Below, piece after piece: positions 1 through 64,000 of a stretch of 64,000 nucleotides of DNA. The notes beneath the pieces are model-generated. The model was not told where the DNA came from. It did no database searches and saw nothing but the letters and a program-made list of their open reading frames with translations. Location of the stretch: NCBI RefSeq assembly GCF_030552475.1, contig NZ_JAUPED010000006.1, positions 186,001-250,000 of the forward strand. Direction: 5' to 3'. Numbering within the stretch: position 1 is the stretch's first letter; every line of letters starts with the position of its first letter. This stretch comes from Mariniflexile sp. AS56. GTDB taxonomy: Bacteria > Bacteroidota > Bacteroidia > Flavobacteriales > Flavobacteriaceae. The position numbers were made by a program, and so were the translations under genes.

Positions 1-233
1 GGATGTTTTCCATTAGAAAAGGCAAGTGGAAATTCACTCCAGAATTAGGTTCCGGTGGTTTTACAAAGCCAAAAAATATAGAACCAAAACCTAACGAAGC
101 TCCAGGAACTTTATATGATATGATTAATGATCCTACGGAAAAAAACAATCTGTATAACGAACATCCAGAAATCGTTGAAGAATTAAATAACCTTTTAGAT
201 ACCTATAAAAGTCAGAGCTTTAGTAATAAATAG
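1..233 (+). CDS. Sulfatase, C-terminal fragment (cut by window edge)
   Basis: Only the last ~76 residues are present; the frame is open to the left edge. The visible part has the usual end of a family S1 sulfatase: an IRKGKWKF strand (the local equivalent of AIRKGPWKLL), a glycine/serine turn, then LYDMINDPTEKNNLYNEHPE, the LYDLxxDPxExxNL signature found near the C-terminus of arylsulfatases. The formylglycine cysteine must lie upstream. It is followed after 15 bp by a hydrolase gene and then another sulfatase, so these are probably one operon. The family call is firm; substrate and subfamily cannot be read from this piece. Confidence 0.85.
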   Translation, partial: MFSIRKGKWKFTPELGSGGFTKPKNIEPKPNEAPGTLYDMINDPTEKNNLYNEHPEIVEELNNLLDTYKSQSFSNK

Positions 234-248
234 GAGTACAGTAGAATT

Positions 249-1394
249 ATGACAAGAAATAGAAAACTTAAGGTAAATACCTTATTAGTAATACTATGTA
301 TCACATTGCCATTTTTTAGAGGACTTGCGCAAGCAGAGGATCAATCCAACGGAGTGTATCGTGACATATACCTCCAAAAATCTTGGCAGAAATTAGATGA
401 AAATAAGGATGGTCTATTTATTGAAAAAGAAAACAGTGGAAGTTGGAAACATTTAAATTACCTCGATGTTAATAAAGATAATGGGATTAGTAAAGAAGAG
501 TTCTCTGAAACTAAAATCCCTTACTTAAATACCGAAGGAGAAAGAAAATTAAATGTACTGTATAAAGAAACGAAAGAAGAAAATCTATACCTCGATATTT
601 ATTATCCTAAAAACAGGACTGCAGGAGAGAAACTACCAGTTGTTATTTACACACATGGAGGTGGTTGGGCCGCAGGTAGTAGGCATGGAGCTTCCAATGC
701 GTCTTTTAAAACCGTGCATACTGCACTTTTAGAACAGGGGTTTTGTGTCGTGTCTGTAAGTTATAGGCTTTGGAAAAAAAAGGGAACTACGGCAATGCGC
801 GATTGTGTTATCGATAGTAAAGACGGGCTTCGCTATTTATCTAAAAACAGTGAGGAATTGGGAATAGATAAAAACCGTTTCTATTCTTTCGGAGATTCTG
901 CGGGAGGTCAAATAGCTCAAATGTTATTATTGAGTTCGACAGACAGCCTAAAAGGAGATCCATCATTAGCAGCATACACCTATAACATGGTGGCTGGTGT
1001 GTCCTGGTATGGCCCATGTGATTTTGAGAAAACAAGTTTGTTTAATGATGATGATAGAGCTGGTTTTGGAGATCGATTTGGACCTCGAATTTTATTGCCT
1101 GATACCAAACCAAAAGATAAGTTAGTGTTGTATAGAGAAATGAGCCCTATTAATTATTTGACCAACAATAGTGCGCCATTGTTAATGATTCAAGGGGATA
1201 GAGACACAACAATTCCTGTAAAACACGCTTATTACATGGAAGAAAAAGCAAAAAAAATAAAAGCCCCCGTCACGATTATAATTGTTGAAAATGCAGGTCA
1301 TAATTGGAGAAAAGTTGGGGAGGATATCAATCCAACCAGAACAGAGATTGAGAAAATTACAGTTGATTATTTTGTTTCACATAAAAATTTTTAA
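249..1394 (+). CDS. Exported EF-hand plus alpha/beta hydrolase (carbohydrate esterase-like)
   Basis: 381 residues with a cleavable signal peptide (about residues 1-28). Residues ~50-95 carry two EF-hand-like loops (DENKDGLFIEKE and DVNKDNGISKEE), followed by an alpha/beta-hydrolase domain of the HSL/BD-FAE type. Visible catalytic elements are the oxyanion motif HGGGW at H136, the nucleophile elbow GDSAGG with S217, the acid in GDRDTT (D317 or D319) and the histidine in GHNWR (H351). The family contains lipases and acetyl/feruloyl esterases. Lying between two sulfatases in a fucan locus, removal of O-acetyl groups from the glycan is a reasonable inference, not shown. A paralog with the same two-part design is at 53504-54634. 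The EF-hand plus esterase fusion is typical of marine PUL proteins, and calcium may support stability. Confidence 0.88.
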   Translation: MTRNRKLKVNTLLVILCITLPFFRGLAQAEDQSNGVYRDIYLQKSWQKLDENKDGLFIEKENSGSWKHLNYLDVNKDNGISKEEFSETKIPYLNTEGERKLNVLYKETKEENLYLDIYYPKNRTAGEKLPVVIYTHGGGWAAGSRHGASNASFKTVHTALLEQGFCVVSVSYRLWKKKGTTAMRDCVIDSKDGLRYLSKNSEELGIDKNRFYSFGDSAGGQIAQMLLLSSTDSLKGDPSLAAYTYNMVAGVSWYGPCDFEKTSLFNDDDRAGFGDRFGPRILLPDTKPKDKLVLYREMSPINYLTNNSAPLLMIQGDRDTTIPVKHAYYMEEKAKKIKAPVTIIIVENAGHNWRKVGEDINPTRTEIEKITVDYFVSHKNF

Positions 1395-1400
1395 AGTAGC

Positions 1401-2885
1401 ATGATTAAAAAAATAATACAAACAGGAATAGCATTCGTTTTAGGTTTTCTAAGTTTTTGCACAACAGCTCAAACAAAACAAGAACAACCCAATATAGTAT
1501 TTATATTGTGTGATGATTTAGGGTATGGAGACGTACAAAGTTTAGCGCCAGAAACTAGCAAAATTAAAACACCACATATAGACCAATTAACCAGAGAGGG
1601 CATGGTATTTACAGATGCGCATTCTGGGTCTTCAGTATGTACACCAACACGTTATGGTATTATGACGGGGCGTTACAGTTGGAGAACTGAGTTACAGCGA
1701 GGTGTTGTTCAAGGGTTTGCTCCAGATTTAATTAAAGAAGATAGACCTACCATTGCTAATTTTCTTAAAAATCAAGAATATCATACCGCTATTATAGGGA
1801 AATGGCATTTAAATTTCCAGTATTTAGATCCCATTACAAAAACGGCCATTGAAAAAAAATCAAGAAAAAGTTTACCACCAATAGGTTCTCGTATTCCAGA
1901 TGGGCCCGTAGATCGCGGGTTTGATTATTATCACGGGTTTCATCATGCTGGAGATATGAAAGCTGTTATTGAAAATGATGCCGTAATTCTTCATGAAGAT
2001 GAAATTAATATGTTACCTAGATTGACTCAAAAATCTGTGGAATACATCAATAATCAAGCAAAAGCAAAGGAAGGAAAACCCTTTTTTCTATATGTTCCTT
2101 TAGGGTCGCCACACACGCCAATAGTACCATCAAAAGAATGGCAGGGTAAAAGCGGACTTGGAGATTATGCCGATTTTGTTATGCAAACAGATGCTACTGT
2201 TGGAGCTATTTCAAAAGCGATAGAAGCCAATGGTTTATCTAAAAATACCATAGTTATTTTTAGTAGTGACAATGGCTGTTCTAAAGCGGCTAATATTCCT
2301 AACTTAGAGAGACAAGGTCATATAGTTAGCGCTGGATATCGTGGTTCTAAAGCCGATTTGTGGGATGGTGGACATCGGGTGCCTTTTATTGTGAAATGGC
2401 CAAATAAAATAGCATCTGGTTCTACGAGTAAAGAACTTATTTGCTTAACAGATATTTTTGCATCTCTTTCAGATATTACGGGAGCGCCTATGCCTGCTAA
2501 AAGTGGTGAGGATAGCGTGAGTTTTCTACCAGCATTGTTCGGTAATCCCATTCATTCTACAAGAATGGGGGTAATACACCATTCAATCAGTGGGCATTTT
2601 GCATACAGAAAAGGTCCATGGAAATTGTTGTTAGCTCAAGGTTCAGGAGGTTGGTCATCACCTAGTGAAAAAGAATCAAAAGATATGCCTCATGTTCAAT
2701 TATATGATATTGAAAATGACCCAGCAGAAACTACAAATTTATATGAAAAACATCCTGAAATTGTAAAAGAGCTTCTGTTGCAGTTAGAATCGGATGTGTT
2801 TAATGGACGTGCTACAAAAGGACAAGCGTCTAAAAATGACATAAATAAAATTGTTTTGTGGAAAAGCGGAAAAAAAAATAAATAA
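1401..2885 (+). CDS. Family S1 sulfatase
   Basis: 494 residues; signal peptide at residues 1-24 ending in TTAQ. N-terminal metal-binding CDDLGYGD, then the formylglycine motif SVCTPTR with C80, the residue converted to the catalytic aldehyde. GKWHLN (~130), SPHTPI (~238) and FSSDNG (~286) are the expected substrate and metal-binding segments, and the LYDIENDPAETTNLYEKHPE signature closes the C-terminus. It hydrolyses sulfate esters, probably on a sulfated fucan, in the periplasm or at the surface. It starts 6 bp after the preceding hydrolase stop, so it is co-transcribed. The C-terminus is close in sequence to the truncated sulfatase at the left edge, suggesting duplication around the hydrolase gene. 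Confidence 0.95.
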   Translation: MIKKIIQTGIAFVLGFLSFCTTAQTKQEQPNIVFILCDDLGYGDVQSLAPETSKIKTPHIDQLTREGMVFTDAHSGSSVCTPTRYGIMTGRYSWRTELQRGVVQGFAPDLIKEDRPTIANFLKNQEYHTAIIGKWHLNFQYLDPITKTAIEKKSRKSLPPIGSRIPDGPVDRGFDYYHGFHHAGDMKAVIENDAVILHEDEINMLPRLTQKSVEYINNQAKAKEGKPFFLYVPLGSPHTPIVPSKEWQGKSGLGDYADFVMQTDATVGAISKAIEANGLSKNTIVIFSSDNGCSKAANIPNLERQGHIVSAGYRGSKADLWDGGHRVPFIVKWPNKIASGSTSKELICLTDIFASLSDITGAPMPAKSGEDSVSFLPALFGNPIHSTRMGVIHHSISGHFAYRKGPWKLLLAQGSGGWSSPSEKESKDMPHVQLYDIENDPAETTNLYEKHPEIVKELLLQLESDVFNGRATKGQASKNDINKIVLWKSGKKNK

Positions 2886-3195
2886 GTAAAACGTAAGAAA
2901 ACAGTCTGATACTGTGATTGTTAATGTTTTATTTTATTATCTTCGTAACGAAGGTATACTAATCAAGCAGTCTAATTATTTCCCTCCTTATTATAGAATT
3001 AGACGCTTAGTACTGGTTTTTTGGTTGATTACAGTAAGTAATAGACTGATTAGAGAAAATCCAATAACAATAGAGCAAGTACCTTTGTTTAAAATTATTT
3101 AGTATAACACAACTAATAAAATCCTACTTACTTTGAAAATACTATTTGTTTTTTTAAAGAAATTTTAAACCTAGAATCATATAAACTAAGCCCCA
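2886..3195. other. Intergenic region with isolated half-site
   Basis: 310 bp without a convincing gene. AGAGCAAGT at 3072-3080 is identical to the first half of the box found before five other genes, but the second half-site and the correctly spaced -7 element are missing. A short 62-codon open frame at 2914-3102 has no export signal or recognisable motif and is not supported. Confidence 0.5.
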
Positions 3196-5142
3196 ATGAA
3201 AAAATTAAACTACTTAATAATCTTATTTTTATTTATCGGAATAGATGCAATGGAAGCACAATCTATTTGGTACGAAAATTCAAGTAACACCGCTAAAATT
3301 GTTTTTAATACCGCTGCAAAGGGAACTTTTTCAACGGATGAAACAAACCCTGTAACTAGCGGTTTAAATACAAATGCCACGGTTGCTAAATTTGTACGAG
3401 ATGGACTAACAAGTCCAACAATCCTTTTTAATTTAACCAATCCAATAACCGATTTATCCACCTATACAATCTCATTAAAAGCCTATACATCAATAAAAAC
3501 CGCTGAATTAAATAATCAAAGTAAAAGAGTTAGGCTTTATTTGAGAAATTCATCAATTGGGAATTCAAGTAATATGTTTGAAGGATTATCATTTTCTGAA
3601 GGGGAAACTTGGGAATCTTTTAATTTCATTTTTGATGGAATCGCGATTCCTGATGATGTTGCAGCAGAAGGTGGTTACGATCAAATAATGATTGGGTTAG
3701 CATCTGGAGATGACGGTATGTTAACATCAACGTATTATATCGATACTATTTCAGGGAGTTCAGATCAAACAGCTCCAACGCCAACCCTGGCAAATGCAGC
3801 ATTTTTATCAGGTTCTTGGGGGGTAAGGTTTAATTTGCCAGGAGGTTATAATTTAGACGATGAAAGTAATTTTGATTGGGTTGCTGGCGCACAAGAAATC
3901 GCAGATAATTTACCAGCAGTCGGGCATGTTATTACAAATTTCACACATCCCGCACATGGCTATTACTATAGTTTAAGAGGGAATCCTTATGTAGATGTTG
4001 CCACTGAAATTCATCCAGCCATGGTGCCGTCCTTAGAAAATGAACAAATTATACTTGATATTATTAATGTTTTTAAATCTTCAGGGAAAAAAGTAATTCT
4101 GTACGTTAATGGAGGTGGCCCATCTAATATTCAAGGAGCTTCTGATGCCATAGAAACTGAAATTTCAGCAGCATGGGAAAGTTATTGCAACACAAAATTT
4201 GGTGGAGATCAAGCTTTGGGCTGGAGAACGTTAGCTAGAGGGTATTTTGAACGTTTTAAAGGCTTGGTAGATGGGTATTGGGTTGATAATTTATCTAGTT
4301 TAAGGGCTGTAGAGGTAGGTCCGTTTTTAAATATGATTAGAGACGTAGATCCAAATATTGCCATTGCTTCTAACCTAGATAAATCGTACATAGAAGATGA
4401 AAATGGCAACCGAATATTGGTAGATTCTGATGGAACAAACGATCAAGACCCTACAGATTATAAAGTATTCTTTTTAGAAGCCAATGACCCCTATATGGAT
4501 TTTACAGCAGGCCATCCTACACCTTTAGGACAAGGAGCGCCACCAAACTCGTGGGCATATGAAGAGTATTCATTTCCTTTAATAACTGAAAACCCATGGT
4601 CTACTTATGATAATAGTAAGCTAACATTAAAACATTATTTTGCACCTATCAGGCAGCAATGGAGTGTTGCTAGAGCCGATTTAATATTTGAAGTGGAACA
4701 AGCATACCGTTTTGTTAGAACATTTACTGATGCAGGTGCAGCAATTACTTGGAGTACCACAATAAGCGATGGTTTTATTACTGATGATGAAATGGCTATC
4801 ATGCAGACTATAAATGATAGAATGGTACAATCTCCAAAACCAGATTTTATTCCGTATGCAAGACCAGAAGGTGCTTTTCTAAATGGCGAAACATTAAGTG
4901 TTGATGCTAATAAGTTAGATACTAATAATCTTGTTTTATTTCCAAACCCTGTAAAGCAAAGTTTTAAATTATCAAAAGAAATTGATTCTGCAATTATTTA
5001 TAACCTTAGTGGTCAGAAAATTTTAGAATTTAAAAGCAACCAACCTGCTTTCGATGTGTCAATATTAAACAGTGGGATGTATGTTTTCAAAACCATATCT
5101 AAAAATGGTGAAAGTGAATTTCTTCAGTTTATCAAACAATAA
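3196..5142 (+). CDS. T9SS-secreted candidate fucan hydrolase (family unassigned), copy 1
   Basis: 648 residues. Signal peptide (1-21), a beta-sandwich module (~22-190) with WYEN, RVRLYL and YYIDTISG strands, a central domain (~200-570) that reads like a TIM-barrel glycosidase, and a T9SS type A tail (LFPNPVKQSF to the end). In the barrel, the alternation of KKVILYVN, DGYWVDN and IAIASN resembles GH29 around its nucleophile; D364 (in YWVDN) and E428 (in FFLEAN) are conserved in the paralog at 12354-14318 (D357, E422) and are catalytic candidates. A strongly conserved segment is HPTPLGQGAPPNSWAYEE. I cannot assign a CAZy family; GH107, GH168, GH174 and GH187 endo-fucanases are the families to test. 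The context of fucosidases, sulfatases and a fucose permease favours endo-action on sulfated fucan. Confidence 0.75.
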   Translation: MKKLNYLIILFLFIGIDAMEAQSIWYENSSNTAKIVFNTAAKGTFSTDETNPVTSGLNTNATVAKFVRDGLTSPTILFNLTNPITDLSTYTISLKAYTSIKTAELNNQSKRVRLYLRNSSIGNSSNMFEGLSFSEGETWESFNFIFDGIAIPDDVAAEGGYDQIMIGLASGDDGMLTSTYYIDTISGSSDQTAPTPTLANAAFLSGSWGVRFNLPGGYNLDDESNFDWVAGAQEIADNLPAVGHVITNFTHPAHGYYYSLRGNPYVDVATEIHPAMVPSLENEQIILDIINVFKSSGKKVILYVNGGGPSNIQGASDAIETEISAAWESYCNTKFGGDQALGWRTLARGYFERFKGLVDGYWVDNLSSLRAVEVGPFLNMIRDVDPNIAIASNLDKSYIEDENGNRILVDSDGTNDQDPTDYKVFFLEANDPYMDFTAGHPTPLGQGAPPNSWAYEEYSFPLITENPWSTYDNSKLTLKHYFAPIRQQWSVARADLIFEVEQAYRFVRTFTDAGAAITWSTTISDGFITDDEMAIMQTINDRMVQSPKPDFIPYARPEGAFLNGETLSVDANKLDTNNLVLFPNPVKQSFKLSKEIDSAIIYNLSGQKILEFKSNQPAFDVSILNSGMYVFKTISKNGESEFLQFIKQ

Positions 5143-5185
5143 AAAGCTTTAATTTTAGTACGATGTCATGCCTTTATGCTTGTAT

Positions 5186-5242
5186 AAAGCAAGTTTTTGA
5201 GCGATAAGAGAAAGTATCACCTATGTAAGTTATATAATTTAG
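5186..5242 (+). promoter_or_regulatory. Fucan-regulon-type operator and promoter, site 1
   Basis: Box AAAGCAAGTTTTTG (5186-5199) with second half-site AGAAA 21 bp after the first AGCAA. Exactly 35 bp after the box comes TAATTTAG (5235-5242), a -7 element with one mismatch to TAnnTTTG. It lies 26 bp before the start codon of the GH95-like gene, so it probably drives that gene and the sulfatase and phosphatase behind it. Confidence 0.55.
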
Positions 5243-5268
5243 CATTTATATTATGTTAATTGTTAACT

Positions 5269-7653
5269 ATGGAAATTAAAATATCTAAAGTATCTTATTG
5301 TTATTTATTCTTCGTGCTATTTTATAATTTTAGCCTAAATGCTCAAAAGGTCGATTTTAAAGTAGGTTACGAATCTTTTTTATCAAAGCACGATATGCTT
5401 TGGGATATTGTTCCAGACAAATGGCAAACCGCTCCGTATTCAGGAAATGGTAATGTTGGGTTTTTATTATATCAAGGAACCGAAGAAAAAGACAATGTGA
5501 TCTCCCTGCATATTGGACGTCATGATTATTACGACCATAGAGAAGCAGAAACAAAAGCAGATGAAATGCTTTGGATCAAACGAAGCAGATTACCATTGGG
5601 TCATTTTAAGCTAAGCTCTAAAGGGAAAATTACCGGAGTTGACATGCGTTTAGATTTATGGAATGCCGAATTAACAGGTACTATAAAAACGTCTCAAGGA
5701 AGTTATAAAATTAAAGGATTTACGCATAGTACGAATGATATTATCTATTTGGAAACCGATACCAAAGATGAAAACATAGAAATTACTTGGCATGCCGAAG
5801 ATCCTATTCCTCCAGTTTATGAAGTTTTAAAAAGCGGTGGTGGTCCAGAAGGTGGTACTTGGGATAATATGAGAGAAGTAACTCTAGAAATGGCACCCAA
5901 ACCAACTTTTACTGAGAAAAACGGTTTCAATTTCTGTTACCAACCATTATTCGATAACAGAGGAGAAACCACTACAGGTTATAAAATAACGGGTAATCCT
6001 TCCGAAAAACAACAATTAATTGCGAGTGTGCATCATTGTTTTCCAGACCATAATTCACTAGAAATTGTTACTGGAAATTTAGAAACTGCCGAAGCTCTTA
6101 TCCAAGAAAACAACTTTGTATCTACCCATAAAAAATGGTGGCATGACTATTATCCTTTAAGTTTTTTAACTATTAATGATGCTGAAAAAGAATCTTTCTA
6201 TTGGATTCAAATGTATAAATTAGGATCTGCTTCTAGAGGAAACGGACCTATTTTAGATTTAATGGGACCTTGGTATAACAGAACCTTTTGGCCAATGGTT
6301 TGGGGTGATTTAAATGTGCAATTAATTTATTGGACACATTTAACAGCGAATAGAATGTCTATTGGAGAATCTCTACCAAACAACATTGATAGATACGCCA
6401 AAAACCTAGAAGACAACGTGCCTCCGCAATGGAAAAACAGTGCTGCCGTTGCTGCTTTAATGCCGCAAGACCTCATCGCTTTTAATGGTGCAAAAGTGCC
6501 AGATATGTTAGCGTGGATTTTAAACGATTATTGGTTGCATTGCCAATTTGCAGGAGATGATATTCGAATGCGAGATAAACTATTTCCTATCTTAAAAAAG
6601 ACGGTGAATAGTTATTTGAATTATATAAAAGACAATCCTGTAGATGCCGAAGATGGCAAAATTCATATTAAATATAGTTGGTCCCCAGAATACAAACCAG
6701 GTCGTGGTCAAGACATTAACTTCACATTGGCGCTGATTCGTTGGAGTTGCCAAGCGCTAATCGACATTGATGAAAAGCACCAAATAAATGACCCACTTAA
6801 AAAAGAATGGAGACACTTATTAGACAATTTAGTAGATTTTCAAATTGATGAAAACGGACTGATGGTAGGAAAAGATAGACCTTTTGCGAATCCGCACAGA
6901 CATTATTCCCATCTATTGGCTTTTTATCCTTTAATGGTGATTACTCCTGAAAAAGAAGAAGACAAAACATTATTACGTACATCTTTAGATCATTGGTTAG
7001 ATGTTACTTTTAATAGCGGAAAGAAAATTAAAGCCATGCCAGTAACGGGTTATACCGCAACTGGAGCTTCTTCTATGTATGCCAATTTAGGCGATGCCGA
7101 AAAAGCGTATTATTATTTAGATTTTCTAATCAAGCATAAAAATATTTCGTCTACCACGATGTATTCCGAAGGGAAAATCAATCCGGTGATTGAAAGTCCG
7201 TTGTCTTTTGCAACCAGTGTACACGATATGATGTTGCAAAGTTGGGGAGGAAAAATACGTGTATTTCCTGCAAGTCCAAAAAAATGGAAAGACGTTGCTT
7301 TTCATGATTTAAGAACCCAAGGTGCTTTTCTAGTAAGCGCTAAAAAAGTAGAAGGAGTTACCGAATTTGTTTCCGTAAAAAGTTTAAAAGGAAATGCTTG
7401 TATCGTTCAAGTCGATTTTGAGAATCCGGAATTTTATATCGACGGAAAATCGGTTTCTATACCTGAAACATCCGATGGTTTTTATACTATTGATTTAAAG
7501 CAAAATGAATCTGTTATTATTACTTCCAAAGAAATAAACAAAACAGATTTAAGTATTCAAGAATTACCAAAATCGGAAGCAGAGCAAAATCTATTCGGTT
7601 ATGGCAAGAAAACAAAACGACTACCAGGTCATGACTATTACAGTTCTTATTAA
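5269..7653 (+). CDS. GH95-like alpha-L-fucosidase family protein
   Basis: About 795 residues. I use ATG 5269 rather than the upstream TTG because it starts a normal signal peptide (MEIKISKVSYCYLFF... ending NAQ). The N-terminal beta domain has APYSGNGNVGFLLYQ, the GH95 N-terminal GNGxxG signature; an (alpha/alpha) barrel follows with WGDLNVQLIYW and SWSPEY, and HRHYSHLLAFYP near residue 545. GH95 enzymes invert alpha-1,2-fucosides (some act on L-galactose). In characterised GH95 the first barrel motif is N-x-N-x-Q; here it reads D-L-N-V-Q, so one of the two catalytic asparagines is aspartate (D347, N349 kept). Substrate specificity may therefore differ. The role would be exo-removal of fucose from oligomers. 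The last 53 bp overlap an alternative upstream start of the next gene but not its likely start. Confidence 0.82.
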   Translation: MEIKISKVSYCYLFFVLFYNFSLNAQKVDFKVGYESFLSKHDMLWDIVPDKWQTAPYSGNGNVGFLLYQGTEEKDNVISLHIGRHDYYDHREAETKADEMLWIKRSRLPLGHFKLSSKGKITGVDMRLDLWNAELTGTIKTSQGSYKIKGFTHSTNDIIYLETDTKDENIEITWHAEDPIPPVYEVLKSGGGPEGGTWDNMREVTLEMAPKPTFTEKNGFNFCYQPLFDNRGETTTGYKITGNPSEKQQLIASVHHCFPDHNSLEIVTGNLETAEALIQENNFVSTHKKWWHDYYPLSFLTINDAEKESFYWIQMYKLGSASRGNGPILDLMGPWYNRTFWPMVWGDLNVQLIYWTHLTANRMSIGESLPNNIDRYAKNLEDNVPPQWKNSAAVAALMPQDLIAFNGAKVPDMLAWILNDYWLHCQFAGDDIRMRDKLFPILKKTVNSYLNYIKDNPVDAEDGKIHIKYSWSPEYKPGRGQDINFTLALIRWSCQALIDIDEKHQINDPLKKEWRHLLDNLVDFQIDENGLMVGKDRPFANPHRHYSHLLAFYPLMVITPEKEEDKTLLRTSLDHWLDVTFNSGKKIKAMPVTGYTATGASSMYANLGDAEKAYYYLDFLIKHKNISSTTMYSEGKINPVIESPLSFATSVHDMMLQSWGGKIRVFPASPKKWKDVAFHDLRTQGAFLVSAKKVEGVTEFVSVKSLKGNACIVQVDFENPEFYIDGKSVSIPETSDGFYTIDLKQNESVIITSKEINKTDLSIQELPKSEAEQNLFGYGKKTKRLPGHDYYSSY

Positions 7654-7660
7654 AAAATAT

Positions 7661-9181
7661 ATGAAAACATTTTTATACAGCATCTTTATATGCGCTTCTT
7701 TTATATCCTGCAAAGCACAAGAACAACAAAAAAAACCGAATGTCATTTTTATTTTTTCGGATGACCAAAGGTTCAATTCTTTGAGCATGACCGGAGATCC
7801 TATAGCAGAAACTCCAAATATCGATCAACTAGCAAAAGAAGGTGTCTTTTTTAATAACGCATATATTACTAGTCCTATTTGCGGACCAAGCAGAGCAAAT
7901 ATCTTTACGGCACAATGGGAACGAAAAAACAAAATTGGGTTTACCAATATTTCAAAACATGTGATTTCTAAAAAGACCTATCAAGACAGTTGGCAAGCAC
8001 AATTAAAGAATGCTGGATATTCCACTGCTTTTATTGGAAAACACCACACTAAAATTGGAGATAGAAAAGATACACCTTTAGTCGAAAACACCGATTTTAG
8101 TTATTATGGAAATGGCCATTTAGGATTCTATCCAGAAAAAAAACACAAACAATTCAGCAATCTAAAAAACAAAACCCAAGTGGAAGGTTTATTAGAAGCT
8201 ACGAAAGCCTACTTAACACAAGGTGATGATTATAAGTATTTTTACGAAAATGCAGACCCTTCCATTAAAAATCAACTTCAAAAAAGAGATCCTAACAAAC
8301 CCTTTTCGGCATGGATTAATTTAAATCTTCCGCATGCCTCTAGTATTGGAGGTATGGGTTCCCACGATACAGATCCTGAATATTACAAAACAAAGTATGA
8401 CGATGTAAAGCATAAAATGGAATTTCCGGATAACTATCCTCAAGATATTAGCTTACCTGAAAATGTGTATGCGACATCCGATTTAATGAAATATTATGTC
8501 ACTGCTAATAAAGGCAAATTATTAAATGAAAAGCTAAAAATGGATCGCGCTAATTACGCTATCGATTTGATGGTAGGTAATTTACGTGCCTTTTTAAAGG
8601 AAATTGGCGAAGCGGATAATACCATTATTGTATTTTGTTCCGACAATGGTTTGTTTTTAGGCGAACACGGATTAGGTGGAAAAACCATTTTATATGATGA
8701 ATCGGTGCATGTTCCTATGATTGTGTATTCGCCATTTTTCAAGGATAAAACAAAAGGAAAAGTGATTGAGGAATTGGTAGTCGGACAAGATATTCCTGCA
8801 ACGATACTAGAAATGTGTGGTGTACAAACGCCGCAATCCTATCAAGGAAAAAGTATGCTTCCATTAATAGATGGTAAAAATGATAACTGGAGAGAAGATA
8901 TCTTTTTAGAAAACTTATTTACCGATCAAGGCTACCCAAGACAAGAAGGTGTAAGAAGTAAACAGTATAAATACATTCGCTCTTTCAGTAAAGAAAACGA
9001 TCGAAATAAATACGTTCCAGAACAAACAATAGATACAGATGAACAACCAATCTATGAGGAATTATTCGATATCATAAAAGATCCTAAAGAGCAGAATAAC
9101 TTAGTTGGAAACAAAGATTACATCGACGTTTTAAATGCATACAGAGAAAGATGTAAAATCCTTGTTTCCGAATTAAACTAA
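7661..9181 (+). CDS. Lipoprotein sulfatase, family S1
   Basis: 506 residues from ATG 7661, chosen because it begins a lipoprotein signal (MKTFLYSIFICASFISCKAQ, lipobox ASFISC-like with cysteine at ~17); the frame is open upstream to 7601 but inside the previous gene. Metal-binding FSDDQRFN, formylglycine motif ICGPSR with C74, GKHHTKIG, FCSDNGLFLGEHG and DIIKDPKEQNNL. SDDQ with C-G-P-S-R and LGEHG resembles the iduronate-2-sulfatase/choline-sulfatase side of S1 and differs from the SDDLG group elsewhere in the window, so it probably removes a different sulfate. It starts 7 bp after the GH95-like gene and is translated with it. Confidence 0.93.
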   Translation: MKTFLYSIFICASFISCKAQEQQKKPNVIFIFSDDQRFNSLSMTGDPIAETPNIDQLAKEGVFFNNAYITSPICGPSRANIFTAQWERKNKIGFTNISKHVISKKTYQDSWQAQLKNAGYSTAFIGKHHTKIGDRKDTPLVENTDFSYYGNGHLGFYPEKKHKQFSNLKNKTQVEGLLEATKAYLTQGDDYKYFYENADPSIKNQLQKRDPNKPFSAWINLNLPHASSIGGMGSHDTDPEYYKTKYDDVKHKMEFPDNYPQDISLPENVYATSDLMKYYVTANKGKLLNEKLKMDRANYAIDLMVGNLRAFLKEIGEADNTIIVFCSDNGLFLGEHGLGGKTILYDESVHVPMIVYSPFFKDKTKGKVIEELVVGQDIPATILEMCGVQTPQSYQGKSMLPLIDGKNDNWREDIFLENLFTDQGYPRQEGVRSKQYKYIRSFSKENDRNKYVPEQTIDTDEQPIYEELFDIIKDPKEQNNLVGNKDYIDVLNAYRERCKILVSELN

Positions 9182-9202
9182 TTGACCTTCAAATAGTATC
9201 CC

Positions 9203-10042
9203 ATGAAAAAGCTACTACTAACCTTTCCTATTGTCATCGGAATCTTCATTTTTGGAATGCTACTTCCGAAAAGCAATATAAATGAAACTTCTAACAATAC
9301 CGAAGTAATTCAGAAGAAAGACTCCACAAAATCGAAGCTTCGAATTTACTATATAAGACATGCAGAAGGTGGACATAATGTTAAAAAAGAATGGGGAATA
9401 TACCCAGAAAGCGAATGGCCTTCTTATGTTGGTGATCATAGTACATTTACGCCTAAAGGAATTATGCAACTGTCCAGAGTGACTAATAAGTTAAACCGGT
9501 TTAATTTCGACTTTGTAGCCGTAAGTCCTGCATGGCGTTGTAAAAAAACCGTATTACTATATCTAGAAGCTTCCAAAATGAAAGCAGAGATTTGGCCAGA
9601 ACTTGCTGAAATTTATGCAACCAATCTTATGGTTTCGCCAGATTTACCAGAACATACAGCAACCGATAAAATACTAGGTGCTGGAGATGCTATCACTTTA
9701 CTTCCAGAAGAAGCTCCTTATTTTACGTTGCGTAAAGATGGTTTGCATGAATTTAAGAAAATGCGATTTCCTAGAGATCATTCCGAGAGTGCAAAAGAAA
9801 ATGCGATGGCGAAGGTAATTATCGATCGTGTTCTAGAATTAATTGATGAACGCAGTGCTTCTCATAAAACGATACTTTTATCCGGACATGGAAGCAGCGG
9901 AAAAGCAGTTTTAAGAATGCTTACAAAAAATCCTTTAAATGGTTTTCCTCAAATAACAAATACCGGTATTTGGATGGTAGAACAACAAGAGGATGGTTCG
10001 TTTAAATTAATGATGTTTAATGATGTCCCTTTATCGGAGTAA
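9203..10042 (+). CDS. Exported histidine phosphatase superfamily protein
   Basis: 279 residues with an N-terminal hydrophobic segment (~4-22) that could be a signal peptide or anchor. The RHG-type motif is IRHAEGGHN with H53, the residue phosphorylated in this superfamily (phosphoglycerate mutase branch); the second catalytic histidine is in SGHGSSG (H229), and SPAWRCKKT (~108) supplies a conserved arginine. It starts 21 bp after the sulfatase stop on the same strand, so it is likely in the GH95-sulfatase operon. A phosphatase has no obvious task in fucan breakdown; possibilities are a phosphorylated substituent or phosphate scavenging. The superfamily is confident; the substrate is unknown. 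Confidence 0.85.
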   Translation: MKKLLLTFPIVIGIFIFGMLLPKSNINETSNNTEVIQKKDSTKSKLRIYYIRHAEGGHNVKKEWGIYPESEWPSYVGDHSTFTPKGIMQLSRVTNKLNRFNFDFVAVSPAWRCKKTVLLYLEASKMKAEIWPELAEIYATNLMVSPDLPEHTATDKILGAGDAITLLPEEAPYFTLRKDGLHEFKKMRFPRDHSESAKENAMAKVIIDRVLELIDERSASHKTILLSGHGSSGKAVLRMLTKNPLNGFPQITNTGIWMVEQQEDGSFKLMMFNDVPLSE

Positions 10043-10082
10043 GAAATTATAATTATGAAGTAATAATTTAGCTGATAATAAA

Positions 10083-10105
10083 AAACATTGAAGTATTAAA
10101 TGTTT
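10083..10105 (+). terminator. Weak hairpin terminator candidate
   Basis: AAACATT and AATGTTT form a 7-bp stem with a 9-nt loop, followed by ACTATTTTTG. It lies 40 bp after the phosphatase stop. Confidence 0.35.
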
Positions 10106-10242
10106 ACTATTTTTGTGCTTTTATTTTTTTTATTAAAAACTCGAATAGCCCAAAATTAAACTTTCAAGATATTGGACCAACTGAAGATTATAACCTTATT
10201 TTAATGCGCTATTTAACGCCAAAACCTTAGCAATGCAAAAAA

Positions 10243-10299
10243 AGAGCAAGCATTTGACCGAATAAAGAAATGTCTTTTCCTATAATTACAAGATATTTG
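10243..10299 (+). promoter_or_regulatory. Fucan-regulon-type operator and promoter, site 2
   Basis: Box AGAGCAAGCATTTG (10243-10256), second half-site AGAAA with 21-bp periodicity, then 35 bp to GATATTTG (10292-10299), one mismatch to TAnnTTTG. The start codon of the lipoprotein gene is 28 bp further on. Confidence 0.65.
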
Positions 10300-10327
10300 A
10301 TAAAATATTAATACTAATTTAAACTTT

Positions 10328-11845
10328 ATGAAAGCAACCAAGTATATTTCAGCTATTCTATTACTACTATTAAGCATATCCTGTTCAACAGATTTAGATA
10401 ATAAATATGAGTCTCCTGAAATTCCTAATCAATTCATGGATTTTACTATTGACAATGATACTCAATCTATTGATAATGAAATTACAGTAACCATTCAATC
10501 CGGAGATTACCAATCTACATCCGTTCGTTTTGTAGATGAAATTGGAGTTCCGTATACACCTCCTAAAACAGAACCTAGTGAAGGAGAAAATGCAAGTGAT
10601 TTAGACAATGTTTTTATACCTACTATTACAGTAACTGAGAACAATAATTTAGAATATAAAATTTCAGCGACAAAACTTAGATTAGATGAGAAAGCACTAT
10701 TAGAGGTTGAAAGTTTTTTAGTAGAAGTTAAGGTCGTTAATAATAGTGGAGTTGAATTAACAGGATACGATAGAATTTATTTCAGTGATGTTGAATACAT
10801 ATTTAACACAAAAATATCATTTAATGAAACAGGAGGCGATAGCCAAACATTTAATGTAGGAATAGAAGACACAGATGATCTTGATGCTAATATTATAGCC
10901 GTGGGAGGTACAGGTATAGTTTCAGAAAACATTAGTTTTATAGGTGTTGCTACTGAAGATCCTAGTGATGATGGTGCCACTGCAACTTTTACTTTTGAAT
11001 TAACTACAGATGCAGCTACTGCAATTGATGCTACTTTAAATTTAGAATTAGCAAAAAGAGAAAAAGGTAGCGTTACAGGTACCGTTTCTGTAACGGGGTA
11101 TCCAGATACACCTTTTTCTTATGAAGTGACATCAACTGTTGATGGTGGTAGTGCTCCAGCTATCGATTTTGAATTTGCATCAACTATTTCACTTGTTTCA
11201 GGCACAACGCTTACGGTTACTATTACACTGGATGAGATGTTAACTGAAGGAAATACAACAGCTCCTATTTTTAAGTTATCAAAAGTAATTATAAATAAAG
11301 GTGGTAATGAACCTGAACCGGCACAAGATACTTGGCTAGATGTAGATAATTCAATTGAAAAATTAACAGTATCAACCGTTTGTACAGACTGTTCTGTAGA
11401 AACAGTGGCAAACCCTGATGCTGCAGATGCAGAAGCTACGAATGTAACAAAATGGACTATAGGTTCTACTTCTGGCAGTGGAAACAAAAGTCTTGATTTT
11501 GATTTCAAAGACGGAGAGGGTATTACACTTGCTGATTATGCTAACTTAATAGTAACCGTACGTATGTACTGGCCTAGTTTCAATGACATTAGTAATTATG
11601 ATAGTAATGAGCGTATTAGATTCTATTTAAGTGATGGAGTTAATGAACAACAAGTACAAGGTAAATTTGTTGAATCTAACGAAGCTGGATGGCATACTAT
11701 GGAATTTGATTTTACAGGAACACCATCAGGTCCTGCCCTAACATCAGATATAATTAGTGGAGAAATTAGATTAATAGGTAATAAATTTACAAATATAGAT
11801 AATGGTCTTGAATTTTATATTGACACGATCACTACAAATTTATAG
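10328..11845 (+). CDS. Surface lipoprotein with beta-sandwich glycan-binding-like modules
   Basis: 505 residues; lipoprotein signal with SISCS (Cys ~20). The rest is acidic beta-rich sequence with no catalytic motif. Residues ~335-505 form a module that recurs at the N-terminus of the repeat protein at 25430-28879 (shared: a CxDCSVE/CDDCSVS start, SNYDSN followed by RIRFYL or RVRFYL, IRLIGN, and a final YIDTIT or YVDTIT), and more distantly at the N-termini of the two fucanase-like proteins. This suggests a carbohydrate-binding module. By position and build it could play the SusE/SusF-type surface glycan-binding role, but no SusC/D pair is adjacent. It is preceded by a regulon-type operator. 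Function inferred from architecture only. Confidence 0.7.
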   Translation: MKATKYISAILLLLLSISCSTDLDNKYESPEIPNQFMDFTIDNDTQSIDNEITVTIQSGDYQSTSVRFVDEIGVPYTPPKTEPSEGENASDLDNVFIPTITVTENNNLEYKISATKLRLDEKALLEVESFLVEVKVVNNSGVELTGYDRIYFSDVEYIFNTKISFNETGGDSQTFNVGIEDTDDLDANIIAVGGTGIVSENISFIGVATEDPSDDGATATFTFELTTDAATAIDATLNLELAKREKGSVTGTVSVTGYPDTPFSYEVTSTVDGGSAPAIDFEFASTISLVSGTTLTVTITLDEMLTEGNTTAPIFKLSKVIINKGGNEPEPAQDTWLDVDNSIEKLTVSTVCTDCSVETVANPDAADAEATNVTKWTIGSTSGSGNKSLDFDFKDGEGITLADYANLIVTVRMYWPSFNDISNYDSNERIRFYLSDGVNEQQVQGKFVESNEAGWHTMEFDFTGTPSGPALTSDIISGEIRLIGNKFTNIDNGLEFYIDTITTNL

Positions 11846-12104
11846 ATTAAAAGTCATTAGAAAGTAATGCTTTAAAATTATTATCTAACAATATAGATAA
11901 TATTTTAGAAGTTGTCCAGACCAATTAATTCAGCTACTATTTATAACAATTAGAGTATAGCTGTAAAAAAAAATAAAGCATATAGGCTGTTTAATGTTTT
12001 AAGTTCATTAACAAGTTTATATATGTTTTATGCAAAATTAGAGGGGGAACAAAAAAGACTTTGCGTTTTCTTAAAAAACAATAGGTTATTCGTCTAATTA
12101 GATT

Positions 12105-12156
12105 ACATATAAAAAAGTTTTTAGTTAAATATTTAACTAAAAACTTTTTTATATGT
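12105..12156. repeat. 52-bp perfect palindrome, terminator-like
   Basis: Bases 12105-12130 are the exact reverse complement of 12131-12156, with no spacer. It has A6 near the left end and T6 near the right end, as in bidirectional intrinsic terminators in this window (compare 21059-21098). It is 260 bp beyond the nearest upstream stop codon, unusually far for that gene. Confidence 0.85.
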
Positions 12157-12266
12157 TTAAAACAAACATCCCCAAACGTTACAATTACACACTTTATATA
12201 ATTGATGATTAAAGACACTTTTAAGAATTAAATGATTTCAGATTAGTTAATTACCAATGATGTTTT

Positions 12267-12323
12267 AGAGCAAGTATTTGACTATTTAAAGAAACACGAT
12301 TCCCCATTAACTATATATCTTTG
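12267..12323 (+). promoter_or_regulatory. Fucan-regulon-type operator and promoter, site 3
   Basis: Box AGAGCAAGTATTTG (12267-12280) with second half-site AGAAA, 35 bp, then TATCTTTG (12316-12323), a full match to TAnnTTTG. The start codon is 30 bp downstream. Box sequence is identical to site 5 on the opposite strand. Confidence 0.7.
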
Positions 12324-12353
12324 GTTTAAAAATTAGAAGCTAACTTATTAATA

Positions 12354-14318
12354 ATGACTAAATCTTTACCTATTTTCTTTTTTTTACTTTGTTTCGTTCA
12401 ATTATCCCATGCTCAATTTTTATGGTATGAAAATGAAACAAACACCTATCAAATTGAATTAGAAAGCACAACGTCAGGGAATTTTTATACAAAAATTACC
12501 AATCCAAATAATACAGGAATTAATACAAATGCTGTGGTTTCTAAATTTAATAGAGACGAAGGCACAAGTGCTTTTTTAAAATTTGATTTGTACCAGCCAG
12601 TAATGGATTTCACGGGGTATACGATTACCATTAAAGCCTATTTAGATATTCCTACCGCAGCATTGACGAATAGTAATTCGAAATTAAGAATGTATTTCTT
12701 AAATGCTTCCGGAGGACCACAAACCTATAAACAATTAAATTTTTCTGTGGGACAAACATGGGAATCTTTCACCTTCGATTTTAATGGCGTTGCCATTCCT
12801 GAGGAAATATTAAATGCCAACGGTTTTAATCAAATTAGAATAGGTTTTGCAAATAATTCTACATCTGTAGCAGCAGCCACATATTACATAGATACTATAA
12901 GTGGTACCACAGAACAAGTAGCAAATACCACAACACATTCAGCGGCTTGGTTATCAGGTTCGTGGGGCGTTACCTTTCCTGTTTTTGGAGGAGAACGTTT
13001 AGATGCTGAAGTTGCTGGAGGTTACAATCTTCCCGCGGGTGCTCAGGAAGTGGTGGATGAGCTTCCTGCTGCAGGACATGTTATTACAAATCTTTCCTAT
13101 TTTGCGCATTCACATTATTTTACGTTAAGACAGAATAGCAATGTGGATGTAGCAACAGAAATACATGAAAGCTTGGTGCCAAGTTTAGCGAATGAAGCTA
13201 TAATTTTTGAGGTTATGCAAAAGTTTAAAGATTCAGGAAAGAAAGTTATTTTGTATATCTCTACCAATTATTTGGATAGAGCAGATGTGGAAACTCAAGC
13301 TGCTTGGGTAGACTATTATACAAACCATATTGATTTTGCAGGAGATGAGTATTTGGCTTATAAAGACCTAGTTGAAGGGTTTATAGAACGTGTAAAGGAT
13401 TATGCAGATGCCTATTGGTTGGATACAACTGGAGAACTTTACGATGATGGACATCTAGAAGATTTTGTTGAAATGATTAAAGTAACTGATCCTGGGGCTG
13501 CTGTCTCAGTCACTGGAGTTGGTGCAGCTTATTTCCAAAAAAACGGTGAAAATATTTTAGTAGATTCTGATGGTCTTGATGATGAAGATGCAAGGGATTA
13601 CAAAATAATAAAATTTGAAGGCGTTAATAGGTACCAAGATTTTACAAGAGGACATGTGACACCACTAGGACAAGGAGCGCCTCCTAATTCTTGGGCTTAT
13701 GAAGAATTTACGATACCTCACATGGTTGAAAATCCATGGTCCATGTATGAAGGGAATACCGTATTAAAACACGCTTGGTTTCCAGTAAGAGCAAGGTGGC
13801 ATGTTTCGTCACAGCCATTAGTTTTTGGAACGGAAGATGCTTATAGGTTTGCAAAGCGTATTGTAAACGCCAATGCTGGCGTAACTTTTGCTACCACTAT
13901 AAATGATATTGGTAGTGGCAAAGGTTATATGATGGATGATGAAATGCTAATTATGAAAGCAATTAATGATAGACTTCTATCTAACCCTGTGCCTGATTAT
14001 GAGCCTTATGCAAGACCAGAAGGGGCTTTTCTAGTAGGGGAGTCAACTTTATCAACTAGTGCGCATAATAATACATCACAAGTTAAGTTTTATCCCAACC
14101 CTGCAGTAAATAAGTTAACTATTACTAGAACATCAACGGGTATAGATTATATAACAGTTATATCTATTTTAGGTACTACAGCTCTAGAAAAGGTATGGAG
14201 TAATGGATCTATGACGACACAATTAGATGTATCTACTTTAAATTCAGGAATTTATTTTATAAAACTGTCTAATGGTAATAATCATACCATCACTCAAAAA
14301 ATAATAATATCTAAATAA
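12354..14318 (+). CDS. T9SS-secreted candidate fucan hydrolase (family unassigned), copy 2
   Basis: 654 residues, paralog of 3196-5142 with the same order: signal peptide (~1-20), beta-sandwich module (~21-190, WYENETNTYQ to YYIDTISG), barrel-like domain (~200-560) and T9SS tail (FYPNPAVNKL onward). D357 in YWLDTTG and E422 in IKFEGVN match D364 and E428 of copy 1, and HVTPLGQGAPPNSWAYEE is shared. The copies differ most in the loop around residues 300-345, so they may cut different sulfation patterns. It has its own regulon-type promoter and is followed by two sulfatases on the same strand. The catalytic role is inferred from fold-like motifs and context; the CAZy family is not assigned. Confidence 0.75.
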   Translation: MTKSLPIFFFLLCFVQLSHAQFLWYENETNTYQIELESTTSGNFYTKITNPNNTGINTNAVVSKFNRDEGTSAFLKFDLYQPVMDFTGYTITIKAYLDIPTAALTNSNSKLRMYFLNASGGPQTYKQLNFSVGQTWESFTFDFNGVAIPEEILNANGFNQIRIGFANNSTSVAAATYYIDTISGTTEQVANTTTHSAAWLSGSWGVTFPVFGGERLDAEVAGGYNLPAGAQEVVDELPAAGHVITNLSYFAHSHYFTLRQNSNVDVATEIHESLVPSLANEAIIFEVMQKFKDSGKKVILYISTNYLDRADVETQAAWVDYYTNHIDFAGDEYLAYKDLVEGFIERVKDYADAYWLDTTGELYDDGHLEDFVEMIKVTDPGAAVSVTGVGAAYFQKNGENILVDSDGLDDEDARDYKIIKFEGVNRYQDFTRGHVTPLGQGAPPNSWAYEEFTIPHMVENPWSMYEGNTVLKHAWFPVRARWHVSSQPLVFGTEDAYRFAKRIVNANAGVTFATTINDIGSGKGYMMDDEMLIMKAINDRLLSNPVPDYEPYARPEGAFLVGESTLSTSAHNNTSQVKFYPNPAVNKLTITRTSTGIDYITVISILGTTALEKVWSNGSMTTQLDVSTLNSGIYFIKLSNGNNHTITQKIIISK

Positions 14319-14359
14319 AAAATAATATCTAAACAACATAAAAATAACGGAATAAATTC

Positions 14360-15943
14360 ATGAAAAAAGTAGTTCTATCAATCGTTATCTGCATCATTAC
14401 AACAAGTAGTTTTGCACAAGAAAGACCTAACATTATCTTTCTTTTATCTGATGATCAAACAAGCATTGCCACAGGTTGTTATGGTAACGACCAAGTAGTA
14501 ACACCCAATATGGATATGCTTGCGCAGGAAGGTGTTTTATTTGAAAATCACTATAACACAACCGCTATTTGTATGGCAAGTAGAGCCATTATTTTAACGG
14601 GCATGTACGAATACAAAGCGGGTTGTAATTTTGATCACGGTCCTTTAAGAAAAGAGAAGTTTGCCAAATCGTATCCTGTTCTTTTAAGAGAACAAGGGTA
14701 TTACACGGGGTTTGCAGGTAAATTTGGGTTGGCTGTTTCTGATGATGGCAATAGTACAAGTCATAATACTTGGGATACACTTCCAATAGATGCCTTTGAC
14801 AATTGGGCAGGAGGCTTAGGCCAAACTAGTTACCAAACAGAGAAAAACAAGTATATTTCAAAATACGCTGAAAAATATCCGCATAGTACAAGAGCATATG
14901 CTGCCTGGGCAGAAGATTTTATTATTGAAGCGAAACAAACAGGCAAGCCTTTCTCTATGTCCATTAGCTTTAAAGCGCCTCATATGCCCTTCTCTCCAGA
15001 TCAATATTTCGATTATGTTTATAAAGGAAAAGAGTATAAAAAACCGGAGAACTATGGAGCCGAAAATGCAACACATCTAGCGCCTCAGGCAAAGACAGGA
15101 AGACAATATAAAGAGTATGGTTTTTGGCGTGATTCTGAAGAAAGCTACCAAGAAACTATTAAAAACTACAACCAATTAATCCATGGTGTAGATTACGCTT
15201 TAGGAATGATTCGAAAAACGTTAGAGGAACAAGGCGTTGCAGACAATACCATCATCATATTTACCAGTGATAACGGTTACAGTTGTGGTGCTCATAATTT
15301 TGGAGGAAAAGTGTTGCCTTATGAAGAAGCTTCAAAATCGCCTTTAATTATTTACGATCCAAGAACGCCTATTAAAGAAAGAGGTGTTAGGCGTGAAGAA
15401 GTAACTGCAAATATTGATATGGCTCCAACTATTTTAAACTATGCAGGCATCGAGCCTCCTGCCAATATGGATGGTGAAGATTTACGTGTATTGATAGAAA
15501 AGCCAAAGAAATTTAAACGGGAAACCGTTGCGCTTACAAATATGTGGGGTAATGACGAAATACAAGCTATGGGCGTTGTTTCTAAAGATTGGAAATATAT
15601 TTTCTGGAATTATGAAGATGATAAAATGAATACTACCGAGGAACTTTTTCATATTGGAAAAGATCGTTTGGAAATGACAAACAAAGCCACCGATCCTTCT
15701 GCAGAAAAACAGCTTGAAAAAATGCGTTCCCTATACGATGCACATCTTAATACCTTAAAAAAAGAAGCGACTAAGGATAATTTATACCAAAAATATGCTG
15801 TTTTATTTGACAGAAATGCAACCGCTGAAGACAAGAAGCCTTATTTAATTGGAACTAAGGATATATCTCAAAATAAAGGCGAAGACAATAAAAAAACAAC
15901 TAAAAAAAATAAGAAAAACAAAAAAAATAAGAAGAATAAGTAG
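14360..15943 (+). CDS. Family S1 sulfatase with C-A/S-type formylglycine motif and Lys/Asn tail
   Basis: 527 residues; signal peptide 1-19 ending SFAQ. LSDDQTS metal motif, and ICMASR with C71: the formylglycine motif is C-x-A-x-R rather than the C-x-P-x-R of the other sulfatases here. KFGLAVSDD takes the place of GKWH, and APHMPFSP and FTSDNGYSCGAHNFGGK follow. C-x-A-x-R occurs in a minority of S1 subfamilies and is still a substrate for formylglycine formation. The last ~20 residues are a KKNKKN repeat, highly basic, with no T9SS signature; it may bind polyanionic sulfated glycan. Starts 41 bp after the fucanase-like gene. Confidence 0.9.
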   Translation: MKKVVLSIVICIITTSSFAQERPNIIFLLSDDQTSIATGCYGNDQVVTPNMDMLAQEGVLFENHYNTTAICMASRAIILTGMYEYKAGCNFDHGPLRKEKFAKSYPVLLREQGYYTGFAGKFGLAVSDDGNSTSHNTWDTLPIDAFDNWAGGLGQTSYQTEKNKYISKYAEKYPHSTRAYAAWAEDFIIEAKQTGKPFSMSISFKAPHMPFSPDQYFDYVYKGKEYKKPENYGAENATHLAPQAKTGRQYKEYGFWRDSEESYQETIKNYNQLIHGVDYALGMIRKTLEEQGVADNTIIIFTSDNGYSCGAHNFGGKVLPYEEASKSPLIIYDPRTPIKERGVRREEVTANIDMAPTILNYAGIEPPANMDGEDLRVLIEKPKKFKRETVALTNMWGNDEIQAMGVVSKDWKYIFWNYEDDKMNTTEELFHIGKDRLEMTNKATDPSAEKQLEKMRSLYDAHLNTLKKEATKDNLYQKYAVLFDRNATAEDKKPYLIGTKDISQNKGEDNKKTTKKNKKNKKNKKNK

Positions 15944-16011
15944 AAAAGAGACTAATGTGCTATGCGCAGAATCATTTTCATTCTTGTTTATAATAAAATC
16001 ACCTAAAGACC

Positions 16012-17877
16012 ATGTATAAAACACTCCTTTTTTCACTAATTTGTTATCTAAATGCAACTGTTTTATTTGCTAATGATTTGCCATTGGATAACAGTAAGGA
16101 AAGACCCAAAAAACCAAATGTATTACTAATACTAACAGACGATTTAGGTTGGCAAGACGTAAAATGTTACGACATAGATCAACCTTCTCCATTCGAAACA
16201 CCAAATATTGATAAATTAGCCAAAGAAGGCGTGATTTTTTGGCAAGGGTATTCTCCTGCAACGGTTTGTTCACCTTCTAGAGGATCTATTTTATCGGGGA
16301 AACATCCGGTTCGCTTAGAAAGAACCAGTGTAAGAGGCGGGCATCCTCCATTACCTTTTAATTATGGGTCTTCATTAATAAGTCCTTGGATGCGAGGTGC
16401 TTTAGATACTTCGGAAATTACCATTGCGGAGTCTCTTAAAACAAACGGTTACAAAACGGGACATTCAGGTAAATGGCATGTAGGTATTGCAGTAACAGAC
16501 TATCCAGAACCTAAAGATCAAGGATTCGATTTTTCAAAACACGGTTTTGGTTCTCATAAAAGAATGACCGATCGTACCAAAGGATTCGCTACTACAGATA
16601 AGTCAGATCCTTTTTATTTAGACGAAGAGGGTTTCCCGTTTGATGACATTACCCAAGATGGAATTGATTTTATGGCTGAAAATAAAGAGGATCCGTTTTT
16701 TCTTTTTTATGCCTCTCGTTTAGTACATACCCCAATTCACACAAGAAGTGAAGCCTTGTTAAAAAAATACTATCAAAAATTAGGAATAGCATATCCTAGA
16801 GAAAGTGATGTTTGGGATGAAGAAGGACAAAGAAACGCCTATTATGCGGCCATGATTGAAACCATAGATCATTACACCGGTTTATTAATTAAATACCTCG
16901 AGCAAACAGAAGACCCTAGATGGCCTGGACATATGTTAATTGAAAATACCTATGTAGTTTTTACGTCTGATAATGGAGGTATGGAACAACATACTAAAGA
17001 AATTATTACAGACAACTACCCTTTAGATAAAGGAAAGATAAATGCAAAAGAAGGAGGCACTAGAGTTCCTTTTATTGTAACAGGTCCTACAATTTCTTCA
17101 AATATAGAATCTAATGTGATGGTGAATGGTCTGGATCTTTATCCTACCATATTGAGTTGGACAGGTACCAAAAAACAAGACAATCAAATATTAGATGGTG
17201 CCGATTTATCAATATTACTAGATAAAGATCCAACGGATTCCAAATTAGTTTTAGACCCTGAAACAGGTAAGTCTAGAAATACGATGATGTGGCATTTCCC
17301 TAACAGTTCTATGCAATCTACGTTGCGAATTGATGATTATAAATTGGTGCGTGAATATATTGCTACCGAAGAAAAAACTAGTTTAGCATTGTATCAATTG
17401 TATGAAAACGGTACTAAACGAGTAGATATTGAAGAGGCTAAAAATCTTGCAGGTAAAATGCCGGAGAAAGCAAAAGAAATGAATCGTCTTTTGGAAGAAA
17501 AATTGGAAAAATTACATGCCAGATATCCTTATTTAAATCCAACTAGTAAAGCAGAAGTACCTAATAAAGCAGAAGTACCTACAGTTGTGAAACATGGAGT
17601 AGATGGTGATAAAGTTTGGTTAGAATACAAGAATAATGGAGCTAAAGTTGTTAAAGCAGAGCTTATATATACTAAAAATGGCGGTATCGCTGGTGAAATT
17701 TGGTTTCCTGTTACTATGACTCTTACTGGTGATAAAGTTTCTGTAACCTTACCAAAAGGAACTACCCATTATGTCTTTAATCTAGTTGATGAAAACAATT
17801 TTCTAATAAGTTACCCAGATGCGGGTTACCAAAAAACAACTCAAGTATTTGCAACTAAAGCAATTCCTGTTAAATAA
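16012..17877 (+). CDS. Family S1 sulfatase with C-terminal beta domain
   Basis: 621 residues; signal peptide 1-20 (TVLFAN). LTDDLGWQD, VCSPSR with C86, GKWHVG, LVHTPIHTRSEALL and FTSDNGGMEQH. After residue ~520 comes a beta domain (VPTVVKHG to NFLISYPD, with NGAKVVKAELIYTKNGG and LPKGTTHY) that is shared with the sulfatase at 22282-24183 and, more distantly, 18185-20764. These three form one subfamily with LGWQD and a long active-site insert after C-x-P-S-R containing GGxxP. A short duplicated AEVPNKAEVP sits before the beta domain. No T9SS tail. A terminator hairpin follows at 17899-17932. Confidence 0.94.
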   Translation: MYKTLLFSLICYLNATVLFANDLPLDNSKERPKKPNVLLILTDDLGWQDVKCYDIDQPSPFETPNIDKLAKEGVIFWQGYSPATVCSPSRGSILSGKHPVRLERTSVRGGHPPLPFNYGSSLISPWMRGALDTSEITIAESLKTNGYKTGHSGKWHVGIAVTDYPEPKDQGFDFSKHGFGSHKRMTDRTKGFATTDKSDPFYLDEEGFPFDDITQDGIDFMAENKEDPFFLFYASRLVHTPIHTRSEALLKKYYQKLGIAYPRESDVWDEEGQRNAYYAAMIETIDHYTGLLIKYLEQTEDPRWPGHMLIENTYVVFTSDNGGMEQHTKEIITDNYPLDKGKINAKEGGTRVPFIVTGPTISSNIESNVMVNGLDLYPTILSWTGTKKQDNQILDGADLSILLDKDPTDSKLVLDPETGKSRNTMMWHFPNSSMQSTLRIDDYKLVREYIATEEKTSLALYQLYENGTKRVDIEEAKNLAGKMPEKAKEMNRLLEEKLEKLHARYPYLNPTSKAEVPNKAEVPTVVKHGVDGDKVWLEYKNNGAKVVKAELIYTKNGGIAGEIWFPVTMTLTGDKVSVTLPKGTTHYVFNLVDENNFLISYPDAGYQKTTQVFATKAIPVK

Positions 17878-17898
17878 TTAAAAATTATTATAATCAAA

Positions 17899-17932
17899 AG
17901 AAGCACTGTAGATTTAATTCTATGGTGCTTCT
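17899..17932 (+). terminator. Intrinsic terminator
   Basis: 14-bp stem AGAAGCACTGTAGA / TCTATGGTGCTTCT with two mismatches, 6-nt loop, then CTTGTTATT. It is 21 bp after the sulfatase stop and ends the 12354-17877 unit. Confidence 0.65.
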
Positions 17933-18113
17933 CTTGTTATTAGCCAATAAATTTTGACATTCTTAATGTATCAATTATTCATAAGTAACAAGGGCATCGT
18001 GTTGCAGTTCTTTATTTTTTATAATACTGGGTTTGTATACATCTTAAGCCTATTCACCTAGTTCTGGTAAGTACTATTTAATAAACTCATTTTATTAATT
18101 GTAATGATTGATA

Positions 18114-18170
18114 TAAGTAAGTTTTTGGTTGATTTTAGCAATTTACACCTCCTAATAAAATTTATTTTTA
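18114..18170 (+). promoter_or_regulatory. Fucan-regulon-type operator and promoter, site 4
   Basis: Box TAAGTAAGTTTTTG (18114-18127), second half-site AGCAA 21 bp after the first, 35 bp, then TATTTTTA (18163-18170), one mismatch to TAnnTTTG. It lies inside an in-frame extension of the sulfatase, which argues for the internal start at 18185. Confidence 0.55.
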
Positions 18171-18184
18171 CATCAAATAATTTC

Positions 18185-20764
18185 ATGATGAGAAACAGAA
18201 CACTACTTTATTTTTTTAGTATATTTTTTTTAGTTCAGGTATATGGTCAAGATATAGTTAAGCCAAATGTTATTATTTTTTATGCAGATGATTTAGGTTG
18301 GCAGGATACTAATTTGAACAACTTAGGAGAACCCGCTCCTTGGGAAACACCCAATATGGACAAATTAGCTAAACTAGGAGCTAAATTTTCACAAGCATAT
18401 TCTCCAATGCCTACTTGTGCTCCATCAAGAGCAGCAATGTTAAGTGGTAGAAATGCGCTTAAAACAAAATTAACCCAAGTTTCTGGCGGAGAAGTACCTG
18501 GTTTATCAAGAAATAAACTTGGCAATAAATTGATTAGTCCTTTTACTCCTTTAAGAATGCAAGATGAGGAATACACCATTGCAGAAGCTCTAAAAGACGC
18601 TGGTTATAATACAGGACATGTAGGTAAATGGCATATAGCTGGAGCTAATGGATTTCCAGAAGCAAAGGATCAAGGTTTTAAAACTCAGTTTACTGATAGA
18701 GGTGTACACAGAGGTATGAACGATAGGTATACACTTTCTGAATTTGGAGTAAATAACAGTAATTATCCATTAGATGAGGATGGTGTTCCTTTTGACGGTG
18801 TAACCGATGCTGCTGAAAAATTCTTGCAAAATAGTGTTGCAGAAGGCGCTAATGGAGATCCATTTTTCTTATACATGGCAACATGGTTGGTTCATACACC
18901 AATTCAAACCAGAGATTTAGCATTGTTACAAAAAATATCTGAAAGATTAGTTGGTCGTGGAGAATTGTCTGCTGAAGATCTTGAAAATGGGATACCTACT
19001 ATTAAAACACCTTTAACTGCAGCAGGAGATCATAACCCTTTTTATGGTGCCATGGTTGAAACTGTAGATTGGAGTTTGGGTAAAATAATTAATTATTTAG
19101 AAGCCACTGATGACCCAAGAAATCCAGGGAAAAAATTATTTGAAACCACCTATGTTATTTTTTCATCAGATAATGGAGCTTCCGAACAAAATAATGTTGA
19201 TTTTGAAGATGCGTCAGGTAATGTTTCTAGACAAGAAGAAGTTGTAGCTGATAATTTTCCTTTAGATCAAGGAAAAACAAGTTCAAAAGAAGGTGGTGTG
19301 CGTGTTCCTTTAATTATAACAGGGCCAACCGTTACTCCAAATAAAGAATATAGTAATGTAGTTAATGGATTAGATTTTTATCCTACAATAGTATCAGTAA
19401 CAGGAATTACAGTGGCAGATGCCATATTAAACGATTTAGACGGTGTGGATTTAAATCCTTTATTGAGTGGGCAATCTACAACAGTAAATAAAGCTAATGG
19501 TTCTGAAAGAACAGATATGTTTTTCCACTACGCCGTTGCAGATGATCTTAAATCGAAATCAACAATTAGAAGAGGTGATTATAAATTGTATAAATTATAC
19601 CTTGACAATTCTTATGAAGCATATAGATTATATGACGGAGACGTTCTTGTTGATATTGAGGAGGCAAATAATGTTATAGAAACAATGCCTACAGACATAA
19701 AAGAAAGTATGATAGCTTCATTAGACGCACATCTAAATGAGAATAATGCTAAATTCCCTATGTGGAATCCTGATGACCAAGCAGGTTTACCAAATAGAGT
19801 ATTTGTACCTTCAGTAGCTTCTACAAGTTATAATCAAGAAACTCAAATTGTAACCGCTACTATTTCTACAGAATCAAATCAAGTTGGTATTGTTAAAGCT
19901 TATTTACTTTATGTAGAAGATGGAGTAAATGAAGAGTGGCATGAATCAACTACACCAACAACTATATTAGGTAATGTAGTAACTTCTAGTGTTCCAGAAA
20001 CAGCTACTAAAGTTGTTTTTTATATGGTTGATGAAAATGGTTTTTTCGTTTTATCTCAAGAAGTTGCAGTAGCTTCTGTTACAAGAATTACACTTAATGA
20101 ATCAGATACTGTACAAAATTTTAATCCATCAGATGTTTTTTATGAAACTGTAGGAGATATTTCTGTAAGAGATGCTTATTTACAAGCCTTAGCGGCAGAA
20201 GGAGGACAAGGTGCTAACTTTTACGTAAAAAGTGCTAATAACAAAACTATTATATGCAGTAAAGTTACATTTGGTGTTAGATCAAAAGCAAATGATACGT
20301 CTAAATTTGATGTGACTATTGGTGATGTGACACAAAGTTTTACTTATACAAGTTCTGTTGATAGCGAAGATGTTGAATTTGATTTTTCGGGACCAATATC
20401 ATTTACAGGCGAATCTCAAGAAATTAAATTTTTAACAACAGCATTAAAGAATTCTGAAGATGGTATAACACCAAGGTTTAGGTTGTATGATGTTACATTT
20501 CATGTTTCTGAAGTATTAAGTATTGATGAGGTTACAAATAATAATGTTAAACTTAATCTATATCCCAATCCAGTAAAAAACACTTTTAGTCTTTCAAAAG
20601 AAGTAGAATCTGGTGTTTTGTATAATTTATATGGAGCAAAAGCGCACGAATTTAATAATCAGAATAAAGACATAAACATATCAAACTTAAAAACAGGTTT
20701 ATACTTATTACAAGTAAATTTTAGGGATGGCAGTAAAAAAACTTTAAAATTATTAAAAGAATAA
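18185..20764 (+). CDS. T9SS-secreted family S1 sulfatase with extra beta modules
   Basis: About 859 residues. The frame is open to ATG 18104, but ATG 18185 (or 18188) begins a clean signal peptide (MMRNRTLLYFFSIFFLVQVYGQ) and the promoter-like elements lie just upstream. ADDLGWQD, TCAPSR with C78, GKWHIAG, WLVHTPIQTRDLALL and FSSDNGASEQN define an S1 sulfatase of the same group as 16012 and 22282. A beta domain follows at ~545-630, then a second module (~640-770), then a T9SS tail (LYPNPVKNTF to end). The tail predicts export by T9SS to the surface or medium, unlike most sulfatases here, so it could act on intact polymer. Confidence 0.92.
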   Translation: MMRNRTLLYFFSIFFLVQVYGQDIVKPNVIIFYADDLGWQDTNLNNLGEPAPWETPNMDKLAKLGAKFSQAYSPMPTCAPSRAAMLSGRNALKTKLTQVSGGEVPGLSRNKLGNKLISPFTPLRMQDEEYTIAEALKDAGYNTGHVGKWHIAGANGFPEAKDQGFKTQFTDRGVHRGMNDRYTLSEFGVNNSNYPLDEDGVPFDGVTDAAEKFLQNSVAEGANGDPFFLYMATWLVHTPIQTRDLALLQKISERLVGRGELSAEDLENGIPTIKTPLTAAGDHNPFYGAMVETVDWSLGKIINYLEATDDPRNPGKKLFETTYVIFSSDNGASEQNNVDFEDASGNVSRQEEVVADNFPLDQGKTSSKEGGVRVPLIITGPTVTPNKEYSNVVNGLDFYPTIVSVTGITVADAILNDLDGVDLNPLLSGQSTTVNKANGSERTDMFFHYAVADDLKSKSTIRRGDYKLYKLYLDNSYEAYRLYDGDVLVDIEEANNVIETMPTDIKESMIASLDAHLNENNAKFPMWNPDDQAGLPNRVFVPSVASTSYNQETQIVTATISTESNQVGIVKAYLLYVEDGVNEEWHESTTPTTILGNVVTSSVPETATKVVFYMVDENGFFVLSQEVAVASVTRITLNESDTVQNFNPSDVFYETVGDISVRDAYLQALAAEGGQGANFYVKSANNKTIICSKVTFGVRSKANDTSKFDVTIGDVTQSFTYTSSVDSEDVEFDFSGPISFTGESQEIKFLTTALKNSEDGITPRFRLYDVTFHVSEVLSIDEVTNNNVKLNLYPNPVKNTFSLSKEVESGVLYNLYGAKAHEFNNQNKDINISNLKTGLYLLQVNFRDGSKKTLKLLKE

Positions 20765-21058
20765 TGGTTACTTTCTGTAATTAAAAGCAGTGCATTTTAA
20801 AGGTGAAATAGCCCTGGCTTGATACCAAGACTGCGTTATATTAGATTGTTTTGAAAGCTATAGATTGTCTATAATAGAACAGCCAGAATAAAACTATATA
20901 TAAGGGGAAGATAGATATGTTTTATAGCCTATTGTTGGATTAGTTTATAACTCCCAGGAATGCTAATGAAGCAAGACAGGGCGCTATTCATGCTTCATGG
21001 TATCGCGATTAACTACACCAATTAATTTTAAAAGACTGTTGTAGTGTGGTAGTAAAGC
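20765..21058. other. Intergenic region, possible gene remnant
   Basis: About 294 bp before a terminator hairpin, between converging genes. One frame reads NANEARQGAIHASWYRD and stops at about 21011, without an upstream start. This resembles the segment before the ARQGYYA-type helix in some sulfatases, but the match is too short to call. Otherwise nothing recognised. Confidence 0.3.
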
Positions 21059-21098
21059 AAAAAAGTCCCTTAGTTTAAATAAACTAAGGGACTTTTTT
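21059..21098. terminator. Bidirectional intrinsic terminator
   Basis: Stem of 19 bp, left AAAAAAGTCCCTTAGTTTA and right TAAACTAAGGGACTTTTTT, with a 2-base centre. A-run on the left and T-run on the right let it work in both directions between the converging sulfatase (plus) and T9SS protein (minus). Confidence 0.85.
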
Positions 21099-21115
21099 AG
21101 TGTGTAATTAATATT

Positions 21116-21889
21116 TTACTTTTTAACAATTCTTAAAGTTTTAGAACCCGATTGGGTTTTGATATTTGCAATGTACATACCTGTTGCTAAATCACTAATA
21201 TCATAATCAGCTTCTGCTTTAAATGTTTTTAATAAACGTCCCGTAATATTATATAAACTTACACGCTCAATGTTTTCTTTAGAATTTAATTGAAAACTGT
21301 TAGTTGCAGGATTAGGGTAAGCACTAATAGAAGCGTTATTTAATTCAACGTCATTTACACCTAAAGTTTGTTGTGTAAAAGTAACACTATAGTATCTAAA
21401 TACAACGTCAGAAGCAGAACCTTTTGTAATATCAACATCCAATGTTATAGTTTTAGGAACCGATGTAATAGTTACATTTTGAGAATATGCTAAATTATTA
21501 AATGTTTCAAAATCATCAACGGTGGCAGGAGTATTATCTTCATTTAACGCAAACGACGGATCAGTTGTGCCATCAAAAGTAAAATCTACACTACCAGAAT
21601 TACCATGTCTTTTTCTTACGTGGAATACAATGGATGCCAAGAAATCTGCTCCAGAGGAAACCACATCAAAACTAATAGTTCCATTAACATCAGTTGCATG
21701 ACTCCAATTAACATGAGCGCCATTCCCTGCCGTTCCAAAAGTTCCACTTGTAAAATTTTTAGTTTGAGTTGTTTCTGCTATTCTAACTTGTTGTGAATTA
21801 GTTTCCAATGGATCAAGTGCCGTTGCTTGCCCAAATGTTAGAAATGAAGCAAAAAGTAATGTTGCTGTAAAAAGTAATTGTTTTTTCAT
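21116..21889 (-). CDS. Small T9SS-secreted beta-sandwich protein, function unknown
   Basis: 257 residues; signal peptide 1-21 (LTFGQA), a ~150-residue beta-rich domain and a T9SS type A tail beginning AYPNPATNSF. The domain resembles the last module of the sulfatase at 18185-20764: both end in a YYSVTF / YDVTFHV strand directly before the tail and contain an ISFDV/FDVTI-like repeat. It may be a stand-alone carbohydrate-binding module. It has its own regulon-type promoter with the best box in the set, so it probably responds to the same glycan. No catalytic motif is visible. Confidence 0.75.
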   Translation of the reverse strand: MKKQLLFTATLLFASFLTFGQATALDPLETNSQQVRIAETTQTKNFTSGTFGTAGNGAHVNWSHATDVNGTISFDVVSSGADFLASIVFHVRKRHGNSGSVDFTFDGTTDPSFALNEDNTPATVDDFETFNNLAYSQNVTITSVPKTITLDVDITKGSASDVVFRYYSVTFTQQTLGVNDVELNNASISAYPNPATNSFQLNSKENIERVSLYNITGRLLKTFKAEADYDISDLATGMYIANIKTQSGSKTLRIVKK

Positions 21890-21919
21890 GATTTAAAATT
21901 GTTGGATTAATTAATAATT

Positions 21920-21976
21920 CAAATATAGATAGATGCTGTTTTTTTGGTTTGTTTAAATCAATCAAATACTTGCTCT
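21920..21976 (-). promoter_or_regulatory. Fucan-regulon-type operator and promoter, site 5
   Basis: Read on the minus strand: box AGAGCAAGTATTTG (21976-21963), second half-site AACAA, 35 bp, then TATATTTG (21927-21920), a full TAnnTTTG match. The start codon is 30 bp downstream, as in site 3. Confidence 0.7.
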
Positions 21977-22223
21977 TTTCTTGTAACATAATTATAAATA
22001 ATGTTTTTTAAATTATATTATTTCTTCTTAATGGTTTCGTAATCAGTATGTTATTGTGAGTTTTTTTGTTTTTTTTAATTTTGATGAAATACTGCTGATT
22101 ACGGTTTGTTAAAAACTAAAATTCTTATCTGCAGGAATATTTTTACCTAAAAAGAAAGTGATAGGAAATGTTTTTAGCTTTTTTTGAAGCATCAATATCA
22201 TTAGCGGTGATACTGTTATAATT

Positions 22224-22265
22224 ATACATTTAGCTTATAGTTTTAGGTCTATAAGCTAAATGTAT
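22224..22265 (-). terminator. Hairpin after sulfatase gene
   Basis: Perfect 17-bp stem ATACATTTAGCTTATAG / CTATAAGCTAAATGTAT with an 8-nt loop, 17 bp after the minus-strand sulfatase stop. No strong U-run follows on the minus strand, so it may be a weak terminator or a transcript-stabilising hairpin. Confidence 0.6.
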
Positions 22266-22281
22266 TTTTATTCTAACAAAT

Positions 22282-24183
22282 CTATAGGTTTGATAAAGCA
22301 AACTTAGAGAACGTTTCTTTTGTTTTTTTAATGGATTTTGAGGTAGGCATTTCAGGGTAACTCACTAAGAAGTTATGTTCATCAATTAAGTTGATGATGT
22401 AATGGGTTGTTCCCTTTGGTAAAGTGGCCGTTACCGTGTTATTTGCATTAATTTGAGCTTCCGCTTTAAACCATTCTTCATATCTGTGACCTCCATTGGT
22501 GGAGTAAATTAAATTAGCTTGTATCACTTTAGCACCATTTTCTTTGTATTTAAAAGAGACTTGGTTGTTCTTTTTTAATGCAGATATTACCGTAGGAACC
22601 GTTTCTTTATGTTCAATATCTCCTTTGTAGTTCGGGTTGTATGAAGGATAGCTGGCTTTCATTTCTGTTAAGATACTGCTAAGTTGAGTATTCATTTCGG
22701 TAACACGTTTAGGGTCCGATGTTGCTAAATTGTTCGCTTCTTCTATATCCACACGTTTTTCAGTTCCATTAGTCGAATCATAAAGTCTATAAAGCTCGAA
22801 TTCTGGTGTTCTCGGGTTGTTTTTGTAATCGTAGTTTCTTATGAATTTATAATCGCCAACACGTAAAGTACTTTGGTATGATGCATGCGGAAAGTGCCAC
22901 ATCATCGTGGTTCTTTCTTTTCCGTCTTTACCTATTACCAATTTAGGGTTTGTTGGGTCTTTTAATAACAAGGTTGATAAATCGGCACCATCTAAATGTT
23001 TACCGTTTGGTTTGTCAATATTTAATAAAGATAAAATAGTTGGGTAAAAATCAAGACCGTTTACAACAACATCAGTCTGTATTCCTTTTTTAATTCCAGG
23101 GCCTGCAATCATTAAAGGTACTCTGGTTCCGCCTTCTTTAGCATTAATTTTCCCTTTGTCTAGCGGGTAATTATCGGTTACGATATCACCGTGCGCATTT
23201 TCCATACCTCCGTTATCTGATGTGAAAATAATATAAGTGTTTTCACTTAATTTATGTCCTGGCCAACGTGGGTCATCGGTGGTTTCTAAATAATTAAAAA
23301 CTTGTCCTACATAGTAGTCTAACATTTCTACCATGGCGCAGTAAAACGGGTTGTTTTGGCCTTCTACGTCCCAATGGTTAGGGTCTGTTGGATATGCTAC
23401 GCCTAATTTTTCACAGTATTTCTCTAAAAGGGCTTTACTTCTAGTGTGGATAGGTGCGTGCACCAAAAAAGTAGCGTAATATAGGAAAAATGGATCCTGT
23501 TTGTTTTCCTTTAAGAAGTTTAAAGCATCTTGACTGTTTTGATGATAAGGAAAACCGTTTTCATCCAATCGAAAAGGGTCGGATGCTTCATTGGTAGCAA
23601 AATCTGTTAATCTATGTGGTGTTTGAGGTGTTGTTGCACCTCTGTCTGCAGTAGATACATCAAAACCTTGATCGGTAGGTTGTGGATATGCAAAGTGGTT
23701 GATGGCCATGTGCCATTTTCCGGTATGTCCTGTTTTGTATCCCTTTTGTTGTAATGCTCTGGCTAAGGTCATTTCGTTTTCGGGCATGCGGCCACTATAC
23801 CAAGGGTCCATAATACGCTGTATATCTTTATTCGCATACACGGTTGGGGGCGCACCACCAACCACATGTGTTTTTTGTGCACGTGCTGGGTGTGTGCCAC
23901 TCATAATGGCACACCTACTTGGTGCACAGGTTGGAGCGGGTGAGTAGGCTTGCCAGAATTGAACACCTTTTTTAGCAAAAGCATCCATATTTGGAGTCTC
24001 GTACGGGGAAGGTTCGTCTATATCATAACATTTAACATCTTGCCAACCTAGGTCGTCTGTGAGTAAAAGAACGACGTTGGGTTCTGGTCGTTTATTATTA
24101 GAAGTTTCAGTTTGCTTTTGGGCATTACAACTAAAAAACAAACAAATTGTTAAAACTAATAGTTGATTTTGTATATGTTTCAT
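22282..24183 (-). CDS. Lipoprotein sulfatase, family S1, with C-terminal beta domain
   Basis: 633 residues; lipoprotein signal with FFSCN (Cys ~19). LTDDLGWQDVKCYDID, TCAPSR with C86, GKWHMA, LVHAPIHTRSKALL and FTSDNGGMENAHGD. It is closely related to 16012-17877 over its full length, including the C-terminal domain (VPTVISALKKNN to NFLVSYPE, with LPKGTTHYIINLIDEHNF). The lipid anchor instead of a plain signal peptide puts this copy on a membrane. It stands alone on the minus strand, with a hairpin after it. The upstream region has GTAAGTTATTTGAG and TTGCAA words resembling the regulon box, but not at the standard spacing. Confidence 0.94.
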   Translation of the reverse strand: MKHIQNQLLVLTICLFFSCNAQKQTETSNNKRPEPNVVLLLTDDLGWQDVKCYDIDEPSPYETPNMDAFAKKGVQFWQAYSPAPTCAPSRCAIMSGTHPARAQKTHVVGGAPPTVYANKDIQRIMDPWYSGRMPENEMTLARALQQKGYKTGHTGKWHMAINHFAYPQPTDQGFDVSTADRGATTPQTPHRLTDFATNEASDPFRLDENGFPYHQNSQDALNFLKENKQDPFFLYYATFLVHAPIHTRSKALLEKYCEKLGVAYPTDPNHWDVEGQNNPFYCAMVEMLDYYVGQVFNYLETTDDPRWPGHKLSENTYIIFTSDNGGMENAHGDIVTDNYPLDKGKINAKEGGTRVPLMIAGPGIKKGIQTDVVVNGLDFYPTILSLLNIDKPNGKHLDGADLSTLLLKDPTNPKLVIGKDGKERTTMMWHFPHASYQSTLRVGDYKFIRNYDYKNNPRTPEFELYRLYDSTNGTEKRVDIEEANNLATSDPKRVTEMNTQLSSILTEMKASYPSYNPNYKGDIEHKETVPTVISALKKNNQVSFKYKENGAKVIQANLIYSTNGGHRYEEWFKAEAQINANNTVTATLPKGTTHYIINLIDEHNFLVSYPEMPTSKSIKKTKETFSKFALSNL

Positions 24184-24350
24184 TTAATTTTTTTTTTATT
24201 TTTTACAAACCCAACCGTTTGTATTTTGTTGTATGCACACCTTATGTTGCAAATTCGAATAGCTCAAATAACTTACTTTATGTTTACAATCGTTTTCTCT
24301 AATCTGTTATTTTTTTTCTTTTTACTATCATTTTAGCTTTGGTTAAAAAA

Positions 24351-24384
24351 AGTACGCCTTAACATTAAGATGTTAAGGCGTACT
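24351..24384 (-). terminator. Intrinsic terminator
   Basis: Perfect 15-bp stem AGTACGCCTTAACAT / ATGTTAAGGCGTACT with TAAG loop. On the minus strand it is followed by a run of seven U, 42 bp after the stop of the 116-aa gene. Confidence 0.85.
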
Positions 24385-24426
24385 GTAAAGTATTAATATG
24401 ATAAAAGTCTTAGTGCGTAAAGAGCA

Positions 24427-24777
24427 CTATTTCTTTTTCTTCTTTTTGGTAGCATTCAAAATGGCTTTACCACGTTTGTCTCCAAAAGTTTCCAATAGGT
24501 TTTTTTCAAATTGCTTACGGTTTTCTCTTGTTTTTTCTTTAAAAGTATCTGGGTCACTTTCTTTTAAACCTTTAGGCAACTCAGCTCGGTTTAAAAATTG
24601 AGTTTTTTGTAATTCAAAATATTTTGCTTTCTCTTCTTCTGTCAACTCAATAGCAGTCTGTACTTTTTCAACAGCCTTTTGAGCTTTTTTTTCTGCGTTT
24701 TTTTCTGATTTTGATTGTGCCATGGCAGATAGACTAATTAATAAACCTACAATTACTGTTAATACAATTCTTTTCAT
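24427..24777 (-). CDS. Small exported helical protein, Spy/CpxP-like
   Basis: 116 residues; signal peptide 1-20 (LSAMAQ). The mature part is charged and helical, with ELTEEEKAKYFELQ and KEKTRENRKQFEKNLLETFGDKR, and ends in KKKKKK. It is homologous to the equally long protein at 53113-53463 (LSDDKKIELNELL, KGKTRGINRKYFADL). The LTEEQ-type start of the helical region resembles Spy/CpxP and related periplasmic proteins. Both copies sit next to a sulfatase gene, which hints at a chaperone or accessory role for exported enzymes; this is inference. A strong terminator follows. Confidence 0.75.
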   Translation of the reverse strand: MKRIVLTVIVGLLISLSAMAQSKSEKNAEKKAQKAVEKVQTAIELTEEEKAKYFELQKTQFLNRAELPKGLKESDPDTFKEKTRENRKQFEKNLLETFGDKRGKAILNATKKKKKK

Positions 24778-25175
24778 TTTCGTTTTTTTAAATTAAACAT
24801 TCTATTTTTTTGCTTGAAGGGTAAAGAGGATTGGTATTTATTAAAACCTAAACCTCTGTACAAATTAAACTTATTTTATAAAAAAAAGCTTTCTTGTTTT
24901 CGTCTTTATTTTGCTCTAATTGGGCTATGTGTTGTCGGTTTTTGTGTTATTGTGCTGTTTATTAGGTTTTTATGTATTGATGCCGATTCCTGGTTATAAA
25001 AAATAAGAGTTATAGATATATCTGAAATATGTTTTTAAATGATAAAAAAATATGCACAAGATTATTAAAATCATGTGCATATTTAGTAGTGTGTAATTGA
25101 TTTTGATTCTTAACGAAACGTATCATTATCAACTTTATTTACTCCATTAAAAGGAGTTGAAAGATGAAAAATAAA
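24778..25175. other. Intergenic region with terminator
   Basis: 398 bp upstream of the 116-aa gene and downstream of the PID-CTERM gene; contains the terminator at 25048-25084. No regulon-type promoter and no convincing gene. Confidence 0.55.
25048..25084 (-). terminator. Intrinsic terminator
   Basis: 15-bp stem AAATATGCACAAGAT / ATCATGTGCATATTT with one mismatch, followed by a U-run on the minus strand, about 90 bp after the PID-CTERM gene stop. Confidence 0.7.
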
Positions 25176-25418
25176 TTAAAGCAGCTCTTTTTTATTATCT
25201 CGAAGTTTCTTAACCCCAAAGGCTGCCGCTCCAATTAATAAGATTGCAAGGCCTCCATCTAGTGGAATGGAGTCTGGCTTGTTGCTGTCAGAGACTTCCG
25301 AGGCACCTTCAGGTGGCCCTGATGGAATTTGTGCTTGTATAGTTTCAGTGCTTGCCATTACCATTATTATTGAGAAAATACTGATTATTTTAATCATTTG
25401 GTTTCTTTTATTTTTCAT
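25176..25418 (-). CDS. Small PID-CTERM-type sorting-domain protein
   Basis: 80 residues: N-terminal signal segment (~9-28, ending IQAQ), a short proline- and acid-rich middle (~30-50), and a C-terminal IPLDGGLAILLIGAAAFGVKKLR. That last part fits the PID-CTERM pattern known in Bacteroidota: P-(I/L)-D-G-G, a hydrophobic helix and a basic end. It is 11 bp downstream of the 1149-residue repeat protein and is probably co-transcribed. The protein is almost nothing but two hydrophobic segments, so it may end up membrane-anchored with a short exposed loop. Function unknown. Confidence 0.72.
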   Translation of the reverse strand: MKNKRNQMIKIISIFSIIMVMASTETIQAQIPSGPPEGASEVSDSNKPDSIPLDGGLAILLIGAAAFGVKKLRDNKKELL

Positions 25419-25429
25419 GATGCTTAGTT

Positions 25430-28400
25430 TTAGTTTATGATTAATTTTTTAGTTGTTGTAACCCCTTTTGATGTTAGATTAACAAAATACACACCTTTGT
25501 TTTGAGTAAAGTGAGTACTGATAGCTTTCTCTTTTCCAGGAGTGAAGTTGTTTTTGTAAAACAATTTAGCCCCTAATGCATTGTAGATTGTTACTTCCAA
25601 ATCGTCTATGTTTTGGGGTGTGTTTAAGTAAAATAGTCCCGTGTTTGATGGATTTGGATACAATTGAATTTGGTCAATTGCCTCTGTTGAAACCGATAAG
25701 GTTTTTGTAGCAAAGCCAATACTAAATCGACTAGGATCTTTAGAAGCAGGGATGTTTGTGTCTACGTTATAAGGGTAGTTCACTGTTCCGTTTTGTGGAA
25801 TTTCAGTTTGTTGGTTGGTATACGAATCAATCAAATATGGCGTCGCACCTTGCATTGCTTTACCTTCAGCAACTATGGTATAGTTATTATTACGGTAGGT
25901 GTTAATTTCTAGAGGCACAGACTCTGCGTCTACAGGAGTTGCTCTGTTTTCTATACCTAATAAAGTACCATTGTTGGAGGTCGCAAAGTTTTCATCTAAG
26001 TTGGTGAATTTTGGAGCATCCTCATCATTAATACCGTTGTTTCCATTGTCTTCAAAAAGTATAAGTAACCCATCTGCAGCCGACTGATTCGCTGCTAAAG
26101 CACTACTTTCATATAAAGATAGTTTCAACTGGCCAGTATTTGCAGTTTTAGTAGCACTTTTAAATACGGCCGTTTCTGATGTTAACACGTTTTTACTTGC
26201 TTGTGTGAAATTGATGGATGCTATTCCAGGCGCTTCTGAGGCTGTATATACCCAACATGCTTGTCCTGCTTGTAAATATTGGTTTGCATCTCCAGCCGAT
26301 GAAGCTCCAGCGCTTACTGCTATCGTAGCATAGGCACCTCTTGAGCCTAAATTTGGATCCCAAACCCAATAATACGTTTTGTTGATGTTAGTAGTGCCTT
26401 CATTTAAAACGGTACGCATGTTTACAGGCGCTTGGTAAGGGTTTCCAATGAAAATGAATCGCTTATTAGGAACATTTACTTCCACTTTATTAGAAGCGTT
26501 ATTTTCAGCAGTTAAATTACCTGTAGAGGTTAATACCGTTTCTGTAGGACTTGGATTGTTGGATGTTAAATCGATAGATCGATCACCTCTTACTAAAATA
26601 TGATATCCTTGACCTACAGTTAAATTAGTGGCATCTGTACTCGGTATTGCAACATAATTATAATCATTATTATTAAAAGTATACATAGAAGCATTCCCAG
26701 TGGTGGTGGTGTCAAAACCATTATTACCATTAGTAGTGCCTGTAATATGTGTTCCCAATTGCCAGTTATTTTGAATAAAGGTACTTGTTGTTACAGGGCT
26801 ACTTATTTGACGAAATGCTCTTCTTGCTGGGATGTAGCGTTCTATGGTTGCATCACCAACAAAGGAACCTGTTCCTTGACCAATATAAGCCGATCCTGAA
26901 GTATTGGATTTTAAAGTCATACTTCCATCAATGGTTATGGTGCCGTTATTAGTTAGAACAACAGTTGGGTTGATGGTTAATGAAGCAGCATTTTGAATAG
27001 TTAAATTTAGACCATTTTCTAAACTTAGGTTTTGGCCTGTTGTTAAAATAGGGTAGTTTGATAGGTTACTCGGAATTATTACATCAACACTAGGCGTTAA
27101 ACCAGGGCCATTGTTATGAGCCCAGTTGCTCGAGTTTGTCCAATCTGAATTTAGTGCGCCGGTCCATGTAGTAGTTAAACCTTCATCAATACTTCCGTTA
27201 CAATTATTATCAATACCATCTTCAACTTCTATCGCATTCGAGTTGATAGCAGGATTGGTATCATCACAATCACCTTCATTTTCAGTTTGACCATCACCAT
27301 CATTATCCATATCAGCAGAATTATCTGGTGTTGAAGGATTACAATCATCATCAATACCATTATCTAGAATCTCCGTGTTTCCAGGGAATCTAGCCGCATC
27401 GTTATCATCACAGTCCGTATCGGAGTTTACACCATCACCATCCGCATCTAGGGTATCTGGTGTTTCTGGGTTACAGTCGTTATCGATGCCATCATATAAA
27501 ATTTCTGTAGCATTCGAGTTGATAGCAGGATTGGTATCATCACAATCACCTTCATTTTCAGTTTGACCATCACCATCATTATCAATATCAGCAGAATTAT
27601 CTGGTGTTGAAGGATTACAATCATCATCAATACCATTATCTAGAATCTCCGTGTTTCCAGGGAATCTGGCAGCATCGTTATCATCACAGTCCGTATCGGA
27701 GTTTACACCATCACCATCCGCATCTAGGGTGTCTGGTGTTTCAGGGTTACAGTCGTTATCGATACCATCGTATAGAATCTCTGTAGCATTCGAGTTGATA
27801 GCAGGATTGGTATCATCACAATCACCTTCATTTTCAGTTTGACCATCACCATCATTATCAATATCCACAGAGCTGTCTGGTGTTGAAGGATCACAATCAT
27901 CATCAATACCATTATCTAGAATCTCTGTGTTACCCGGATATCTGGCAGCATCGTTATCATCACAGTCCGTATCGGAGTTTACACCATCACCATCCGCATC
28001 TAGGGTGTCTGGTGTTTCTGGATTACAGTCGTTATCGATGCCATCGTATAGAGTCTCTGTGTTTCCAGGGAATCTAGCCGCATCGTTATCATCACAGTCC
28101 GTGTCGGAGTTTACACCATCACCATCCGCATCTAGGGTGTCTGGTGTTTCTGGGTTACAGTCGTTATCGATACCATCATATAAAATTTCTGTAGCATTCG
28201 TGTTGATAGCAGGGTTGGTATCATCACAATCACCTGCATTTTCTGTTTGACCATCACCATCATCATCAATATCATCTGGAGATATATTAGGGTTAGTACT
28301 TAAGGCCGACGTAGCTGTAATAGTATCAACATAAATTTTTAAACCGTTATTTAAGTCCGTAAACCTATTTCCAATCAGTCTGATTTCAGCTGAATCTATA

Positions 28401-28879
28401 AATCCAGCATCTGTGACATTGTAAGTAAATGTGTGTTCTATCCAAACGCCTTCATCTGATTCAGAAAAATTGACTTGTTTCTGTGTAACATTACTGGCCT
28501 CAGTAGATGCCAAATAAAATCGAACGCGTTTATTTGAATCATAGTTGCTGAAATTGGAGAAGCTCGTGAGGTAAAAGCGTACAGTGACAGTGAGTCCATT
28601 GACATCTGTTTCTTTAACTCCTAAATTAGTAGGGAAATTAACAATAAACCCTCTGTTTCCTGATGAACTACCTTCAGCTATTTCAAGTAGAGTTACACTT
28701 GAAGCTGAGTCAGAATTGTCAGGGTTGGGTACAATGGAGACGGAACAGTCATCACAAGAAGTTGCAGGTGTAATGGACACGTCGGTCACACCACCGTCAT
28801 GGTCGTACCAGGTATTTTGTGCATAAGTTGCAAATGAAGCAAGAAGCAACACTGTTATAAAAAGGAATTTTTTTTTCAT
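25430..28879 (-). CDS. Large T9SS-secreted protein with MopE-like metal-binding repeats
   Basis: 1149 residues; signal peptide 1-20 (FATYAQ). Residues ~21-195 are the beta-sandwich module shared with the lipoprotein at 10328-11845. Residues ~200-570 are eight Asp/Asn-rich repeats of about 45 residues in order A-B-B-A-B-A-B-A: A is DNDGDGQTENEGDCDDTNPA-like and B is DADGDGVNSDTDCDDNDAAR-like, each ending in a GIDNDCNP or GIDDDCNP unit. They match the putative metal-binding (MopE-type) repeat and probably bind calcium. A ~500-residue beta-rich region with no catalytic motif follows, then a T9SS tail (LYPNPSNTGL). Likely a calcium-stiffened surface protein holding a glycan-binding head. It has a regulon-type promoter, so it is part of the fucan response. 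Confidence 0.85.
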   Translation of the reverse strand: MKKKFLFITVLLLASFATYAQNTWYDHDGGVTDVSITPATSCDDCSVSIVPNPDNSDSASSVTLLEIAEGSSSGNRGFIVNFPTNLGVKETDVNGLTVTVRFYLTSFSNFSNYDSNKRVRFYLASTEASNVTQKQVNFSESDEGVWIEHTFTYNVTDAGFIDSAEIRLIGNRFTDLNNGLKIYVDTITATSALSTNPNISPDDIDDDGDGQTENAGDCDDTNPAINTNATEILYDGIDNDCNPETPDTLDADGDGVNSDTDCDDNDAARFPGNTETLYDGIDNDCNPETPDTLDADGDGVNSDTDCDDNDAARYPGNTEILDNGIDDDCDPSTPDSSVDIDNDGDGQTENEGDCDDTNPAINSNATEILYDGIDNDCNPETPDTLDADGDGVNSDTDCDDNDAARFPGNTEILDNGIDDDCNPSTPDNSADIDNDGDGQTENEGDCDDTNPAINSNATEILYDGIDNDCNPETPDTLDADGDGVNSDTDCDDNDAARFPGNTEILDNGIDDDCNPSTPDNSADMDNDGDGQTENEGDCDDTNPAINSNAIEVEDGIDNNCNGSIDEGLTTTWTGALNSDWTNSSNWAHNNGPGLTPSVDVIIPSNLSNYPILTTGQNLSLENGLNLTIQNAASLTINPTVVLTNNGTITIDGSMTLKSNTSGSAYIGQGTGSFVGDATIERYIPARRAFRQISSPVTTSTFIQNNWQLGTHITGTTNGNNGFDTTTTGNASMYTFNNNDYNYVAIPSTDATNLTVGQGYHILVRGDRSIDLTSNNPSPTETVLTSTGNLTAENNASNKVEVNVPNKRFIFIGNPYQAPVNMRTVLNEGTTNINKTYYWVWDPNLGSRGAYATIAVSAGASSAGDANQYLQAGQACWVYTASEAPGIASINFTQASKNVLTSETAVFKSATKTANTGQLKLSLYESSALAANQSAADGLLILFEDNGNNGINDEDAPKFTNLDENFATSNNGTLLGIENRATPVDAESVPLEINTYRNNNYTIVAEGKAMQGATPYLIDSYTNQQTEIPQNGTVNYPYNVDTNIPASKDPSRFSIGFATKTLSVSTEAIDQIQLYPNPSNTGLFYLNTPQNIDDLEVTIYNALGAKLFYKNNFTPGKEKAISTHFTQNKGVYFVNLTSKGVTTTKKLIIN
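27180..28275 (-). repeat. Tandem repeat array, 276-bp higher-order unit
   Basis: DNA encoding the eight metal-binding repeats. Successive A-B pairs are nearly identical at nucleotide level with a 276-bp period: for example, the segments starting near 27375 and 27651 match almost base for base. One B-B step breaks the alternation. Confidence 0.85.
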
Positions 28880-28911
28880 CGTTTAAAGGGTTTTAGATTA
28901 ATTAGTTACAA

Positions 28912-28968
28912 CAAACTTACCTGCAATCTGTTGTTTTTAATTGCTCAAATAGCCCAATTATTTGCTTA
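28912..28968 (-). promoter_or_regulatory. Fucan-regulon-type operator and promoter, site 6
   Basis: Read on the minus strand: box TAAGCAAATAATTG (28968-28955), exact second half-site AGCAA 21 bp after the first AGCAA, 35 bp after the box, then TAAGTTTG (28919-28912), a full TAnnTTTG match. The start codon of the repeat protein is 32 bp downstream. Confidence 0.65.
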
Positions 28969-29040
28969 AACTTACTTTGAGAGGTGAATAAAGTGCTCTT
29001 TTTGAGCATAATAAGCAAAGGTTGTGTGGTGTTTATTACA

Positions 29041-29074
29041 AAAAAACCAGAGACGCTAATGTCTCTGGTTTTTT
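29041..29074. terminator. Bidirectional intrinsic terminator
   Basis: Perfect 14-bp stem AAAAAACCAGAGAC / GTCTCTGGTTTTTT with a 6-nt loop. It lies 120 bp after the regulator stop on the minus strand. Confidence 0.8.
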
Positions 29075-29193
29075 GTTCTATTATAAAATTTGTTTTCCTT
29101 AATTAAGTTGTCTTAAATGTTGTAATAAATTTATAAAGTGCTTAAGACGAGTATTTATAAGAACATCAATAAAGATTCTAATACAAAAACGGT

Positions 29194-32100
29194 CTAGCTT
29201 CTATTCATAAATTGAGACGGTGAAACGCCATGTAATTTTTTAAAGGAGGTAGAAAAATAGGAGTTAGATTCTATACCAATTTGGTACATGACTTCGGTAA
29301 CATTCGTACCGTCGTTTTTACTTAATAATTCAGCAGCTCTTTGCAGCCTGAAATTTCTCAAATAAGCATTAGGAATTTGCCCAGTAAGTTGTTTTAAACG
29401 TCTGTAAAAATGGGAAGCACTTAAATTCATTTTTGCTGAAAGTTCTTCAACACCAAAGTTAGAATTGGAAATATTCTCTTCCATAATTTGGATGATATCG
29501 TTTAAAAACGCTTCATCTCTGGTAGATAATTCAATATCCTTTTTAGGGATGGTGCTGTTTTTTGTGAAGTACTCCTTTATTTTTATATTGTTATCAATAA
29601 GTTTTTTGATACGTAATTCTAAAAGTTTTATCGAGAATGGCTTGCTTACATATTCATCTGCACCAAATTCTAAACCTTTAATGGTATCTTCATTAGTACC
29701 TAAAGCTGTTAATAGTAAAACAGGAATATGGCATGTTTCAGGGGCTGATTTTATTTTTTCACAGAAGGCAAATCCGTCCATTTCTGGCATCATTACATCA
29801 CTAATTACTAGAGTAGGTTCTTGCAGTTTTATTTTCTCTAAGCCTTCAATACCATTGCTTGCAATGGTGATGTTGTATTTTTCTGAAAGGGTGCTTATTA
29901 AAAAGTTTTGAACATCTTCTTCATCTTCGACAATTAATAAATGATGTTCCTTTAATTCATCACTAGTAGTTTCATTTAAAGTTTCATTTTTGTATTCGGT
30001 AGATAGTGGTACCCAATCTTTAATAAACGATTTTATATTGCTGTTAACTTCAATATCTTCATAATCTTCAATGTTTCCTGTGGGTATTAAAACAGAAAAT
30101 CTAGTTTCTACAAATGGTTCACTTTTTACTGAAATTTCACCTTCAAGTAAATTTATAAGCGATTTACAAAAAGCCAGTCCAATACCGCCACCACTTACGT
30201 TTTCGTCCTTATTTCCTAATTGATAAAACCGTTCAAAAATATTATCTAAATCTTTTGCTGGAATGCCTTTTCCATTATCAATAACATCTATACGTATCAT
30301 TTTGGTTTCAGAAACATATACGATATCAGATTCTATACTGATACTTCCGTTTGCGGGTGTGTTTTTAAAAGCATTGGAAAGTAGGTTGAAAAGGATACGC
30401 TCAACCTTTTCCGTATCAATTACAATATCTTCATTAGGAGAATTAACTTTGTAAAAGAAATTTATGTTTTTTTCTGTGGCATAATTTTCAAAAGCCTCGG
30501 TTGTTGGGTAAATAAAGCCGCCTAAAGTATTTTGATTAAAATTTAAATCGATATAGCCCTGTTCAGCTTTTCTAAAGGTTATTAATTGATCGACCAAACT
30601 AAGTAGACGCTTCGTGTTTTTTTCAATGATTGCTAGATACTTTGTGTTTCCAGCATCTTTGTTTACAGAGATGATATGCTCTAAAGGTCCAGCTATTAAA
30701 GTTAAAGGTGTTCTAAATTCGTGTGAAATATTAGTGAAATATCTAAACTTTCCTTGATTGATGGTGTCTAAGCGTTCCTTGTCAAGTTGTTCATATTTAA
30801 GGCGTTGTTTTAATTTTTCATGTTGAACAAAATAGACTATAATCCCAACGCATATTAAAACGGTTACTATAAAAAAGAGTAAATAACTCCACCAAGTTTG
30901 ATACCAAGGCGGTAGTATAACCACCTTTAAGCTTCTAATTTCTGGACTCCAAACACCATCAGCATTTGCCGCTTTTACTTTAAAAACATAATTGCCAGCA
31001 GATAGGTTGGTGTATGTTACAGTCTTTTTTCCTACTTGTTCTTCAATCCATGTTTCATTAAAGCCTTCCAGTTTATATGCTAATTTGTTTTTGGAAGGGG
31101 TAGAGGTATGTTCTACAACTAATTGAAAAGCGATGGTTTGCTCATTTTGGCTTATAGAAATTCGTTCTGTTTCTGAAATGGATTTTTCAAGAATAACGCT
31201 GTTGTCTAATTTCTCTCCAATTTTTATCACCTTATTATTTACTAAAAGCGATGTGATCAAAATTTTTGGAGGTGTACTATTTAATTGAATGTTTTTGGGT
31301 TTAAAAACAGTTAAACCGTTTAAGCCTCCAAAATAAAAATAACCAGATTTTCCTTTAAAATAAGAGGCTTGACGGAAATTGTTTTGTGCCAAACCATCTC
31401 TTACATCAAAAACGTCAACATTGTGGGTGTTCGTGTTGAATTTCACCAACCCCATATCTGTACTAATCCATAAGTTCGTATCGTTTTCTTGTAAAATACC
31501 ATAAATGGCATCGTCTGGTAAAATATCGTTTTTTCTGAAACATTCTATTTTGGAAGGTAAGCCTTTAGTATCTAAGCTTATTTTGTTTAAGCCACCACCA
31601 AATGTTCCCACCCAAATATTTCCTTCATGGTCTTCATGAAGCGAAAAAACACTGGAATAACTTAGTTTTAATTTGCTGGTTCCTTCATCTGAAATATGAT
31701 TTTCTATCTTGATTTTTTCTCCATCAAAATGCCCATAAAACAAACCATTACTCGTCCCAAACCAAAGCTTTTTGTTTTTATCTTTTAATACAGATTGGTA
31801 TACAATTCTAGAATCTAAATCTAAAATTGTTTTTGCTTCTATTTCAGGATTGTTTTTGCTTTGTATTTCGGTCCATGGATTTTTTATAATCGTAATTTGG
31901 TTTCCTAAAAACAGTAAACTCGTATCGTCTATTTGGTAAATACTGCGGTATAATTGTTTCGGAACAATTTTTCCGTTATTCTTTAAAATAACATTTTTGA
32001 AACGTTGTGTTGTTGGGTTGTACACCATGACGTTTAAATCGGTGCCAATCCAGATAAAGCCCTTGTTATCTTCGTAAATACATCTTATTATGTTTTTAGA

Positions 32101-33354
32101 ACCTATGGCGTCTAGCTGGTTCGATAAGTTGTCGAATTTAATATTAAGAACAGATTTGTCGTTAATAGCTTTAGTACTTCTAAATAAATCCTTGTTATAC
32201 GTAGATATCCATAGTTTACCTGTGTTATCTTCTAAAATGGAGGTCGTTAAATTATCGGTTATTGATTGTTTATCGTACGGGTTTTTTGAATAAGTAATAA
32301 ATTGCTTTTGGGTAATATCTAACTTATTAATACCTCCTTGCGCTGTACCAATCCATAAAACATCATAATTATCTTGAAAAATGGAGTTAATAAGGTTGCT
32401 ACTCAAGCCCAGGTTGTCTTTGGGGTTGTAGGTGTAGCTTTTAAATTTATCTTCGGCTTCTAAATATTTTAAAAGACCAGATTCTCTGGTTCCAATCCAA
32501 ATGGCTCCATTGTTATCTTCAAAAATGGTGTTTATTTTTAAAGGTAATTTGGTATCTGTATTGGTTGTATTGTATTTGCGGATTATATGTATTCGACTGT
32601 TCTCAAAACTTGTTTTAAATAAGCCATCATAGGTACCTATCCAAAGAATGTTTTTTATGGTTTTAATTGAAGTAACATTATTATCATCAAAATTTTCAAA
32701 ATTAACAATCCTTTCAATTATTGAATTAATACCAATGGTACCTTTATTAAAATAAACTTCATTAAGGCTCCTGGAAGTTCCTAAAATTATGGAGTTGTTA
32801 TTGGTGAAACTAAATTGATTAATGTCTGATATGTTGGTGTAAGAGTCTAAAAAATCATCTGAAACTTGAAAACGACCGTTCGTAACATCTGTAATAGTAC
32901 AGGCATATAATTTATTTTCTCCTGAAAACCAAATAGTACCATTGGGTCCAGCACAAATATGACTTATAGCTAATTTTGAAGTAAGCGGAATGGTGTAAAA
33001 CTTCTCAAGCCATGGCACATAAACATTAATGCCAATATTAGTTCCAATCCATAATACCCCATTGGAATCATTGAACAAACTAGTTATATGGTTACTGGAA
33101 ATGGCTCCATTCGTTTTAGTTTGGGTGGTGTAGGTTTCGAACTCATAACCATCATACTTTATTAAACCGTTAGGTGTGCCAAACCATAAAAACCCATAAC
33201 GATCTTGTGAAATAGTATTTATTGTATTCTGGTTAAAGCCTTCTTTATTTGAAAATCTTTCAAAGTTTTGTGCTTCTAAAAAAGAGCATGATAGGCTAAG
33301 ACATATCAAAAATGCTGATAAAATAAGTTTGAAATGTTTTAGTTTTTTAATCAT
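29194..33354 (-). CDS. Hybrid two-component system regulator (HTCC), copy 1
   Basis: 1386 residues. Signal peptide, then ~750 residues of two-component propeller repeats (recurring LWIGT, GLxKYD and NxIxxIxED motifs), a Y_Y_Y domain (NLSAGNYVFKVKAANADGVW), a membrane helix (~825-850), histidine kinase with NISHEFRTPL (H878), an ATPase domain (FYQLGN, GGGIGLAFCKSL), a receiver domain (VISDVMMPEMDG, D1186) and an AraC-type DNA-binding domain at the end. In this family the periplasmic propeller senses an oligosaccharide and the HTH activates the cognate PUL. It is divergent from aldA across a 782-bp gap. With the copy at 40265 it flanks the fucose operon, and it is a candidate reader of the 21-bp direct-repeat box. 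Confidence 0.95.
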   Translation of the reverse strand: MIKKLKHFKLILSAFLICLSLSCSFLEAQNFERFSNKEGFNQNTINTISQDRYGFLWFGTPNGLIKYDGYEFETYTTQTKTNGAISSNHITSLFNDSNGVLWIGTNIGINVYVPWLEKFYTIPLTSKLAISHICAGPNGTIWFSGENKLYACTITDVTNGRFQVSDDFLDSYTNISDINQFSFTNNNSIILGTSRSLNEVYFNKGTIGINSIIERIVNFENFDDNNVTSIKTIKNILWIGTYDGLFKTSFENSRIHIIRKYNTTNTDTKLPLKINTIFEDNNGAIWIGTRESGLLKYLEAEDKFKSYTYNPKDNLGLSSNLINSIFQDNYDVLWIGTAQGGINKLDITQKQFITYSKNPYDKQSITDNLTTSILEDNTGKLWISTYNKDLFRSTKAINDKSVLNIKFDNLSNQLDAIGSKNIIRCIYEDNKGFIWIGTDLNVMVYNPTTQRFKNVILKNNGKIVPKQLYRSIYQIDDTSLLFLGNQITIIKNPWTEIQSKNNPEIEAKTILDLDSRIVYQSVLKDKNKKLWFGTSNGLFYGHFDGEKIKIENHISDEGTSKLKLSYSSVFSLHEDHEGNIWVGTFGGGLNKISLDTKGLPSKIECFRKNDILPDDAIYGILQENDTNLWISTDMGLVKFNTNTHNVDVFDVRDGLAQNNFRQASYFKGKSGYFYFGGLNGLTVFKPKNIQLNSTPPKILITSLLVNNKVIKIGEKLDNSVILEKSISETERISISQNEQTIAFQLVVEHTSTPSKNKLAYKLEGFNETWIEEQVGKKTVTYTNLSAGNYVFKVKAANADGVWSPEIRSLKVVILPPWYQTWWSYLLFFIVTVLICVGIIVYFVQHEKLKQRLKYEQLDKERLDTINQGKFRYFTNISHEFRTPLTLIAGPLEHIISVNKDAGNTKYLAIIEKNTKRLLSLVDQLITFRKAEQGYIDLNFNQNTLGGFIYPTTEAFENYATEKNINFFYKVNSPNEDIVIDTEKVERILFNLLSNAFKNTPANGSISIESDIVYVSETKMIRIDVIDNGKGIPAKDLDNIFERFYQLGNKDENVSGGGIGLAFCKSLINLLEGEISVKSEPFVETRFSVLIPTGNIEDYEDIEVNSNIKSFIKDWVPLSTEYKNETLNETTSDELKEHHLLIVEDEEDVQNFLISTLSEKYNITIASNGIEGLEKIKLQEPTLVISDVMMPEMDGFAFCEKIKSAPETCHIPVLLLTALGTNEDTIKGLEFGADEYVSKPFSIKLLELRIKKLIDNNIKIKEYFTKNSTIPKKDIELSTRDEAFLNDIIQIMEENISNSNFGVEELSAKMNLSASHFYRRLKQLTGQIPNAYLRNFRLQRAAELLSKNDGTNVTEVMYQIGIESNSYFSTSFKKLHGVSPSQFMNRS

Positions 33355-34136
33355 AAAACTTAGTTATTTTGAATGAAACAACTGTAATAAGTGACAGTGA
33401 GCGACGAAGATAAAAAAAATCAGCTTAATTAAATTTTTTAAAATGCTAGTGTCCTATACCAAAAATGGCATGAAGCTATGTAATTGCTTGGTAACGAACA
33501 TAGTTGAAATTAGTTAAAGCTTGTTAAAAAGCGTATTGTGTTTTAATGGTTCTATTTATGATTACTTGAGTAACTTATTTGGTCGTTTTTTTGTTTTTAT
33601 TTCAGTAGAACGTTTCTAGCTTTCATTTAATGAGGTGTTTAGTAATTATTTGAATGTAAATTTAGGGCATTGCCTAAAATGGTTACATGTTTGAATGTAG
33701 CGTGTTTGTGTATAATTTAAACATTTTGTGCTTATTCGTTTTATATCAATAGCGTAATAACCAGTATTTTACCTGTGATGCGCAAGTTTATAATATGGTA
33801 TGAAAACCATTTTAAGAACAAACTTCTCCTTCTTTTGTGCTTATTTATATATAATATATGTAATAATTTAGGCTTTGAGCCTCTGCTAATCTTAGTTTAA
33901 GGACATGTGATGCATTCATTTTATTCCATTTTTAAGTGGATGTTTAAATTATACATAAAGTAGATTGTTATGGATAAATAGAAGGTTTGTCTTGTAGTGT
34001 AGTTTTGTCTCACTCGTATTTTGTTTTCAATCACCCACTTATATGTTGAAGTTGAAGTGGTGTTTTTCAAAAGAGGAGTTAAAGACCTAATTGATAGCCA
34101 ATTTAAAACTAAATTAAAAATTAACGAACACTAATT
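33355..34136. other. Long divergent intergenic region
   Basis: 782 bp between the divergent regulator and aldA genes. AT-rich, with many stop codons in all frames. I see no regulon-type box at the spacing found elsewhere, no hairpin of note and no RNA gene. It probably contains both promoters, but I cannot place them. Confidence 0.5.
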
Positions 34137-35576
34137 ATGAAAGAATTTAATCAATACATTAATGGAAAGTTTGTAAAATCTACATCTACTGAAACTACTG
34201 AAGTTTTAAATCCTTGTACCGAGGAAGTTTTATCACTTATACCAAAAGGATCTGTAATCGATGCGAATGCCGCTTTAGAAGCAGCTCAAGCATCGCAACA
34301 TGCATGGAAATCGCTTACCGCCATTGAAAGAGCAAGTTATTTACATAAAATGGCTGATGTAATTCGTGAAAACAGAGTGTTTTTAGCAGAAACATTGGCA
34401 AAGGAACAAGCTAAAGTTATAGGCTTAGCCCAAGTTGAAATAGACGTCACTGCAGATTATTATGATTATAATGCAGGTTGGGCAAGACGCATTGAAGGAG
34501 AAATTATTCAAAGTGATCGAAAAAAGGAACATATCTTTTTACATAAAGGGCCTATAGGTGTTGCCGTTGGTATTTGTCCTTGGAATTTTCCGTTTTTTGT
34601 GGCAGCTCGTAAAATTGCACCTTCTTTAGTAACGGGTAATACGTGTGTTATTAAACCAAGTTGTATTGCACCTAACACTATATTGGAGTTTATCACCTTA
34701 ATTGATAAAATAGGTCTTCCTGCAGGCGTGCTAAACGTAGTTTGTGGTACGGGACCAGTGGTAGGAAATGCGCTTACTAAAAGCCCTATTACCGGTATTG
34801 TGAGTTTAACAGGTAGTGTTCTTGCAGGCCAGAAAATAATGGAAGCTGCAGCAGCAAATATCACTAAAGTCTCTTTAGAATTAGGAGGTAAAGCCCCAGC
34901 TATTGTGTGTGCAGATGCTAATTTAGATTTGGCAGTAAACGCCATAGTATCATCTAAAGTTATTTTTAGTGGTCAAGTTTGTAACTGTGCTGAACGTGTG
35001 TATGTTGAAGATTCAATTTACGATGAGTTTATGGATAAGGTAGCTAAGAAAATAGCCGATGTAAAAGTTGAAGACGCATTTTCTAAAAACAATCCAGACA
35101 TGAGTAGTATGGTGTCTAAAGACCAACTAGATAAAGTTTCAGAAATGGTTGAATTTGCTAAAAAAGAAGGTGCTGAAGTTGTGGTAGGTGGTAATCGCTC
35201 ATCGCATTTTGATCGTGGTTATTTTTATCAACCAACATTACTAACAAACGTGACTCAAAATATGCAAATCATCCAAGAAGAAGTTTTCGGACCGGTTTTA
35301 CCAGTAATGAAGTTTGGAACTTTAGACGAAGCTATTGCTTTGGCAAATGATAATGAATATGGTTTAACATCTTCTATTTTTTCAGAGAATTTTAATAAAG
35401 TAATGCATGCTTGCGACCAATTGGAGTTTGGTGAAACTTATGTGAATAGAGAGCATTTTGAAGCCATTCAAGGGTTTCATGCAGGTTGGAAAAAATCTGG
35501 TTTAGGTGGTGCAGATGGTAAACATGGTATGGAAGAATATTTGCAAACTAAAGTAATTTATGCTCAATACAGATAA
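34137..35576 (+). CDS. aldA: Lactaldehyde dehydrogenase AldA
   Basis: 479 residues, cytoplasmic. Closely follows Escherichia coli AldA: EGEIIQSDR, GICPWNFPFFVAARKIAP, SLELGGKAPAIV with catalytic base E248, GQVCNCAERVYV with nucleophile C282, and the C-terminal FEAIQGFHAGWKKSGLGGADGKHG. It oxidises L-lactaldehyde, the C3 product of L-fucose or L-rhamnose breakdown, to L-lactate with NAD. It is first in an operon with the fucose permease and the lactate oxidation genes, so its product passes directly to LutABC. Broad-specificity aldehyde oxidation (glycolaldehyde) is also known in this family. Confidence 0.95.
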   Translation: MKEFNQYINGKFVKSTSTETTEVLNPCTEEVLSLIPKGSVIDANAALEAAQASQHAWKSLTAIERASYLHKMADVIRENRVFLAETLAKEQAKVIGLAQVEIDVTADYYDYNAGWARRIEGEIIQSDRKKEHIFLHKGPIGVAVGICPWNFPFFVAARKIAPSLVTGNTCVIKPSCIAPNTILEFITLIDKIGLPAGVLNVVCGTGPVVGNALTKSPITGIVSLTGSVLAGQKIMEAAAANITKVSLELGGKAPAIVCADANLDLAVNAIVSSKVIFSGQVCNCAERVYVEDSIYDEFMDKVAKKIADVKVEDAFSKNNPDMSSMVSKDQLDKVSEMVEFAKKEGAEVVVGGNRSSHFDRGYFYQPTLLTNVTQNMQIIQEEVFGPVLPVMKFGTLDEAIALANDNEYGLTSSIFSENFNKVMHACDQLEFGETYVNREHFEAIQGFHAGWKKSGLGGADGKHGMEEYLQTKVIYAQYR

Positions 35577-35609
35577 TGTTTTTCAAACATCCATAAAATA
35601 ATTCAATTC

Positions 35610-36911
35610 ATGAAACAAGTCGAAAAAATTCCAGTAGTACAAAAAGAGGTTTTAATTCCTTTTATATTAATTACTTCATTATTTGCATTATGGGGTTTCG
35701 CAAATGATATTACCAACCCTATGGTTGCTGCGTTTGGTACCGTCATGGAAATATCTACAGCAAAAGCAGCATTGGTTCAATTTGCTTTTTATGGTGGCTA
35801 CGCTACTATGGCCATACCAGCAGCACTTTTTGTTAGAAAATATAGTTATAAAAAAGGCATTCTTTTAGGTTTAGCTTTATATGCTTTTGGTGCTTTATTG
35901 TTTTTTCCTGCGGCTGAATATGAGGTTTTTGGGTTCTTTTTGGGCTCGCTTTACATTTTAACTTTTGGGTTAGCGTTTTTAGAAACTACCGCAAACCCTT
36001 ATATTCTATCAATGGGAGATGCACGTACGGCAACACAACGTTTAAATTTAGCACAGGCTTTTAACCCGATAGGTTCTCTTTTTGGCATGTTTGTCGCTTC
36101 AAAATTCATTCTAACGGCTTTAGATTCTGATAAAAGAAACGAAATGGGTGAATTGATTTTCACCACCTTAGATGAAGCTCAAAAAGCAGTTATAAGAACA
36201 CACGATTTAGGTATTATTAGAAACCCTTATGTTATTCTTGGTACCGTAGTTATTGTCATGTTTGGTATTATTTCAATATCAAAAATGCCTAAACGTGATA
36301 CAACCAATGCACAAGGTTCTGCCGCCGATTCTTTTAAAAGATTATTTAAAAACGGCAAGTATCGTGAAGGGGTGTTGGCGCAATTATTTTATGTCGCTGC
36401 CCAAATTATGTGTTGGACATTTATAATTCAATATGCAGACCATTTGGGTATTTCCAAAGCAACGGCGCAAAATTACAATATTGTTGCTATGGCCATCTTT
36501 TTATCAAGTAGGTTTATAAGTACTTTATTGATGAAGTATGTTAACTCAAAAAAGCTACTAACCATATTCGCCATTGGTGCCATGGCTACCACATCTGGTG
36601 TTATTTTAATTGAAGGTATGATGGGACTGTATTTACTTGTTGCAACGTCAGCATTTATGTCATTAATGTTTCCAACCATTTATGGTATAGCGCTTAATGG
36701 TTTAACCGAAGAAGATTCTACACTAGGTGCTGCCGGTTTGGTTATGGCCATTGTAGGCGGGGCATTAATGCCAATTTTGCAAGGTTTAATTATCGATCAA
36801 GGAACTATAGGCAGTTTTGCAGCGGTTAACGTGTCTTTTTTATTACCGTTTTTATGTTTTTGTTTTATAACTATTTACGGGTATAGAACACTTAAAGTAC
36901 ATAGTAATTAA
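35610..36911 (+). CDS. fucP: L-fucose:H+ symporter FucP
   Basis: 433 residues, about 12 membrane helices, major facilitator superfamily (FHS family). FALWGFANDITNPMV includes D33, and LAFLETTANPYIL includes E125; these correspond to the two acidic residues (D46 and E135) essential for proton-coupled fucose transport in the E. coli protein. LNLAQAFNPIGSLFGM is the family signature. It takes free L-fucose from the periplasm to the cytoplasm and links the extracellular enzymes to AldA. Relatives carry glucose/galactose, but the aldA context favours fucose. It starts 33 bp after aldA. Confidence 0.93.
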   Translation: MKQVEKIPVVQKEVLIPFILITSLFALWGFANDITNPMVAAFGTVMEISTAKAALVQFAFYGGYATMAIPAALFVRKYSYKKGILLGLALYAFGALLFFPAAEYEVFGFFLGSLYILTFGLAFLETTANPYILSMGDARTATQRLNLAQAFNPIGSLFGMFVASKFILTALDSDKRNEMGELIFTTLDEAQKAVIRTHDLGIIRNPYVILGTVVIVMFGIISISKMPKRDTTNAQGSAADSFKRLFKNGKYREGVLAQLFYVAAQIMCWTFIIQYADHLGISKATAQNYNIVAMAIFLSSRFISTLLMKYVNSKKLLTIFAIGAMATTSGVILIEGMMGLYLLVATSAFMSLMFPTIYGIALNGLTEEDSTLGAAGLVMAIVGGALMPILQGLIIDQGTIGSFAAVNVSFLLPFLCFCFITIYGYRTLKVHSN

Positions 36912-36930
36912 CTTTTTAAATTAATAATAA

Positions 36931-37098
36931 ATGGAAATTATTGGAAAAAGTATTGAAGAATTAGGATTTAAAGCTTCAAAAAAAGGATTTTTCATGGAAT
37001 GGAAATCTTTAACTGACGAGTTTAAAATAGGTGATAAAATCTCCTTAAATGAAGCTTCCGAGTTAGCTTTTAATAAGTTGTTATCTGAAATACGTTAA
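36931..37098 (+). CDS. 55-residue protein between fucP and lutA, unknown
   Basis: Short frame starting MEIIGKSIEELGF and ending LLSEIR: 55 residues with no signal peptide, amphipathic and charged (EWKSLTDEFKIGDKISLNEASELAFNKLL in broken form). It sits between fucP (19 bp after it) and lutA (10 bp before it) in a tight operon, and fills the gap with no other frame, which supports it being real. The content looks like a small globular or helical adaptor; I do not recognise a family. Confidence 0.65.
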   Translation: MEIIGKSIEELGFKASKKGFFMEWKSLTDEFKIGDKISLNEASELAFNKLLSEIR

Positions 37099-37108
37099 AA
37101 TATTCAAA

Positions 37109-37849
37109 ATGAAAGTAGGGTTATTTATTCCTTGTTATATCAATCAATTATATCCGCAAGTAGGCAAAGCAACGATTGAGCTTTTGGAAAGGCTTCAGGT
37201 AGAAGTTATATATCCTTCAGGGCAAACATGCTGTGGTCAGCCAATGGCTAATTCTGGTTATGAATATGAGTCGGTTGGTACTTGCAATAATTTTGTAGAA
37301 AACTTCAAAGGGTTTGATTATATCGTTACGCCATCAGGAAGTTGTGCATATCATGTAAAAAAGCACTATGATATTATTCCACAGACAGATGCAGTAACCA
37401 AGGTTCGAAATACTATTTATGAGTTATGCGATTTTTTAGTAAATGTGCTCGAAGTTAAAAACGTGGGAGCTCGTTTTCCGTATAAAGTGGGTATTCATAA
37501 AAGTTGCCATGGCTTACGTGGTTTGAGATTAGGGTCTTGCTCCGAAAAGGTAACTGAACCATATTCTCATATAGGTACGTTGTTAAAAGAAGTTTTGGGA
37601 ACAGAAATTATTGAATTATCAAGAAAAGATGAATGTTGTGGTTTTGGAGGCACTTTTGCTGTAACAGAAGAAGCCATTTCAGTTAAAATGGGAAAGGATA
37701 GAATTCAAGACCACTTAAATAATGGAGCTGAAGTAATAACAGCCACTGATACTTCGTGCTTAATGCATTTAGAGGGACTAGTAACAAGAAATAAACAACC
37801 TTTGAAAATAAGACATATCGCTGAAATTTTAAACAGTGTTGTTGATTAA
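37109..37849 (+). CDS. lutA: L-lactate oxidation complex subunit LutA/LldE
   Basis: 246 residues, soluble. Two CCG-type cysteine-rich domains: QTCCGQPMANSGY (~52) and KDECCGFGGTFA (~172), each typical of the CCG family that binds an Fe-S cofactor or flavin-linked partner. LutABC (LldEFG) oxidises L-lactate to pyruvate and passes electrons toward the quinone pool. Directly upstream of lutB (12 bp), after aldA and fucP; together they recover the lactaldehyde carbon of fucose as pyruvate. Confidence 0.93.
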   Translation: MKVGLFIPCYINQLYPQVGKATIELLERLQVEVIYPSGQTCCGQPMANSGYEYESVGTCNNFVENFKGFDYIVTPSGSCAYHVKKHYDIIPQTDAVTKVRNTIYELCDFLVNVLEVKNVGARFPYKVGIHKSCHGLRGLRLGSCSEKVTEPYSHIGTLLKEVLGTEIIELSRKDECCGFGGTFAVTEEAISVKMGKDRIQDHLNNGAEVITATDTSCLMHLEGLVTRNKQPLKIRHIAEILNSVVD

Positions 37850-37861
37850 TAAATAGGAAAA

Positions 37862-39229
37862 ATGAGTCATTCAAAAGCTGCAACTATATTTAATAAGGAT
37901 GAGAATAAAGTTAATTGGCATGACAAAGCGCTTTGGTTTGTTCGCCATAAACGCGATAAATCTGTACATACCGTAAAAGGGTGGGAGGAGCTTCGAAATT
38001 TGGGTCATGGTATCAAGGCTCATACCTTATCAAACCTCGATAACTATTTAATTCAGTTTGAAGAAAACGCGAAAAAAAATGGAGTTCAAGTACATTGGGC
38101 TGTAGATGGTGAGGAGCATAATAAAATTGTACATCAAATTTTAAAAGCACATCAGGCTAAAAAAGTAGTAAAAAGTAAATCGATGTTAACTGAGGAATGC
38201 CACTTAAACCCGTATTTAGAGGCCGATGGTATTGAAGTTATCGATTCAGATTTAGGTGAGCGTATTGTTCAGTTAGCAAAAGAACCACCAAGTCATATTG
38301 TTCTGCCTGCAATTCATAAAACTAAAGAAGAGGTTGATGCCTTATTTCAAGAACATTTAGGAACAAAACCTTGTAATGGTGACCCACAGTATTTAACTGG
38401 TGAAGCTCGAAAACATTTAAGAGAGAAGTTCATTCAGGCAGATGCAGCCATAACAGGAGTGAATTTTGCAATAGCAGATACGGGTGGCATTGTTGTTTGT
38501 ACCAATGAAGGGAATGCAGATATGGGTGCGCATTTAGCTCCCGTACATATTGCTTGTATGGGTGTTGAAAAACTGATTCCAAAACAAACACATTTAGGTG
38601 TTTTTTTAAGGTTATTAGCTAGAAGTGCTACAGGTCAACATATAACTACCTATTCATCACATTTTAAAAAACCTTTAAAAGGTTCTGAAATGCATATCGT
38701 TATTGTTGATAACGGGAGAACCGAACAACTTAGCAGACCTGACTTTAGAGCATCATTACACTGTATTCGCTGTGGTGCTTGTATGAATACATGCCCTATA
38801 TATAGACGAAGTGGAGGGCATAGTTATGATGCGACCATTCCTGGTCCCATCGGTTCTATTCTTTCACCAGGAAAAGATTTAAAAAAGCACAGTAGTTTAC
38901 CATTTGCATCTACCTTATGTGGTTCTTGTTCCGATGTGTGTCCTGTAAAAATTGATATTCATTCTCAATTATATAAGTGGCGTCAATTAATTACTAAAGA
39001 AACACCACAACCTATTATTAAAAAGACGTCTATGAAAATGATGGGGAATTTGTTCTCAAAACCATTACAATTTGAAAAGGTTGGGAAGGTAGCACGTTGG
39101 TCTTTAAGAAATTTACCTAAAGGTGTTATAAACTCCAAACCAAATGTTTGGGGGAAAGAACGAGATTTACCTTTAGGACCTACAGAAAGTTTTGATGAAT
39201 GGTATAAAAAACGAAAAAAAAATGAGTAG
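37862..39229 (+). CDS. lutB: L-lactate oxidation complex iron-sulfur subunit LutB/LldF
   Basis: 455 residues. An N-terminal LUD-type domain (~60-290, with GVNFAIADTGGIVVCTNEGN) is followed by two 4Fe-4S motifs: CIRCGACMNTCP starting at C301 and CGSCSDVCPVKI ~50 residues later. The C-terminal part (~390-455) is basic and proline-rich. This is the electron-transfer subunit of LutABC. The stop overlaps the start of lutC by 8 bp, indicating translational coupling. Confidence 0.94.
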   Translation: MSHSKAATIFNKDENKVNWHDKALWFVRHKRDKSVHTVKGWEELRNLGHGIKAHTLSNLDNYLIQFEENAKKNGVQVHWAVDGEEHNKIVHQILKAHQAKKVVKSKSMLTEECHLNPYLEADGIEVIDSDLGERIVQLAKEPPSHIVLPAIHKTKEEVDALFQEHLGTKPCNGDPQYLTGEARKHLREKFIQADAAITGVNFAIADTGGIVVCTNEGNADMGAHLAPVHIACMGVEKLIPKQTHLGVFLRLLARSATGQHITTYSSHFKKPLKGSEMHIVIVDNGRTEQLSRPDFRASLHCIRCGACMNTCPIYRRSGGHSYDATIPGPIGSILSPGKDLKKHSSLPFASTLCGSCSDVCPVKIDIHSQLYKWRQLITKETPQPIIKKTSMKMMGNLFSKPLQFEKVGKVARWSLRNLPKGVINSKPNVWGKERDLPLGPTESFDEWYKKRKKNE

Positions 39230-39809
39230 TAGAGATCATATTTTATCAAGAATAAAAGCGCATAAACCAGAGTTTATAGAAGAACCGGTTATCACACTTG
39301 AATTATTCATGGATTGGAAACACGTTAAAACTGAATTTACGATGAAAGTAGAGATAGCAGGTGGCCAAGTGTTTGAAGCAACTTCAAACCAAAATGTGAC
39401 AGAACAAGTTAGCGCTATGTTTCCAGAATCTAAAGTCAATTTTTCGACATTAAAAGGAACCGACGGTTTTAATACCATCAACCTTGATGCCATTAATAAA
39501 CCACATGATTTGGAAGATTTAGATATACTAATCTTGGAAAGTGGTTTAGGAGTTGCCGAAAATGGAGCCGTTTGGATTAAGGATAGTCAATTGCCTATGC
39601 GGGTGTTACCATTTATAACCAAGCACTTGGTAGTTGTTCTAAGAAAGGACGCTATTGTTACTTTTATGCATCAGGCATATAGGAAATTATCGTGTGATCA
39701 AACAGATTTTGGGGTCTTTATATCAGGGCCTTCCAAAACTGCAGATATCGAACAATCTTTGGTTATAGGAGCTCATGGAGCGCTTAGTATGTCTGTGTTT
39801 TTGGTGTAA
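39222..39809 (+). CDS. lutC: L-lactate oxidation complex subunit LutC/LldG
   Basis: 195 residues from ATG 39222, chosen because it starts MSSRDHILSRIKAHKPE, a normal LutC beginning, and overlaps lutB by 8 bp; in-frame upstream starts lie deep in lutB. LUD (DUF162) domain with GLGVAENGAVWI, LPFITKHLVVVL and the closing FGVFISGPSKTADIEQSLVIGAHG, the SGPSxTADIE signature of the family. Last gene of the fucose/lactate operon. Confidence 0.93.
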   Translation: MSSRDHILSRIKAHKPEFIEEPVITLELFMDWKHVKTEFTMKVEIAGGQVFEATSNQNVTEQVSAMFPESKVNFSTLKGTDGFNTINLDAINKPHDLEDLDILILESGLGVAENGAVWIKDSQLPMRVLPFITKHLVVVLRKDAIVTFMHQAYRKLSCDQTDFGVFISGPSKTADIEQSLVIGAHGALSMSVFLV

Positions 39810-40264
39810 TTAGGAGGTTGTATTTGTTAAAGGAAATCATTTTATGGAGTTTGATGTGATTTGTATGTGGTTGGATGGGACGGATGATGATAACCATTAA
39901 AAGTGAATAATTTGAACCAGATCATTTACGGCTTTAAATACATGAAATACAATGAGTTTTGATAATTTAATTATGCTCACTTTAATCCGCTGTGAGTGGT
40001 ATTGTCTAGCCGTTTTTTGTACTAGGGTGTAAAAAACTAAATAATAAATAATTCGGAAACTCTATTATTGAAAAAATTGTTTCTTAAATTTAACCTCTAT
40101 AATCTTAAAGGTTTCAAGTTGGTGCTGTTAAATTGCACCAATCATTTTAAAAAAAAAGTAACGTGTTTATTAAGCTGGTACCCCTTATTTAATTAAAGTA
40201 TTTTGCTTAGAATTTACGAAAACTAGACGCTATTTTTTTATTTAAAAGTTATTTTTAAATACTT
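39810..40264. other. Intergenic region
   Basis: 455 bp between lutC and the second regulator. A 7-bp inverted repeat TTGGTGC / GCACCAA with a 9-nt loop is at 40119-40141, ~120 bp before the regulator start. No strong terminator after lutC and no gene. Confidence 0.5.
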
Positions 40265-43200
40265 ATGAAAGTATATATAATTCATCTGTTAATATTTTTT
40301 TGCGTTAGCTTTATTTATGCTCAACCAGAAAATGTTAAACCAAGTAATCAACGTATAGAGAGCTTTAAAAATGAGCAGGGATTTTACCAAAATACAGTCA
40401 ATGCAATTGTTTCAGATTCTAATGGATATTTGTGGATTGCCACCCCAAATGGCTTGGTAAAGTACGATGGATACTCATTTGATTACCATTACTACAATCA
40501 AGAGAATAATGAATCTCTCCCTAACAACTTTGTTTCAAATCTTTTAAGTGATTCTAATGGACGGCTTTGGGTTGGCACAAGAGGTGGATTGTGTGTTTAT
40601 TTAACTGATAAGGAGAAATTTATACCCATTCAAAATTCCATCGAAAGAGTAGTTTTTATAAAAGAGGATTCTAAAAAACGGATTTGGGTCGGAAATCATC
40701 ATAAACTCGATATATATTATTCGGCTAATAATAAATTAGATAAGATTGATAAAATAGCAGAAATAAATTTTAAAAAGGCATTGGAAGGTCAGTTAATAAC
40801 TGATATCGCATTTCTTTCAGATTCGGAGTTGCTAGTCTCTACATACCACAAATTGTATAAAGTAGATTTTAATGAAAAATCAAATTTTTCAATTGGCATC
40901 ATGGAGCTAAAGTTAGACTCTGGTATTGATTATATTAAAAATATATTAAAGATTGATAATTCATTATGGATAGGAACCAATTCTGGACTCTATCATACTT
41001 TTTACGAAAATAGCAGGTTAATTACACTCGGAGGATATTTTAATTCGGAAAATGGTCATTTCAACCAACCTTGTGAGATTTTATCGCTTTATCTGGATAA
41101 AGAAAAGAAATTATGGATTGGAACGAAGAAGAATGGTGTGATTAAATATGATTTAGATAATTCTGAGTTTACGTCTTTTACGCACGATTCAAAATATAAT
41201 AATGGATTAACGAGTAATCGAATTAATTGTTTTTATGAAGATGATTTTGGGGTATTATGGATAGGAACGGCGCACGGAGGCATGTGTAAATTTGATAAAA
41301 ACCAAAAACCCTTTCAAAATTATGCTCATAATGCGTATGACGATACTTCCTTATCAAGTAATCTAATTACTGATTTAACAGAAGATAATAATGGACGAAT
41401 TTGGATTTCTTTTTTTGAAAGTTCGATAAGTAGAACAAAAGAAAAATTAAAACTCAATTCTGGTAATTTAGTAGTTATTGAAAGGCTCGAAGAACAATTA
41501 AAGAAATTAGATAATCAATGGGTTTTAAGGCTTTATCAAGATTTTAAGGGGTATTGGTGGATCGGTACCGATGAAGGTGTTTATTTGTATGATGAGCAAA
41601 AGGATAAACTTAAACAGGTTCGTTTTAAAGTTAAAGACGATTTAGTTGATCATATATTTAATCGTGTCATAGCGCAAATAAACACTGATCAAATCATATT
41701 GGGTGGGTCTCATATTTCCATAATAAACGATCCTTGGAATGATATTTTAAACGACAAACCGGTAGGAATCAACCAAGAATTACATGATTTGATAAAAGAC
41801 GCCCAGATCATTGATTATGTAAAAGATAGTTTTGGGAACTATTGGTTTGCCTCTTCGAATGGGGTCTATAGAATTGTTTATAAGAATGGTAGATGGCTGA
41901 TAAAAAACCACTTAACAACAAGTTCAGAATTTAAGGAATTAAAACTTAGCCATAACCGTGTTTTTTCTATACACGCAAGTTCAAATAAAGATATTTGGTT
42001 GGGAACATTTGGTGGCGGTTTAATGAAAGTTCAATTAAATAACTTAGGAGAACCGGTACAAATAAAAAGTTATCACAGAGTAGATGGGCTTCGTGACGAG
42101 GCTATTTATGGTATATTAGAAGATGATAAAGAACAATTGTGGTTGAGTACCGATATGGGGATTTGTTGTTTTGACACCAAGGCAGAAACATTTGATTTTT
42201 ATGATGTTAACAATGGGCTTTTAAGCAATAATTTTCGACAATCTGCTTTTTTAAAAACTAAAGGAGGAATCATGTTAATGGGGGGAGTTGGTGGTTTAAC
42301 AATTTTTGATCCAAAAGAAATTAAAAAAAATGAGATTACCCCAAAGATATTAATCTCTCGATTAAAAATAAATAATCAGCCTATTGTAGCCGGTAAAAAA
42401 ATTAATGATAAAGTTATTCTTGAGCGTTCTATTTCCGATACAAAATCAATAGTGTTAGACCATAAAAACAGAAATATATCACTTGATATCATTGTGCAAC
42501 ATAGTGCAACTCCTAACAAAAACAAGTTGGCCTATAAGCTGGAAGGGGTAAATAAAGAATGGATTGAAATTGACGGAGGAAAAACAACCGCTACATATAC
42601 AAATTTAAGTTCGGGTACTTATAATTTTGTCTATAAAGGAGCTAACGGTGATGATATTTGGACAACAGAAACAGAGAATTTCACCATACGGGTTTTAGCC
42701 CCGTGGTATTTACGGTGGTGGAGTATAGCACTATGGGTGGTTTTAGTTGCATTTATCACTTACGGGATATTTAAATATTTGGTTAGGTTAGAAAAATTAA
42801 ATCAAAAACTGAAGTTCGAGCAATTGGATAAAGAAAGAGTTCAGGGTATGAACCAAGCAAAATTGCGATTTTTCACCAATATATCCCATGACTTTAAAAC
42901 ACCACTTTCATTAATTATTGGGCCTTTGGAAAAAATTGCTGAACAAAATAAAGACACAGGAAATCAAAAGTACTTTTCGATTATTCAAAATAACATTTCA
43001 AGGCTACATCGCCTAATCGATCAACTGGTTTCCTATAGAAAAGTTGAAACCGGTCATCTTGAATTAAACTATTCAAAAATCACTTTAGGAAATTTTATTT
43101 ATCCTTTGATAGAGGCTTTTGAAGAATATTCCGAAAAAGGACTTCTAAATTTTTATTATAAAGTTGATGAACCTAATAAGCTCATTTCATTGGATATAGA

Positions 43201-44401
43201 TAAAACGGAACGCATCCTTTTAAATTTGTTTTCCAATGCTGTTAAATATTCCAATTTAAATAAAGAAGTAAGCATTGAAGCTGGGTTTACCAATAATAAT
43301 GAAAATGAATCCCTTTTTATTCAAGTAACAAATACCAGCGATGGTATCCCTCAAGAAAAAATTGATAGAGTATTCGATCGTTATTATAGGGGCGTTGATG
43401 AAAGAAATGACTGGAGTGGCACAGGGATTGGTTTAGCACTCTGTAAATCATTGATAGAATTAATGGAGGGTACAATTACAGTTGAAAGTGAACTTGACAA
43501 GAAAACTGTTTTTAGAATTACTCTTCCTATTGTTGATAAAGGAGATTATTTTGAAGAAGTGACGTTGAACACCTATCAAAAGTTGGTAACAGATTGGTTA
43601 CCTGTCGAATTAGAGAGTGTTATAGATGATGCTTTGGATAAAGTGCGTCCAACCATTTTGGTAGTTGATGATGAACAAGATGTGCGCTCTTTTCTCTACG
43701 AAGCTTTTAAAAGCAAGTATAATGTCATACTTGCGGTAGACGGGGAGGAAGGATTAAGAAAGTTAAATGAAAATATACCTCAACTAGTCATCAGTGATGT
43801 TATGATGCCAAAAATTAATGGCTATGAGCTATGTGAAAAAATAAAGACCAGCACGGAATTTTGTCATATCCCTGTCATACTATTAACAGCAAAAAATGAT
43901 GATATTAAGAAAATTGAAGGTTTGGAATTAGGAGCTGATGATTATATAACCAAACCTTTTTCAATAAAGTATTTAGAAGTTAGGGTGAAAACACTCATTG
44001 AAAACAAACAACGTATTTTTGAGCATTATACCATGTATAGCTCTTTGCCTAAAGATGCTTTAATAACTTCTGCCAGGGATAAGGGATTTTTAGAGCAAAT
44101 AAATAGCTCGATTGATAAAAATATGTCAAACTCTAAGTTTGGGGTTGAGGAGTTAGCTTCTGAAATCAATATGAGTACCTCTCATTTTTACAGAAGGCTT
44201 AAAGAACTTACTGGACAAGCTCCAAATGCATACCTTAGGAATTTCCGTTTGCAAAAAGCTGCGGAATTATTAACTGCCAATAAAAACCTATCTGCTTCTG
44301 ATGTTATGTATGAAATTGGCATAGAGTCTAAGTCTTATTATTCTTCTATATTCAAAAAAATTCATGGCGTATCCCCATCAGAATTCATAAAAAAACAATG
44401 A
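40265..44401 (+). CDS. Hybrid two-component system regulator (HTCC), copy 2
   Basis: 1378 residues with the same layout as copy 1: signal peptide, propeller repeats (LWIATPNGLVKYDGY, LWIGTKKNGVIKYD), Y_Y_Y domain (NLSSGTYNFVYKGANGDD), membrane helix (~815-840), kinase NISHDFKTPL (H875), ATPase (GTGIGLALCKSL), receiver VISDVMMPKING (D1178) and AraC-type C-terminus (FGVEELASEINMSTSHFYRR, LKELTGQAPNAYLRNFRLQKA). The kinase box SHDFKTP in place of SHEFRTP is a conservative change. The two copies match well in the C-terminal HTH but differ in the sensor repeats, so they may read related DNA sites in response to different oligosaccharides. It is upstream of the SusC/D cluster, which is the likeliest target. 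Confidence 0.95.
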   Translation: MKVYIIHLLIFFCVSFIYAQPENVKPSNQRIESFKNEQGFYQNTVNAIVSDSNGYLWIATPNGLVKYDGYSFDYHYYNQENNESLPNNFVSNLLSDSNGRLWVGTRGGLCVYLTDKEKFIPIQNSIERVVFIKEDSKKRIWVGNHHKLDIYYSANNKLDKIDKIAEINFKKALEGQLITDIAFLSDSELLVSTYHKLYKVDFNEKSNFSIGIMELKLDSGIDYIKNILKIDNSLWIGTNSGLYHTFYENSRLITLGGYFNSENGHFNQPCEILSLYLDKEKKLWIGTKKNGVIKYDLDNSEFTSFTHDSKYNNGLTSNRINCFYEDDFGVLWIGTAHGGMCKFDKNQKPFQNYAHNAYDDTSLSSNLITDLTEDNNGRIWISFFESSISRTKEKLKLNSGNLVVIERLEEQLKKLDNQWVLRLYQDFKGYWWIGTDEGVYLYDEQKDKLKQVRFKVKDDLVDHIFNRVIAQINTDQIILGGSHISIINDPWNDILNDKPVGINQELHDLIKDAQIIDYVKDSFGNYWFASSNGVYRIVYKNGRWLIKNHLTTSSEFKELKLSHNRVFSIHASSNKDIWLGTFGGGLMKVQLNNLGEPVQIKSYHRVDGLRDEAIYGILEDDKEQLWLSTDMGICCFDTKAETFDFYDVNNGLLSNNFRQSAFLKTKGGIMLMGGVGGLTIFDPKEIKKNEITPKILISRLKINNQPIVAGKKINDKVILERSISDTKSIVLDHKNRNISLDIIVQHSATPNKNKLAYKLEGVNKEWIEIDGGKTTATYTNLSSGTYNFVYKGANGDDIWTTETENFTIRVLAPWYLRWWSIALWVVLVAFITYGIFKYLVRLEKLNQKLKFEQLDKERVQGMNQAKLRFFTNISHDFKTPLSLIIGPLEKIAEQNKDTGNQKYFSIIQNNISRLHRLIDQLVSYRKVETGHLELNYSKITLGNFIYPLIEAFEEYSEKGLLNFYYKVDEPNKLISLDIDKTERILLNLFSNAVKYSNLNKEVSIEAGFTNNNENESLFIQVTNTSDGIPQEKIDRVFDRYYRGVDERNDWSGTGIGLALCKSLIELMEGTITVESELDKKTVFRITLPIVDKGDYFEEVTLNTYQKLVTDWLPVELESVIDDALDKVRPTILVVDDEQDVRSFLYEAFKSKYNVILAVDGEEGLRKLNENIPQLVISDVMMPKINGYELCEKIKTSTEFCHIPVILLTAKNDDIKKIEGLELGADDYITKPFSIKYLEVRVKTLIENKQRIFEHYTMYSSLPKDALITSARDKGFLEQINSSIDKNMSNSKFGVEELASEINMSTSHFYRRLKELTGQAPNAYLRNFRLQKAAELLTANKNLSASDVMYEIGIESKSYYSSIFKKIHGVSPSEFIKKQ

Positions 44402-44404
44402 TCG

Positions 44405-44461
44405 ATTTGAGCAACAAGCATCTGTTAACTCTTTAAAATAAAGGTTTAATGTTGCTCAAAT
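44405..44461. repeat. Inverted repeat ATTTGAGCAAC / GTTGCTCAAAT
   Basis: Perfect 11-bp arms at 44405-44415 and 44451-44461, 35 bp between them, just after the regulator stop codon. The arm core TTTGAGCAA is also found at 28942-28950 (as TTGCTCAAA), inside promoter site 6. Confidence 0.7.
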
Positions 44462-44654
44462 CCACTTGCGTGAATCGCCCAAACAAAAAGCGTGATACGA
44501 GTAAATGGGTCTGTTATTGTCTTTGCATATTTGTTAAACTATAACTGAACTAAATCATACACCACTTTAAACCTGTTCCTTTTGCTTATTTTATACTGAA
44601 CATTAGAGAATTAATCCTAAAATTGAAAATAGGTGTATCGGTTTATAATCCTGA

Positions 44655-44672
44655 TTAAAGATTAATCTTTAA
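44655..44672. promoter_or_regulatory. 18-bp palindrome, possible operator
   Basis: TTAAAGATTAATCTTTAA, perfectly symmetric, ~97 bp before the GH29 start at 44769. Such symmetry suits a dimeric regulator, but AT-rich palindromes also arise by chance. Confidence 0.4.
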
Positions 44673-44768
44673 CTGGATATTTTAAGAATTCCCATTCGGG
44701 TATTTTAGTAGTTATAGCATAATTTGTTTTTAAAGAAAGGACGAATAGTCCTTATAAAATTAATCTAT

Positions 44769-46568
44769 ATGCTAAAATTAAAATCCTTTTCGACACTATT
44801 TCTTTCATTGTTTTTAACGCTACATGTTTTTTCACAAGAAAAAAAAGATGATCAAGAAAGTATGGATAAAATGTGGGGCGAAGCTTCTGTGTTAAATTCT
44901 AATTTAAGAGAAGGAAGAGGTAAGTTTTTTGATCAAAGCAATTTTGGCATGTTTATCCATTGGGGTTTGTTTTCAGACTTAGCTGGAAAATGGAAGGGCA
45001 AAACATATTATGGCATTGGTGAGTGGCTTATGAATCCTAGAGTGGCTAATATTCCTCCAAAAGAATACATGAAAGTAGCTGAAGATTTTAACCCTTCAGA
45101 ATTTGATGCTAAATCTATAGCAAAATTAGCAAAAGATGCTGGGATGAAATACATAATCATTACCAGTAAACATCACGAGGGTTTCGCTATGTTTGATTCT
45201 GAAGTAAGCGATTTTAACATTGTAGATGCCACGCCATTTAAACGTGATCCAATGAAAGAATTATCACAAGCCTGTCATGATTTGGGTTTAGGATTCGGGT
45301 TTTATTACTCACACAATCAAGATTGGACAACACCAGGTGGTGGGAATGGACCTAAACTTCATGAAGATGGAACTACAGCTAGCTTTGAAGAATATTTCTA
45401 TGAAAAATGTAAACCGCAAGTAAGAGAAATTTGTACTAATTATGGAAATATAGATTTCATTTGGTTTGATACACCTGGTGGAATGAAAAAAGAATATGTA
45501 ATTGAATTAGCAGATTTAGTAAGGGAGCTACAGCCCAATACCATGCTTTGTAGTCGTGTAGGTTACGGACTTGGAGACTATATAAGCCATGGAGATATGG
45601 AAGTGCCTGCCAAAAACTTAGATGCGTTATGGGAAAGTTGCGATACCAATAATGATTCATGGTCTTACGCTTGGTATGATAATAATTTCAAAGGACCAAA
45701 AGAGATTCTACATAGGTTAGTTTCTACGGTTGGTCGAGGAGGAAGCTATTTGTTTAACATAGGTCCAGATGGAAATGGAAAGGTTCCAGAAATTGGTGCT
45801 CAATTTTTGGAAGAAGCTGGTAAATGGATTGCGAAATATCCACAAGTAATTTATGATGCAGGAAGTTCACCTTGGGGTCATGCATTACCTTGGGGAGATG
45901 TTACTACAAAAGATAACTCATTATTTCTTTCGGTATTTAATTGGCCACAAGATGGAAAACTTTATTTGCCAGGTTTGGAGAGCGAAATTATCTCAGCAAA
46001 AATATTGGGAATAGATAATTCTGAAAAGCTCAAATATGAAAATAAAAATAATTGGGTGGTATTCGATGTCCCTTATAAAACGCCAGACTCACCAGTTTCG
46101 GTTATAGAAGTTAAACTGAAAAATGATGTTAAAAACATTCAAGTGGATAATAATCTTGGAGTTTATCCAAATATTGAATCGGAATTTTTAACAGAGTTTG
46201 CTGAAGTTTTTAAAGCAAATAAAGAATCCATTAGATGGATGGAGAAATTTGGAGAATGGAAGAGAACTAGCCAAATAAGTAATTGGAAAGAAAATAGTAA
46301 AGCCGTTTGGACTATTAATGTGTTAGAGCCAGGATATTACTATTTAGATTTAAATTATAAAGGAGAAGGTCGTCTAGTTTGGAAAACTACTACCGATGAG
46401 GGCGTAATGGTTCAAAATCAACAGGCTGCCACAGAAAAATATCAAGAGTATCCCATGGGAATTTTGGAATTTAAAACCGCAGGAAAACATACTATTTCAG
46501 TGTCATTGGTTGAAGGTAATCCAGAAACATCAAGCTTAAAGTCAGTAACTATTAAACCTATACAATAA
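44769..46568 (+). CDS. GH29 alpha-L-fucosidase, SusC/D-linked
   Basis: 599 residues from ATG 44769 (MLKLKSFSTLFLSLFLTLHVFSQ, a standard signal peptide); the frame is open to 44724, but that extension precedes no signal. [12 protein letters not shown] (~70) and YIIITSKHHEGFAMFDS are GH29 hallmarks; the retaining nucleophile is D234 in FIWFDTPGG. GGSYLFNIGPDGNG (~330) closes the barrel, followed by a C-terminal beta domain with a second beta module from ~500. It removes terminal alpha-L-fucose in the periplasm and has no lipobox or T9SS tail. It is the first gene of the SusC/D operon. Confidence 0.95.
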   Translation: MLKLKSFSTLFLSLFLTLHVFSQEKKDDQESMDKMWGEASVLNSNLREGRGKFFDQSNFGMFIHWGLFSDLAGKWKGKTYYGIGEWLMNPRVANIPPKEYMKVAEDFNPSEFDAKSIAKLAKDAGMKYIIITSKHHEGFAMFDSEVSDFNIVDATPFKRDPMKELSQACHDLGLGFGFYYSHNQDWTTPGGGNGPKLHEDGTTASFEEYFYEKCKPQVREICTNYGNIDFIWFDTPGGMKKEYVIELADLVRELQPNTMLCSRVGYGLGDYISHGDMEVPAKNLDALWESCDTNNDSWSYAWYDNNFKGPKEILHRLVSTVGRGGSYLFNIGPDGNGKVPEIGAQFLEEAGKWIAKYPQVIYDAGSSPWGHALPWGDVTTKDNSLFLSVFNWPQDGKLYLPGLESEIISAKILGIDNSEKLKYENKNNWVVFDVPYKTPDSPVSVIEVKLKNDVKNIQVDNNLGVYPNIESEFLTEFAEVFKANKESIRWMEKFGEWKRTSQISNWKENSKAVWTINVLEPGYYYLDLNYKGEGRLVWKTTTDEGVMVQNQQAATEKYQEYPMGILEFKTAGKHTISVSLVEGNPETSSLKSVTIKPIQ

Positions 46569-46605
46569 TTATAATAACAAGAGCAAACATAAAACTAAAA
46601 TTTTA

Positions 46606-46620
46606 ACTAAACTAAACTAA
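46606..46620 (+). repeat. ACTAAA leader repeat before susC
   Basis: ACTAAACTAAACTAA immediately before ATG 46623 (2 bp spacing). The same 15-mer at 63047-63061 precedes the second TonB-dependent receptor. Confidence 0.6.
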
Positions 46621-46622
46621 TT

Positions 46623-49583
46623 ATGAAAAACCTATTTTTTGCTTTTATGGTTACTATATCCATATCTGTCTTTTCTCAAAACAAGACAATTACAGGTAAA
46701 GTAACAGATGGCACTGGTCAACCCCTCGCCGGTGCAAACATACTTGAAAAGGGTGCCTCTAATGGTTCACTGACAGATTTTGATGGTAATTTCTCAATTA
46801 GTGTTGCAAATCAAAATTCCATATTGAAAATTTCCTATGTTGGTTTTTTGAATCAGGAAATATCAGTTCAGGGTAAAAACACAATCAATATTACATTGAA
46901 AGAAGACCTTGAAGCTCTTGATGAAGTTGTTATTATTGGTTATGGAACGGTCAAGAAAAAAGATTTAACAGGTTCTGTATCTGTCATTAAAGCAGAGGAA
47001 GCCTTAATGGCTCCAGTGGCAAGCGTACAAGATGCACTTCAAGGAAGGGCATCAGGAGTTCAGGTAGTATCTAGTGGAGGCGCACCAGGTTCGGCACCCG
47101 ATATTATAATTCGTGGTGGGAACTCTATAACTGGCGGAAATGCACCATTATATGTTGTTGATGGATTTGTTGGAGCTGGAAATATTTCATCTTTGAATCC
47201 TAATGACATAGAATCCATGCAAATATTAAAAGATGCTTCCTCTACGGCAATATATGGTGCAAGAGGAACGAATGGGGTGATTTTAATTACTACGAAAAAA
47301 GGAAAAATAGGTAAGCCTGTTGTGAACTTTAAAGCATCTAGTGGGGTTCAAACGATACCAGATCAGATAGATGTGCTATCAAGTCGTGAGCTAGCTACAT
47401 GGTTTAATAACCTTGCTCCAGATCAAAATAATTTACCTTGGGATTTGAATAACCTTCCAGGAACTGAAACTAATTGGCAAGAGGTAATGACTGGGCCAGC
47501 TCAAATGTCCGACTATCAGTTATCTGTAAGTGGTGGTAGTGATAATACACAATATTTCCTATCAACTGGATTTCTAAATCAAGAAGGTATCGTAAAGGGC
47601 TCGGATTTTAAAAGGTATAGTTTACGTACTAATATCGACACAAAAATATCAAAAGTCTTTAAGGCAGGGGTTAACCTCGCACTTTCCAGAACCGATAGAG
47701 ACAATAATGATGTTAATTTTCAACAATTGTTAAGAGCAGATCCATCAAAACCTATTTACGATGACGAGGGAAATTATTTCATTGGTGATAACCCTCTTTT
47801 GGGCAATCAAACAGACCATTTGTTAGCAGATGCCGAATTGAATCAAGACGATACTACTCTTGATAAAATCTTTATTAATACTTATGTACAAGCATCTATT
47901 TTGGACAATCTTATACTAAAGTCAACGTTTGCTGGAGACTTCCTTTATAGCAAACGCCACAGGTTTATACCTTCTACAAATCCTTCCAAAATCCGTAACA
48001 ATCAATTGGCTTCGGCTATAATTAACACATTTTACGATGCAGATTTCTTAAATGAAAATACCCTTAACTATACAGAAACATTTGGTAATCATTCATTAAA
48101 TCTTTTAGGAGCTGTTACGTTCCAGACCCATAGTAGAGAAACTTCTCAAACTAATGCTGGCGATATACCTAGTGATGGAGTAGGCGTTAATGCCGTTCAG
48201 TTGGCACCTGCAGAAAGTGTATCGATATCTTCAGGTTATACCGAAGATCATTTAATAGGTTTATTAGGAAGGGTACAATATGGGTACAAAGATAAATACT
48301 TGCTTACTGCTTCTATTAGAAGAGATGGGTCATCACGATTAGGAATTAATAACAGATGGAAAAACTTTCCATCTGTCGGGCTTGCTTGGAAAGTAAAAGA
48401 AGAACCATTTATGCAGAATATAGACGTGATTGATAACTTAAAGATAAGAATGAGTTATGGGCAAACAGGAAATCAGGGAGCAAATCCGTTTGTAACAATT
48501 GCAAACTTTAATATTATAAATAACACCATAATTGTGGATGGCGTAACCGTTCCTGGAATCACTCAAGGACAATTGGCAAAACCGGATCTTGGTTGGGAGA
48601 CCACAGATCAGTATGATTTAGGATTAGAGTTTTCTATGTTTAATTCTCGATTTTCTGCCGAGGTAGACCTATATTATAAAAAAACAAAGGATTTATTATT
48701 GAATGAACCACAACTTGGTTTTACTGGTTTTGGTAGCCAATTAACAAATATTGGAGCGGTTGAAAACAAAGGAATTGATGTAACGTTAAATGGCGTTTTT
48801 GTTAGAACAGACGATTTTAAATGGGATGCTTCTCTTACAATTTCTAAATATAAAAATGAAGTGCTTAGTTTAGGGCAGAGCACGTTTATAGAAACCAATA
48901 GATTAACTGCTCCAGCGAATGATCGTAATAGTGAATTAAGAGTAGGGCAGCCTTTTGGAGTTTTTGTGGGAGCCATTTATGATGGTTTCGATCCAGCAAC
49001 GGGCGAGGCTATTTTTAGGGATATTAGTGGGCCAAATGGGGAGCCAGATGGACAGTACACTGCAGAGTTTGACGACACCATTATAGGAGATGCTAATCCT
49101 GATTTTTATGGAGGATTTCAAACCAACTTTAAATACAAAAACTTCGATTTATCGGCATTCTTTACATTTAGTGTAGGGAATGAAAATTACAATGAAGAGT
49201 TTTTTAGAGCCATTGAATCATCAACGAATAGTTTTGCTTTAATTCGAAACAATATGTGGACGCCGCAAAACACCGATAATGCGCTATATCCTGGTTTTAG
49301 CAGCTATTCCTATGATCGTTCTAGTAGTTTATATATTCAGGATGCTAGTTATTTAAGACTTGGTACTTTGCAATTAGGGTATACCCTTCCTAAAAATTTA
49401 ATTAAAGGCATTGGTAAATTTAGAACGTATATTACAGGTACAAACTTGTTGTTAGTAAAATCAGACGATTACCTAGGTTTTGACCCTGATGTAAATACCG
49501 GAACTGGCCTTGAACGTGGGTTTGATGGTATTGCATACCCTAAAAATAGATCAATCCTTTTTGGAATTGATGTTACATTTTAA
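46623..49583 (+). CDS. susC: SusC-like TonB-dependent oligosaccharide transporter
   Basis: 986 residues; signal peptide 1-18 (ISVFSQ). Carboxypeptidase-like beta-sandwich (TITGKVTDGTGQPLAGANI, ~20-100), the SusC TonB-box region DEVVIIGYGTVKKKDLTGSV, a plug with ALQGRASGVQVVS and ILKDASSTAIYGARGTNGVI, and a 22-strand barrel with the C-terminal SILFGIDVTF ending in phenylalanine. It forms the outer-membrane channel under a SusD lid and imports fucan oligosaccharides. The adjacent SusD completes the pair. Short for a SusC (most are ~1000-1100), but complete. Confidence 0.96.
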   Translation: MKNLFFAFMVTISISVFSQNKTITGKVTDGTGQPLAGANILEKGASNGSLTDFDGNFSISVANQNSILKISYVGFLNQEISVQGKNTINITLKEDLEALDEVVIIGYGTVKKKDLTGSVSVIKAEEALMAPVASVQDALQGRASGVQVVSSGGAPGSAPDIIIRGGNSITGGNAPLYVVDGFVGAGNISSLNPNDIESMQILKDASSTAIYGARGTNGVILITTKKGKIGKPVVNFKASSGVQTIPDQIDVLSSRELATWFNNLAPDQNNLPWDLNNLPGTETNWQEVMTGPAQMSDYQLSVSGGSDNTQYFLSTGFLNQEGIVKGSDFKRYSLRTNIDTKISKVFKAGVNLALSRTDRDNNDVNFQQLLRADPSKPIYDDEGNYFIGDNPLLGNQTDHLLADAELNQDDTTLDKIFINTYVQASILDNLILKSTFAGDFLYSKRHRFIPSTNPSKIRNNQLASAIINTFYDADFLNENTLNYTETFGNHSLNLLGAVTFQTHSRETSQTNAGDIPSDGVGVNAVQLAPAESVSISSGYTEDHLIGLLGRVQYGYKDKYLLTASIRRDGSSRLGINNRWKNFPSVGLAWKVKEEPFMQNIDVIDNLKIRMSYGQTGNQGANPFVTIANFNIINNTIIVDGVTVPGITQGQLAKPDLGWETTDQYDLGLEFSMFNSRFSAEVDLYYKKTKDLLLNEPQLGFTGFGSQLTNIGAVENKGIDVTLNGVFVRTDDFKWDASLTISKYKNEVLSLGQSTFIETNRLTAPANDRNSELRVGQPFGVFVGAIYDGFDPATGEAIFRDISGPNGEPDGQYTAEFDDTIIGDANPDFYGGFQTNFKYKNFDLSAFFTFSVGNENYNEEFFRAIESSTNSFALIRNNMWTPQNTDNALYPGFSSYSYDRSSSLYIQDASYLRLGTLQLGYTLPKNLIKGIGKFRTYITGTNLLLVKSDDYLGFDPDVNTGTGLERGFDGIAYPKNRSILFGIDVTF

Positions 49584-49612
49584 ATCAAGTTTAATTGTTA
49601 AAAAATAAGATA

Positions 49613-51187
49613 ATGAAAAATAAGTATAAATATATAATTATAGCTTTTGTTACCATTTTATGTGGTAGCATAACGAGTTGTAACAGCCTTTTAGATGAAG
49701 ACGCAAGAGGTTTACTGACTCCAGATACTTTTTTTAAAAATGCAGAAGAAGCCACTTTAGCCTTAAATAATTTAAATGATAATGTTGGTAGTGCAGGATT
49801 TCTTGATCATTTGGGAACCGATGTTGGCGTGTGTGGTAGACAACCATTGTCGGCAGCAGCTAGATTTGGTGCTTTTGAATATGCGCCCGATGATGGCCGT
49901 GTAGCAAATACTTGGAGCGGATATTATACAGTAGTTAGAGATGCCAATTTAGTTTTGGCTAGTATTGAAAGATCTTCTTTGTCTGATGCAGTAAAAGGTA
50001 ATGCCATTGCTCAAACACTTTTCTTTAGGGCATTTGTCTATTTAAATCTTGTTACTCAATTTGGAGATGTACCATATTGGAGAGATGAGTTGAATGATAT
50101 TGAAGCAGTATCATTGTTAGGTAAAACGGATTCGAAAGTCATACTTAATGGTATAATTGCAGATTTAGAACAGGCAATTGCATCGGGCTATTTGTCCACA
50201 AAAAAATGGAATGAAAATGAAGGAAGGCCTACAGTTTGGGCAGCACGCATGTTAAAAGCGCATTGTCATGTTTGGCTTGCTCAATATGATCAAACGGAAT
50301 GGGCAAAGGCGCGTACAGAGCTAATTGAAGTAACTGCCAATTCTCCACATCAATTAAGTAATGATTATGCTGAAATGTATCGAGAAGGTAAGGAATTACA
50401 TAACGAGATTATTTTTGGTAAGCAATTATTAGCAGACATAAAAGGCTCAAATGCAAATCCGGCTCATTGGAATAGACCAGCAGAGAATGGCCCTACGAGA
50501 ACTGCTATGGATCAATTAGGTGTCCTTCAAGGATCTTCGGCACTTTGTTTAAGAAAAAGTTTTGCCAACACCTTTAATGCTAATGATAAAAGAAAATTAT
50601 ATAACGTTTGGGATAGCCAGTTACAACAAAATGGTACAACAACAGCAGTGTTTAATTGGGTATATGTTCCTAAGGTACAACGCGCTCCAGTACCAGTAAG
50701 TGATCCGTTGATGTCATTTAATGAGCCAAACGGAAATGGAAGTAATCCAGATCGTATATTTTTATTAGCAGATGCTTATTTATTACTTGCAGAAGCTGAA
50801 TTTATGATAGGAGGATCTACTACTGCGGCGCTTGCAGCTATCAATAAAGTAAGAAGCACAGCTAGGACCGGCTTAGCGCCATATACCGCTATTACAATTG
50901 AAGACATCCGAAATGAACGTGGTTGGGAATTGGTTACTGAAGGATTTTGGGGCCGTAAAAAAGATCTTGTCCGTTGGGGAATATTAGAATCAATAATTAT
51001 TGGTATGCCAGCTGCAGAAACAGATGCGGGAGCTCCTGCAGAGGCTATAGCACGTGCGCAAGCTGAGGCCGACATAATTTTAGCTGGAAAAGATGGACAA
51101 TATCTGGTTTTACCAATACCGCTTAATGAAGTATTGCAAAGTAAAGATATAGGTGGTGCCTTGACTCAAAATCCATTATGGGAATAA
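49613..51187 (+). CDS. susD: SusD-like surface glycan-binding lipoprotein
   Basis: About 524 residues from ATG 49613 (the frame is open to 49595; MKNKYKYIIIAFVTILCGSITSCNS gives a proper lipobox SITSC). LLTPDTFFKNAEEATLALN is the typical SusD start; the TPR-like helices and the closing NERGWELVTEGFWGRKKDLVRWG and YLVLPIPLNEVLQS segments match the SusD/RagB family. It caps the SusC channel on the surface and binds glycan. Separated from susC by 29 bp. Confidence 0.95.
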   Translation: MKNKYKYIIIAFVTILCGSITSCNSLLDEDARGLLTPDTFFKNAEEATLALNNLNDNVGSAGFLDHLGTDVGVCGRQPLSAAARFGAFEYAPDDGRVANTWSGYYTVVRDANLVLASIERSSLSDAVKGNAIAQTLFFRAFVYLNLVTQFGDVPYWRDELNDIEAVSLLGKTDSKVILNGIIADLEQAIASGYLSTKKWNENEGRPTVWAARMLKAHCHVWLAQYDQTEWAKARTELIEVTANSPHQLSNDYAEMYREGKELHNEIIFGKQLLADIKGSNANPAHWNRPAENGPTRTAMDQLGVLQGSSALCLRKSFANTFNANDKRKLYNVWDSQLQQNGTTTAVFNWVYVPKVQRAPVPVSDPLMSFNEPNGNGSNPDRIFLLADAYLLLAEAEFMIGGSTTAALAAINKVRSTARTGLAPYTAITIEDIRNERGWELVTEGFWGRKKDLVRWGILESIIIGMPAAETDAGAPAEAIARAQAEADIILAGKDGQYLVLPIPLNEVLQSKDIGGALTQNPLWE

Positions 51188-51200
51188 TTTAATTCAATCA

Positions 51201-51244
51201 TTTTTAAGATAAGAGCTTAGTTGTTTTAGCTCTTATCTTAAAAA
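51201..51244 (+). terminator. Hairpin after susD
   Basis: 17-bp stem TTTTTAAGATAAGAGCT / AGCTCTTATCTTAAAAA with a 10-nt loop, 13 bp after the susD stop. In the plus transcript it is followed by A, not U, so it fits 3'-end stabilisation of susCD mRNA better than an intrinsic terminator. Confidence 0.6.
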
Positions 51245-51273
51245 AAAATATATACAGACCGATAACTAAAACT

Positions 51274-53079
51274 ATGACAAACCTATTCAAATACATAACG
51301 CTAATTGCTATAATTACTATAACGATTTCGTGTAAATCCGAAAAAAAAGAGGAAGTTAATGAGCAACCAAATATTCTAATTGTAATTACCGATGATCAAG
51401 GTTATGGAGATGTCGCTCATAATGGAAACACAATTATTAAAACTCCTACTATTGATAAGTTTGCAACGCAAGGGGTAAGCTTAACAAACTATCATGTGGG
51501 TACAACTTGTGCGCCTACAAGAGCAGGATTGTTAACTGGTAGAAATTGTAATAGAAATGGGGTTTGGCATACCATAATGGGAGCTTCTATGTTAAACAGA
51601 GAAGAAGTAACTATTGCCGATGTATTTAAAGAAAATGGTTATAAAACTGGCATGTTTGGTAAATGGCATTTAGGAGACAACCACCCGTTCGCTCCACAAG
51701 ATCGCGGTTTTGAAGAAACCTTTTACCATGGTGGTGGAGGTGTTGGTCAAACACCAGATTATTGGAACAACGATTATTTTGATGACACTTATTATAGAAA
51801 TGGAACGCCTGAAAAAGTAGAAGGATACTGTACTGATGTTTGGTTTAATGAAGCCATCAAATTTATTGAAAACAAAAAGGACAATCCGTTTTTGTGTTAT
51901 TTAAGTTTAAATGCGCCTCATTCTCCTTTCAATGTGCCTCAAGAATATTATGATCTTTATAAAGACGAAGAAAGTTTATTAGAAACTCAAAAACGTTTTT
52001 ATGGTATGATAACTAATGTGGATGATAATTTTGACAGACTGTTGAATAAATTAGAAGAGTTAAAAATAGCAGACAATACCATTGTCATTTTTACTACAGA
52101 TAATGGAACTTCTAATGGATATAAAGTAGATGAAGAAACGGGAGCAGTCCATGGATACAATGCAGGAATGCGGGGTACAAAAGCTAGCGAATATGAAGGT
52201 GGACATAGAGTACCTTTTATAATCAGGTGGCCTAATGGAAAATTGGAAGCCGGAAAATCACTTTCAGACTTAACTGCCCATGTAGATCTATTACCAACAT
52301 TAACATCATTAGCAGGAATTGATTTTGCTTCAGATAAAGTTATGGATGGTACTGATATTAGCTCATATTTAATAGGTGCATCCAAAATAGAGGATCGCTA
52401 TTTAGTAACAGATACACAACGTATTGCTTGGCCCGAAAAAGGAAAAAATAGTTGTGTAATGGATGGCGAATGGAGATTAATGAATGGGGATGAATTATAC
52501 AATTTAAGTAATGATCCAGGACAAACCATGAACATCGCAGAACAACATCCGGATAGAGTTTCAAATATGAATGCCTTTTATGAAACTTGGTGGGAAAGTG
52601 TTATCAAAGAAGTCAAATATTCAACTATTGATTTAGGTGTTGATGAAGAAGAAGTGATTACTTGTCATGATGCAAGAACTGTAGATTATTATCCACCTTG
52701 GAATCAACAAATGATAAGAAATGGAGAGCCCATGAAACCGGCATCGTTTTTCGTGAATTTTGTCAAACCAGGTAAGTACACCTTCAAATTAAGACGTTGG
52801 CCATCAGAAAGTAAAATGTCATTAGGAGCTGAAATCTTAGATGACAGACCAGCCACAGAAACTACAGATGCTATTATTGTAGGAAAGGCAATGCGATTTA
52901 AAAAAGCCTTCGTAAAGATTGGAAATCAAGAAGTTTCAGTTGATGTTGATAATGCTTCACAATCTACTGATTTACAATTAACTCTTGAAAAAGGACAGAC
53001 AGAATTATTAGCTTGGTTCGAGCTAGAAAATGGAACTTTAACAAATGCATTTTATGTAAATGTTGAAAAAAATAATTAA
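51274..53079 (+). CDS. Lipoprotein sulfatase, family S1, with C-terminal beta domain
   Basis: 601 residues; lipoprotein signal with TISCK (Cys ~20). ITDDQGYGDVAHNGN, TCAPTR with C79, GKWHLGDNHP, NAPHSPFNVP, FTTDNGTSNG and LYNLSNDPGQTMNI. The active-site motif is C-A-P-T-R with RNCNRNGVW following, different from the LGWQD group at 16-24 kb, so it likely acts on another sulfate position. A ~125-residue beta domain follows the LYNL signature (FFVNFVKPGKYTFKLRRWPSES), seen in some larger S1 sulfatases. It is downstream of the susD hairpin and probably in the same operon. Confidence 0.95.
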   Translation: MTNLFKYITLIAIITITISCKSEKKEEVNEQPNILIVITDDQGYGDVAHNGNTIIKTPTIDKFATQGVSLTNYHVGTTCAPTRAGLLTGRNCNRNGVWHTIMGASMLNREEVTIADVFKENGYKTGMFGKWHLGDNHPFAPQDRGFEETFYHGGGGVGQTPDYWNNDYFDDTYYRNGTPEKVEGYCTDVWFNEAIKFIENKKDNPFLCYLSLNAPHSPFNVPQEYYDLYKDEESLLETQKRFYGMITNVDDNFDRLLNKLEELKIADNTIVIFTTDNGTSNGYKVDEETGAVHGYNAGMRGTKASEYEGGHRVPFIIRWPNGKLEAGKSLSDLTAHVDLLPTLTSLAGIDFASDKVMDGTDISSYLIGASKIEDRYLVTDTQRIAWPEKGKNSCVMDGEWRLMNGDELYNLSNDPGQTMNIAEQHPDRVSNMNAFYETWWESVIKEVKYSTIDLGVDEEEVITCHDARTVDYYPPWNQQMIRNGEPMKPASFFVNFVKPGKYTFKLRRWPSESKMSLGAEILDDRPATETTDAIIVGKAMRFKKAFVKIGNQEVSVDVDNASQSTDLQLTLEKGQTELLAWFELENGTLTNAFYVNVEKNN

Positions 53080-53082
53080 GCT

Positions 53083-53106
53083 AAACAATTAAACAATTAA
53101 ACAATT
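53083..53106 (+). repeat. Triple AAACAATT leader repeat
   Basis: Three exact tandem copies of the 8-mer AAACAATT, ending 6 bp before the start codon of the 116-aa gene. No Shine-Dalgarno sequence; an unstructured A-rich leader is a usual alternative in this phylum. Confidence 0.6.
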
Positions 53107-53112
53107 AAAAAG

Positions 53113-53463
53113 ATGAAAAAAATTATCGTAGTACTATCAGTAATGTTAATAACACTATCTGTAACAGCGCAAAAGAAAAAAGGTAAAGCTGCCAATAACG
53201 ATTGTTATTTAACAGAAGCTGCCAAAACATTTGACTTATCTGATGATAAAAAAATTGAATTAAATGAACTTTTAGTACAGGCTTCTAAAGAACGTGCTTC
53301 AATTAAGAAAGGCGTTAGAGCTGGAGAAATTACTAAAGATGAGGTTAAAGGAAAAACTAGAGGAATTAATCGTAAATATTTTGCTGATTTAGGCAAATTA
53401 ACAGGTAAGTCTAGAGAAGAGGTGATGACTTTTGTTAAAGAAGTTGGGAGTAAGTGTAAATAA
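53113..53463 (+). CDS. Small exported helical protein, Spy/CpxP-like
   Basis: 116 residues; signal peptide 1-19 (SVTAQ). Helical, with FDLSDDKKIELNELLVQ and KGKTRGINRKYFADLGKLTGKSREEV, and two cysteines (C31 and near the C-terminus, GSKCK) that could pair in the periplasm. Paralog of 24427-24777, which lacks both cysteines. Directly between a sulfatase and an esterase-like gene, 33 bp after the sulfatase, with a three-copy AAACAATT leader. A periplasmic accessory or chaperone role is possible but untested. Confidence 0.78.
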   Translation: MKKIIVVLSVMLITLSVTAQKKKGKAANNDCYLTEAAKTFDLSDDKKIELNELLVQASKERASIKKGVRAGEITKDEVKGKTRGINRKYFADLGKLTGKSREEVMTFVKEVGSKCK

Positions 53464-53503
53464 TAATAAGACTTTTAATTAACCATAAACATTATTTCAA
53501 ATA

Positions 53504-54634
53504 ATGAGAATCATATTTTCAAATAAAATAAATCATCGAGTTTCAACATTGCTCGCTTTAAGCTTTCTGTTTCTTGGAACATTAGAAGCTCAAGACCTGC
53601 AAACGGATACTAGAGTCGATGCCAAAAGAGAGTTTTCAAAACTGGATAATAATAAAAATGGCGTTCTTGAAGTAGCAGAGGTCATCCAAATTTGGAAACT
53701 TTTAAGAAAATATGATTCTGATAATAATAAGAAGCTTACGCTTGAAGAATATTCAAATTTTGATATTCCATATCTGAAAACTAAGGGAGATATTGAACTT
53801 AATGTAAAATACAAAACAACAAAAGAAGAAGATTTGTATTTGGATATTTATTATCCTTCACAAAAATCAGAGGGCAACAAATACCCTATAGTATTTTACA
53901 CCCACGGAGGCGGTTGGTTTAATGGCAGTAAAGAAAACATTGTGAGATCTCCTGTTGCAGAGCCTTTTTTAGAATTAGTAGAACAAGGCTTTGCAGTAGT
54001 TTCAATTAATTATAGACTTACAAGAAGTAAATCTGTATTGATGCGTGATTGTGTTATTGATGCTATGGATGCATTAAGGTATCTCTCTAAAAATAGCGAT
54101 TCATTAAAACTGGATGCTAACCAAGTTTTTGTTTTAGGAGATTCGGCAGGAGGACATATAGCACAAATGCTATTGCTTGCTAATCCAGATGACTTTAAAG
54201 GCGATAAAAAACTTTATGGAAATCAATACAAAGTAATAGCAGGGGTTTCATGGTATGGACCTTCTGATTTTACAATAAAAGAATTATTTGAAACGGATGA
54301 TGCTAAGAAAGAAGCAGATAGATTTAGCTCTAGAATTACAAAAACAGAATCTAATCCTTCTAAAATGGAGGCTATGTACAAAGAGATGAGTCCTATACTT
54401 TATTTAACAAAAGAAAGTCCACCATTGTTCATGATGGCTGCTGATAATGATACCACTATTCCAGTAGGTCATGCGTATCACATAAAAAAGAAAGCAGATG
54501 AAATTGGTGCTAACGTCGAAATATTTATAGTAAAAAATGCAGGGCATAATTGGCGAAAAGCAGGAGGACCCATTGACCCAACTCTAGAAGTAATAACCAA
54601 AAAAACAGTTGACTTTATATTGAAGTACAACTAA
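53504..54634 (+). CDS. Exported EF-hand plus alpha/beta hydrolase (carbohydrate esterase-like), copy 2
   Basis: 376 residues; signal peptide ~1-28 (LGTLEAQ). EF-hand pair (DNNKNGVLEVAE at ~49 and SDNNKKLTLEEY at ~74), then HSL/BD-FAE-type hydrolase: HGGGW at H134, GDSAGGHIA with S214, the acid in DNDTTIP and the histidine in GHNWRKAGG. Full-length paralog of 249-1394, sharing KYKTTKEEDLYLDIYYP and VAGVSWYGPSDF-type segments. In both places the neighbour is a sulfatase, which supports paired removal of ester groups (sulfate and possibly acetyl) from one glycan. The acetyl-esterase role is inferred. Confidence 0.88.
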   Translation: MRIIFSNKINHRVSTLLALSFLFLGTLEAQDLQTDTRVDAKREFSKLDNNKNGVLEVAEVIQIWKLLRKYDSDNNKKLTLEEYSNFDIPYLKTKGDIELNVKYKTTKEEDLYLDIYYPSQKSEGNKYPIVFYTHGGGWFNGSKENIVRSPVAEPFLELVEQGFAVVSINYRLTRSKSVLMRDCVIDAMDALRYLSKNSDSLKLDANQVFVLGDSAGGHIAQMLLLANPDDFKGDKKLYGNQYKVIAGVSWYGPSDFTIKELFETDDAKKEADRFSSRITKTESNPSKMEAMYKEMSPILYLTKESPPLFMMAADNDTTIPVGHAYHIKKKADEIGANVEIFIVKNAGHNWRKAGGPIDPTLEVITKKTVDFILKYN

Positions 54635-54667
54635 CAAATTTTTATTAACTATTTAAACAATTACATT

Positions 54668-55594
54668 ATGAAAACAAATTACAGAATGAAAACAATTAAA
54701 ACCGGGTTAGCAGTTTTTGCTATGGCCTTGAGCTTTACATTTGTAAGTGCTCAAACGGAAGATGTACTTGTAACTGACAACATTAGAACTATCACCACTA
54801 ATGTATATGCAGGTGGACCAATTACAATTGAATCAGGTGTACAAAGTGTAGAGGGAACAACATTTAAAATTCAAGCTACTCTTACTCCTAATTCAGCTTT
54901 ATCAGGTGCTTCAGCATTTATTGAGAGTAATGGTTCTAATAGATATGGAGTTGATGGAGCTGGAATTGAAGGAGACAACGTTGAAAGTATTGAAACTAGT
55001 AATTTAACAGTTATTGATTTTGATCCTGGTACAACATCTTACACAGTAGCCGATATCTCAGACTTACATTTTACTGGGATTACTCTTTTTAATTCCAATA
55101 ATGCTCTTGATCAAATAGTTTTTGATATTGTTGGAGGGTCTAATCCTGGTAATTTTAACATAGGTGTAACGGCAACAAGAGCTCCAACGATTACTTTTGG
55201 TGATCCCTATACGAATGCAGCAGCAGTAGAAACCACAGTTGGGAGTACTACAGGGGTAACTGCTTTTACTATGTCTAATGGTACTACAGATGCTGCTGAT
55301 GCTTACCAAATTATTGGTACTAACTGGGCGCTTACTTTTAAAAAAGACCTTTCACTATCTGTGAACGATGTTATTAAAAAAGGTGCATTATCTATTTACC
55401 CTACAGTAGTAGAAAACACGTTTACAGTAAGCAAAGCGTTTGAAACATTACAACTTTTTGATATTACTGGTAAAACAGTAAGAACATTTAGTGCTACTGA
55501 TGCTTTAGAAGTGTCTGGACTTGTTTCTGGATTATACATCGTTAAAATACAGTCTGAAGTTGGCATAGCTACTGGTAGATTGATTATAAAATAA
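54668..55594 (+). CDS. T9SS-secreted beta-rich protein, function unknown
   Basis: 308 residues; signal peptide ~1-28 (FVSAQT), then a Thr/Ser/Asn-rich beta region and a T9SS tail (LSIYPTVVENTFTVSK onward; YPT instead of the usual YPN). Part of the region (FKIQATLTPNSAL, ITFGDPYTNA) has the character of the accessory module found before the tail of the next gene (55652-58105), but similarity is weak. No catalytic motif. The position, directly upstream of the tandem fucanase candidates and 30 bp after the esterase, suggests a glycan-binding or scaffold role. Confidence 0.65.
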   Translation: MKTNYRMKTIKTGLAVFAMALSFTFVSAQTEDVLVTDNIRTITTNVYAGGPITIESGVQSVEGTTFKIQATLTPNSALSGASAFIESNGSNRYGVDGAGIEGDNVESIETSNLTVIDFDPGTTSYTVADISDLHFTGITLFNSNNALDQIVFDIVGGSNPGNFNIGVTATRAPTITFGDPYTNAAAVETTVGSTTGVTAFTMSNGTTDAADAYQIIGTNWALTFKKDLSLSVNDVIKKGALSIYPTVVENTFTVSKAFETLQLFDITGKTVRTFSATDALEVSGLVSGLYIVKIQSEVGIATGRLIIK

Positions 55595-55651
55595 TTTAAA
55601 ATTCTAAGTTCTAAATCTACCATACTATAATTTTTACCATTTGTTAGTACT

Positions 55652-58105
55652 ATGAAAAGGAAACAAATAAAACATGTTAAAAATAGAGAACGTACTTTAC
55701 TATTATGTATAGCATGTTTTTTATTGTCTATTTTTAATATTAAAGCCCAAGTACCTGATCCCAATCAAGGATTAAGAGCAGAATGGATGCGTGGTGCATT
55801 GGGTTTGCTATGGCTGCCAGAGCGTAATTTTAATGGCAATATAGAAGGTATACGAATTGATGATTTTATAACTCAAATCAATTACCTAAGAACTATTGAT
55901 TATGTTCAGTTACCTCTAACAAGCCCAAACATTTTTTCTCCAATCCATGTTGCTCCACATCCTATAATTGAAAGTTTATGGGAAAATGATACCGATACAA
56001 ATGGCAATCCAATTAATTTGGCAGTTCCTAGAGAAGCAGTAGACGATCCGCTTTTAACTTGGCTTAAATCGCTTAGAGCCGCAGGATTAAGAACAGAGCT
56101 ATATGTAAATTCATATAATTTACTAGCAAGATTTCCAGAAAATGTTCAAGCAGATTATCCGGATGTATCAGCACGTTGGATGGCATGGTGCGATACTAAT
56201 GCAGAGGCCCAAACTTTTATTAACAGCCAAACGTATCACAGTGGAGATGGCAGGCGTAAATATATGTTTTGCTATGCAGAGTTTATTCTTAAAGAATATG
56301 CCATGCGTTATGGAGATTTAGTTGATGCTTGGTGTTTTGACTCGGCAGATAATATTATGGAGAATGAGTGTGGCGACGATCCTGCATCTGGAATTTTGAA
56401 TGATCAGAGAATTTATCAAGCTTTTGCAGATGCTTGTCATGCAGGGAATCCGAACGCGGCGATATCATTTAATAATAGTGTTGGAGATAGAGAAGGAAAC
56501 CCGTTTTCAACAGCAACCTTATTTGACGATTATACTTTTGGACACCCTTTTGGAGGCGCCGGTAATATGGTTGAACCTAGAGACCCTTTATATGGTTATA
56601 ATTTTGGTATCATTGAATGGATGGGAACTTATAATGGATATGCTTTTATAGAAGCAGGCGAATCAAGATCTTGGAATGATAAAGTAGTTTCCCATTTTTT
56701 TCCAAAACAAAGTACAACATCTTGGAATGCTGGTAGCGCGCCATGTTTAACGGATGCGGAATTTGTAGAATGGACTACTACTGGGCTTATAAGTGGAGGC
56801 TCCATAACATGGGGAACGCCGCTAGTGAGAACAAACTTAGAAAACTCGCCTGTCCTTACATTACAACCATATGCACTAACACAGTTTGAACTTACAGATA
56901 TTAACCTAAAAGAATTTCAATATCCTGGAGCACCAAATTGGTCAAGACAATATACTATTTTAGCTGAAGCATACATAGGAATGCCATATGCACATACATT
57001 AACAGAAGGATTTGATTTTTGGGATCCAGAAGGCAATGTTATTACATCGCTTATTGCTCAAAATAGTTTCCCAACTTGGTTAACGATTACAGAAACAGAA
57101 CCAGGTGTTTGGACCTTGAGTGGTACACCTAATGAAACGACAGATACAAATTATGAGTTTGATTTAAGAGTTAGTGATGCTTCTAGTGGAAGAAACAGAA
57201 CGGTGAAATTAGCCGTTTATGAAGAATTTGTGCCTGAACCAATCATAATTGATGTTCAAATACAAGCTACAGAAAACACCACGTATCCATCGGGAGCAGT
57301 TACCATGACGGGTACTGCAACAGTTCCTGGTTATGATGCCACTTTTGAAATTGATATAACGGTAACACCTGATGGTGATTTCACAACCTATCCAAATGCC
57401 GTAATAGTCTCAGGAACAAGTGATACAAACGGCAACTCCACTACAAAAAGTTGGGGTATAAGTGATGATGGAACAAACGATGCTTCAGGCGATAGAATAT
57501 TCGCAGGTGAACAACAATTTACTGCAACTATGAGTAATGCTAGAGTAGGAAGTATATCTGGGTCTAGTGGCTTAACAACAGAAAATATTACTATCGATAC
57601 TTTCAAATCAATAACTATAGTAAATGCTCAGAGTTCGGGTGATAGATTTACGTTCTCAGCTGACGGATCATCAGAATTTCAAATGGGTAAACTAAGTCAA
57701 CCAACTAGTGTTGTAGATTTAGTAATAGAAGCAGCAGATGCGCAAATTGAGAGTTTTACAATCAAAAATGGTTCTACAGCAACAAACGATAAATGGTCAG
57801 TAAATAATATTACGGTTCAGGTTTCCATAGATGAGTCATCGCTAACCTTAGGAATTAATGACCTTAAAAGTATATCAGATACTTTTAGATTATATCCTAA
57901 CCCTGCAAAAGATAATATTTCATTTAATAAGACAATACATGATGCTAAAATTATAGATTTAACAGGAAAGGTTGTGAAAACCTTTACTGCTGAAACAAAA
58001 AGCATAGATATAACTAATGTCGAATCGGGTATGTACATACTAAAAGGGGTTAGTGCTAAAGGTGATCCCATAATAAAAATATTTATAAAATATACTTCAT
58101 ACTAA
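55652..58105 (+). CDS. T9SS-secreted candidate fucan hydrolase, second family, copy 1
   Basis: 817 residues; signal peptide ~1-33 (NIKAQ). Catalytic-like domain (~34-430) opening with VPDPNQGLRAEWMRG; barrel-like strands TIDYVQLPL, RTELYVNSYN, DAWCFDSADN and AISFNNSVG; D230 (CFDSADN) and E322 (IIEWMG) are conserved in the neighbouring copy (D233, E323) and are catalytic candidates. Then an Ig-like module (GMPYAHTLTEGFDFWDPEG to SDASSGRNR), a second beta module (~530-720) and a T9SS tail (LYPNPAKDNI). The barrel reads like GH29-related endo-fucanases; GH107 and GH168 are the first families to test. This family is unrelated by eye to the 3196/12354 pair. Confidence 0.75.
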   Translation: MKRKQIKHVKNRERTLLLCIACFLLSIFNIKAQVPDPNQGLRAEWMRGALGLLWLPERNFNGNIEGIRIDDFITQINYLRTIDYVQLPLTSPNIFSPIHVAPHPIIESLWENDTDTNGNPINLAVPREAVDDPLLTWLKSLRAAGLRTELYVNSYNLLARFPENVQADYPDVSARWMAWCDTNAEAQTFINSQTYHSGDGRRKYMFCYAEFILKEYAMRYGDLVDAWCFDSADNIMENECGDDPASGILNDQRIYQAFADACHAGNPNAAISFNNSVGDREGNPFSTATLFDDYTFGHPFGGAGNMVEPRDPLYGYNFGIIEWMGTYNGYAFIEAGESRSWNDKVVSHFFPKQSTTSWNAGSAPCLTDAEFVEWTTTGLISGGSITWGTPLVRTNLENSPVLTLQPYALTQFELTDINLKEFQYPGAPNWSRQYTILAEAYIGMPYAHTLTEGFDFWDPEGNVITSLIAQNSFPTWLTITETEPGVWTLSGTPNETTDTNYEFDLRVSDASSGRNRTVKLAVYEEFVPEPIIIDVQIQATENTTYPSGAVTMTGTATVPGYDATFEIDITVTPDGDFTTYPNAVIVSGTSDTNGNSTTKSWGISDDGTNDASGDRIFAGEQQFTATMSNARVGSISGSSGLTTENITIDTFKSITIVNAQSSGDRFTFSADGSSEFQMGKLSQPTSVVDLVIEAADAQIESFTIKNGSTATNDKWSVNNITVQVSIDESSLTLGINDLKSISDTFRLYPNPAKDNISFNKTIHDAKIIDLTGKVVKTFTAETKSIDITNVESGMYILKGVSAKGDPIIKIFIKYTSY

Positions 58106-58127
58106 AATCAACTTTAACTAATTAATA

Positions 58128-59954
58128 ATGAGAATCAAAGAAAAAGCATCAATTTATATGACCAAGAGTAATTTCTTGCTCATACTTTTTTGCTTATTAT
58201 TTGGAGTATATGAGGTAAAAGCTCAAGTGCCAGATCCCAATCAAGGTAAGCGTGCCGATTGGATGCTTGGTAGTTGGGGTTTAAATTGGAAGCCTGAAAA
58301 TTTTTATAGTGGTCTTATTGAAGATGTTTCAATCCAATCATACCTCGAAAATTTAAAAGATATTAGAACTATTGATTATATTCAAGTTCATTTAACCGAA
58401 TCAAATATTTATTCTCCATCTCATAGTGCTCCAAGCACACTTTTAGAAAGTTTTTGGGAAGGAGATACAGATTCGAATGGAAACCCCATTAATTTAATTG
58501 TTCCTAGAGCTTCTTCTGGTTCGGATCCTTTTTTAAGCTGGCTAAAAGCCATTAAAGGAGCAGGTTTAAAAACAATGGTCTATGTTAATTCATATAATTT
58601 ACTAGCACGTGATGAAACAAGAATATCTAATTATTTTCCGAATGTATCAGAACGTTGGAAAAATTACTGCGATACAGATCCAACGGTTCAGACTTTTATT
58701 AATAGTAAATCTTATCATTTTGATGGTGTACATAGCAGGAGGCCTTATATGTTTTGTTATGCAGAATTTGTTTTAAAAGAGTATGCGATACGCTATGGAG
58801 ATCTTATTGATGCTTGGGGTTTTGATTCTGCTGATAATGTTATGGAGGAAGAATGTGGTGATAATCCTGCTTCCGAAGACATTAATGATCAGAGAATATA
58901 TGAAGCTTTCGCAAATGCTGTGCATGCAGGAAACCCAAATGCGGCTATTGCATTTAATAATAGTGTAGGTACGGCAGCTGCACCATTTACAACAGCAACT
59001 TATTTTGACGATTATTGCTTTGGTCATCCATTTGGTGGTGCTGGCAACATGGTAGAAACAACTAGTTTGTATGACAGGAATTTTGGAATATGCGAATTTA
59101 TGCAAGATAATACTGGGCATCCATTTACTGGTGATACTAGAGCTTGGAATGATAATGTGGTGGGACGTTTTTTTCCAAAATTAAGTACTACTGCATGGAA
59201 TGCAGGTAATACACCATGTTTAACGGATGAGCAATTTGTGGAATGGAACCGTGTAGGGATAATTAATGCAGGATCTATTCTTTGGGGTACACCTCTAATA
59301 AGAACAAATTTACTTAATTCTCCTGTTCTTACTATTCAACCATATGCGCTTACCCAATTGTCATTAACAGACACTTATTTTAAAGAATTTCAATTACCAG
59401 GAGCACCAAACTGGGCAAGACAACATACAGTTTTACCAGATGCAACTATAGGAGAACCATATTCACATAGATTAGTTCAAGATATCGATTTTTGGGATCC
59501 AGAAGGTGATATAATTACATCACTTTTAACTCTAGATAGTTTTCCAACATGGTTAACTATTATAGAAACAGAGTCCGGGGTGTGGACATTAAGCGGGACG
59601 CCTAATGAAACTACTGATACAGAATATGAATTTTATTTAAAAGTTAGTGATGCATTTGGAGGATCTAGTAGGTTAGTTAACATGAATGTTAATGCTAGTT
59701 CATTATCTGTGGAAGATATATATCAAGACAATAAGTATGCACTTAAATTATTCCCTAACCCAACATCGGGTAATATTTCTTTTAATATAGAGCCACAATT
59801 AATTGAGGTTTACGACATAAGAGGTAAGCTTTTAAAGAATGACAAATCTGGGTCAACTAGTTTAAGTGTTTCTGAGTTAAGCACAGGAATGTACATTATT
59901 AAGTTTTTAACTAACGATGGAAAAACATTTTTCAATAAATTTTTAAAAAAGTAA
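58128..59954 (+). CDS. T9SS-secreted candidate fucan hydrolase, second family, copy 2
   Basis: 608 residues; signal peptide ~1-32 (EVKAQ). Tandem copy of 55652-58105: VPDPNQGKRADWMLG, TIDYIQVHL, KTMVYVNSYN, DAWGFDSADN (D233), CEFMQ (E323) and FGHPFGGAGNMVE align without large gaps. It has the Ig-like module (DFWDPEGDIITSLL) but lacks the extra ~190-residue beta module of copy 1, going straight to the T9SS tail (LFPNPTSGNI). Separated by 22 bp and certainly co-transcribed. A module difference with a conserved core suggests different substrate anchoring. Confidence 0.75.
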   Translation: MRIKEKASIYMTKSNFLLILFCLLFGVYEVKAQVPDPNQGKRADWMLGSWGLNWKPENFYSGLIEDVSIQSYLENLKDIRTIDYIQVHLTESNIYSPSHSAPSTLLESFWEGDTDSNGNPINLIVPRASSGSDPFLSWLKAIKGAGLKTMVYVNSYNLLARDETRISNYFPNVSERWKNYCDTDPTVQTFINSKSYHFDGVHSRRPYMFCYAEFVLKEYAIRYGDLIDAWGFDSADNVMEEECGDNPASEDINDQRIYEAFANAVHAGNPNAAIAFNNSVGTAAAPFTTATYFDDYCFGHPFGGAGNMVETTSLYDRNFGICEFMQDNTGHPFTGDTRAWNDNVVGRFFPKLSTTAWNAGNTPCLTDEQFVEWNRVGIINAGSILWGTPLIRTNLLNSPVLTIQPYALTQLSLTDTYFKEFQLPGAPNWARQHTVLPDATIGEPYSHRLVQDIDFWDPEGDIITSLLTLDSFPTWLTIIETESGVWTLSGTPNETTDTEYEFYLKVSDAFGGSSRLVNMNVNASSLSVEDIYQDNKYALKLFPNPTSGNISFNIEPQLIEVYDIRGKLLKNDKSGSTSLSVSELSTGMYIIKFLTNDGKTFFNKFLKK

Positions 59955-60014
59955 ATACTATAAATAATTAATATGAACCTTCCATAACTAGATTTCTATA
60001 ACAAATATAATGAC

Positions 60015-60033
60015 CACATGGAATCACCATGTG
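60015..60033 (+). repeat. Small hairpin upstream of sulfatase
   Basis: CACATGG / CCATGTG, 7-bp perfect stem, 5-nt loop, 28 bp before the sulfatase start. No U-run; possibly a processing or translational-control hairpin. Confidence 0.4.
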
Positions 60034-60061
60034 ACCCATAAAAAACAAATAAAATAGACAC

Positions 60062-61465
60062 ATGAAAACAAAATTAATCGCATTATTATTCATCCTAATA
60101 TCAGTAGGTTGTAGTTCATCAAAGGCCCAACAACAAGTTGATAAACCTAACATCATTTTCATTTTTGCAGATGATTGGGGCTATGGTGATATAAGTGCAC
60201 ATGGTAGTACCTGGGTAGAAACACCTCATATTGATAAAATGATTAGCGATGGTATGGACTTTGCTAATTTCACGGTAAATAGTCCAGTTTGTTCACCAAG
60301 TAGAGTGGCGGTTATGACGGGGCAATTTCCGGCAAGACAATCCATTCATCAACATTTTCAAGGCTGGAAAGCACATGAAAAACGAGGTATGCCAGATTGG
60401 ATGGACCCAACGGACATGTCGTTTCCTAAATATTTTCAGGATGCTGGCTACGTAACAGGTCATTTTGGTAAATGGCATTTAGGATGGAGATCAAAAGATT
60501 CACCTGTTGAAACAGATTATGGTTACGACGAATATGCAACGTTCAATGGTTCGAAAACTATAGATATTCCACATGCAGGATCTGTTGGTGTAGATTATGC
60601 TGAAAAATTTATTAAAGAAAACAAAGACAAACCATTCTTTATTAATCTTTGGTTACATGAAGCACATACAGCTCATTATCCTTTAGAAAAATTTATGGAT
60701 CAATTTGGAAATTTGGATGAACAAAAACAAGTGTATGCTTCCGTTATAGCAGAAGGTGATGAAGCAGTTGGAAGAATCAATAAGCTTTTAAAAGAGTTAA
60801 ATCTAGATGAAAACACACTTGTAGTATTTTCAACAGATAATGGTCCAGAATGGGAAGGTTCCGAAAAAGAAAAAATACACAGAAAAGATGATCCAGAAGG
60901 ATTAGGAAAATACTATTCTGTTGGCGAAACAGGAGGTTTAAAAGGGCAAAAAAGATCTTTATTTGCAGGTGGTATTCGTGTGCCTTTTGTTGCCAAATGG
61001 CCAAAAGTAATAGCCGCGGGTGTAGAAGACAAAACTTCTGTAGTAACTGCTGTAGATTTATTACCGACGTTTTTTGAAGTAGCAAATATTCAAATGCCTA
61101 CAGATTATAAACCAGACGGAGAGAGTATGCTTTCTGCTTTTAAAGGAAAAGATTTTAATAGAAGCAAACCCATTTTTTGGGAATGGCGAGGTGGTTCAAA
61201 AGAAGAATATACTTGGCCTACACTTGGAGTTAGAGATGGTGATTGGAAATTGGTTGTTGATGTAACCGGAGAAAAGTATGAGTTATTTAATGAAAAAGAA
61301 GATTGGAAAGAAGAAAATAATCTAGCAGAAGAGAATCCTGAAAAAGCCAAAGAATTATTAACGATGATAAATAATTGGAAAGCAACACTGCCAACAGAAC
61401 CAAGAGCTAGTTGTACATCTATAGTAAGAAATGCCGTAAAAAAAGCAGGAAAAAATAAATCCTAA
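60062..61465 (+). CDS. Lipoprotein sulfatase, family S1
   Basis: 467 residues; lipoprotein signal with SVGCSS (Cys ~17). FADDWGYGDISAHG, VCSPSR with C77, FGKWHLGW, WLHEAHTAHYPLEKF, FSTDNGPEW and a final YELFNEKEDWKEENNL region. The single-domain length matches a compact S1 sulfatase of the arylsulfatase A/GalNAc-6-sulfatase type (DDWGYGD start). It follows the tandem fucanase candidates with a 107-bp gap and precedes GH29, and so can work on oligomers before fucose release. Confidence 0.95.
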   Translation: MKTKLIALLFILISVGCSSSKAQQQVDKPNIIFIFADDWGYGDISAHGSTWVETPHIDKMISDGMDFANFTVNSPVCSPSRVAVMTGQFPARQSIHQHFQGWKAHEKRGMPDWMDPTDMSFPKYFQDAGYVTGHFGKWHLGWRSKDSPVETDYGYDEYATFNGSKTIDIPHAGSVGVDYAEKFIKENKDKPFFINLWLHEAHTAHYPLEKFMDQFGNLDEQKQVYASVIAEGDEAVGRINKLLKELNLDENTLVVFSTDNGPEWEGSEKEKIHRKDDPEGLGKYYSVGETGGLKGQKRSLFAGGIRVPFVAKWPKVIAAGVEDKTSVVTAVDLLPTFFEVANIQMPTDYKPDGESMLSAFKGKDFNRSKPIFWEWRGGSKEEYTWPTLGVRDGDWKLVVDVTGEKYELFNEKEDWKEENNLAEENPEKAKELLTMINNWKATLPTEPRASCTSIVRNAVKKAGKNKS

Positions 61466-61505
61466 TTTATAGGGTTATTTATTCATAATTATAAATATGA
61501 TTTTA

Positions 61506-62993
61506 ATGAAACATTCAAAAAAAATAGTATCACTTCTATTGGTTTTTGCCATTATGAGTTGTAAACAAAAGCAAAAGGAGACTGTAGAGCAAAACCTAGA
61601 GTTAACTTATGAAGAGATGAATGCATCAAAAGACGTTGCTAAAGAAGCTTTTAACGATGCAAAGTATGGCATGTTTATTCATTGGGGTTTATACTCAATT
61701 CCTGGAGGTATTTGGAAAGGGAAAAAGATGGAAGAGTTAAAAGGCCCAAGAGTGGCAGAGTGGATACAATTTGGAGCTCAAATTCCAAGAGATGAATATG
61801 CACAATTAGCAACCGAATTCAATCCAACGGAGTTTGATGCAGATGCCATTGCAAAATTAGCAAAAGATGCTGGTATGAAGTATTTGGTAATTACCTCTAA
61901 GCACCATGATGGTTTTGCTATGTATGATTCTGAAGTAAGCAAATATGATATAACAGATGCAAGTCCATATCCTAAAGATATAGTTAAGGAATTGTATGAT
62001 GCTTGTAAAAAGTATGGTGTTGATTTTGGATTGTATTACTCACATAACATCGATTGGATGGATGGGAACGATTGTGGTCTTTCGGAGTATATCGCTTCTG
62101 GAGGAGAGATGCACGATAGAGTAAAACGTAAAGCAGGTGTTAATACTTGGGATCCAAGCCCAAATACGTTTACAGAATATTTAGAAAATAAAGCGTATCC
62201 GCAGGTAAAAGAAATACTAACCAAATTTCCTGATATGACCACATTATGGTACGATTATCCACATTATGTAACTCCAGAACAAAGTCATGAGTTTTACAAA
62301 ATAGCTTACGATTTACAACCTAATTTACTGGTGAATTCTAGAGTTGGTAATGATTTAGGAGATTTTGACATACCGGGAGATAATAAAATCCCTAATGATC
62401 ATTTAGCTATTACTAAGCCGTGGCAAACCGTTGGAACAACAAATAATTCTTGGGGTTATAAGTCTTATGATAACGATTGGAAATCTGTAAAAGAATTAAT
62501 GTTTTGGTTAACAGAAATTGTTAGTAAAGGCGGGAATTACATGTTGAATATAGGCCCAAAGGCATCTGGTGAAGTTCCTCAAGAATCTGTAGATAACCTG
62601 TTAGAAGTGGGTAAATGGTTAGCAGTTAATGGTGAGGCTATTTATAATACCAGAAAATGGAAAGTAACTCATGAAGGTCCAACTAAAATTGAAATGAACG
62701 GAACACATGATAGAGCAAAGAAGGGCGATTTAAAATTTGAATTTACACCACAAGATTTTTGGTTTACTCAAAAAGAAAACACGCTTTATGCTATAGCATT
62801 GGCATATCCAAAGGACAACGAAAAAGTGATTATCGAAAGTTTAACCAAAGAAAATTTAGCAACAATAGGAAGTGTTACCTTGTTAGGTGATAGTTCAGAA
62901 TTAACTTGGAAGCAAACGAGTCATGGATTAGAGGTACAATTGAATGAAAAAGAAGTAAATCCAAATGGATACGTTTTAAAAATTGAATACTAA
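61506..62993 (+). CDS. GH29 alpha-L-fucosidase, lipoprotein
   Basis: About 495 residues from ATG 61506 ([21 protein letters not shown], lipobox with Cys ~19); an in-frame ATG at 61497 adds only three residues and cannot be excluded. [29 protein letters not shown], nucleophile D250 in LWYDYPHY, and [17 protein letters not shown] are the GH29 signatures. The C-terminal beta domain is short. Unlike the other GH29 here (nucleophile segment IWFDTPGG) it has a YP-type motif, which marks a different GH29 group, so linkage preference probably differs. Lipid anchoring places it on a membrane. Confidence 0.94.
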
Positions 62994-63046
62994 AAGTTGT
63001 TTCTAGTAAACCTTTCATTTATTAAGTAACAATGAAACATAAAAAA

Positions 63047-63061
63047 ACTAAACTAAACTAA
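63047..63061 (+). repeat. ACTAAA leader repeat before TonB-dependent receptor
   Basis: ACTAAACTAAACTAA seven bases before ATG 63069; identical to the repeat before susC at 46606-46620. Confidence 0.6.
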
Positions 63062-63068
63062 ATATATA

Positions 63069-64000
63069 ATGAGAAAAAAAACAAGCATATTATTTATCTT
63101 GATAGTGATGAATACTCTTTTTGCATTTGCACAACAAAAAACCGTAAAAGGTAAAATTGTTGATAAAGAAGGTCAAGTATTAATTGGTGTAAATGTTATA
63201 GAAAAAGGAACTAAAAATGGAACTGTTTCAGATTTTGATGGTGAATATTTTTTAGAATTAAAAGGAACTGGCAATCAGTTAGAATTTAGTTATATAGGCT
63301 TTAAAACAAAAATTGTAACTGTAGATACAGAAGTTTTAAACATCCAAATGGAAGAAAGTATAAATTCATTAGGTGAAGTTGTTGTTATAGCAGGGTTAAG
63401 AGCATCTCAATTAGAAGCTATAAAAGATAAAAGAAATTCGGATGATATCATAGAATCTATTACATCAGAAGACATTGGTACCTTTTCAGATAATAATACT
63501 GCAGATGCTTTAGAGCGCGTTGCGGGTGTTCAAGTAGAAAGAAATATAGATGGAACTGGGGGAGATAGAATTTCTATACAAGGTTTAGGGCCAGAATTTG
63601 TAGAGGTAACGATTAATGGAAGGTCTCCACTTTCAGCAGGAGATGATGGGTATAGTGGTTTAAGACAGTTTAACTTAGATGTTTTACCAACAGAAATTAT
63701 TAGTGGTGCTACTGTTAATAAAACTGGTGGCGCAGGAAGTAGTGGTGGTATTGGAGGAAATGTAAACTTTAATACTATCAGACCTTTAGATATGCGTTAC
63801 AAAGGAGGAAAAAAACTTTTTGGTGTGTTAGCTTCTAGAACAACAGCCACTAGTGATAAACCAGAATTTGGAAGTAGAAATTCAATGGCATTTGGAGGTG
63901 AAATTACTGATAAACTTGGTGCATTTATTACTTTTTTACAATCAAGTGAGATAACCGTTCAAAATTCATATGGTCTAGGAATTCAAACACCTAGAGATTA
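63069..64000 (+). CDS. TonB-dependent receptor, non-SusC type (cut by window edge)
   Basis: First ~310 residues; open at the right edge. Signal peptide 1-22 (FAFAQQ), carboxypeptidase-like domain (KTVKGKIVDKEGQVLIGVNV, ~25-105), then VVIAGLRASQLEAIKDKRNSDDIIESI and a plug with DALERVAGVQVERN, ISIQGLGPEFVEVTINGR and ATVNKTGGAGSSGGIGGNVN. The plug lacks the SusC signature (GYGTxxKxxxTGSV) and reads like the TonB-dependent receptor group with S-x-I-G-x-F-x-D-N motifs found with sugar and siderophore receptors in Proteobacteria and Bacteroidota. It may carry a different (sulfated or branched) oligosaccharide than the SusC at 46623. The shared ACTAAA leader suggests common control of translation. 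Confidence 0.85.
   Translation, partial: MRKKTSILFILIVMNTLFAFAQQKTVKGKIVDKEGQVLIGVNVIEKGTKNGTVSDFDGEYFLELKGTGNQLEFSYIGFKTKIVTVDTEVLNIQMEESINSLGEVVVIAGLRASQLEAIKDKRNSDDIIESITSEDIGTFSDNNTADALERVAGVQVERNIDGTGGDRISIQGLGPEFVEVTINGRSPLSAGDDGYSGLRQFNLDVLPTEIISGATVNKTGGAGSSGGIGGNVNFNTIRPLDMRYKGGKKLFGVLASRTTATSDKPEFGSRNSMAFGGEITDKLGAFITFLQSSEITVQNSYGLGIQTPRD

Follow-up and report, generated by a model that had tools for sequence, protein, structure and literature searches.

Nine neighbouring gene groups, apparently for breakdown of a fucose-rich seaweed glycan, are probably controlled by one sugar-sensing regulator through a paired site at a fixed promoter distance

Introduction

At the araBAD promoter of E. 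coli, AraC occupies I1-I2, two 17-bp direct-repeat half-sites with a 4-bp gap, and activates in class II fashion, the proximal half-site touching the -35 region. For HTCS regulators of Bacteroides, the accessible part of PMC3878776 presents direct-repeat operators, with motifs for 16 HTCSs that vary with the regulator, PUL genes as targets, and a dimer proposed to bind one DNA face, two turns apart. In BT4124 and BT4663, according to the accessible part of PMC11253607, phosphorylation frees the AraC-type domain, which then binds the susCD promoter. The Bacteroidota sigma-A promoter is given as TAnnTTTG with a TTTG at -33 in the accessible parts of PMC7366714 and PMC9723704, the latter placing the -7 box of Flavobacterium psychrophilum at -12 to -5; because F. 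johnsoniae likewise does without the -33 TTTG in these sources, its absence alone is not special. What is accessible of PMC12125979 and PMC8579813 concerns other regulators.

Here we analyzed a 64-kb stretch of Mariniflexile sp. AS56 DNA (the window), in which nine neighbouring gene groups, apparently for fucose-rich seaweed glycan breakdown, are probably under one sugar-sensing regulator, since each has a paired site at one exact promoter distance.

Predicted operators and promoter geometry

All six 57-bp sites of the earlier note were found at their places and strands, each with its second half-site 21 bp after the first and its -7 element 35 bp after a 14-base box; their number was too low, and with 3031 (+), 24861 (-) and the weaker 24265 (-) it rises to nine. 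The geometry of that box was exact, but the box straddles two half-sites, and the unit is 17 bp long and starts 10 bp upstream. The nine transcription units inferred to begin between 3196 and 28879 each have a site, as listed below.

3018..3087, plus strand: predicted operator absent from the earlier note; half-sites 3021-3037 and 3042-3058; -7 element TACCTTTG at 3080-3087; predicted transcription start 3092; target ORF 3196-5142, a T9SS-tailed protein.
5173..5242, plus strand: predicted operator; half-sites 5176-5192 and 5197-5213; -7 element TAATTTAG at 5235-5242; predicted start 5247; targets GH95-like 5269-7653, then sulfatase 7601-9181 and His_Phos 9203-10042 (presumed operon).
10230..10299, plus strand: predicted operator; half-sites 10233-10249 and 10254-10270; -7 element GATATTTG at 10292-10299; predicted start 10304; target ORF 10328-11845, without a Pfam match.
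12254..12323, plus strand: predicted operator; half-sites 12257-12273 and 12278-12294; -7 element TATCTTTG at 12316-12323; predicted start 12328; targets T9SS protein 12354-14318, then sulfatases 14360-15943 and 16012-17877 (presumed operon).
18101..18170, plus strand: predicted operator; half-sites 18104-18120 and 18125-18141; -7 element TATTTTTA at 18163-18170; predicted start 18175; target T9SS sulfatase, ATG 18185/18188 to 20764 (the in-frame upstream ATG at 18104, within the site, is an unlikely start).
21920..21989, minus strand: predicted operator; half-sites 21970-21986 and 21949-21965; -7 element TATATTTG at 21920-21927; predicted start 21915; target small T9SS protein 21116-21889.
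24265..24334, minus strand: weaker predicted operator, kept out of training; half-sites 24315-24331 and 24294-24310; -7 element GTTATTTG at 24265-24272, with two mismatches; precedes sulfatase 22282-24183.
24861..24930, minus strand: weaker predicted operator, kept out of training; half-sites 24911-24927 and 24890-24906; -7 element TTAATTTG at 24861-24868; precedes ORF 24427-24777.
28912..28981, minus strand: predicted operator; half-sites 28962-28978 and 28941-28957; -7 element TAAGTTTG at 28912-28919; predicted start 28907; target MopE-repeat T9SS protein 25430-28879, directly downstream of HTCS1.

The repeat unit consists of two 17-bp half-sites (ATGcTaGAATaGAGCAA and TTGAttGATTAGAGAAA) with a 4-bp gap, arranged in tandem, head to tail, at the spacing of about 21 bp that characterizes HTCS direct repeats, and exactly 21 bp separate the proximal half-site from TAnnTTTG. 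This -7 element is complete in three of the six reported sites and has one mismatch in the other three; among the added sites it is complete at 3031 and has one mismatch at 24861. The ATG follows it at 26, 28, 30, 30 and 32 bp in five of the reported sites, as had been noted, and the distance to the ATGATG of the 18114 site is 14 or 17 bp. A TTTG at -33 occurs in none of 30 sites (offsets -28 to -17 from the -7 box). With the -7 box set at -12 to -5 (PMC9723704), the proximal half-site lies at -50 to -34 from predicted starts, so that a proximal half-site would cover the -33/-35 region at a fixed distance, as in class II activation by AraC-type proteins.

Little information is present in the 21-bp spacers, whose 21 columns amount to 2.6 bits in 23 non-window sites and 6.9 bits in the small sample of 7 window sites; these sites are therefore not copies of one promoter, in agreement with the earlier view that simple duplication does not account for them. 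In addition, 15 of the 23 non-window sites have TG at -58/-57, a count of 0-6 being reached at the other positions tried; the -58/-57 columns were not used for site selection, but the pattern was noticed on the same 23 sites.

A literal form of the earlier note's rule, formulated after the sites had been seen, selects eight places in the 64 kb, namely the six reported sites, 3031-3087 (+) and 24861-24917 (-), compared with a mean of 0.09 and a maximum of 2 on 300 dinucleotide shuffles and a maximum of 2 with 575 other spacing pairs. With a 57-column matrix built each time without the site under test, two of the six reported sites were the best non-training place in the 64 kb; the other four were outscored by one place only, 3031-3087 (+), the top non-training place in those four of six scans. 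The 14-base box alone provided a weaker test, in which 18114 was outscored by 3 places and 28912 by 10. The 24265 site scored 26.4 bits with a 30-site matrix (best non-site, 14.2) and 33.3 bits with the 17-bp matrix.

The motif in the genome and beside orthologous regulators

Within the 4.65-Mb own genome the motif is almost restricted to this locus: with model R1 the seven training sites reached E<=3.7e-6 (3.7e-6 for the 3031 site, itself in the model) and the next best match E=0.017. With R2, which is circular for training sites (12 of the 14 best own-genome matches), the 24861 site reached just E=0.12. Of 23 further own-genome matches examined, 16 fall within ORFs and three are intergenic with the full geometry (C46:158331, C46:173120 and C8:1507). 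The predicted regulon also takes in SusC and fucosidase genes lying 13 kb ahead of the window, as well as a second locus on contig C8.

The motif recurs with both exact spacings beside HTCS1 orthologues in other genera, before genes for sulfatase, fucosidase, GH95, GH43, SusC and secreted proteins; downstream genes overall include GH29, sulfatases, GH95, GH43, SusC/TonB receptors, T9SS proteins and CBM96. The 496 kb surrounding HTCS1-type genes, together with flanking own regions, held 24 sites above 18 bits where 20 shuffles averaged 0.3, an excess that is partly selected because several regions (G173:C32, G002:C14, own C46 and part of C8) were scanned where R1 had matched. With the -7 element shifted, 1-8 sites were left in the same DNA at each of 30 other offsets, and in 544 kb the second half-site gave 21 sites in place and at most 10 at any of 24 other offsets. 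Nine neighbourhoods picked solely for their HTCS1-type gene (323 kb) held 13 sites above 18 bits; 78 loci of more distant HTCSs (1.51 Mb) held one match above 16 bits. Among the matches listed (E up to 0.0405), clusters of at least two R1 matches within 60 kb were present in 4 of the 7 other genomes that have an HTCS1-type match and in 2 of the 291 that have none (Fisher p=1.6e-6; 5/8 and p=6e-8 when the own, training genome is included).

Sites above 15 bits numbered 44 (7 training), of which 43 lie outside ORFs longer than 150 aa; the lone exception, 18114, overlaps only an unlikely upstream start. Thirty were kept for A4/R2 and 14 dropped by hand: C46:142832, 142853, 142939, 144983 and 210265 of the own genome, and G002:C14:55224, G002:C8:183627, G173:C1:387221, G173:C32:70280, G207:C3:185009, G229:1218991, L105:14236, L106:14141 and 18478 elsewhere. 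A site just downstream of the HTCS1-type gene occurs in 6 of 11 other neighbourhoods as well. Two of the 11 (G203:C92, G207:C1) contain no site above 15 bits, and G173:C1 and L105 have a single weak site each; in G207 some 440-450 kb separate the strongest R1 matches from the HTCS1-type gene of that contig, and in G002 most matches are on a different contig from the gene. As in HTCS direct-repeat regulons, the predicted sites stand before PUL genes and are conserved with orthologous regulators. The earlier expectation that matches would be more frequent before PUL genes than elsewhere or in shuffled sequence was borne out, and the reading as a regulon promoter bound by an AraC-type tandem dimer gains support from a motif that follows HTCS1 across genera and precedes genes of the same sugar class.

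The regulator that reads the sites

Two regulators and one further element are relevant here.

29194..33354, minus strand: HTCS1, with Reg_prop sensor, Y_Y_Y, HisKA, HATPase, receiver and AraC-type HTH_18 (Pfam).
40265..44401, plus strand: HTCS2, with the architecture of HTCS1; DNA-binding domain 62% identical to that of HTCS1.
44475..44504, plus strand: candidate HTCS2 element TCGCCCAAACAAAAAGCGTGATACGAGTAA, before the GH29/SusCD operon (44724 on).

Both qualify as HTCSs by their domain chain (Reg_prop sensor, HisKA, HATPase, receiver, AraC-type HTH), with a sensor that resembles solved HTCS sensors by sequence only (4a2l). HTCS1 carries the CHIP motif, the kinase His and the receiver Asp; the D and K partners of the published CHIP interface were not located. 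We propose HTCS1 as the reader on the strength of the motif beside its orthologues, and consider it very probable, from sequence comparison, that the nine sites are operators of one regulon read by an HTCS1 tandem dimer that activates sigma-A polymerase. In the periplasm HTCS1 would sense an oligosaccharide of a sulfated glycan rich in fucose, and its kinase would phosphorylate its own receiver domain. The freed AraC-type domains of the dimer would then bind the two head-to-tail half-sites on one DNA face and contact sigma-A RNA polymerase directly, in a class II-like manner; such contact is proposed because the proximal half-site covers the place of the missing -33 element. Sulfatases, fucosidases, the GH95 enzyme, SusC and T9SS-secreted proteins would be switched on together.

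The earlier note had named both hybrid regulators as readers, of which HTCS1 has comparative support and HTCS2 does not. That HTCS2, or both by turns, reads the sites is improbable, even though the two may share a half-site because their DNA-binding domains are so similar, recognition helices included, and a good single half-site (ATGATCGATTTGAGCAA) lies at 44398-44414, across the HTCS2 stop codon. Against it, genomes that lack a close relative of HTCS2 still have the motif next to their HTCS1 orthologues, and the best HTCS2 matches outside the own genome, among 299 family genomes with two candidates scored per genome, are HTCS1 orthologues at no more than 44% identity. Moreover, the matrix scan found no full paired site at HTCS2's own GH29/SusCD operon, so the regulon does not span the whole locus, and HTCS2 may read the separate candidate element there. 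The latter has one further genome match within 3 mismatches (C46:258649), which may be a segmental duplicate.

That another transcription factor, or an alternative sigma factor replacing the -33/-35 contact, recognizes the sites is highly improbable: with the -33 TTTG absent in 30/30 sites something must compensate, but the motif tracks one HTCS clade. A tandem 17-4-17 repeat is also not the usual shape of ECF promoters. The -7 box, moreover, has the housekeeping TAnnTTTG form described for Flavobacterium in the accessible part of PMC9723704. Chance alignment or duplicated copies of one promoter deserves next to no weight: the pattern was fitted by eye in DNA that is 66% AT, a risk the earlier note flagged itself, but other genera and unconserved spacers contradict this reading, and the leave-one-out, shuffle and spacing tests rule chance out.

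Generality of the register

We lean slightly towards a phylum-wide rule, in which HTCS-activated Bacteroidota promoters would keep tandem half-sites that stop some 21 bp short of TAnnTTTG irrespective of their sequence, and the HTCS dimer would always replace the -33 element. HTCSs outside the HTCS1 clade were represented by 292 promoters at 129 loci, in which we found 21-bp self-repetition in the same register. For the window -47 to -43, set in advance from HTCS1, pooled identity with the bases 21 bp on was 0.335 versus 0.283 (t=3.6 by locus), and each of three sets ranked 21 first among the spacings tried. For -60 to -42, picked after a first look at the same promoters over all positions and spacings, identity was 0.327 versus 0.290 (t=4.6 by locus; 21 best of 34 spacings). 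Other stretches gave t 1.27 (1.75 by locus; -82 to -64) and 1.07 (-41 to -23). Two explanations of the 21-bp signal were rejected: A-tract helical phasing, as spacings 10, 11, 31 and 32 were not raised, and the -33 TTTG, given its absence from the sites. In set 2 the sub-window -59 to -55 did not rank 21 first, and a first direct-repeat version (9-base words, 146 promoters) showed no peak.

Anchor controls gave t 1.48 (CAAAnnTA) and 1.45 (TAnnTGTT/GTTT), and the relaxed anchor TAnnTTT[ACT] 4.20; the TTTGnnTA control, at t 2.64, also ranked 21 first, which weakens the specificity of the signal. Control regions away from HTCSs gave t -0.60 (n=22, few), and HTCS-free controls with 3-kb loci added 0.71, or 2.01 by locus (n=35, few). 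Downstream of the 18 strongest repeats (17 in an alternative count with near-duplicates removed and a slightly different ORF rule) the genes were mixed: 4 TonB/SusC-like receptors, a fucosidase, a sulfatase, KduI, a galactokinase, three regulators and seven others.

With the -7 box as anchor, identity within loci reached family-wise p 0.004 and 0.02 in set 1 for two of its four variants, but a couple of small control anchors, each with 14 promoters and 7 pairs, also came to 0.02-0.03 with a single-column statistic. In set 2 the prespecified proximal p values were 0.011, 0.105 and 0.36, the distal ones not significant; set 3 did not replicate the signal (p 0.40, 0.47; sets 2+3, 0.063 and 0.218), and this measure was dropped as support.

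The analysis names a likely master regulator, with a regulon of nine sites, for breaking down what is probably a sulfated, fucose-rich algal glycan, and predicts transcription starts to the base (3092, 5247, 10304, 12328, 18175, 21915 and 28907). If the fixed register is general, each HTCS could be linked to its promoters without a known motif, the targets of orphan HTCSs could be read from sequence, and activation of Bacteroidota promoters without a -33 element would be accounted for.

Comparison with known systems

The sites resemble Bacteroides HTCS operators in their tandem direct repeat, there with an average of 21 bp between sites, and one published motif, of 16-bp sites with a 5-bp spacer, comes near the 17+4 found here; unlike those motifs, ours is assigned to HTCS1 of a presumed marine member of the Flavobacteriaceae and has another sequence (accessible part of PMC3878776). 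That part describes no fixed distance to a -7 element and no replacement of the -33 element, nor did searches of openly accessible main texts yield a fixed distance from HTCS site to -7 element. HTCS1 shares domain order and CHIP loop with BT4124 and BT4663, for which the accessible part of PMC11253607 reports gel shifts of promoter fragments and does not give half-site spacing. The -7 box is as in Bacteroidota sigma-A promoters, with the -33 TTTG missing and the proximal half-site in that place. As at I1-I2 of AraC, two 17-bp half-sites repeat directly across a 4-bp gap, and the proximal half-site lies at the -33/-35 region; AraC, however, is soluble, binds sugar and acts with sigma-70 -35/-10 promoters, whereas HTCS1 is a membrane-bound hybrid kinase that would act with the Bacteroidota -7 element. 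Direct repeats of 21 bp are already published for HTCSs (PMC3878776), and another regulator and another sequence are added here.

Sites in the window

The earlier note had described six sites upstream of putative fucan-degradation transcription units (5186, 10243, 12267 and 18114 on the plus strand; 21920 and 28912 on the minus strand), and its description holds in all six: a common box, a second half-site after 21 bp and a −7 element (TAnnTTTG) 35 bp past the box. In a leave-one-out scan with 57 columns, two of the six were the top non-training place in the window, and the other four were outscored by a single place, 3031-3087, absent from that list; with the 14-base box alone, sites 18114 and 28912 were not outstanding. 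A literal rule, consisting of AGYAA, ARMAA 21 bp on and TAnnTTTG (at most one mismatch) 47 bp past the first element, matched eight places in the window, namely the six sites plus 3031 and 24861. The same rule gave a mean of 0.09 and a maximum of 2 matches in 300 dinucleotide shuffles, and among 575 spacing pairs none of the others gave more than two. A ninth place, 24265, scores 26.4 bits despite imperfections in its −7 element, versus 14.2 for the next-best place; with it counted, each inferred transcription unit starting within 3196-28879 has a site.

The sulfatase ORF has its first in-frame ATG within the operator at 18104-18170; translation probably begins at the ATGATG at 18185/18188.

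Specificity in the source genome

R1, a sequence-only model of seven sites, recovered those seven in 4.65 Mb at E≤3.7e-6, the next best match having E=0.0167. We examined 23 further matches in this genome, of which 16 lie inside ORFs and three show the full geometry between genes; these three are given below with a fourth site, divergent from one of them.

Further sites in the source genome (contigs C46 and C8)
C46:158331, intergenic site, precedes a sulfatase
C46:173120, intergenic site, precedes a GH29 fucosidase
C8:1507, intergenic site, precedes a small protein whose start resembles a signal peptide
C46:172882, fourth site, precedes a SusC-type receptor and is divergent from 173120

With R2, a model of 30 sites, the 14 best matches, 12 of them training sites, all fell in C46:142-215 kb or on C8, and the next had E=0.08.

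Contig C8 carries a paralogue, 76% identical, of HTCS1, one of the window's two hybrid two-component regulators with an AraC-type output domain; this second locus (C8:1-34000, scanned as L034 and L102) also contains two sites of this kind and a SusC-type gene of its own. At C46:142832-145038 (L031), four weaker sites, of which two overlap, lie ahead of genes encoding a sulfatase, a GH29 fucosidase and a GH43-like protein; the regulon may begin some 43 kb upstream of the window.

Association of the motif with HTCS1

In a survey of 299 family genomes, including the source genome, with two candidates scored per genome, HTCS1 (29197-33354) had matches in seven other genomes, at 59-69% identity and one at 44%, in addition to its own paralogue. 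The second regulator, HTCS2 (40265-44401), had no match above 44%, and its best ones elsewhere were HTCS1's matches. Near HTCS1-type genes, a matrix built from the window sites found the same two spacings in G173, G002, G129, G207, G229 and Winogradskyella arenosi, and one weak site beside the Wenyingzhuangia gene; the neighbourhoods on G203:C92 and G207:C1 held no site above 15 bits. A site lies immediately 3′ of the HTCS1-type gene in 6/11 neighbourhoods, as in the window.

In the scanned DNA, part of which had been picked through R1 matches, shifting the −7 element by 1-15 bp either way gave 1-8 matches above 18 bits instead of 24, and shifting half-site 2 by 1-12 bp gave no more than 10 instead of 21. 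Nine neighbourhoods picked solely by their HTCS1-type gene (323 kb) contained 13 sites above 18 bits, and 78 loci of more distant HTCSs (1.51 Mb) gave one match above 16 bits. Among the matches listed, clusters occurred in four of the seven other genomes with an HTCS1-type match versus two of the 291 without (p=1.6e-6). Given its occurrence near HTCS1-type genes, the motif would thus belong to HTCS1, by association.

Half-site anatomy and promoter geometry

When 30 sites were extended 5′, T and G were found conserved at −58 and −57 relative to the −7 box, columns used by none of the scanning matrices; this TG is present in 5/7 window sites and 15 of the 23 others. Because of it, we read the unit as two putative 17-bp half-sites, ATGcTaGAATaGAGCAA and TTGAttGATTAGAGAAA, separated by a 4-bp gap. 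The previously proposed 14-base box is present, but it spans the end of half-site 1, the gap and the start of half-site 2. If the −7 box is placed as in Flavobacterium psychrophilum, at −12 to −5 (PMC9723704), half-site 1 occupies −71 to −55 and half-site 2 occupies −50 to −34. TTTG at the −33 position was found in none of the 30 sites. This layout is that of the AraC half-sites I1-I2 as arranged at araBAD, a likeness that argues for a regulator in direct contact with sigma.

HTCS2 and its candidate element

The HTCS2 operon (GH29, SusC, SusD, from 44724) is without a full HTCS1-type site, and a lone good HTCS1-like half-site lies at 44398-44414. A 30-bp candidate element at 44475 has a single further genomic copy, C46:258649; as read from the sequence, a −7-like box follows the AGTAA of the element at 26 or 27 bp. 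Ahead of the second copy, a decayed HTCS gene appears to end, so this copy may have arisen by duplication.

Two non-coding stretches that resemble each other and lie some 28 kb apart, at 44390-44505 and at 9570-9680 of scanned locus L035, contain HTCS-like half-sites in both orientations (GATTTGAGCAAC ... GTTGCTCAAATC in the former) and share the block TGAATCGCCCAAAC; an apparent decayed HTCS 3′ end precedes the L035 stretch.

A possible 21-bp register in other HTCS promoters

Generality was assessed in three sets of promoters with an exact TAnnTTTG adjoining HTCSs outside the HTCS1 clade, amounting, with near-duplicates removed, to 292 promoters at 129 of 170 loci. For the interval −47 to −43, compared with +21 bp and set in advance from HTCS1, spacing 21 topped each of the three sets (pooled identity, 0.335 versus 0.283; t=3.9 per promoter and 3.6 per locus). 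It again topped each set for the interval −60 to −42, picked after a first look at the promoters (pooled identity, 0.327 versus 0.290; t=4.9 per promoter and 4.6 per locus), and 17 promoters had at least 11/19 matches at spacing 21, versus a mean of 3.6 and a maximum of 11 at other spacings. Against a general register, spacing 21 also came first with one control anchor; the number of control regions was small; the strongest repeats precede genes of mixed kinds; and replication failed in another type of register test. On balance, a 21-bp register general for HTCS promoters, unproved, appears somewhat more probable than its absence.

Predicted target genes and probable substrate

Window targets include sulfatases, a GH95-like enzyme, T9SS-tailed proteins and a MopE-repeat protein, among others, and those in relatives and flanks include GH29, GH43, SusC receptors and CBM96. 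Between both HTCSs, at 34137-39809, lie genes for an aldehyde dehydrogenase, an MFS transporter and lactate-oxidation types (CCG, LUD/Fer4), which fit a fucose-to-lactaldehyde-to-lactate route; together with the targets, they fit a sulfated, fucose-rich glycan as the inferred substrate. No HTCS1 site above 5 bits precedes the 34137-39809 genes. W. arenosi has a site (L106:4509) 270 bp upstream of a similar aldehyde dehydrogenase.

Comparison with known systems

A literature search combining hybrid two-component systems with the −7 consensus yielded a transcriptome map and nothing else. For 16 Bacteroides HTCSs, direct repeats averaging 21 bp, with HTCS dimers as readers, were predicted in 2013, the accessible part of that source giving no promoter distance for the repeats (PMC3878776). 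The proposed HTCS1 regulon is a further case of this direct-repeat kind.
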